Part shown: positions 1 through 27,491 of the stretch, in pieces
Layout of the letters: the number at the start of each line of letters is the position of its first letter
Numbering within the stretch: position 1 is the stretch's first letter
The notes under the pieces: model-generated
What the model saw: the letters and a program-made list of their open reading frames with translations, nothing else
Told to the model about the DNA's origin: nothing
Database searches by the model: none
Program-made: the position numbers and the translations under genes
DNA from: a virus
IMG/VR virus record: IMGVR_UViG_3300040856_001532
Coordinates: 1 to 27,491 of that record
Direction: 5' to 3' (one strand)
Length of the DNA: 27,491 nt

Positions 1-170
1 CAAAGCTTGGTTATGTACATACTGGTCAGCAAGCGCCGCAGCAGCAGGCTCAATATCAGCAACCACAGCAGCAAGCACCACAGCAACAAGGCGGATTTGC
101 ACCACAGCAACATCAATACCAGCAGCAGGGAGGCTTCGCTCCGCAGCAAAATAACAACCAGCAATTTTAA
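1..170 (+). CDS. C-terminal end of a Q-rich protein, possibly phage single-strand DNA-binding protein (partial)
   Basis: The window opens inside a rightward reading frame (first complete codon at base 3) that ends with TAA at 168-170. The visible 55 residues are dominated by glutamine, proline and glycine, with the unit GGFAPQQ appearing twice, and the chain ends in NNNQQF. A disordered Q/G/P-rich tail ending in phenylalanine is common in bacterial and phage SSB proteins, where the last residues bind partner proteins. The acidic DDDIPF-type tip typical of SSB is absent, so the assignment is tentative. A terminator follows at 253-280. Seen: the low-complexity tail. Inferred: SSB identity. Confidence 0.45.
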   Translation, partial: KLGYVHTGQQAPQQQAQYQQPQQQAPQQQGGFAPQQHQYQQQGGFAPQQNNNQQF

Positions 171-252
171 ATTTGACTAAACCAGAGTAGTGAAATAATA
201 TTCAAAAAGGCATTGTCTCCCCAACTCTGCTTTTACTACTCCATTACTTGCT

Positions 253-280
253 AGCCCTCTATATGAGGGCTTTTTCTTTT
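253..280 (+). terminator. Rho-independent terminator after the Q-rich gene
   Basis: A 7-bp perfect stem (AGCCCTC, loop TATAT, GAGGGCT) is followed by a run of T (TTTTTCTTTT). It closes the operon ending at 170 and isolates it from the promoter at 283-337. Confidence 0.8.
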
Positions 281-282
281 CT

Positions 283-337
283 GTTATATCTATATAACTA
301 AATGTTATTTCAAAAACTCATTTATCTTCGTTAGTAT
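283..337 (+). promoter_or_regulatory. Promoter of the 364 gene with GTTAT/ATAAC element
   Basis: A 26-bp element at 283-308 has three half-sites: GTTAT, six bases, ATAAC, TAAAT, GTTAT. It ends 24 bp before the first base of a TAGTAT -10 box (332-337). The hexamer at the -35 position (TTCAAA, 309-314) matches TTGACA at only 4 of 6 bases. The start codon is 32 bp from the first base of the -10. The same arrangement occurs before the genes at 12331, 15512, 15829 and 26099. The position just upstream of a poor -35 suggests an activator site. Confidence 0.65.
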
Positions 338-363
338 CAAGCTATCAACTAATGGAGATAAAC

Positions 364-783
364 ATGAAACTTACACCTTTACTTTTAAGTCAAATCATTG
401 ACGAAAACGACATCGAAAACTTCCACGCTAACATTAGCGATGAAATGGTAATTCAAGTTAAGGCGGCTTATTCAATCGCAAACCAAAAACCAGCTAAGGA
501 TTCGCTAGTTATTAAGTGGCTTATCGATAAAGCTGAGTATTTCCAATTCTCATACAATCAATTTTTGGTTCGATATGACAATGAAGATAACAGTTATTAT
601 GATTGGTCTGAAACAGATGAAATGCTTGGTATGGCTTGGCACTATGCAATTGATTTAAAGTCAACGTCGGCAGGCTGGCACGCTCAAAGAACCAATAAAT
701 ATTTCACGCACATGAAAGCGTCAGTTGCGATTCTAGGTGTTATTAGCAAGCTAGATGAAGGTTATCATGCTTACGCCTCGTAA
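364..783 (+). CDS. Hypothetical phage protein, first gene of the pre-lysis operon
   Basis: I do not recognise this 139-residue soluble protein. It is acidic in its first half, rich in Y/W/F in the middle (residues about 60-105), and has no signal peptide or membrane segment. I chose ATG 364 over an in-frame ATG at 352 because the upstream ATG lies inside the probable Shine-Dalgarno sequence (TGGAGA, 353-358), which is spaced correctly for 364. It is the first gene after the promoter at 283-337 and overlaps the start of the next gene by 17 bp. Confidence 0.75.
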   Translation: MKLTPLLLSQIIDENDIENFHANISDEMVIQVKAAYSIANQKPAKDSLVIKWLIDKAEYFQFSYNQFLVRYDNEDNSYYDWSETDEMLGMAWHYAIDLKSTSAGWHAQRTNKYFTHMKASVAILGVISKLDEGYHAYAS

Positions 784-1162
784 CAAGCTTACAGATGAGC
801 AAAAGCGGGTTCTAGACCAGAATCCGCACCTACAAAGCGACAAGTTAGCAAAACTTATTGGTTTAAGTGTAAATACAGTTACAGGCTATAGAGGCAGAAA
901 TGGCGGCGTGAAATGGTCGTACAGTGGCGTAGGCATCCCGTTTTTTCACTTTGATAAATGGCAACACTCATCAAAGTGGCGAGTGAGATATAAAATGAAG
1001 CTTTTGTTTACTGGCTCTTTTGATAATGCGATAAAGGTTCAAGGTCAGCTTATTTGGATGCTTGAGAATGGTTTGAATCCATTTGAAGAAAAGCGAATTA
1101 GAAAGCCAGTTAAAACAATACTAGACCCTTTTGCGGATTTGGAATTTGGTGGTAAGCAATGA
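767..1162 (+). CDS. Small helix-turn-helix protein, probable phage DNA-binding regulator
   Basis: The product has 131 residues. Residues about 9-46 (TDEQKRVLD...SDKLAKLIGLSVNTVTGY) have the spacing of a helix-turn-helix: a short helix, then LAKLIGLS, then a recognition-like helix VNTVTGYRGR. The rest has many basic and aromatic residues and matches nothing I know. I prefer ATG 767 (Shine-Dalgarno GAAGG at 757-761) over the in-frame ATG at 755. The gene overlaps its upstream neighbour by 17 bp and the next gene by 4 bp (ATGA), so the three are translationally coupled. DNA binding is an inference from the motif; the target is unknown. Confidence 0.65.
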   Translation: MLTPRNKLTDEQKRVLDQNPHLQSDKLAKLIGLSVNTVTGYRGRNGGVKWSYSGVGIPFFHFDKWQHSSKWRVRYKMKLLFTGSFDNAIKVQGQLIWMLENGLNPFEEKRIRKPVKTILDPFADLEFGGKQ

Positions 1163-1446
1163 GTGATAGAAATAAAAACATCGAGCTTGCTTTAAAACTG
1201 AACATTGAAAGTGGCAAGTCAATCAAAGAAATCTCTGAAATGACAGGTTGCAGCACTTACAAGATCAAAGCAGAAAGGAAAAGGCTAGGCCTTACTGGCC
1301 CTTACAGACAGATAAAAGCTAATGAACTAAAACTTTTAATGTCTGATATGCCAATCAAAGAGGTTGCAAAAAGTCTAAATATGACAGGCGAACACGCATC
1401 TCAGTATAGGTATAGATACAAAAAGAAAATAAGGATTGAAGCGTAG
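1159..1446 (+). CDS. Double helix-turn-helix small protein, candidate phage transcription regulator
   Basis: This basic 95-residue protein contains two tandem helix-turn-helix-like segments: residues about 18-45 (GKSIKEISEMTGCSTYKIKAE) and about 58-88 (MPIKEVAKSLNMTGEHASQYR). Both share the IKE[IV]-X2-hydrophobic-X2-[TN][GM] pattern, so the protein may be an internal duplication. Two recognition helices in one short chain would suit binding to repeated half-sites, such as the GTTAT/ATAAC elements of this phage, but no data link them. It overlaps 767-1162 by 4 bp and ends on the first base of the next start codon. Confidence 0.7.
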   Translation: MSDRNKNIELALKLNIESGKSIKEISEMTGCSTYKIKAERKRLGLTGPYRQIKANELKLLMSDMPIKEVAKSLNMTGEHASQYRYRYKKKIRIEA

Positions 1447-1700
1447 TGAATTACTTAAATGACCAGGCAGACTTAATTGATAGTCTAGTGTTGAAAATGC
1501 ACGCACCGCTCAATTGCGGCGAGATGCACGTGTTGCGAAAAAACACACTAGACTTTACTAAGCGCGCAAGATATGAGCACTCTAAAAGATGCGAGTTATT
1601 GCGCAAGATTAGAACCGCGCAAAATACAAATAACGAGGCGCTAGAGCTTGAGCTTTTGCGCCAACTAGCAAAATTGGAGAATGACAATGTTAACACTTGA
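1446..1700 (+). CDS. Hypothetical small charged protein
   Basis: An 84-residue product starting at GTG 1446, directly overlapping the preceding TAG. It is charged, with a probably helical C-terminal half (residues about 40-80, many K/R/E/L) that may form a coiled coil. No known domain is apparent. Evidence that it is real comes from tight packing: it overlaps the next ORF (ATG 1687) by 14 bp, and the AAGGA at 1431-1435 is a possible ribosome binding site. Confidence 0.55.
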   Translation: MNYLNDQADLIDSLVLKMHAPLNCGEMHVLRKNTLDFTKRARYEHSKRCELLRKIRTAQNTNNEALELELLRQLAKLENDNVNT

Positions 1701-1833
1701 GCAAAAGGCAGCACGCCATAGATTGATTAAATCAATTGTAAATAGACGCAACAAAGAGAAAGCTGCCAGAAACTTGGAGCGCCGCAGAAATGCGGAGGAT
1801 GTGCTTTATTTAAAAGAGCGAGGAGTTGAGTAA
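1687..1833 (+). CDS. Hypothetical 48-residue basic protein
   Basis: The frame from ATG 1687 to TAA 1833 encodes a very basic, helix-prone peptide (about a third K or R, e.g. VNRRNKEKAARNLERRRN). GGAG at 1676-1679 precedes it as a ribosome binding site. Its stop overlaps the endolysin start codon (TAATG), so it is coupled to the lysis genes. The function is unknown. Its position directly upstream of the endolysin and its charge are the only clues. Confidence 0.55.
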   Translation: MLTLEQKAARHRLIKSIVNRRNKEKAARNLERRRNAEDVLYLKERGVE

Positions 1834-2225
1834 TGAGTAACTTTAAGTTTGGTCAAGCAAGTCTAAATAGACTGCAATCAGTTGATGAGCGATTGCAGAA
1901 GATAGCAAGTCTCGCCCTATCAATAAGCAAGGTTGACTTTGGTATACCATCAAGCGGCGGACTTAGAACCGCGGATGAGCAAAACAGACTTTACCATAAC
2001 GGAAAATCTCAATTGGATGGTTACAAGAGAAAAAGTTTTCATCAAACAGGTAAGGCGTTAGATGTTTACGCTTTTGTAAATGACAAGGCAAGTTGGGAGC
2101 GCGAGCATTTAGCTATGGTAGCTTGCGCAATGCTTCAAGCTGCATCTACTCTTGGTTATAAACTTGAATGGGGCGGTCACTGGCGTAATTTTGTTGATAT
2201 GCCGCATTTTGAGTTGAGTGACTGA
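1833..2225 (+). CDS. Endolysin: M15-family L-alanyl-D-glutamate-type peptidase
   Basis: This 130-residue protein matches the single-domain phage M15 peptidases that cut the peptide cross-bridge of peptidoglycan to release virions. The zinc-binding signature SFHQTGKALDVYAF (residues 68-81) supplies H70 and D77, and WGGHW...DMPHFEL (113-128) supplies the third ligand H125 with D122 as the likely catalytic acid. R45 in SGGLRTADEQ is the conserved arginine region. There is no signal peptide, so export depends on a holin, which fits the membrane proteins that follow. GGAG (1822-1825) is the ribosome binding site. Confidence 0.9.
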   Translation: MSNFKFGQASLNRLQSVDERLQKIASLALSISKVDFGIPSSGGLRTADEQNRLYHNGKSQLDGYKRKSFHQTGKALDVYAFVNDKASWEREHLAMVACAMLQAASTLGYKLEWGGHWRNFVDMPHFELSD

Positions 2226-2409
2226 TATGACAGCCCATATAGACAACCAAGAGCAAGAGACAGAGCAGTGCGAGTGTAACCCGCATGACTCGCACGCTCT
2301 TGTTAAAGAAAATATCAATCTAAGAAAGAAGATAACTGAGCTTAATTTTTACTGCTTTGTTATGTTCTTTTTATTATCAATCGCAGTAATAGCGAGGTTA
2401 ACGCAATGA
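2218..2409 (+). CDS. Small membrane protein of the lysis cassette
   Basis: A 63-residue product with an acidic, cysteine-containing N-terminus (ECEC at about 18), a short charged helix (residues 29-42) and one C-terminal hydrophobic segment (about 43-60). Starts are possible at GTG 2218 or ATG 2227; neither has a strong Shine-Dalgarno sequence. It overlaps the endolysin stop and the next gene (ATGA at 2406-2409). A role as antiholin, pinholin or spanin partner is possible from position and topology only. Confidence 0.6.
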   Translation: MTDMTAHIDNQEQETEQCECNPHDSHALVKENINLRKKITELNFYCFVMFFLLSIAVIARLTQ

Positions 2410-2789
2410 GTTTATTGGCAGGAATAAAAGCAATTTTCACTGGCGGATTTTTCAGTACAGTTGAAAACATAGCCACCGAAATGATTGAGACTAAAAAGGA
2501 GTCAGCAGAGGCTCAAACTCTAATGTTGAAAGTGCTAGACCCTAACGGAATCATGCGCCGCCAGTTAAGTAGATGTGTAACTTTCTTTTATGGAGTTTAT
2601 CTTTTTACCATGCTCGGTTTGTTAGTTTGTGAGTTTTTCGGATTCGTACCAAGTGGTCAAACTCCCGAACAAGTTGCCGCAGTTACGCAAAAGCTTGGCG
2701 ATTTGTTTGCGCCAATAACCACGGCTTTCGGCATGATTATCGGCGCAAGTTTTGGTGTTAACTTTTACAATGTAAAGAAAGGTAATTAG
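2406..2789 (+). CDS. Holin-like membrane protein (3TM / gene-transfer-release holin type)
   Basis: The product has 127 residues with an amphipathic N-terminal region (1-45), the stretch DPNGIMRRQLSR (45-56), then hydrophobic segments at about 56-80 and 100-121 and a basic tail (VKKGN). This order resembles the family of small holins first named for gene transfer agents. It would form the inner-membrane hole that gives the M15 endolysin access to peptidoglycan. Its place two genes after the endolysin supports this. The family call is from memory of its general pattern. Confidence 0.65.
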   Translation: MSLLAGIKAIFTGGFFSTVENIATEMIETKKESAEAQTLMLKVLDPNGIMRRQLSRCVTFFYGVYLFTMLGLLVCEFFGFVPSGQTPEQVAAVTQKLGDLFAPITTAFGMIIGASFGVNFYNVKKGN

Positions 2790-2795
2790 CAGGCA

Positions 2796-2855
2796 ATGAA
2801 TTACCGCTTTGGCTCTACAATTGGGAGCAAGTTAAAAGATTGGATTAAAAAATAA
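2796..2855 (+). CDS. Possible 19-residue basic peptide
   Basis: The frame ATG 2796 to TAA 2855 encodes MNYRFGSTIGSKLKDWIKK. Only a weak AGCAGG ribosome binding site precedes it. It lies 6 bp after the holin gene, and its stop runs into the stem of the hairpin at 2855-2874. It may be a non-coding stretch. Confidence 0.25.
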   Translation: MNYRFGSTIGSKLKDWIKK

Positions 2856-2874
2856 AGCGCTCATACAGAGCGCT
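2855..2874 (+). other. Hairpin between two micro-ORFs
   Basis: AGCGCTC, loop ATACA, GAGCGCT forms a 7-bp GC-rich stem. No T-run follows (AAGGATTAATTATG comes next), so it is not a standard terminator. It may protect the 3' end of the lysis mRNA or modulate translation of the 2886 ORF, whose ribosome binding site (AAGGA) begins right after the stem. Confidence 0.5.
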
Positions 2875-2885
2875 AAGGATTAATT

Positions 2886-2978
2886 ATGATTAACTTTATT
2901 CAAGTGTTAATAATTTTATTTTTGTGCGTTGGCTTCCCTGCTTACTGTGTTTATTTGCATTTTAAGCATCATTACTAA
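2886..2978 (+). CDS. Possible 30-residue single-span membrane peptide
   Basis: ATG 2886 to TAA 2976-2978 encodes a peptide with one strongly hydrophobic stretch (FIQVLIILFLCVGFPAYCVY) and a basic, histidine-rich end (HFKHHY). AAGGA, 8 bp upstream, is a fair ribosome binding site. It is the last rightward gene before the convergent tailspike gene. A small-peptide role in lysis timing or exclusion is conceivable but not shown. Confidence 0.45.
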   Translation: MINFIQVLIILFLCVGFPAYCVYLHFKHHY

Positions 2979-3017
2979 ATGCAGTGTTACTGTTAACACA
3001 ATCTACCTGATATAAAC

Positions 3018-5462
3018 TTAATAGTATTCCACTATGACAAAACCAACATCTTGCACTAACGCGTTGCCGCCATCGGCCCACACTCTTACACGCCTTTTGT
3101 TTGCATCTGCACCAGCATCAATCATGAGATTATCAACAACAAATGAATGGTCATTCTTTTGCTCATCCGTGGTTGATTGTCCGTAAATCACAGCTTTGTC
3201 GTTACTACCAACCTTTAGCGTGTATTGTGACGATGACAAACCAGAAGGCGGTCTATAAACTGTTATTTTATTCAAAATTGCACCTTCTGGAAGCACAACG
3301 GATTGCTCATTACCACCGTTATACGGCCAACCAAGTCTATTTTGTATCGCAGATACAGTTTTAGCTACACTGCTGTAAGCACCTCTACCGTTGTTAGTAA
3401 AGTTAACATCAAAGTCCGTTGCGTAATTAGGAGAGTCACCAGATCCTGTGGTGTCTGCAAAGATTAACTCTCTAGCACGTATCGCACCGTAATTGTTATT
3501 TACAGTACATCGACTGGATAAATCAGATACATCCTTGCATTTCTCGAATTCTATCAGACCATTTTGAGCTGTGGATGAGCTGGAGCCTGTAACTACATAG
3601 CTAAACTCTTGCGGTAACTCACAGTTTTTAAGCCGAACAACCTGTGAAGCGTTTAGGGTTACAGCATCCCTGGCACCACCAACAGTGGTGGTTAAGTTTG
3701 AATCGCAAAACTTAACCACAATCGATACAATCCCCGTATTATTTCCAGCGTAAAGTTTTTTCTGGTTTGTCTTTAACTCTGTCTTAATACCTAAAAATAA
3801 AAAGTCTTGATTGCCTGTACCCAGTCCAGAACCCGACGTTGAATTTCTGACTACTGCGCCCAATTTATCTGGTATAGTGCCGTAAGTTGATAGTATTATA
3901 CTGCCTCCGAACCACTTAACACTGCCACCACCAGTACTAACGCGTACAACATCACCTAAAATAGTCTCCGCCTCAGTCGAGACATATTCGTGGTTTACTG
4001 ATTGTGGATTATCTAGTTCTAATACAGAATCACCTATATTCGTGAACTTACAGCAAAGCCACTTATACTCACTGTTACCAGCCGTTCCAGATGCCTTGTT
4101 AACCTTATTAACAAATTCGATTCTACAATCTGAGAATGTAGCACCTTGTTCGTGACCTGTTCCATATGCGTTGTAAAAGTTGCCGTTTGCTATACTGTCA
4201 GAGCCAAAGCAAATACCTTCAACTCGCTGAAACTGATATCGCTGTGTTACACCATTTTGATAGAACCACTTTTCAACACCCTCTGTTACCAGCATAAAGT
4301 AAGTTGACTTATTTCTACCACCTTGCCCAGTGAGCTTGTACCCTCTTAGTCCAGAGGCGCTTCCAGAGTATGACAGTATTGCACTTTCGGTGAAATTGTA
4401 TTGTCCGAACCCAGCGACCAATGCTTTACCTGCTCCATCCAAAAACGCATCCACAGCAAGCTTGTATGGCGCGCTGTTGTCCGTACCAGAAACAACTCTT
4501 GTACCATCTTCCGATTCACTAGTAATAGCGCCGTCAGATATGCAACCAAAATCATCAATCCAGAGGCCATTTAAAGATATTGCTCGCAGTCCGTTAGCTA
4601 ATAGCAAACCCTTTGAGCCTGATACAACTTTCCAAGTTATAGCACCAGTTGAGTACTTATTGCCCTCCACAGGCAATGGGTAGCTTTGAAAATCTTGTAC
4701 TGTGTCGAATATTTTCTGGTCTTTCAGTACAACTTTTAATTTTAATCCTGCACTTAGTGGTATATATACACCACCGGTATCTGATTCCAAAACGATGAGG
4801 TGTAGAGCATTATCTCTATCCGTTAGCCTTACATACTGTCCAACCTCTAAAGCAGATGCCTGAGCCTCTGCAAGCGTGTAATATCCTGCTCGCTTCCTCA
4901 GTGCATCTTCAACGTTGCCATTTTCTGCGTAGCTAATATTCGACGCTTGATTAAATGTAACTTGCGTATAGGTTGGGGCGCTTGGCGTTGTCGCAGCAGG
5001 CACAGTAAAAGGTAAAGCTTCAACATCAGTGTAAATCCAAGCATTGCCGCTCGCGTCCAACCCAACATCGTTAGGCAATTCATAAGTAAAGCCAGCGGCA
5101 AAAGTACCTTTCACTCTAAATCCGCGAGAAGTGGATAAATCTAAAATAATTTGATTTACAGTTTCGTCAATTCGACTGTTGAAGTAATCAGCTCCGACAA
5201 CAGTAATCGGTGTAATTTGACCTGCATACTCCGCATTATAATCGCCAGCTTCAACAAAGAATGTAAACTGACCTTTTGAGTTTGTTACGTTGGATAGCCC
5301 GTCTTGAGCAATTTGCGAAGTGCCTGCTAGGTCACGATAAATACTTGCAAGTGTGCCGTTGGTTTTTTTGATGTAAACTGGCTGATTGTTTACATAGTTT
5401 TTGCCATTATTTCCAGCGTCAGTTAGCGCGCCTATGGTTATAGTAAATGATTGTAATGCCAT
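3018..5462 (-). CDS. Tailspike / tail fibre with pectate-lyase-type beta-helix
   Basis: An 814-residue protein, last of the leftward structural operon, 3 bp after the tail-hub gene. Residues 1-120 form a leading domain rich in beta-strand that probably attaches it to the tail tip. Residues about 302-345 (WIDDFGCISDGA...DNSAPYKLAVDAFLDG) match the start of the phage tailspike beta-helix fold, whose hallmark is [DV]-FGA-X-GDG followed by D-[ST]-X-A...A. A long strand-turn-rich segment (to about 700) fits the solenoid, and the end may be a small jelly-roll domain. Such proteins bind and often cleave surface polysaccharide. Active-site residues cannot be assigned by eye. Confidence 0.75.
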   Translation of the reverse strand: MALQSFTITIGALTDAGNNGKNYVNNQPVYIKKTNGTLASIYRDLAGTSQIAQDGLSNVTNSKGQFTFFVEAGDYNAEYAGQITPITVVGADYFNSRIDETVNQIILDLSTSRGFRVKGTFAAGFTYELPNDVGLDASGNAWIYTDVEALPFTVPAATTPSAPTYTQVTFNQASNISYAENGNVEDALRKRAGYYTLAEAQASALEVGQYVRLTDRDNALHLIVLESDTGGVYIPLSAGLKLKVVLKDQKIFDTVQDFQSYPLPVEGNKYSTGAITWKVVSGSKGLLLANGLRAISLNGLWIDDFGCISDGAITSESEDGTRVVSGTDNSAPYKLAVDAFLDGAGKALVAGFGQYNFTESAILSYSGSASGLRGYKLTGQGGRNKSTYFMLVTEGVEKWFYQNGVTQRYQFQRVEGICFGSDSIANGNFYNAYGTGHEQGATFSDCRIEFVNKVNKASGTAGNSEYKWLCCKFTNIGDSVLELDNPQSVNHEYVSTEAETILGDVVRVSTGGGSVKWFGGSIILSTYGTIPDKLGAVVRNSTSGSGLGTGNQDFLFLGIKTELKTNQKKLYAGNNTGIVSIVVKFCDSNLTTTVGGARDAVTLNASQVVRLKNCELPQEFSYVVTGSSSSTAQNGLIEFEKCKDVSDLSSRCTVNNNYGAIRARELIFADTTGSGDSPNYATDFDVNFTNNGRGAYSSVAKTVSAIQNRLGWPYNGGNEQSVVLPEGAILNKITVYRPPSGLSSSQYTLKVGSNDKAVIYGQSTTDEQKNDHSFVVDNLMIDAGADANKRRVRVWADGGNALVQDVGFVIVEYY

Positions 5463-5465
5463 GTT

Positions 5466-8069
5466 TTAGTCTCTCTTTCCGCGAATTGTTGCGTCATTGT
5501 CACCGATAATTGTAACACTATTTCCGTTTGATCGTATTGCGTAACCTGCTTGACCTGCTTCACCGCTTTGCAGGTTTGATTCGGAGTCCTCACCCCATGC
5601 GCCAGCACTTAAACCAGCTAAAGAGCCAGGGCTTGAGCGCGAGCCGTCAACGCCATCTATGCCCGCATCTTCATCCAGTTCACCCTCAACAATTGCAGAT
5701 CCACCACCGCCACCAATGCCGCCTATATAACCCTGCCCGCCGCTACCGCCATTGCCGCCGCTCAAGAAAAATGGTTCAGCAGAGCTATCAGCTATTGAAT
5801 CTGTTGATGGTGCACCACCTCCACCAGAGTAAATAACACCCTGTGTTGCATCTATTATGGTCGGCACTGTAACATTTATTGCATCACCACCATTCAGGCC
5901 ATTTAACCCACTCGCTGTAACCCTTTGAGGATTGTCGTTAGGGTTTGGTGCTGTAGCAATCGGGCCAGCAGCACCATCGCCGCCAGCGCCTAAAATTTGC
6001 CCTCTGTGAATTATTTTAAATGTTACACCAGAGTTTTGAGTTCCTACGTCAAATGCAAAGTTACTTGTTGATGTTGCGCCGATCGTCACATTTGAAGCGA
6101 TAAAAATTGTGTACTCGCCAGCATCAACAGGCGCGAAATCATCGCTTAACACGTAATTCTCTTTGCTTTCATTGATTACAAAATCAAAGTCCTGCTCATT
6201 TATAACGTCCTGATATGTGACAGCCTTGACTTGCACCTGTTTATTTTTCATATCATCTTTAATGCTGAGTATTTGCAGGTTTTGCGACATTGGCTGTCCG
6301 TCATCATCTATAGACAACTCAGTTTTAACGTTTATTATCTCGCCCTCTTCAATCTTGCCGCCTGATACATTGCCGTAATTTTCATAGTCTAGTGTAAATG
6401 TATATTCCTGCGGTGGCTTAGTGTTTACATTCGCAATGCGCGACACGCCACCAACTGCAATACTTACATCGGTATCACTAGAGGTTAAGAATTTAGAGTA
6501 AAACGTTTTATCCTCTTGCGGCTCAAGCGTGCCACTTGATTCTGCTTGCAAATTGATTGATTGGAACAATATCGAACTGTTTTCATCGTTAACCTTTTTA
6601 CTTGCGTCAAATGGCGCAAAACCGATTGAAGCGCGAGTAATTTGTTCTTGATACTTGCTATCAATTCGAACGCTGTCACGCTTGATGTCGGTGTCTGTAA
6701 TTGTTACAGGCTGTTGCTCAAAATCTCCAACCGCTTTAATCCTTATCTTTTTGGCAGACTCATCAAAGTATAAGCTGATATTGTTTTCAGCCCACGATCT
6801 AATAATTGTGTTTATAAATGATTTTATGCTTTCAGGTTTTGGAATGTAAACCGTCCCGCTGTTACTTGGCACAGTTGCAGTTACATCGGTGTAGTCATCA
6901 TAAAAACGGCTTTCTATTGTTGTGCGTGACTGTAGGATATTTACAATTTCAGTTATCGGGTTAAAGTCAGTTAAGACCAAGCACTTTTGAACAGACGCGT
7001 TTATTTTGTGGTCTTTTTGAGTGCTACCACCAACGCCGCGATTAACAATATCTAAAACACCTGTGGTGCTATTGTTTACAGTGTAATCTATTAGCTCGCT
7101 GTCAATTAACACCGTCCCGCTTTCAGTATCTGCGCCGTACTCGCCAGCGACAAAGTTTTTAAGTGTTATTTGTGTTGATGCGTTATCAATATCAGCCAGC
7201 AATACACCAGCGCTAACATCGTGAGTCTTGGCCTTTGCCTCCTCAGTAAAAATAAGTGGATCAACACCGCGAACAGTAACAACATCATCATTGCTGATAT
7301 TGAAGTCATCAATTATGTACTCTCTTGATATGCATTCATTTGGATCAAATGTATTGCCAAACGTAAACCCAGAGTAAACTATCATTTTGCGATTTCTTAG
7401 ATAGCCACCAGTTCGAGCGTGTAATTTACGCAAGTAGGTAGATCTGCTATTTCTAACACTTGGGTATGGCACAGAATAAACATCATCATCAGTGTTGTCG
7501 CTGATAGTCACTGTTACGCTTGCGTTTTTAGCAATCTCTTTACCTGGTTTTAAAAGTGTCGGACTGTGACTAATTGAGCGCAATCCGTTGTAATAAATTT
7601 CACCAGCTACTAATTGTGTATCGGTTATTAAAAACTCTCTAGTTACATCAACGTCAAAACTGTCATCAGTTGAGCAACCTTTTCCGTCTGGGCGTTTGGG
7701 GTAGCCACGACATGAGCCGTCAGCCTCGCCGCCATGGATAACTCTTAAAGCTTGTCCGTTTGTTATAGCTTCTGCGGTTGTGCCTAGTTGTGCTCTAGCT
7801 GTGATATTTACAGTTGTAGCGTTAACTACTGAGCATTTAGCTAGCTCACCACCTATTTTTAAATACTCGTTAGATTGCGCTGTAAATATAGTTAAATCGC
7901 CACCTGATACGGATACATTGCCTGTGTAGCTATCTGAGTAATCACCACCCAAAACAACTTCGCCAGCAGCAAGCGCTTCGGGCGTTGAGTATTTGCAAGC
8001 GTTTGGATATATAGCAACAGCTTGAATAACCTTTGTGCTGTGTAAGCTTTTATTGTTATCAAATGACAT
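5466..8069 (-). CDS. Tail-tip hub protein with C-terminal glycine-rich adhesin-like domain
   Basis: The 867-residue product follows the distal-tail candidate (1-bp overlap) and precedes the tailspike, the usual place of the siphovirus tail-tip hub. Residues about 110-260 include a cysteine pair in GSCRGYPKRPDGKGC and many short beta-strands. Residues 694-867 are very glycine-rich (GGNGGSGGQGYIGGIGGGGG) and end in GYAIRSNGNSVTIIGDNDATIRG. This resembles the glycine-rich receptor-binding region of some phage fibres and gp38-like adhesins, where exposed loops between polyglycine helices contact the host. The hub role is inferred from order; the glycine-rich domain is seen directly. Confidence 0.65.
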   Translation of the reverse strand: MSFDNNKSLHSTKVIQAVAIYPNACKYSTPEALAAGEVVLGGDYSDSYTGNVSVSGGDLTIFTAQSNEYLKIGGELAKCSVVNATTVNITARAQLGTTAEAITNGQALRVIHGGEADGSCRGYPKRPDGKGCSTDDSFDVDVTREFLITDTQLVAGEIYYNGLRSISHSPTLLKPGKEIAKNASVTVTISDNTDDDVYSVPYPSVRNSRSTYLRKLHARTGGYLRNRKMIVYSGFTFGNTFDPNECISREYIIDDFNISNDDVVTVRGVDPLIFTEEAKAKTHDVSAGVLLADIDNASTQITLKNFVAGEYGADTESGTVLIDSELIDYTVNNSTTGVLDIVNRGVGGSTQKDHKINASVQKCLVLTDFNPITEIVNILQSRTTIESRFYDDYTDVTATVPSNSGTVYIPKPESIKSFINTIIRSWAENNISLYFDESAKKIRIKAVGDFEQQPVTITDTDIKRDSVRIDSKYQEQITRASIGFAPFDASKKVNDENSSILFQSINLQAESSGTLEPQEDKTFYSKFLTSSDTDVSIAVGGVSRIANVNTKPPQEYTFTLDYENYGNVSGGKIEEGEIINVKTELSIDDDGQPMSQNLQILSIKDDMKNKQVQVKAVTYQDVINEQDFDFVINESKENYVLSDDFAPVDAGEYTIFIASNVTIGATSTSNFAFDVGTQNSGVTFKIIHRGQILGAGGDGAAGPIATAPNPNDNPQRVTASGLNGLNGGDAINVTVPTIIDATQGVIYSGGGGAPSTDSIADSSAEPFFLSGGNGGSGGQGYIGGIGGGGGSAIVEGELDEDAGIDGVDGSRSSPGSLAGLSAGAWGEDSESNLQSGEAGQAGYAIRSNGNSVTIIGDNDATIRGKRD

Positions 8070-8947
8070 TAGTTGTACCCCACCATTTCAAAGCTAAAAG
8101 TAGCAGTGTTTGGGCTTGTGTAGCTTGGTGCTCTTAAGTTGTTAGGACTTGCATGTTGACCAAAAATATTTTGATCCGCTTCACTGTCCCATTTCATAAA
8201 GAACGGCTTACCATCTTTTACATGGTGCATATAGTCAATGTAGTTTACGTTAATGTCATCAAATGCAATGAAGTCAAAATCACCGCTTTGTGCATAACCA
8301 ATTTGCTTGCGTCTTGAGATTATGAATTGACCTGTGTTTGATTGGAAGTTAACAACCTCGTCAATATTGTTTGAGTTTGCAGGAGTAAAGCCAACGTTTG
8401 GCATCCTGTCAAATTCCCACGATTTACCCATGTAGATAGTGCCAATGTACAATTTAGAGTCAAAGTTAAGAGTTAGACGCTGCTTGCGACTTGATACAGT
8501 ATCAAATTTTTCACAGATGGTACGCAAGTCACCAATAGGTGTAAACGTTGCCACCACTTCCCAAACACCGTTAATCTCAACCTCAAGCGAGCCTACTAGA
8601 TTAGCTGTGCGCCCGTTATGAATAGCAATGCCAATGTAATCAAGTTCAATGTTAGCGGTTTGAGTAAACTCAATAACGACTGAGCCACTAGTTATTGATG
8701 GGCTGTATTGAGTATTGTCTCGATAGTCTAAGCAGTTAGAGAAAGGATAATTTGAATCCTCTTGCTGGCCGCTTGCAGTTGAAGTTAATATGGAGTTTCT
8801 AAAGCCTATAATGCTTTTGCAAATGCCGCCAGTGCCATCAATACCACCTTCGCCGCCTAGTACAAAAACATTATTGCTCATCGGTACCAACTCGGCACCT
8901 TGCACCGAGTCAGTAACTATCAAGTTGTTAAATAAGTTATCAGCCAT
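8069..8947 (-). CDS. Probable distal tail (Dit-like) or tail-tip protein
   Basis: This 292-residue protein lies directly downstream of the tape measure (8-bp overlap) and upstream of the hub, the standard position of distal tail proteins that cap the tube. Its sequence suggests an all-beta fold: a jelly-roll-like middle (residues about 85-175, IELDYIGIAIHNGR... to YIGTIYMGKSWEF) and a C-terminal part resembling the phage minor tail domain that ends with strands (TATFSFEMVGYN). No catalytic motif is visible. The assignment rests on gene order and fold impression. Confidence 0.55.
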   Translation of the reverse strand: MADNLFNNLIVTDSVQGAELVPMSNNVFVLGGEGGIDGTGGICKSIIGFRNSILTSTASGQQEDSNYPFSNCLDYRDNTQYSPSITSGSVVIEFTQTANIELDYIGIAIHNGRTANLVGSLEVEINGVWEVVATFTPIGDLRTICEKFDTVSSRKQRLTLNFDSKLYIGTIYMGKSWEFDRMPNVGFTPANSNNIDEVVNFQSNTGQFIISRRKQIGYAQSGDFDFIAFDDINVNYIDYMHHVKDGKPFFMKWDSEADQNIFGQHASPNNLRAPSYTSPNTATFSFEMVGYN

Positions 8948-11387
8948 TTATTAGTCCTGTGCGTTGCGCTTGAGTCTGCCCGCTGTTACTAGCTAGTATA
9001 ACATCATCATCGCTTTGCAGTAATTCGGTTAACTCCTGCTTAGTTAAATAGCCGCCACTCTCAAAGCCTCGTAAGTCAATAACTCTTCTCTGTGATTGGC
9101 TTTCGCTTGCCTGCGCCGAGCTTCTAGAGAATGCCGCGCTAGTTGACGGCGCACTAATGCTTGGCGTTGCTGTGCTGCCAGAGCTTGTGCCTTTTATAGT
9201 GCTAACCAGTGCCGCACCTTGAGCCGCTACCTGCGCCGCGAACCCTAAGTTAGCAGGGTATGGATTGTTTAAGGCTTTAGCTACACCAGCAGTTATATTA
9301 ATTATAGACTCTGCAATGGCAAATTTCTTTTGCGTCTTTTCAGACTGACTTCCAAACGCGCTAATCAATGAAAGTGCTGAATTAGCAAAGCCAGAATAGG
9401 CACTTATGCGAGCGTTTAAAGTTGCTTGATCTAATTGCTGCCTTCTTGCATTACCTTCTTCTGTTATTTGTGTCAGGGTATTTTCAAACTCTTGAGCTGC
9501 TAAAACCGCCTGCTCTCTTAGTAGAGTATCAGCTTCACTTTTTTGCTGATCGGTCAGTGATTTGTTTTCAGCAATAGATAACTGTCTGTCAGATATTGCT
9601 TGTAAACGCTGAACAAAAGCTTCTTGCTCCGTTTGCTTTTGCAATTCTATATCCATTAATAGTTGAGCTTGTGCACGTTCAAAATCAGACTTTTGCAAGT
9701 CGTTAGCGTCTTGGTAGTATTTCTGGTAAATGCCTTGTCTAGCTAGCAATGAGTTTTGAATTAACTGGTTTTCTCTTGTTAATTGTTCGGTTAGCGCGTT
9801 GCCAGAGTCAAAGCTAACAGATGGATTTGATTCTTTTTCTTGATCAAAAAATGAATCTAAGTCCCTACCTAGTGCTGCACCCGCCGCCTGATTTGGATTT
9901 GCAAACGCGCCTTTTGTGACTTGGCTTTTTGTTGATTCACCACCTATTGAGTTTTGGATTTTTAAAAACGCCTCTCTAGAGTTATCAGCTATACGCTGCA
10001 ATCTTCTAGCTTCCTCCTCCATGACTCTAATTCTATTTTGCGTTTTTGTTATCTGAAAAAGCGTAAGTTCGTCAGCGGCATTATACTCTTCACCTCTCAA
10101 CTTTGCTGATTTTGCAGCATTAGCTTGCTCAAGCTTTAATCTTTCAGCGTCAATCTTGGCTTGTTGTGCAAGCAGCTTGTCTTGATTTCTAACGTTAACT
10201 TCCGCCGCAGTTCGTAGTGAAATCGCTCGCTCTTTTTCCGCTCTTGTCTCTAGCCGCTCATTTAGCTTTCTAGTGCTTTCTGCGTACCTGTCATTTGCTG
10301 CAATTTGGTCATTGGTTGCTGTCAGCATTCTTTGCATAACTTCCAACCCAAGGAATATTGCACCGAATGGTAATGCAGCTTTTAACGCTCTAAGTGAGTA
10401 AGTTAAAGCTGTTGTTGCCGCCGCTGCGACACGGCTAACGCCAGCCATTGAGGCCAAAGCTGAGTTGTATCTAATCACCTGCGCCTGATTTGCTATAAAT
10501 GCAGCAGAGTTAGCAATTAGTGCCTTAGTCATATTTAAAATATAAGCAGTAGCACCGATTTGGATAAATACACCGATAACTTTAACGACTTCATCAATGT
10601 TTTCTGATAGTCCACGCAGTACGCCGTAAAGATTCTCTGATGCGCCAAGTGTCTCGTCTAGCTTACCGACATAAACTGTTAAAGCCGTGTTCACTTCTGT
10701 AAATCCGCTTGATACGTCTTTTGTAAACGTTAAAGACTTTTCATCTATGTTTTCTATCGCCTGTACAACTCTATCAGCGGTTAGTTTTCCTTCTGAGCCT
10801 AGCTTTTTAAGCTCACCAGTTGTCACTCCAAACTCTTTAGATAAAGCCCTCGTGATTGGTATTGATGCCTCTAGGATGGCTCTTAGTTCGTCACCTTGCA
10901 ATGCACCAGAGCCTAAACCTTGAGCAAACTGAACCATTACACTGGAGGTTTCCGCAGCGGTAGCCCCACCAGCCTTTAATGCCAGTGTTAGCTTTTCAGT
11001 GACATCAATTACACGCCCTTGTGAAACGCCAATTTCAGCAGTAGCTTGAGCTATCCTTGAGTAAGCCTCAGCAACCCCACCAAGGTCAACACCCGCCCTT
11101 TGCGCTATGCGTATAATCTCATCTTGAGCAAGACTGAACTCTTTTGATGTTGCAGTTGCAGACCTGAGCCTATTATTAACATTAATCCATGCGTCAGCGT
11201 ATTGAATGACTTTTGCAGTCGCTAAAGATGTAATAACGGCATTTGCAACAGATGACAATTGCATCATTGAGTTTGATGCCTTGTCAGCACTTGCGCCAAC
11301 TGATTGCACCGCCTTGTTAGTCTTTCCAGCTTCCGCCCTTGCACCACTGCCATCTAGGCGTATTCGGATAATTCTTTCATCAGCCAT
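8940..11387 (-). CDS. Tail tape measure protein
   Basis: An 815-residue protein that sets tail length and fills the tube before DNA ejection. Residues about 60-250 match the tape-measure N-terminal domain pattern (AEAYSRIAQATAEIG; LKAGGATAAETSSVMVQFAQ; GLGSGALQGDELRAILE; LKKLGSEGKLTADRV). Hydrophobic segments occupy about 265-355, and 360-700 is long, charged alpha-helix. At roughly 0.15 nm per residue the tail would be near 120 nm, an inference from the family rule. GGAGG precedes the start, and the gene overlaps the T reading frame by 8 bp, as usual for this cassette. Confidence 0.92.
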   Translation of the reverse strand: MADERIIRIRLDGSGARAEAGKTNKAVQSVGASADKASNSMMQLSSVANAVITSLATAKVIQYADAWINVNNRLRSATATSKEFSLAQDEIIRIAQRAGVDLGGVAEAYSRIAQATAEIGVSQGRVIDVTEKLTLALKAGGATAAETSSVMVQFAQGLGSGALQGDELRAILEASIPITRALSKEFGVTTGELKKLGSEGKLTADRVVQAIENIDEKSLTFTKDVSSGFTEVNTALTVYVGKLDETLGASENLYGVLRGLSENIDEVVKVIGVFIQIGATAYILNMTKALIANSAAFIANQAQVIRYNSALASMAGVSRVAAAATTALTYSLRALKAALPFGAIFLGLEVMQRMLTATNDQIAANDRYAESTRKLNERLETRAEKERAISLRTAAEVNVRNQDKLLAQQAKIDAERLKLEQANAAKSAKLRGEEYNAADELTLFQITKTQNRIRVMEEEARRLQRIADNSREAFLKIQNSIGGESTKSQVTKGAFANPNQAAGAALGRDLDSFFDQEKESNPSVSFDSGNALTEQLTRENQLIQNSLLARQGIYQKYYQDANDLQKSDFERAQAQLLMDIELQKQTEQEAFVQRLQAISDRQLSIAENKSLTDQQKSEADTLLREQAVLAAQEFENTLTQITEEGNARRQQLDQATLNARISAYSGFANSALSLISAFGSQSEKTQKKFAIAESIINITAGVAKALNNPYPANLGFAAQVAAQGAALVSTIKGTSSGSTATPSISAPSTSAAFSRSSAQASESQSQRRVIDLRGFESGGYLTKQELTELLQSDDDVILASNSGQTQAQRTGLING

Positions 11388-11655
11388 GTTTTTTGGCCTC
11401 CTGTTTCTGCTTTTCGTAAAACGCCTTTAAGTGCGCTTCGTCAATTTCAAAAATAATCTTTTCAAAGTAATCATGTTCGAATCCGTGTGAGCCATTATTT
11501 TTTATATAGTCAATTATTTGACTCTGCTTAATGTGTTGCGGGCTTGCCATCTGCCCCACCCTTTCGCGCTCTCTGTCTAATCTGTAAAAAGCACCAAGTA
11601 ATTCCTGCGTCTTTTCCGTGAGATTCGGCTTTTGTTTTTGTAATTGCTCGAGCAT
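11380..11655 (-). CDS. Tail assembly chaperone T region, expressed mainly as the -1 frameshift extension of G
   Basis: The 91-residue frame from ATG 11655 is the end of a longer open frame that begins at the slippery site 11745-11751 with no stop between. A -1 shift there joins 152 residues of G to 121 residues of this frame, giving a fusion of about 273 residues. G and G-T bind the tape measure and tube subunits during tail assembly and are absent from virions in the lambda system. The segment is charged and helical (RLDRERERV; EKQKQEAKKHG). Its own ATG has only a weak AAAGA site, so independent translation is doubtful. It overlaps the tape measure start by 8 bp. Confidence 0.75.
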   Translation of the reverse strand: MLEQLQKQKPNLTEKTQELLGAFYRLDRERERVGQMASPQHIKQSQIIDYIKNNGSHGFEHDYFEKIIFEIDEAHLKAFYEKQKQEAKKHG

Positions 11656-11738
11656 TTTCTTTAAATGCGGCGATAAATGCTTAACAGGTGTCCGCAGTAA
11701 AGTGTCTAAAGTCGCTTGATTGCCGCTTGAATCCCACG

Positions 11739-12200
11739 CTAGCGCTTTTTTAGCTCTTCTATAGCCTCTATTGCTTCATCAGCTAGATACGCGTATACAT
11801 CGCTTGCACCGTTGATTAAGGTTGGCACTAAAAAGTTTCTGTGATACTCATCAAGGAATATTTTACGGCACGTTTCACGGGTGAATTTTAATTCTTTGCC
11901 GCTTTCATCTTCTAAATATCCCCAGCCAGTAACACCATAATTACCAAGCCAATGAGCAAATAATAAGTTGTGGTCAACGTGTCGAGGCGGATTAAATCCG
12001 TAAACAGCTTTGCGCACTTCTTCCATTTGAATTTGCTGTTGATGCGTACCAACTCGCAACACATTGAAAAATAAATCTGCATTATCAGGAAAGGGATAAA
12101 TAGGAGCGCCATTTTTTAATTTATCAGCGCACTCTTTAAAGCATGATATCGAAGCGCTTACTTGCTCGTTTAATTCTTCTTTGCGTTTACGAAAAAACAT
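11739..12200 (-). CDS. Tail assembly chaperone G
   Basis: A 153-residue protein between the tail tube and tape measure genes, the fixed place of gpG-like chaperones. It has a basic N-terminus (MFFRKRKEEL), a mixed middle and a helical acidic end (LADEAIEAIEELKKR). Its last codons contain the frameshift heptamer that makes the G-T fusion. It should coat the tape measure and guide tube polymerisation in the cytoplasm. The start at ATG 12200 has only a weak GAG site. The 130-bp spacer upstream carries the divergent moron promoter at 12249-12303. Confidence 0.8.
   Translation of the reverse strand: MFFRKRKEELNEQVSASISCFKECADKLKNGAPIYPFPDNADLFFNVLRVGTHQQQIQMEEVRKAVYGFNPPRHVDHNLLFAHWLGNYGVTGWGYLEDESGKELKFTRETCRKIFLDEYHRNFLVPTLINGASDVYAYLADEAIEAIEELKKR
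11745..11751 (-). other. Programmed -1 ribosomal frameshift site A AAA AAG
   Basis: Four codons before the end of the G gene the minus strand reads CTA AAA AAG CGC TAG. The heptamer A-AAA-AAG is in the zero frame, exactly the X-XXY-YYZ form of strong bacterial -1 slippery sites. After the shift the frame continues GCG CTA GCG TGG GAT... without a stop through 11655 to 11380. I checked that codon starts at 11745 and 11655 are in phase. No long downstream hairpin is obvious. Confidence 0.85.
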
Positions 12201-12248
12201 ATTTCTACTCTTATTAATATCAATGCTTACATTCTAGCAAAATAAAAA

Positions 12249-12303
12249 GTTATATGCTTATAGCTAAATGTTATTTAGATTTATTGGTGCTAGGTGATAT
12301 GTT
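12249..12303 (+). promoter_or_regulatory. Moron promoter with GTTAT/ATAGC element
   Basis: The 26-bp element at 12249-12274 reads GTTAT, six bases, ATAGC, TAAAT, GTTAT. It ends 24 bp before a TATGTT -10 box (12298-12303), the same spacing as at 283-337, with a poor -35 (TTAGAT, 12275-12280). The gene starts 33 bp after the first -10 base. It transcribes rightward against the structural operon. Confidence 0.6.
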
Positions 12304-12330
12304 TAAGGTGTTTTCAAATGGAGAGTAAAA

Positions 12331-12516
12331 ATGATCGGGTTTATTTTATCTTGTTTATGGGTTATAGGTGCAAGCTTAGCTAATCACTATCTATACAATG
12401 ATGCTGCTTTAGGCGTTATGTTTTGGCCTGCAATAATGGTTAACGGTATGGTTTGTGGTTTATTGTATTTGGGTTTTAACGGCCTAAAAGTGTTTGAGTG
12501 TAAAGAAGCCCCATAA
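12331..12516 (+). CDS. Moron: 61-residue two-span membrane protein
   Basis: A rightward gene inserted in the leftward tail operon between the tube and G genes. The product has hydrophobic segments at about 2-20 and 28-48, with a short charged tail (FECKEAP). AATGGAGAG, 8 bp upstream of ATG, is the ribosome binding site. The last codons (GAA GCC CCA TAA) form the left arm of its own terminator. Small membrane proteins with private promoters in phage structural operons are often superinfection-exclusion or host-altering morons; that function is inferred from context only. Confidence 0.75.
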   Translation: MIGFILSCLWVIGASLANHYLYNDAALGVMFWPAIMVNGMVCGLLYLGFNGLKVFECKEAP

Positions 12517-12533
12517 TTGGGGCTTCCTTTTAT
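12505..12533 (+). terminator. Terminator shared by the 12331 moron and the tail tube gene
   Basis: GAAGCCCC, loop ATAATT, GGGGCTTC is an 8-bp perfect stem followed by CTTTTATT on the plus strand. The stop codon of the moron lies in the loop. The stem is symmetrical and could act in both directions between two convergent genes, although the minus-strand T-run is weaker. Confidence 0.75.
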
Positions 12534-13705
12534 TAGAAGCTTGAGAAAACTCGAATAGTTGTACCTGTTGCTGTGTTTTCTTCTGCGCTAATGTTTAGTG
12601 TTGAATTAGAGAATCCAGTTTCCATAGATTGCTCATGCTCAGATAAGTAAGCCTGCTCAACCTGAACAACCATAGATTTACCATCGCCCCAAACAATTTC
12701 AAATGCTAAGTCAACGCGTGAGCCTGCTAAATAAAGCTCCTCCCAGTAAGTCGAATCTGAGATAAAGTTTTTAGCCACAAATGATCCTGTGACAGCAAAT
12801 TGACGACCGCCTAAGCTATTGCGCTTACAACCAGCAGCGGCGCTTGATTGATAGCCGTTAGCGATTTCTAGGCTAGCAGATTTAAGCGAGCATTCAGCAG
12901 GGGCGCCATCAAGCCAGAATTTTTTGAATTGATTCTCTACGCCTGCCGCTTCGCTTGTGTCGTCCGCTGCATCGGTTTGACCTGCGATTGCTAGGCGGCT
13001 ATCTGTTGCAGTTTCCCACAAAATATTAGTCGTAGCAGTCATTAAATCAGATTCAGGCACTTCAAGCGTTAACGAGTCGATAAGTCCGTCAACAAAGTTA
13101 AAGTATGTAGTTTCGCCAGCAGCAGATTTGTCTAACTGTCTGCGCTGGCCTAAGAAGTAAGTCGGACTCAAGCCGTTTGCGTACTTTTTACTTGCCACTG
13201 TAATGCTTGCGCCAACCGCTTCGGTTGTTGCTGGAGCTGGGCTTAATGTAACAACGTCACCGACAACGTTAGAAACATGATAGGTGATATTATTTTCATC
13301 ATCAGTCGCGCCGCTGATAAACACAAAATCACCGATTGAAAGTAACGCATCAGCACCTGGGTATGTCACACCAGTAGCAGTGATTTCAACATCAGCGCCA
13401 GTGTAAGAATTATCATCAAGCTCAGAATGAATCGCAGCAACAAGTAAGTCTTTCGTTTGCTGGAATACCTCTGTCGATAACTCTGCCGCTTGTTCAGAGC
13501 TAGACTGGATATTTTGCTTGCCGTTTTGCGAGTTACTTAAAGTGTTTGAAGTTGTTGAGCTGATTGATTGCTTGGGTGCGCCGCCAACTCGCTTAACTTT
13601 AAAAAACTCTGGTGTCGCATCAACTGCGCCTTTTGTTGTTTGAGCTGATAAGTAGACGCTAATATCTTCGCCGACTAGCTCTCTATCTGTTACTGTAGTA
13701 GCCAT
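12533..13705 (-). CDS. Major tail tube protein
   Basis: The 390-residue product lies between the tail terminator candidate and the G/T chaperones, the expected place of the tube subunit. Residues 1-100 and 172-390 have the alternating beta pattern and composition of siphovirus tube proteins (TTKGAVDATPEFFKVKRVGGAPKQ; DGLIDSLTLEVPES; VTGSFVAKNFISDSTY). Residues about 101-172 look like an inserted small beta domain (GADVEITATGVTYPGADALL...ITVAS), which may decorate the outside of the tube. GAGGAAATT precedes the ATG as a strong ribosome binding site, fitting high expression. Confidence 0.8.
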   Translation of the reverse strand: MATTVTDRELVGEDISVYLSAQTTKGAVDATPEFFKVKRVGGAPKQSISSTTSNTLSNSQNGKQNIQSSSEQAAELSTEVFQQTKDLLVAAIHSELDDNSYTGADVEITATGVTYPGADALLSIGDFVFISGATDDENNITYHVSNVVGDVVTLSPAPATTEAVGASITVASKKYANGLSPTYFLGQRRQLDKSAAGETTYFNFVDGLIDSLTLEVPESDLMTATTNILWETATDSRLAIAGQTDAADDTSEAAGVENQFKKFWLDGAPAECSLKSASLEIANGYQSSAAAGCKRNSLGGRQFAVTGSFVAKNFISDSTYWEELYLAGSRVDLAFEIVWGDGKSMVVQVEQAYLSEHEQSMETGFSNSTLNISAEENTATGTTIRVFSSF

Positions 13706-14185
13706 TTATAGAATTTCCTCGTAGTAGCCGTTGACATTAACGTCAACTCTGTAAAATTTTGAATCTGTTAATTTACCAACAACATCAATAGTTGCTGTTT
13801 GTGTTTTGTACTCGTTGATCTCAACTTTTTCAAAAATGTTAAGTATCTCTGATACGGTTGTCATTATATCAGCTCTAGCAACTCTGTCAGAATTTGGAAC
13901 GTTTACCGAAACCGTGTGAACAAAGTATTGCCTAATGCATCGCCTTGTGTCGGCCGCTGTTTGTTGTCTTAAACCTAAAGCTGTCGATTGAATCAAGTGT
14001 TTTTTAGACTTTGTTGATTCAACGCCTCGATCAAGGTTTGCAACATCATCAACCGAATAACCGTCAGGCAAGTTGTTAGCAAGCCTTAACTGCATCGTTC
14101 TTGTTAAGCCTTTCGCATAGCTAACCCCATGCACATTGCTATCTATGAGTAAGTCTTGACCATTTGAAATAAACAGTGTTGTCAT
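13706..14185 (-). CDS. Probable tail terminator protein
   Basis: A 159-residue protein between the gp10-like connector and the tail tube, where siphoviruses place the ring protein that ends tube growth. It begins with a short strand, followed by mixed alpha/beta sequence with a helix at about 100-117 (RADIMTTVSEILNIFEKV) and paired strands near the end (YKTQTATIDVVGKL; FYRVDVNVNGYYEEIL). That ending resembles tail terminator folds. It overlaps the upstream gene by 4 bp and ends 1 bp before the tube start. Identity comes from gene order. Confidence 0.55.
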   Translation of the reverse strand: MTTLFISNGQDLLIDSNVHGVSYAKGLTRTMQLRLANNLPDGYSVDDVANLDRGVESTKSKKHLIQSTALGLRQQTAADTRRCIRQYFVHTVSVNVPNSDRVARADIMTTVSEILNIFEKVEINEYKTQTATIDVVGKLTDSKFYRVDVNVNGYYEEIL

Positions 14186-14562
14186 TTGTTAACCGCCGCT
14201 TGTATTGTTAAGCTTAGCGCCTTTGGTGGCGTTTGTTTAGAGTAACCAGTTTCCATGATTCTATAAGCGTAAGGTAAATTGTTTTGCACATAGATAGTCG
14301 GGTACTTAATAGGCTTTGCAGTTGCTATAACGCTGAATGCTGTGTTTATTGTTGAGTTGCCTGTTAAATCTTCGCTTTCCACCTCAGAACTATCAGGAGC
14401 GCCAACGCTTGCAATAAAATTAGCTCTTAACACACCTTTATCAACTGCCGCTTTTCTAACTAGCTCTTGTTCAATATATAAAGCAGTTTCGCGAGTCTCT
14501 TTATTAACTGCATCAGCTAAAAAGTCCGATACGTCAGCATTTAACTCGTTGCGCCCAGCCAT
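14182..14562 (-). CDS. HK97 gp10-like neck / tail completion protein
   Basis: This 126-residue protein shows features of the gp10-like family: a helical N-terminus, a central KGVLRANFIASVG (residues about 43-55, matching the D-[KT]-G-X-[LA]-R-X-[SN] motif) and an end with NLPYAYRIMETGYSKQTPPK (95-114), matching the Y-A-X2-[IV]-E-X-G hallmark. It is thought to join the head connector to the tail. It overlaps both neighbours by 1-4 bp, so it is part of a coupled block of connector genes from 15397 to 13706. Confidence 0.75.
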   Translation of the reverse strand: MAGRNELNADVSDFLADAVNKETRETALYIEQELVRKAAVDKGVLRANFIASVGAPDSSEVESEDLTGNSTINTAFSVIATAKPIKYPTIYVQNNLPYAYRIMETGYSKQTPPKALSLTIQAAVNK

Positions 14563-14915
14563 TAGATAACTACCCGCACAAAATAAGCAGCATCAGCCGC
14601 ATCACTCATCACTTGAACTATTTCACGGTCTGCACCGTCATAGCTGCAATAGTAGCTAACATCAAAGTCATCAGGCACAGGTGAAGCATCCATGATTACT
14701 AGGTAAATATCGCTCGCTGTAACTTCACCAAAAACATTTTCAGCAGTTTCAATGTCGATAGGTATAGCGCCAACAGTTTCACTGAATTTTGCTTCAGTGT
14801 CAGCAATTGGATCATAACCAATGTCTTTTTTAATAGTGAAGTCCACCTGAAAGTCAGCAAACTCATTAAAAAGCTCAACAGCTAAAGATTGGAATTCACT
14901 TTTAAACGTAGCCAT
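14562..14915 (-). CDS. Head-tail connector / stopper candidate
   Basis: A 117-residue acidic, beta-rich protein (VDFTIKK; IPIDIETAENVFGEVTASDIYLVIMDA; AAYFVRVVI). Its length, composition and location between the 160-residue connector and the gp10-like protein fit a stopper that closes the filled capsid. No motif identifies it on its own. It shares single-base overlaps with both neighbours. Confidence 0.55.
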   Translation of the reverse strand: MATFKSEFQSLAVELFNEFADFQVDFTIKKDIGYDPIADTEAKFSETVGAIPIDIETAENVFGEVTASDIYLVIMDASPVPDDFDVSYYCSYDGADREIVQVMSDAADAAYFVRVVI

Positions 14916-15397
14916 TAACTAATACCTCTAACCGCCATAAAGCCACTACCAGAAATGGTTGATACATCAAGGTAAGGCTTTAATAGTAGTTCTATTCGCG
15001 TTGTGTCGTAAATGTAGCCAGTTGTTGCGCCGTCACTGTAAATAGTTTCAGTCTCTAAAGCGCCAAGCTTTTTACGTTCTTTGGTAATGTTTGATTTATT
15101 TGCATCAGCAGGATTGATAAACAAAGTGCCTGTTAGTGATTGCCATGCAGCTTGAAAAGCCCCTTTTGAGATGTCTGGTATCTCTACCTCAGTTGTTGGC
15201 AGTGCCATTGGCTGAGTGCTGTTTAGCTTAGTGCCTTTAAACTCAAATGTTACATCAATATAATAAAGCGAGCTTTCAATCAGCGCCGCTTCAATCTGTG
15301 CATCCGTGTAGCTTGAGTAGTCGCGCGCTAACGCATCAGCTTGCGCCTTAAACTCTGCAAGTGTTAAGTAAGAATCTGTACCAACTGTGACAGCCAT
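14915..15397 (-). CDS. Head completion / adaptor protein (DnaT-like family candidate)
   Basis: The 160-residue product starts with TVGTDSYLTLAEFKAQADALARDYSSYTDAQIEAALIESSLYYID (residues 4-48). This pattern of 'SYLTLAEA..Y...R' plus helices is common in phage connector proteins that databases label DnaT-like ssDNA-binding. Helical segments continue at 75-95 (ISKGAFQAAWQSL). It is the first gene of the connector block and follows the divergent promoter region at 15430-15483. Role: binds the portal ring and receives the stopper (family knowledge). The label 'DnaT-like' should not be read as a replication role. Confidence 0.7.
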   Translation of the reverse strand: MAVTVGTDSYLTLAEFKAQADALARDYSSYTDAQIEAALIESSLYYIDVTFEFKGTKLNSTQPMALPTTEVEIPDISKGAFQAAWQSLTGTLFINPADANKSNITKERKKLGALETETIYSDGATTGYIYDTTRIELLLKPYLDVSTISGSGFMAVRGIS

Positions 15398-15428
15398 TAT
15401 CTAAGCCTATAATGTTTTTATTGCTTTT

Positions 15429-15483
15429 GATTATAGCTTATAGCTAAAGGTTATTAAACATTCAAATGATTATGGGCTATATT
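15429..15483 (+). promoter_or_regulatory. Moron promoter with ATAGC/GTTAT element
   Basis: The element ATAGCTAAAGGTTAT at 15440-15454, with an imperfect upstream half, ends 24 bp before a TATATT -10 box (15478-15483). The -35 position reads TAAACA. The start codon of the 15512 gene lies 34 bp after the first -10 base. It is back-to-back with the leftward connector promoter and uses the same element. Confidence 0.6.
15430..15465 (-). promoter_or_regulatory. Leftward promoter of the connector operon with operator inside
   Basis: On the minus strand, -35 TTGAAT (15465-15460) and -10 TATAAG (15442-15437) are separated by 17 bp. The 15-bp element ATAACCTTTAGCTAT (15454-15440) fills the spacer and overlaps the -10. 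A second -10 (TATAAT, 15435-15430) lies downstream. The same layout is found before the scaffold gene (22083-22117), which suggests repression of leftward transcription. Confidence 0.55.
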
Positions 15484-15511
15484 CGAGCTAGTTAAACAAG
15501 TGGAGATAGTT

Positions 15512-15715
15512 ATGAAAATTAAAATACTTTTACAGTCTTTAGCATTAACTGCTTTTTGCCTTTGGATGATTAGTAAGGCTTTTGAGCTTTTAGAATTTCA
15601 CGGAATGTTTCCGCTGTTAACTGCATTGATGGCTATTGCGGTAGTGTTTCTCTGTGGCGTTGCAGTTATTGACAGTCAAATAGACCATCAAGCTAATGAA
15701 AAAAGCCCCGATTAA
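15512..15715 (+). CDS. Moron: 67-residue two-span membrane protein
   Basis: ATG 15512 is preceded by TGGAGA with good spacing; an in-frame GTG at 15500 lies inside that ribosome binding site. The product has hydrophobic segments at about 5-23 and 33-53 and a charged end (IDSQIDHQANEKSPD). Its last codons (AAA AGC CCC GAT TAA) build the left arm and loop of its terminator. It resembles the 12331 moron in size, topology and organisation but not in sequence. A role in exclusion or membrane physiology is inferred only. Confidence 0.75.
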   Translation: MKIKILLQSLALTAFCLWMISKAFELLEFHGMFPLLTALMAIAVVFLCGVAVIDSQIDHQANEKSPD

Positions 15716-15726
15716 TGGGGTTTTTT
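15699..15726 (+). terminator. Rho-independent terminator of the 15512 gene
   Basis: AAAAAAGCCCC, loop GATTAAT, GGGGTTTTTT. The stem core and loop (AAAAGCCCCGATTAATGGGG, 15701-15720) are repeated exactly at 16666-16685. The stop codon of the gene is in the loop. Confidence 0.85.
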
Positions 15727-15754
15727 GCATTTTAGCTTATTGTTCATTGGCGCA

Positions 15755-15798
15755 ATAACCGAGTTTATCTTTATTTAAACTAAAACGTAGTGTAGTAT
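15755..15798 (+). promoter_or_regulatory. Promoter of the Rha-T5orf172 gene with degenerate element
   Basis: ATAAC at 15755-15759 and the partial half-site TTATC at 15765-15769 sit in the same register as in the other promoters: ATAAC starts 38 bp, and the element ends 24 bp, before the first base of the TAGTAT -10 (15793-15798). The -35 hexamer is TTTATT. The gene start is 36 bp after the first -10 base. Confidence 0.5.
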
Positions 15799-15828
15799 TA
15801 AGTTGTAATTAAATTGGAGATACCAAAC

Positions 15829-16635
15829 ATGCAACTTGCAGCTTTAGAAAATAGAATCTCATCTATAGATGTTTATAGGCTTTTTGGCTATAAAGAGCAC
15901 AGAAACTTAAAAGAAATTATAAGCAAACACATTGACGACTTTAATAAGGTTGGAGAGCTTAGGGTCTCAACCGTGCCGTGCGGTAACAAAGGTGGCAGAC
16001 CATCAGAGGTGTACTTGTTAACATTAGGGCAAGCCCTTTTACTATCTGGTCTGGTTAAAAACTCGTCAAAATCAAATAAAGCAGACATATTAACCACCCT
16101 AGTTAATGCCTATGAAAATTCATCATTAACAGCCGCTTTAGAAATTATAAAAAACATTGATATTGAAGATGATATTGCCGATAGGTATGTTTATGTTGCC
16201 AAAGAGTCTGAATCTGGCAGATATAAAATAGGCATTAGTAGCAACCCAGAAAAGCGCATTAAGCAGTTGAATACTGGAAACCCAGAGAGGCTAGTACTTG
16301 TTCACGCATACCTTGCCAGTGAGAGCGGTTATAAATCTGAATTGTTAGCACACAAAACCTATGAGAAGAACAGGTTGAGCGGTGAGTGGTTTGATTCATC
16401 AATAGACATATCACTATTGCCAAGCTATGCCGCTAAATGTACGTTAAGCGCTGAAAAGCCTTACTGTGAATGTCTAGACTGCGATAACCACTCAAAAGCA
16501 TTTGATATTCTTGATGGTAAGGTTGGTAGTAGAGATAGTCACATCGGATTGCTCATAGATAGAGGTTTTGAGTTTAGCGATGCTGCAAAGTCGGTTGATG
16601 CACTCTTTGATAATGGCGTAATAGATATACAATAA
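15829..16635 (+). CDS. Rha-like phage regulator fused to a T5orf172 (GIY-YIG-type) domain
   Basis: A 268-residue two-domain protein. Residues 1-100 resemble the Rha family (VYRLFGYKEHRNLKEII; GRPSEVYLLTLGQALLL; ILTTLVNAYE), whose founding member acts in phage regulation. Residues about 118-192 match the T5orf172/MUG113 domain of the GIY-YIG superfamily (RYVYVAKESESGRYKIGIS; EKRIKQLNTGNPERL; GEWFD). A cysteine cluster CECLDC (213-218) precedes a final helical region. ATG 15829 follows TGGAGA; a TTG at 15814 lies within that site. The gene is a rightward cassette in the leftward head operon with its own promoter and terminator. Nuclease activity is not certain. Confidence 0.75.
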   Translation: MQLAALENRISSIDVYRLFGYKEHRNLKEIISKHIDDFNKVGELRVSTVPCGNKGGRPSEVYLLTLGQALLLSGLVKNSSKSNKADILTTLVNAYENSSLTAALEIIKNIDIEDDIADRYVYVAKESESGRYKIGISSNPEKRIKQLNTGNPERLVLVHAYLASESGYKSELLAHKTYEKNRLSGEWFDSSIDISLLPSYAAKCTLSAEKPYCECLDCDNHSKAFDILDGKVGSRDSHIGLLIDRGFEFSDAAKSVDALFDNGVIDIQ

Positions 16636-16665
16636 AGCCACGCTCACGCCTTGCAGATAGAAGAT

Positions 16666-16695
16666 AAAAGCCCCGATTAATGGGGCTTCATTTTA
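16666..16695 (+). terminator. Bidirectional terminator between convergent genes 16635 and 16677
   Basis: AAAAGCCCC, loop GATTAAT, GGGGCTTC, then ATTTTAT. The reverse strand reads GAAGCCCC...GGGGCTTTTATC. It shares 20 identical bases with the terminator at 15701-15720. The stop codon of the leftward gene at 16677 lies in the loop. Confidence 0.75.
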
Positions 16696-16940
16696 TGCTT
16701 AACCTCTATAGCTCTTACTCTTTCCTCTAGCTCTTTTAGTTTATCTGAATCATAAGTAATAACCTCGCTTTCTATTATCTTCGCCTTAGCATTTAGAATG
16801 TTGTTTATCGGCGTAGAGATGTCTATACCAATGATTCTAATTGTCACAGCAAAACCTAGCATAGTAGCCAGCAGCGACACCGTAAACTTAGGCATTGAGC
16901 CTAATAGCTTATCTTGAAATTGACTATCTTTAGATCTCAC
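16677..16940 (-). CDS. Hypothetical membrane protein with C-terminal coiled coil
   Basis: An 87-residue product starting at GTG 16940 (AAGG upstream). A hydrophobic segment spans about 18-40 (FTVSLLATMLGFAVTIRIIGIDI), followed by a charged helix with heptad-like spacing (DSDKLKELEERVRAIEVKHK, 64-83). It is leftward like the structural genes but encodes no recognisable virion part. Its last codons (ATG AAG CCC CAT TAA) lie in the shared terminator stem. The function is unknown; membrane location is inferred. Confidence 0.6.
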   Translation of the reverse strand: MRSKDSQFQDKLLGSMPKFTVSLLATMLGFAVTIRIIGIDISTPINNILNAKAKIIESEVITYDSDKLKELEERVRAIEVKHKMKPH

Positions 16941-16950
16941 AAATAAACCT

Positions 16951-16980
16951 TAAAAGCCCCATAGAGGAGCTTTGATTTTT
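16951..16980 (-). terminator. Probable terminator after the 16985 fibre gene
   Basis: On the minus strand, AAAGCTCC, loop TCTAT, GGGGCTTT is followed by TAAGG; one mismatch interrupts the stem. The T-run is short. On the plus strand the same hairpin is followed by GATTTTTTAA, but no rightward gene ends here. Confidence 0.45.
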
Positions 16981-16984
16981 TAAC

Positions 16985-18160
16985 TTATAGCGGTCTGATG
17001 TACTCAACATTTATAGATGAGTAATCACCATTCGAGCCGTAAACAGCTAAACCGCTAACCGTGAAGGATAACACCTCGTTTTGGTTGAACGGCTGAATAA
17101 CGCTTGCATGAAGGTTTTTATATGACTCAGTAGTGTTTGAGTACCAGCGGATTTGATGGAATCTTGCAGCAGTACCGGTAACAGAGGGACTTTTATTAAA
17201 TGCAACGCTTCCCGCTGTGCCGTCAGTTGCGGCCGTCCCACTTGTTGATTCAGCGCTATAGCCAAGTAGACTGGCTGTTATCCTGTAATACCCTGGAGTG
17301 TCAATTCTAAGGTATTTGTTCGTTTCATCAGTGCCACTCTGAACAGTGAACCCGCTATTGATCTGCTCTTCGTTACCTGTGAATGGTAGGAAGCCGCCTG
17401 AGTTAACGTCCGCATCAATATCGAATGAAACCATTGGCTTTGCTAGTGCTAAATATAAAGCGTCTGCATCTTTCTTTGTTAATACGTGCTTATCGTCACT
17501 AGCAGTTGAGACGGCATCCTCAACGACACTAATGCGCTTTGCTGTTGAGTCATAGGTTACTTCTGTGTTTGTAACTGGAACGTCAGATTTTAGTAAAACA
17601 TGATTGTCATTACTTGCAACTTCTGTTGCTGCGTCTGTCTGGGTCAATCTTTTTGTTGTATCATCAAATGTGTATTTGTCAGAGGTAGCATGCACATCGC
17701 CTTTAACAAGTACGTCACTATCCCCAGCTTCACTTAAAGCAGTTGAGCCAGTTAAGCGAATACGCCCGTTGTCTGGTCTAAATTCAGCGTTGCGAACTAA
17801 AGTGCCATCGGTAAACTCAAAAGTTGGGATACCGCTAGCTACTTTAATTGTAATTTTATCGCTACCTGATTCAACAATTACATCATCGCTATTTGCTCGA
17901 CCCAATACAGTCCACTTTAAAGCGTCAAACGCCCCAGTTGTGTTTGCTGTGTTGCACACATAAAGCTTGCCGTCTCGCTTGATTGGATAACCAATGGCGT
18001 AAACAAAAGTCGCGTCGTATTCTTTGATTAACGTGTAAACTGGGTTATTTTCCAGTTGGTCTACTTTTGTCGCTAAACCTGTTGATTGATCATTAATTTG
18101 CGTTTCTAAATCCGCCACCTGTGTAAAGGTGAACAGTTGCGTTCTATCACCTGCTGCCAT
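16985..18160 (-). CDS. Fibre protein with three short repeats and C1q/TNF-like C-terminal domain
   Basis: The 391-residue protein begins with a helical segment (residues 8-40, probable trimeric coiled coil), then a small domain containing YPIKRDGKLYVCN. Three related units of about 36-38 residues follow (about 123-158, 159-196, 197-234), each with a strand pair and an ending like S-[GN]-D-[SN]-[DH]-V-L-[VL]-K. Residues about 243-391 resemble a jelly-roll C1q/TNF domain (GYYRITASLLGYSA; ENEVLSFTVSG pattern; INVEYIRPL). Such domains trimerise and bind ligands. Its place in the head module, preceded by GGAGG, suggests a capsid-attached fibre; that is inference. Confidence 0.6.
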   Translation of the reverse strand: MAAGDRTQLFTFTQVADLETQINDQSTGLATKVDQLENNPVYTLIKEYDATFVYAIGYPIKRDGKLYVCNTANTTGAFDALKWTVLGRANSDDVIVESGSDKITIKVASGIPTFEFTDGTLVRNAEFRPDNGRIRLTGSTALSEAGDSDVLVKGDVHATSDKYTFDDTTKRLTQTDAATEVASNDNHVLLKSDVPVTNTEVTYDSTAKRISVVEDAVSTASDDKHVLTKKDADALYLALAKPMVSFDIDADVNSGGFLPFTGNEEQINSGFTVQSGTDETNKYLRIDTPGYYRITASLLGYSAESTSGTAATDGTAGSVAFNKSPSVTGTAARFHQIRWYSNTTESYKNLHASVIQPFNQNEVLSFTVSGLAVYGSNGDYSSINVEYIRPL

Positions 18161-19849
18161 TTATATTTCCTCCGCGTAAACAGCACCGTTGTCAATAACA
18201 AGTTTATAACTCTTGCTTGTCGCTGCATCTTTGTATGTGATTTCTTCGCTTGTGTAGTCGCCTTGAGTTGCTTCAATTACACCAGTACGAGCCGCTGTAT
18301 CACCCTTACCTTTGAAACCTGTTACACTTGCTTCGGTTGTTGGCCCTAGAGTCCAGTTACCATCAACACTTGGGTCTAAGTTTGCATTAAGGTAGTAAAT
18401 GCGATTTTCGCTTTGAACGTTCGCAGTATATGATTGAGCAATTTGTGGCAATGCGTTTCGAGCTGTTAAGTCAGCCACAACCACAACGATTGAACCGCTT
18501 ACAGTACTGTAAAGCCTGTTATTGGCATCAACAGCCAAACCAGGGCCAACTTTAAAGCCACCAATGTCGTCAGCGGTACCAACCGTAACATTGAGTGTAT
18601 TTGCACCAGCGTCAAACGTTAAGCCATTACCAGCCGAATCAGAACCTAATAGCGGCGCATCTTCAAACTCAGTCGTATCAAGCGCAAACCAAGGTAATGC
18701 TGGGTTTCCGTCTTGAGCATAAACAGTAATCTCAGAACCAGATTCATTGATAAGTTTGATTGTGTAAGACTGACCTTGAAGAAAATCAATAAACGGGTGA
18801 CCGTCAAAGCTATCTGCAAATAAGTAGCGTTGCTCACCTTGCAAGACATTGTAGCCTTCAAGCTTCATCTTTGTTTGACCGCCTTGCAAAATCAAAAGCG
18901 TACAGTTTGCAAAGTTTGACACTGAATTGACGTAGAACGCTGTGCTTCGACGGTTAAATGTAACTGTTATCGGCAATTCGAATGTTGTTGTATTACCTAA
19001 ATCAGCGTTAACAAAAGTCTCACCATTGTATCTCGTTAACTCTCTAACCTTTTTACGACAAGAGGCTTTCCAATCACCATCACCCTCTTGCCAAACCGGT
19101 GTAAATACTTTACCTGTAATCTCGTTAACAAAACCAACATTTTCACCCAGGTCGTGCATTGTTTTTGTTGAACCGAATTTAAGCACTGAATCTTGAATGC
19201 TAAATCTAGCAGAGGTTACACCTTCCTCGCTAACTTGCCATAATGTATGGCCGTGTTCGTCTTGTAGTTGCAAGCCACCTAAACCATCATCAATCCATCG
19301 CCAACCAGCAGGTAATTCAGACTGAGAGCTTTTAAACTGATAACCAGCAGCAAATGAAGTGCCACCATCCACTGATTCGCGCTTAAATGCGTACAAGTTT
19401 GGGTTACTGTTATAAGTTGCTTGATCTACCCATGGCCCACCATCATTAACAGAGTACTCATTGATAATGTTCGGTGCTTGCGGCCCTTCTGGCCCTGTTA
19501 AGGTTGTGACAGCGCCAACTAAAGGGAATTGTCTTGCGCCCGTATCTGTGAAAACAATGTCATCGCCAGAAAACACAGCACTGGTTACATGGTCGCCCGT
19601 ATCACCCTTATCACCCTGTTGGCCTTGATAGATTAAATTTGCGTCACGCCAAGCACCATCAAAATTAATTGTGCCTGAATACATGAAGTAATCGTAAGCG
19701 TCTGGCCCATTTGACACGGCGCAAACTATACCCTCGAAAATTCTATCTTGATTGTTTGTTGTAAAAGTATCACGCGCCGCAGTGTTGAAAAAATACATAT
19801 CCTCGGCTATTGAGCCGCCATTGCCGCCGCCACTTGTAAAGAAAGGCAT
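18161..19849 (-). CDS. Fibre-like structural protein with collagen-like segments, probable head fibre
   Basis: A 562-residue protein with a glycine-rich N-terminus (GGGNGGS), collagen-type G-X-Y triplets (GQQGDKGDTGDHV, about 77-89, and TGPEGPQAP) and a beta-rich remainder with YNVLQGEQRYLFADSF and a C-terminal strand set. Collagen-like segments in phage proteins usually form trimeric stalks. The gene lies between the capsid gene and the connector genes, not near the tail tip, so attachment to the capsid is more likely than to the tail. It ends on the base before the next gene and has an AGGAG ribosome binding site. Confidence 0.6.
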   Translation of the reverse strand: MPFFTSGGGNGGSIAEDMYFFNTAARDTFTTNNQDRIFEGIVCAVSNGPDAYDYFMYSGTINFDGAWRDANLIYQGQQGDKGDTGDHVTSAVFSGDDIVFTDTGARQFPLVGAVTTLTGPEGPQAPNIINEYSVNDGGPWVDQATYNSNPNLYAFKRESVDGGTSFAAGYQFKSSQSELPAGWRWIDDGLGGLQLQDEHGHTLWQVSEEGVTSARFSIQDSVLKFGSTKTMHDLGENVGFVNEITGKVFTPVWQEGDGDWKASCRKKVRELTRYNGETFVNADLGNTTTFELPITVTFNRRSTAFYVNSVSNFANCTLLILQGGQTKMKLEGYNVLQGEQRYLFADSFDGHPFIDFLQGQSYTIKLINESGSEITVYAQDGNPALPWFALDTTEFEDAPLLGSDSAGNGLTFDAGANTLNVTVGTADDIGGFKVGPGLAVDANNRLYSTVSGSIVVVVADLTARNALPQIAQSYTANVQSENRIYYLNANLDPSVDGNWTLGPTTEASVTGFKGKGDTAARTGVIEATQGDYTSEEITYKDAATSKSYKLVIDNGAVYAEEI

Positions 19850-19860
19850 ATAAAAACTCC

Positions 19861-19890
19861 TAAAATATAACGCGCTAATATGCGCGCGTT
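19861..19890 (-). terminator. Weak hairpin terminator between 19893 and 19849
   Basis: Minus strand AACGCGC, 8-base loop, GCGCGTT, followed by ATATTTTA. The GC-rich 7-bp stem is perfect, but the T-run is interrupted, so partial termination or mRNA processing between the small protein and fibre genes is likely. Confidence 0.5.
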
Positions 19891-19892
19891 AA

Positions 19893-20132
19893 TTAAGCAA
19901 ATACAACAACGTTATCGCCATCTGTTGAGATTACCCCAGAAATAGGCACTAAAGGCTCATAAGCAAAAGGTTTGCCGCTCATCTCTAAAGGCTCACCATT
20001 GTTAAAAGTAACAGTTACAGCACCTGCGCCTTGGTTTTGTATCATTACGATTGGACCATTAAACTCGCTTAAAATGTCATACTCGACACCTTGAGTTAAC
20101 AGATAGCCCCTTACTGATTTATGTGGCTTCAT
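19893..20132 (-). CDS. Small beta-rich protein of the head module, decoration-protein candidate
   Basis: A 79-residue product composed almost wholly of predicted short beta-strands (GPIVMIQNQGAGAVTVTFNNGEPLEM; ISGVISTDGDNVVVFA) with no charged helices. AGAAGG precedes the start. Small beta-proteins directly after the capsid gene often decorate capsid surfaces or anchor fibres. There is no family motif that I can name. Confidence 0.6.
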   Translation of the reverse strand: MKPHKSVRGYLLTQGVEYDILSEFNGPIVMIQNQGAGAVTVTFNNGEPLEMSGKPFAYEPLVPISGVISTDGDNVVVFA

Positions 20133-20134
20133 AA

Positions 20135-20305
20135 TTATTTGGCCTTCTTTTCACGCATTAAGCGCAGTTCGTGAAGTGTTGGTTGCTTTGGTAACTCATA
20201 AGGATTTTCAGCGCAAAAAGCTTTGTACTCTTGTTTTGCGTTAACTAGAGCCTTTTCTGCATCTTCGATTTTCTTCTGTAATGATTCGTGTGTAACTTTA
20301 GCCAT
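20135..20305 (-). CDS. Hypothetical 56-residue helical protein of the head module
   Basis: The minus frame from ATG 20305 to the stop at 20135-20137 encodes a charged helical peptide (ESLQKKIEDAEKALVNAKQEYKAF) ending in LRLMREKKAK. The last codons include AGAAGG, which serves as ribosome binding site for the gene at 20132. It starts 18 bp after the capsid terminator. Function unknown; it may be a minor head or assembly factor. Confidence 0.65.
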   Translation of the reverse strand: MAKVTHESLQKKIEDAEKALVNAKQEYKAFCAENPYELPKQPTLHELRLMREKKAK

Positions 20306-20322
20306 AATTTAATATCCTGTAT

Positions 20323-20351
20323 AAAAAAGCCCTAGTTTTTAGCTAGGGCTT
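20323..20351 (-). terminator. Strong terminator after the major capsid gene
   Basis: Minus strand AAGCCCTAG, 7-base loop, CTAGGGCTT followed by TTTTTAT. The 9-bp perfect stem plus T-run is the clearest terminator of the leftward operon. It could make capsid mRNA more abundant than the downstream fibre and tail messages. Confidence 0.85.
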
Positions 20352-20390
20352 AAAGTGGTTTAATCTAAAAACCCGTTAAAAATCAATAGC

Positions 20391-21401
20391 TTAGCCATTG
20401 GTTTTCAAAAACCTCACTGGGCAGTTCTTAGCGTCCCAAACTCGATCCCAATTAGCCGCCGCCTGTAACTCTGCATAAGTTGCAGATTGACCAGCAACAC
20501 TACCACCAGCAAAAGTGAAGCCCACAGGCATGATGATATCTGTACGGCGTGAGTAAAGCAGAGTTTCACCGCCACCGTTACCAGCGCCAGGATTGCGATC
20601 TAATTCAGAGGCTAGAGTATTAGGCATATTACCCTCACCAGCTTGAACCGCGCCAGCACCAAACAGGATTGATGTGTAAGTTGGGCGGTTAGTGCCAACA
20701 ACTACACTTAAGGCATCATCAACAACTACGCGCTTACCTTGGAAAGTGGCGAAGCTTGAATCTTCTGAATCCTGAATGAAGTCAATCAGGTTTAGAGCGT
20801 ATAAGCCGTAGTAAACGCTTGAATGGATACCGAATGCGCTGATTAAGTCTAAGTTATCACCAGTTAGCTCAAGAGCTTTGATAAAGTTTAGAGCGCTTGC
20901 TTTTTCAGCGTCAGTGATTGCACCCGCCGCATCAGTTGCAACATTGTGAACTAAATCGCCACCGTCATTTGCTTCATTGTCTGCAAGTACACCCATGAAA
21001 GAGTGAATTAGGCGTTTCTGGTTATCTGTAGCCCAGTAATCACCGATGCGATTAGTGATACCTGTCATTGGATCTTGTAGCGCGATGCCGCGAGCTAAGT
21101 CCATAGCAGACCATGCTTTTGCACGTGCCGCTTTGCGGTATTTCATTTGTTGAGTGCCAAGCTTAGCAGGAACAATAATATCTGTAGGCACATCGTTAGT
21201 GTATGTTGGCTCATCGGTCGTTAGTGGCTTGATGTTATCAATCTCACCAGTAAAGCCAGACATAGAGCACATCATTGAAAGTTCAGCGTTTGGAGCTTGC
21301 ACCCCTGATTGGATAAATGCGTTTTTCTCAACTTGACGCTCTTGCGCCATAGTTGTGAATTGAAGCGGATCATAAATATCTGCAATTTGAATTGTAGCCA
21401 T
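20391..21401 (-). CDS. Major capsid protein
   Basis: The 336-residue product follows a coiled-coil scaffold gene and precedes a strong terminator. Its sequence has the character of a phage coat subunit: a helical N-arm (DPLQFTTMAQERQVEKNAFIQSG), a beta segment (TNDVPTDIIVPAKLGTQQMKYRKAARAKAWSAMDLARGIALQDPM), a long helix (WATDNQKRLIHSFMGVLAD), a FGIHSSVYYGLYALN...QGKRVVVDDAL core and a C-terminal SRRTDIIMPVGF strand. FQGKRVVVDDAL is a recurrent pattern in HK97-fold coats. I cannot place it in a precise subfamily. Spacing to scaffold: 3 bp. Confidence 0.8.
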   Translation of the reverse strand: MATIQIADIYDPLQFTTMAQERQVEKNAFIQSGVQAPNAELSMMCSMSGFTGEIDNIKPLTTDEPTYTNDVPTDIIVPAKLGTQQMKYRKAARAKAWSAMDLARGIALQDPMTGITNRIGDYWATDNQKRLIHSFMGVLADNEANDGGDLVHNVATDAAGAITDAEKASALNFIKALELTGDNLDLISAFGIHSSVYYGLYALNLIDFIQDSEDSSFATFQGKRVVVDDALSVVVGTNRPTYTSILFGAGAVQAGEGNMPNTLASELDRNPGAGNGGGETLLYSRRTDIIMPVGFTFAGGSVAGQSATYAELQAAANWDRVWDAKNCPVRFLKTNG

Positions 21402-21404
21402 CTT

Positions 21405-22031
21405 TTAGCCCTTTAATTGATCTAAGTAATTATCAGTAACAGAGCTTCGTTTTTTAGTAACGGAACTCGGATTTAAATTTGCGGTATCAACCCCGCTTGC
21501 TTTTGACCCTGCCAAGTGATTTTGCATATCAGGGTCAGACTTAGCCCATTTCAACCAATCATCATGGTTATCAGCTATATGCTTGCCGTCTAGGTCTTTA
21601 TAGCTTGCGACTACGCTACCGTCTTCACCAAAGCCATAATCAACTAATTGACTCGCCGTTAACTGACTGAGCTTATCGTTTTTAGCAAAGTTAGAAACGA
21701 TGCTTTGAACAGAAGCTTGCTTTTTAGATGAAAGAATCATTTCGTTACGTGCGTTTAATTGCTCAGATAACTCTTTGCGTTCACGCTCGTATTTAGCTTG
21801 CTCAAGCTCCAAAGCCTTTTTAACATCACCAGCCTCTTTTGCTGCCTCAATTGCCGCTTGCTCTTTTTCCAATAACTTAGCTTGCGTTTCTTCTTCTAGC
21901 TTTTTCTTTTCTGCTAGTAGCGCATCTTTATTGGCTTTTAAGCCTGCGGTTTCAGCTTCAAATTTGGCTTTAAGCTCTTGCTCTTGCTTAGCTAGCAGTT
22001 CTTTCAATTGCTCTTCTGTGTACTCTGCCAT
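21405..22031 (-). CDS. Capsid scaffolding protein
   Basis: A 208-residue protein whose first 110 residues are one long charged coiled coil (ELLAKQEQELKAKFEAETAGLKANKDALLAEKKKLEEE), followed by a compact end with DYGFGEDGSVVASYKDLDG (about 132-150) and a DDWLKWAKSDPDMQNHL helix (156-172). This is the typical layout of phage scaffolds, which guide coat assembly and leave before packaging. Position directly before the capsid gene agrees. AGGAG lies 8 bp before the ATG. The promoter at 22083-22117 should drive it. Confidence 0.85.
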   Translation of the reverse strand: MAEYTEEQLKELLAKQEQELKAKFEAETAGLKANKDALLAEKKKLEEETQAKLLEKEQAAIEAAKEAGDVKKALELEQAKYERERKELSEQLNARNEMILSSKKQASVQSIVSNFAKNDKLSQLTASQLVDYGFGEDGSVVASYKDLDGKHIADNHDDWLKWAKSDPDMQNHLAGSKASGVDTANLNPSSVTKKRSSVTDNYLDQLKG

Positions 22032-22082
22032 TTGATAATCTCCTGATTAAAATGGTTGTAGCCCTGCTACTGGTTAATAATT

Positions 22083-22117
22083 GTTATAATGATATAACTA
22101 AAGGTTATAAGCGTCAA
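22083..22117 (-). promoter_or_regulatory. Leftward scaffold/capsid promoter with embedded GTTAT/ATAAC operator
   Basis: Minus strand: -35 TTGACG (22117-22112), 17-bp spacer, -10 TATCAT (22094-22089), each 5 of 6 to consensus. The complete element (GTTAT-N6-ATAAC-N5-GTTAT, 22083-22108) covers the spacer, the -10 and the start-site region. A protein bound here would block RNA polymerase. Confidence 0.65.
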
Positions 22118-22124
22118 ACTATCG

Positions 22125-23228
22125 TCAGATATAACCTTTTAAAAATTCATTCTTGTTCATGTATTCAAGTATTTTCTGATTCTTCTGCGCCATTTCTGCG
22201 AGCGTTAGAGGCTCACCCATGCGATTGGCTAAAGCATCTCTAAATTCTTGCGCGCTTAATCCTGCGTTGCGGAATATCAAGCCGCGAGATTTACCAAGGA
22301 CTTCATCTTGCACGTAAGCAGGTTGTCTTTTCAGCACATCATAATATTGCTTAGTTGCGTCAACTTGGCCTTTTTCATCTTCAAAGTTAGCCGATCGTGT
22401 CGAGCCTGTGCGGTTTAGCTTGTCATTGTAAAACTCTGCTGTGATTTGTGACCTACAGCGATAATGAAAGGCCGGTTTAGGATTATAACTATCAGAGTAT
22501 TTAAAAGTCTTGCCGTCAAAATATCGACACGTTTCAGATGTTCGAGTATCTAAAGTGGCTAAGATTGTATAGCCCCAGATAATATCGTCGTTCTGTCTGA
22601 ATATTTCATCACGTGAAGTTGATGCAATATGAGTTACCGCAGTTCTAACGATTGTTTCAGCTTCACGCCTAGAAGCATCAATAATCCCATCGGTATACTT
22701 TTGCGCCCTGGTACCAATAATGGTTTGAGTCATTTCTTGAAGTGTTAAGCCCTGAGAAAAGCCGCCAGATATTACACTAGCCACTTTGCGACTATTATCG
22801 CCTAACCTCTCTATCATTTCGTCAAAATCAACGAATGAGTTATTGCCGCCAATGGCTAAGGGGTTTTTAGTTACTGCCGCCCATAGCTTTCTATTTGATG
22901 GTGACTCGACAATAACGTCAGCGACTACAGAGGTTTGAATTGCTTGCGTTATAAATTCAGCTTCATCGGCGGATAGTGCTTTAAACTGCTCATAGTAAAG
23001 CGCTGTGATATCTTCATACACTTGTGCTGTCTTTGTCTCTACATCATCTAATAACTTCTGATAGCGCTTTCTAGATGCAATGGTAGCACCTTCGCGATTA
23101 ATACGCTCACGTAGCCATTTAGCAAGCTCTTGAAGCGCTTCGGTTGTTTGCTTGTTTAATGATGAAGCAAAGCGTTGGTCTAATATGCTTCGATTTGTTA
23201 ATGCTGCAAAAAGCTCTGGACTCTGCAT
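22125..23228 (-). CDS. Mu F-like minor head protein
   Basis: A 367-residue protein of the Mu gpF / SPP1 gp7 head morphogenesis family, which binds the portal or scaffold inside the procapsid. The N-terminal half is helical. The signature region is residues about 155-265: RREAETIVRTAVTHIASTSR, then LATLDTRTSETCRYFDGK (224-240), then PKPAFHYRCRSQITAEF (250-266). I chose ATG 23228; a longer TTG start at 23258 would place the terminator hairpin 23230-23256 inside the gene. The only ribosome-binding match is AGGG about 9 bp upstream. A portal gene is usually adjacent, but none is here. Confidence 0.85.
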   Translation of the reverse strand: MQSPELFAALTNRSILDQRFASSLNKQTTEALQELAKWLRERINREGATIASRKRYQKLLDDVETKTAQVYEDITALYYEQFKALSADEAEFITQAIQTSVVADVIVESPSNRKLWAAVTKNPLAIGGNNSFVDFDEMIERLGDNSRKVASVISGGFSQGLTLQEMTQTIIGTRAQKYTDGIIDASRREAETIVRTAVTHIASTSRDEIFRQNDDIIWGYTILATLDTRTSETCRYFDGKTFKYSDSYNPKPAFHYRCRSQITAEFYNDKLNRTGSTRSANFEDEKGQVDATKQYYDVLKRQPAYVQDEVLGKSRGLIFRNAGLSAQEFRDALANRMGEPLTLAEMAQKNQKILEYMNKNEFLKGYI

Positions 23229-23229
23229 G

Positions 23230-23256
23230 AAAAAATGCCCTAATTTGATATAGGGC
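23230..23256 (-). terminator. Terminator or attenuator directly before the minor head gene
   Basis: Minus strand GCCCTA, 8-base loop, TAGGGC followed by ATTTTTTC, then the ATG of the next gene. It probably ends the 24530-23292 transcript, allowing partial read-through into the head gene. Confidence 0.7.
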
Positions 23257-23291
23257 AATTATAGCATGGTGGGGAATTGGGGCAATTAAGG

Positions 23292-23735
23292 TTAGCTTTT
23301 ACCGAAATCAGCAATAACAACTTTAGAGTCTGATTTTGATGCCATGTAATCACTCATTTGATTAAACCTTTTAGTCATACCCTTATTTATTCTGTGAAAC
23401 ATTGCAATTGATAAGAAAAGTGCCGCCGCTGCCAAATACTGTTGAGAGAAAACCAATAAGACTAAAGATGCCACCCTTACAGGTATAACCACAAATTTTT
23501 GATAATTGGTAATCTCACCGTTGAAACTAGTTAGAAGTTTGTCTTTCAAGTAAAAAGACTTGTCGCTTTCTTGATCAAATTCAAAAGCTAGGTAGACGCA
23601 ATAAGCGCCAGCAATAGAAATTAGTACAAGCAATGAGAATGCGTATGCTGAATAAAGCTCAAGCAGCCCTTCATTGTCATAGTAAATTCCAATTATTAGC
23701 GCTGCAAACATTGCCAAGTTAAATACTTTAATCAT
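23292..23735 (-). CDS. Hypothetical four-span membrane protein
   Basis: A 147-residue protein with hydrophobic segments at about 3-18, 29-52, 82-97 and 99-114, separated by a charged loop (EFDQESDKSFYLKDKLL). The C-terminus (RINKGMTKRFNQMSDYMASKSDSK) is basic and soluble. CTGGAGAGTAG precedes the ATG. It is not a known virion part. Its position between the HNH nuclease and head genes suggests an accessory membrane function such as lysis control or exclusion, which is inference. Confidence 0.65.
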   Translation of the reverse strand: MIKVFNLAMFAALIIGIYYDNEGLLELYSAYAFSLLVLISIAGAYCVYLAFEFDQESDKSFYLKDKLLTSFNGEITNYQKFVVIPVRVASLVLLVFSQQYLAAAALFLSIAMFHRINKGMTKRFNQMSDYMASKSDSKVVIADFGKS

Positions 23736-23753
23736 TTTCTACTCTCCAGTTAA

Positions 23754-23975
23754 TTAAAAGTGTTCTTCGCTGTTTTTTGCCTGCGCATCTTTTTGGATGA
23801 TTAGTCCAACTGCATGCGCGTAAACCGCTGCCGCTGCTGCATTTGCCGCAACTGACATAGCGCCTAGCTTACTAATATTGTCAATGACCGTATTATTCAT
23901 GGCTATCTCAGCCTCTAAAACTGCTATATAGGCGTCTTTTGAAAGTTTACCTTTTAACATTTCGCTTTTAATCAT
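23754..23975 (-). CDS. Hypothetical small alanine-rich protein
   Basis: A 73-residue product with a charged helical first half and an alanine-rich, moderately hydrophobic segment (MSVAANAAAAAVYAHAVGLII, about 40-60) that could be a weak membrane span or buried helix. TTGGAGTAG precedes the ATG in the same form as for the following gene, and both genes begin with MIK, so they look co-inherited. Function unknown. Confidence 0.6.
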   Translation of the reverse strand: MIKSEMLKGKLSKDAYIAVLEAEIAMNNTVIDNISKLGAMSVAANAAAAAVYAHAVGLIIQKDAQAKNSEEHF

Positions 23976-24023
23976 TTTCTACTCCAAATTTAAACAATAA
24001 GTGTCATTAGATACGTTAGTGCA

Positions 24024-24530
24024 TCAAGGTCGCCAATCTGTTTGCCATTGATTGATCTTGCCAACATTGCAATCCTCACAAAGTATTTGCAGATTTTCAA
24101 TATCAAGCGCAAGCTCTGGGCTTGTTGATTTTGGTTTAATGTGATCAACGTGCATAACCAAGCCGTCAGATGGAGTTGCACCGCAGCAAGCGCATTTATT
24201 GCCGTACCGCTCAAAAGCCTGATACCGCAATATCTTCCACGCTCTACTGCTGTAAAAATCTTTCTTTGTCCTGCATTTAAACTTAGGCTTATCGTCAAGC
24301 TTTCTAACCTTGCCAGCAAGCACTTTTATCTGAGTGTGTGGATGAACGTCACCTCTAACAGTTAAACCAAGCTTTGCAGATGTGACAACAGCAAGCTCAA
24401 GAGCTGAATAATTGCCACCAATACCGCAAAATGATTTGAGCAACTTAATATCATCATTAAAAGCCTGTTTATTTTTGAGTCTGCGCTCTTGGTTGCGCTT
24501 CACTCTCTCTGCTTTCGTTAATTTACCCAT
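24024..24530 (-). CDS. HNH endonuclease
   Basis: The 168-residue protein has a basic N-terminus (residues 1-30), a middle of unknown role and a C-terminal HNH domain: zinc cysteines C113/C116 (CACC) and C151/C154 (CEDC), the catalytic HVDHIKP (127-133) and N146 in ENLQIL. FYSSRAWKILRYQAFERYG (92-110) is the usual lead-in helix. Such nucleases in phage head modules often help terminase cut DNA during packaging. Here terminase is not adjacent, so a free-standing role is also possible. It is the first leftward gene after the control region, with GAGGGG before the ATG. Confidence 0.9.
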   Translation of the reverse strand: MGKLTKAERVKRNQERRLKNKQAFNDDIKLLKSFCGIGGNYSALELAVVTSAKLGLTVRGDVHPHTQIKVLAGKVRKLDDKPKFKCRTKKDFYSSRAWKILRYQAFERYGNKCACCGATPSDGLVMHVDHIKPKSTSPELALDIENLQILCEDCNVGKINQWQTDWRP

Positions 24531-24640
24531 TTTTACCCCTCTTACTTATCATCTAGGAAATAATTGGCTAATACTCTCCTTAAAGCCGTTATGAAACAGC
24601 CTTAGAAGATAACCAATCTCATCATCTGAGGTTATGGCTA

Positions 24641-24665
24641 AGCTATAAAGTACAGGTTTATAGCT
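24641..24665. repeat. Perfect 9-bp inverted repeat, operator-like
   Basis: AGCTATAAA, spacer GTACAGG, TTTATAGCT. It lies about 110 bp upstream of the HNH start codon. The ATAGCT core recalls the ATAGCTAAA form of the promoter elements. It may be a repressor site for the leftward operon or a small RNA hairpin. Confidence 0.5.
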
Positions 24666-24891
24666 CAATAGTGTTTACGTGTCTGTCACGCCCTAGCACT
24701 GCACACTATCAATTAATAATCACAATGGGAAACCGAATGAAACGCCAATTTAGGTTTTGCTTTATATGAATATTAACTCAACTCTCACAGCTCCGCTTTG
24801 CTAGGTATCAGCTAACGGATTTATCAAGGTAATGGCTCAGTTACAGTTTGCCCCGACATCACCAGGACAAGCAAAGGTAGGATTATAGAAA

Positions 24892-24998
24892 TAAAAAAGC
24901 GCTTACAGATGGCCTCTGGTCTGAGGGACAAATATTAAAAACCCTCGAAGCCACGTGTAAACGCTCTACTATTTGTTTTTAAGCCGACCAAAGCTTGT
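24892..24998 (-). ncRNA. Candidate structured small RNA of about 105 nt
   Basis: A minus-strand TATAAT at 25010-25005, with TTTGCA 17 bp upstream, predicts a start near 24998. The transcript would fold into a coaxial hairpin: stem 1 pairs 24956-24965 with 24898-24907 (10 bp, one wobble), stem 2 pairs 24947-24954 with 24909-24916 (8 bp, two wobbles), stem 3 pairs 24942-24946 with 24923-24927 (5 bp). Six unpaired bases (AGACCA) remain on one side. The upstream TTTGGTC (24992-24986) can pair with GACCAGA there, giving a possible pseudoknot. A run of six T follows stem 1 as terminator. I match it to no known RNA family. Confidence 0.5.
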
Positions 24999-25004
24999 AA
25001 CTGA

Positions 25005-25033
25005 ATTATACACCACATAACCAACAGTGCAAA
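25005..25033 (-). promoter_or_regulatory. Leftward promoter of the candidate small RNA
   Basis: Perfect -10 TATAAT (25010-25005) on the minus strand, 17-bp spacer, -35 TTTGCA (25033-25028, 4 of 6). It is the best -10 in the control region and faces the structured RNA and the HNH/head genes. Confidence 0.5.
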
Positions 25034-25061
25034 CCTTAACCCAAACCCGATTAGATTATAA

Positions 25062-25076
25062 ATACCGTTTAGCTAT
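25062..25076 (-). promoter_or_regulatory. Variant GTTAT/ATAGC element in the control region
   Basis: The minus strand reads ATAGCTAAACGGTAT, 13 of 15 identical to the element at 15440-15454. It lacks a convincing -10 at the 24-bp distance. On the plus strand a TATACT box begins at its end (25076-25081), so it may act as an operator for rightward transcription. Confidence 0.4.
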
Positions 25077-25092
25077 ATACTTATGCTTATTT

Positions 25093-25145
25093 GTTATATA
25101 AATTAATAACAAAAGTGTTGCCATTAATCACAGGCTTGTTACTAT
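25093..25145 (+). promoter_or_regulatory. Rightward promoter of the 25187 gene
   Basis: -35 TTGCCA (25118-25123, 5 of 6) and -10 TACTAT (25140-25145) with a 16-bp spacer. The palindrome GTTAT-N8-ATAAC (25093-25110) lies just upstream. Unlike the other rightward promoters, this one has a good -35 and a longer leader (47 bp from the -10 to ATG), so it may work without the activator and act earliest. Confidence 0.45.
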
Positions 25146-25186
25146 AACCCCACTGAAACGAAATACTTAAACAACTGGAGATTATT

Positions 25187-25426
25187 ATGAAAACATTAAC
25201 TAAATTAATTAACGAGATTTCAGAAGCAATGGGAATGACAACTATTGATTTAATACGGTCGGTTAATTTTCACAATGAAATGAATGAGCACGACATTATT
25301 GAAACTGAAGATGAGATTCGTCAACACCTTCTTAAAATCTCTTACTATTCGAGAATGACAAAGTCTGGTGCTGCAAGATATTCGAAAGTTTGCTCTATCA
25401 ATGATAGTTACTTAAAGTCGCTATGA
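25187..25426 (+). CDS. Hypothetical early protein, first gene right of the control region
   Basis: The 79-residue product has a possible helical fold with a motif-like start (TKLINEISEAMGMTTIDLIRSV) that could be a weak helix-turn-helix, followed by an acidic patch (NEHDIIETEDEI) and a basic C-terminus. ACTGGAGA precedes the ATG. It overlaps the next gene by 4 bp (ATGA). As the promoter-proximal gene of the early cluster it is a candidate regulator, which is a guess from position. Confidence 0.65.
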   Translation: MKTLTKLINEISEAMGMTTIDLIRSVNFHNEMNEHDIIETEDEIRQHLLKISYYSRMTKSGAARYSKVCSINDSYLKSL

Positions 25427-25833
25427 GTCGTTACACATGGGGAGTCGATGCTAGCGGCAGATGCTCCCTAACTGAAAATTGCAAAGATATACTCATTTGC
25501 GGCATTAATGGTGTTAACGGGTATGCTTTGCGTGATTATTATGAGGGTTTTGAAATGGCTGGATTAAGCATGAAAGTTGAGGTGTCAGCAGTAGATTTGA
25601 AAGTTGTAAAAGATATATTGTTTCTACTTGAAAAATACAAAACCGAATTACCCGCACCCTTACTAAACCAACTTGAGGCGATACTAGATGAAAAAGCAAA
25701 GCCAACAGAAAGAGATCGCATGATTTCATTGGTTAACGATGTTGCGAATATTGGTGTTGATTTCGGTTATGGTGAGTTTTTTATAGACCAGAGCCATATC
25801 GAAAAAGCTAGAAACATAATAAAAGAAATTTAA
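25423..25833 (+). CDS. Hypothetical early protein
   Basis: A 136-residue soluble protein coupled to the previous gene by an ATGA overlap. Residues about 50-90 form charged helices (VSAVDLKVVKDILFLLEKYKTELPAPLLNQLEAIL), and the remainder has acidic and aromatic residues without a known motif. It precedes the small HTH-like gene at 25835. Confidence 0.65.
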   Translation: MSRYTWGVDASGRCSLTENCKDILICGINGVNGYALRDYYEGFEMAGLSMKVEVSAVDLKVVKDILFLLEKYKTELPAPLLNQLEAILDEKAKPTERDRMISLVNDVANIGVDFGYGEFFIDQSHIEKARNIIKEI

Positions 25834-25834
25834 A

Positions 25835-26011
25835 ATGAAAACACTTAAATCAATAACCGCCAAATACCGCAGCATGTACGCTGCGGCTAAGGCTTTAAAC
25901 GTATCAGCAATGCAACTAAAGCGCCTAGTAGATAAAGGCGCCCTAGTTGATGATGAGGGTAATGTTTACATCAAATCTACGACTAATGTTAACCTAAATA
26001 ACCATTCGTAA
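25835..26011 (+). CDS. Small HTH-like protein (58 residues), candidate regulator
   Basis: ATG 25835 to TAA 26009-26011. Residues about 13-46 (SMYAAAKALNVSAMQLKRLVDKGALVDDEGNVYI) have the helix, turn, recognition helix and short beta-wing pattern of excisionase/MerR-like or Cro-like DNA-binding proteins: YAAAKALNVS is the first pair and MQLKRLVDKGAL the recognition helix. The stop lies 2 bp before the promoter element at 26014, so the gene borders a site of the GTTAT family. DNA binding is inferred from pattern; the ribosome binding site is weak. Confidence 0.6.
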   Translation: MKTLKSITAKYRSMYAAAKALNVSAMQLKRLVDKGALVDDEGNVYIKSTTNVNLNNHS

Positions 26012-26013
26012 TT

Positions 26014-26068
26014 GTTATATGTATATTTCAATTTGTTATTTCACCGCAGCAAAATAATCCAATAGTAT
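26014..26068 (+). promoter_or_regulatory. Rightward promoter with GTTAT element before the 26099 gene
   Basis: The element at 26014-26039 keeps both outer GTTAT half-sites and 20 of 26 bases of the copy at 283-308, but the middle half-site is altered (ATTTC). TAGTAT (26063-26068) begins 24 bp after the element, with TTCACC at the -35. The gene start is 36 bp after the first -10 base. No terminator separates it from the preceding gene. Confidence 0.6.
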
Positions 26069-26098
26069 TCAGCTATCGAAACAAACGGAGTAAATAAA

Positions 26099-26341
26099 AT
26101 GACAGATAACATATTCGCACCTGAATCAATGAGTGATTTATCGTTCACGCAAACAACTATGCACATGAAGCGTTACAACGCAGCGCAAGATCCAAGTCAC
26201 CCAATGAAGACACCTGGAAACCTTGCCGCTTGTCATAACAGAAGGATGAAGCGCGTTATTATTCGTGAAAACGGTGTGATTGTTAGCGATAAATTCGGTT
26301 ATGCAAAGTCAAGCGCAAAGAGATATAAATATGGCTCGTAA
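26099..26341 (+). CDS. Hypothetical early protein
   Basis: An 80-residue basic protein with no recognised domain. The middle is polar (MKRYNAAQDPSHPMKTPGNLAACHNRRMKR) and the end is basic (KSSAKRYKYGS), which would suit nucleic-acid binding. ACGGAG precedes the ATG. It overlaps the next gene by 11 bp and is driven by the promoter at 26014-26068. Confidence 0.65.
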   Translation: MTDNIFAPESMSDLSFTQTTMHMKRYNAAQDPSHPMKTPGNLAACHNRRMKRVIIRENGVIVSDKFGYAKSSAKRYKYGS

Positions 26342-26810
26342 AAAGAAGTACAACAAAATGAAAGGGGCTCTAGCTTGTGCTAGGGCTGGCCTTAAAAACT
26401 TAGCTGTTTTTCATAGTCAAATTGATGAAAATGAAAAGTTCACAGCGCATATATTGAACTTTAAAACAGGCCGCAGTATTGATGTTGGTTACTCAATGGC
26501 TCAAGCAGTGCCAAAAATCCGCCACCTATGGAATATTCACCTAATTGCAGTAGGTGTAGAGAGTAACGGCAAATCACGCTTCGAAGTTGAAGAGGTAAAA
26601 CTAACTGAGCCGCTTTTGCAGTCTCAGTTAGTAGATTACCTTAATGAAGCTCATGAAGCGCTTGCAGAGAGTTTTAGAGAGCGCAATACGCTTACTAATT
26701 TATGCTGGTTAGCTGTGCCTAATGGTGATTCAATCAGCAATGAACAAATTGATAATATTTTAACAGTTAGAAGAGCTTGGGCTTTAACCGAGCTTGTTAG
26801 TGGAGAGTAA
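26331..26810 (+). CDS. Hypothetical early protein
   Basis: A 159-residue protein starting MARKKKYNKMKGALACARAGLKNL, followed by a beta-rich middle (FTAHILNFKTGRSIDVGYSMAQAVPKIRHLWNIHLIAVGV) and helical end. I chose ATG 26331 because an earlier in-frame ATG at 26280 would overlap the preceding gene by over 60 bp without a ribosome binding site. Function unknown. Confidence 0.65.
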   Translation: MARKKKYNKMKGALACARAGLKNLAVFHSQIDENEKFTAHILNFKTGRSIDVGYSMAQAVPKIRHLWNIHLIAVGVESNGKSRFEVEEVKLTEPLLQSQLVDYLNEAHEALAESFRERNTLTNLCWLAVPNGDSISNEQIDNILTVRRAWALTELVSGE

Positions 26811-26812
26811 AA

Positions 26813-27491
26813 ATGAAATATCAGTATATAGGTAAAGGTTTAGAAAGTGGCTCAATCGTTTTGTTTTACGAGCAAGGCGCAGGTGTAACTTTAAAATCAA
26901 AAACTTGGGCCAGCAAAGACCTTGAATATAGCAACTGCATTAATGAGAAAGTATTCAAAAACATCACTCGCGAATACCTAGCTAACACCTACGGCAAGAT
27001 TGAGAGTAAAGAGCATGCTGAGTTTATTGCTAAGCTTGTCGAGGTGGCTGGGATTAAGTTTGCAGGTGTAGGCGTAACCATGGAAAACACCAAGTCATTT
27101 ATATTTTACCCTGACAGTACATTCTGCTTTTACAAAAAAGATACTGGCGAACTTGTTCATGCAAGGGGGAGAGAGCAAATCACAATCCCATTACCACCTA
27201 AAGAGCCTGAAAGCAAAGATTGGCCGCAAGTTGGTGATGAGGTTTTGTATAATGGTTCATCGAGTAGATTTAAATCAATAAAAGGGGCGGTTTCAAAAGT
27301 AATTGCAAAATACTCATTTGATGGCATTGATTACATAACTATCAAAAATGAATCTGATGGTATTTTTGCCATGGTTTTTGGCTCATGGATTAAAAAACCA
27401 AAAACACCAGAAGAAGAGTTAAGCGAGTCAATCTTAAAATTCCTTGAAAGCGGGAAAACCTACGATAGATTAGCAGAGGCAATCATTAAAG
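26813..27491 (+). CDS. Hypothetical early protein, runs off the window
   Basis: An open frame from ATG 26813 (TGGAGAGTAA upstream) that stays open for 226 codons to the window edge. Residues about 3-50 are beta-rich (YQYIGKGLESGSIVLFYEQGAG), then a helix (ESKEHAEFIAKLVEVAGIKF), a strand set with YPDSTFCFYKKDTGELVHARG, a segment DWPQVGDEVLYNGSSSRFKSIKGAVSKVIAKYSFDGIDY (approximately 138-176) that looks like a small SH3-like barrel, and a charged helix EEELSESILKFLESGKTYDRLAEAIIK. No family recognised. Confidence 0.75.
   Translation, partial: MKYQYIGKGLESGSIVLFYEQGAGVTLKSKTWASKDLEYSNCINEKVFKNITREYLANTYGKIESKEHAEFIAKLVEVAGIKFAGVGVTMENTKSFIFYPDSTFCFYKKDTGELVHARGREQITIPLPPKEPESKDWPQVGDEVLYNGSSSRFKSIKGAVSKVIAKYSFDGIDYITIKNESDGIFAMVFGSWIKKPKTPEEELSESILKFLESGKTYDRLAEAIIK

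Follow-up and report, generated by a model that had tools for sequence, protein, structure and literature searches.

A phased promoter element in two mutually exclusive dialects points to phage-specific regulons in siphophages of Pseudoalteromonas

The window, i.e., the whole 27,491-base stretch of viral DNA analysed here, is a contig that represents a piece of a siphophage genome akin to those of the Pseudoalteromonas phages H105/1, HS1, and HS5. An Rfam search of the window returned no match. It harbors copies of a 26-letter element, referred to below as element A, whose full form comprises three half-sites, GTTAT-N6-ATAAC-N5-GTTAT. A first-pass annotation had listed five such sites, each with its end 24 bp from the start of a -10-like box, and had attributed them to a single phage activator working at promoters with a missing -35.

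A perfect copy at 283..308 (+) lies 3′ of a terminator and precedes the putative promoter (309..337, +) of the lysis operon 352-2789, which consists of a degraded -35 hexamer, TTCAAA (309-314), and a -10 box, TAGTAT (332-337), with a phase that is kept in relatives. The copy at 12249..12274 (+), also present in H105/1, HS1, and HS5, occupies the gap from which a leftward tail gene and the antisense gene 12331-12516 diverge, the latter with TATGTT (12298..12303, +) as its -10. At 15429..15454 (+), a copy with an altered first half-site is found 5′ of the antisense cassette 15512-15715, with TATATT at 15478..15483 (+) as its -10; a stretch resembling this site is present in Pq0, H105/1, HS1, and HS5. 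The variant at 26014..26039 (+), in which the middle half-site is ATTTC, lies 5′ of 26099-26341, has its -10, TAGTAT, at 26063..26068 (+), and is in phase among clade relatives too. At all four sites the first base of the -10 falls 24 positions after the end of the element (23 nt between), as the annotation had it. Its distance of 32-36 nt from the -10 to the start codon also holds within the window and is broader in relatives.

The list of five was otherwise both too long and too short. The supposed degenerate element at 15755..15769 (+) scores -41 bits and is rejected, only its -10, TAGTAT at 15793-15798, being in phase. Two copies had been missed. One is a perfect three-half-site element at 22083..22108 (+) with no gene downstream; its right flank varies among relatives, with the change located exactly at the element (L022 and L025 differ downstream of it), and it may be a relic or a cassette junction. 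The other, at 25062..25087 (-), corresponds to H105/1 9445+ and faces the entire leftward structural operon, HNH - head - tail (24530 to 3018), with a -10, TAAGGT, read from the sequence at 25033..25038 (-). A second promoter-like pair, TTGCAC-16-TATAAT, is located just downstream of this leftward promoter (25032-25005).

The sites were scored with a matrix built from 29 sites that all lie outside this phage clade, such that the window and its near relatives were never used. The top five scores on the + strand belong to 12249 (38.1 bits), 283 (34.2), 22083 (27.7), 15429 (20.4), and 26014 (14.9), the next being 4.8, while on the - strand 25087 ranks first with 31.3 bits, followed by 9.9. With the working matrix (26 positions, derived from dereplicated sites), the best score averages 4.1 bits over 200 Markov-1 simulations of the window. 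Matches above 13 bits number zero in 20 shuffled genomes, and a search with the reversed pattern gave 0 matches. The window sites are all intergenic in a sequence that is 92% coding. The family is real and larger than first described. A first scan of the collection had returned 102 matches, many of which fall within the coding regions of contigs that are unrelated (ATTTTGG...CTATAGCTAAACGTTAT) and were set aside.

Among 54 sites dereplicated such that their 60 downstream bases are <70% identical to one another, TAnnnT starts at offset 23 after element A in 37, while other offsets average 1.3; when the window sites are removed, the count is 34/51. As the matrix covers nothing downstream of the element, the -10 phase tests the family independently. 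Relatedness leaves the 54 sites partly dependent on one another, and the binomial value of 4e-47 therefore overstates the surprise; the phase effect is nonetheless unmistakable. Exceptions are a few copies with the -10 at offset 22 or with no in-phase -10. The phase is thus retained although the downstream sequences are unrelated.

The -35 of these promoters appears degraded and weak rather than absent, so that the earlier wording of a missing -35 is overstated. At a 17-bp spacer in the 37 in-phase sites, the first position is T in 36/37, the second T in 32/37, and the third A or C, followed by A in 23, C in 20, and A in 19. Between element and -10, constraint falls mostly on these first bases, TT(A/C)ACA (TTMACA). 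Counting the -10 box as -12 to -7, the core ATARC-N5-GKTAT, which is strongly conserved, would span -50 to -36 with its centre at about -43, and the upstream GTTAT half-site, which is more variable, lies one helical turn beyond the core. Some copies are bidirectional, each side being provided with its own third half-site and in-phase -10 (e.g., 34974+/34989- in G019 and 14803+/14818- in G005). The window copies 25087- and 26014+ appear to be such a pair, formerly joined and now split by a three-gene insert.

Ten siphophages of Pseudoalteromonas in culture, which between them have at least three different structural modules (H105/1, HS1, and HS5; Pq0, PHS21, SL25, PS_L5, PHS3, and AL; and C7), carry element A, as do dozens of viral contigs. 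Across 84,980 species genomes of bacteria and archaea, a scan returned 7 matches, 0 of them in Pseudoalteromonas, and the phased pattern has 0 matches in 369 further bacterial genomes. The scanned chromosomes thus hold no convincing copy, and the element is phage-specific. Six core strings of the elements have no occurrence in the 5.39 million papers searched.

The genes behind element A extend well beyond morons. In HS5, the targets comprise the lysis operon (4591-), a unit at 13927+, a non-coding unit at 15575+, the terminase operon (16967+), the methylase/portal operon (20766+), and antisense cassettes at 27334- and 30570-. One copy in Pq0 lies 5′ of tRNA-Met and tRNA-Gly, and a weak copy in C7 lies 5′ of tRNA-Asn. 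Targets occur on both strands. Since the element stands 5′ of lysis, terminase, portal, and structural operons and of tRNAs, the putative regulon is phage-wide, and the antisense cassettes are only part of it. The idea of one regulator over scattered morons is thus too narrow.

HS2 and BS5, relatives without element A, carry another palindrome, ACTGGTCGGAGCAGT (element B), which takes the architectural place of element A and is followed by TAnnnT after 18 nt. This offset is seen in 8/12 dereplicated sites, any other offset occurring at most twice, and the phase-locked pattern is present in 55 viral stretches. Inexact copies at those loci, collected without selection for phase, show offset 18 in 17/73 and other offsets 1 to 7 times. 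The two elements are mutually exclusive in the loci examined, with exact B in no fetched A locus and A in no B locus. At least six gene families head a unit behind A in one phage and a unit behind B in another, as in the pairs PS_L5 13966 / HS2 17829, PHS3 23266 / HS2 8324, and H105/1 16730 / BS5 9408. By this reading of the sequences the element goes with the phage, not with the gene, as is predicted by a resident, phage-specific regulator.

The regulator was sought among the proteins of these phages. The three candidates put forward initially, encoded at 755-1162, 1159-1446, and 25835, have distributions unlike that of the element, each family being missing from most element-positive isolates. 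Families 755-1162 and 25835 occur also in element-negative phages, and so does 1159-1446, with a wider profile. No single DNA-binding protein family among those compared is both present in every element-A phage and limited to them. A 65-aa HTH protein, phrog_5434, and phrog_16845 were set aside, as each is missing from some element-A phages or found in B phages.

Two families, phrog_27187 and phrog_38213, are universal in 14 long element-A genomes, while HS2, BS5, and Vibrio 1.291 lack both. The smaller, phrog_38213 (43-47 aa), is rejected because H103 and XCL1123 carry it without any element. The distribution of phrog_27187 (84 aa; 1446..1700, + in the window) tracks element A best, making it a candidate only; a displaced copy exists in C7 and another in the later-found contig G019. 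It is truncated in Pq0 and missing from G008, G011, and G021, which are element-A contigs at a greater distance, and in several distant contigs a small protein that reads as winged-helix-like replaces it 5′ of the endolysin. The AlphaFold2 model of phrog_27187 is a confident all-helical hairpin with no DNA-binding fold and no PDB match below 0.001. It may be simply a lysis-operon gene. On paper, the predicted tandem-HTH protein of 95 aa at 1159..1446 (+) would be the better DNA binder, and its AlphaFold2 model indeed shows a tandem HTH, with structure matches that are weak only. This possible regulator is not confined to element-A phages: relatives are found in HS5 (gp33), G008 (16632), BS5, and HS2, and none was found in AL, C7, or PS_L5.

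The lack of a universal phage gene for DNA binding, together with the fact that all element-A isolates infect Pseudoalteromonas, lends something to the view that a host protein, either an activator or a nucleoid protein, has been borrowed by the phages and binds the elements. However, neither the Pseudoalteromonas chromosomes nor the others scanned hold a matching site. Furthermore, phages of this one host genus use element A, element B, or neither, and the exclusivity of A and B at each locus agrees with a phage-borne regulator. A borrowed host protein is therefore considered unlikely.

A phage sigma-like or sigma-appropriating factor of the MotA/AsiA type, reading the element as a replacement -35, would explain why element B overlaps the -35 position and why the -10 is sigma70-like (TAnnnT) in both dialects. 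This is hard to reconcile with element A, which ends before the -35 hexamer, the latter retaining its TT and its spacing; moreover, no sigma or MotA match was obtained among the subset of proteins searched. The proposal is judged improbable.

Alternatively, the elements could be operators of a phage repressor, governing lysogeny or early genes and dispersed genome-wide, much as temperate phages with stoperator or multi-operator systems have them. A and B are both palindromes close to the core promoter, several of these phages encode a 60-aa XRE protein, and HS1-like phages have been called likely able to integrate (PMC5498523). However, the XRE divergent promoter has no element, though autoregulation would be expected there, and the XRE miniprotein, which is rejected as the element binder, was not found in the element-bearing AL, PHS21, and C7. 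Element A also lies upstream of the -35 position, and that -35 is degraded, neither of which suits a repressor, while the Pseudoalteromonas chromosomes, where prophages would sit, have no copy in the scan. A repressor is thus decidedly doubtful. Least probable is a role as recombination junctions or boundary sequences that aid cassette movement with no part in transcription: elements do mark cassette borders, with a terminator just before the element in 8/37 sites versus 2.8% at random, and the flanks of the 22083 copy change right at it, but the -10 phase is conserved where the intervening sequence is not, and cassettes bear the local dialect rather than their own.

The preferred reading is that element A is the site of a phage-encoded activator that recruits host RNA polymerase to promoters with a degraded -35, to which a probability of about 70% is assigned. 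The earlier proposal of a phased, activator-type phage regulon is in this respect well supported by the conserved phase, the absence of convincing copies from the bacterial chromosomes scanned, a geometry like that of the Mu promoter Pm, and the second dialect. The activator, bound at about -61 to -36, would contact the alpha-CTD and/or sigma region 4 of the host polymerase, and this contact would compensate for the degraded -35 where the -10 is TAnnnT. The dyad ATARC-N5-GKTAT would form the core, the upstream GTTAT would add affinity, and direction would be set by this half-site together with the asymmetric TAAAY spacer. Phages of the HS2/BS5 type would follow a like scheme with their own site, placed 18 nt before TAnnnT.

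Through these contacts the activator would switch on the operons for lysis, packaging, head/portal, and structural proteins, along with tRNAs and antisense cassettes that are self-contained. Judged by this content, the timing of the regulon is probably delayed-early or late. The structural genes of the dialect-B phage HS2 are late, yet 67% of its genes are early (PMC7082346), so that late timing is not assured.

If each phage group runs its own site, cassettes that move between groups would be found behind the local element. It is tentatively proposed, at somewhat less than even odds, that marine siphophages form regulatory compatibility groups, each with its own activator and phased element, to which every dispersed unit of the genome has to conform and behind which incoming cassettes are placed. 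A and B would then be two of several dialects, read by an activator family not yet described. Promoter dialect is also suggested as both a barrier to and a rule for accessory-gene exchange between phages, which is checkable in large viral collections. With element A, a genome-wide regulon becomes testable for a phage group of ecological importance, whose promoters the literature searched does not otherwise map, and the two elements provide precise sequence handles for finding the activators. As time-course transcriptomes of HS2 (dialect B) are published and HS1 and HS5 (dialect A) are isolated, existing material suffices for a test of the prediction.

A close parallel is the Mor/C system of phage Mu. 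The middle promoter Pm has no -35, and the Mor dimer binds at -51 to -36 with its centre at -43.5 (PMC4287176). The element-A core, at -50 to -36 as inferred from the -10 box, occupies nearly the same position. As at Pm, Plys, PI, PP, and Pmom, a dyad lies directly 5′ of the -10 and the -35 is absent or poor, and several phage promoters under one activator are proposed here likewise. Unlike Mor/C, element A has three half-sites, a regulon that includes antisense cassettes and tRNAs, and two exclusive dialects; a Mor/C homologue (PF08765) was found in 0/20 phages. The late promoters of P2 Ogr/P4 Delta carry the palindromic site TGT-N12-ACA (PMC3931495). They resemble the present case in being dispersed phage promoters with a palindromic site and a phage activator (here proposed), which in Ogr/Delta is a zinc-finger protein of the CX2CX22CX4C type. 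The sites differ, being ATARC-N5-GKTAT or ACTGGTCGGAGCAGT, and more units are involved, on both strands; among the proteins searched, none of the Ogr zinc-finger type was identified.

At the middle promoters of T4, the element replaces the -35 beside a sigma70 -10, and the MotA box is short, non-palindromic, and near -30; element A, being a dyad, is larger and lies further from the start. Lambdoid morons are small self-contained transcription units between late genes, often with a promoter and a terminator. The cassettes here show units of their own and upstream terminators in part; in contrast, the phased element at their promoters is found at the phage's own operons as well, and these promoters appear to be part of a phage-wide regulon. 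By the tests made, the elements belong to neither the Mor/C nor the Ogr system, and they seem to represent a genuine promoter regulon, phased and specific to phages, which has at least two exclusive dialects and would work in the manner of these two systems.

A sub-class of element A, the 26-nt GTTAT-N6-ATAAC-N5-GTTAT motif proposed as an activator site, is followed by its -10 box at an offset of 22 nt instead of the usual 23 and has 300-400 nt of conserved non-coding DNA downstream, closed by an intrinsic terminator. Its members occur in several loci (L031 15575+, L170 32647-, L164 16451-, L165 20938-, L168 30200-, L169 22040-, and L191 383-). The conserved stretch is possibly a small RNA. 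In the Pseudoalteromonas phage Pq0 (L030 14725-), two tRNA genes occupy the position held elsewhere by this stretch. Separately, a T4-like contig (L092, L094) contains a tRNA-Arg promoter whose TATAAT is in phase with a perfect element A; this single case may be a chance match.

In the window, the perfect element A at 22083-22108 has no gene behind it. The sequence of relatives diverges just past this element, which is thus the mark of either a cassette junction or a cassette that was lost. Two window genes are possibly mobile: that of a protein with a GIY-YIG-like part (15814-16635), located in an antisense cassette, and that of an HNH nuclease (24024-24530), with which the leftward operon begins.

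Element-A contigs lacking the small protein family phrog_27187 carry a 65-75 aa protein that appears winged-helix-like by sequence (G008 6798, G001 1658, G011 5368, G021 12827, G022 7873, and G016 906), and in several of them its gene has a common position, preceding the endolysin. The 43-47 aa phrog_38213 protein, with the pattern CRxR...HxN...T....GW, is encoded at L167 23815, L144 14863, and L164 16437, among others, and the end of its gene overlaps the next element in many cases. Phages H103 and XCL1123 have phrog_38213 and no elements.

Directly downstream of the leftward element A promoter, the minus strand of the window harbors an adjoining promoter-like pair, TTGCAC-16-TATAAT (25005-25032), which resembles a sigma70 promoter. 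No gene is listed in the ~470 nt that follow this pair. Comparable TATAAT boxes are found downstream of element A in Pq0, in a second Pseudoalteromonas phage, HS5, and in contig G019.
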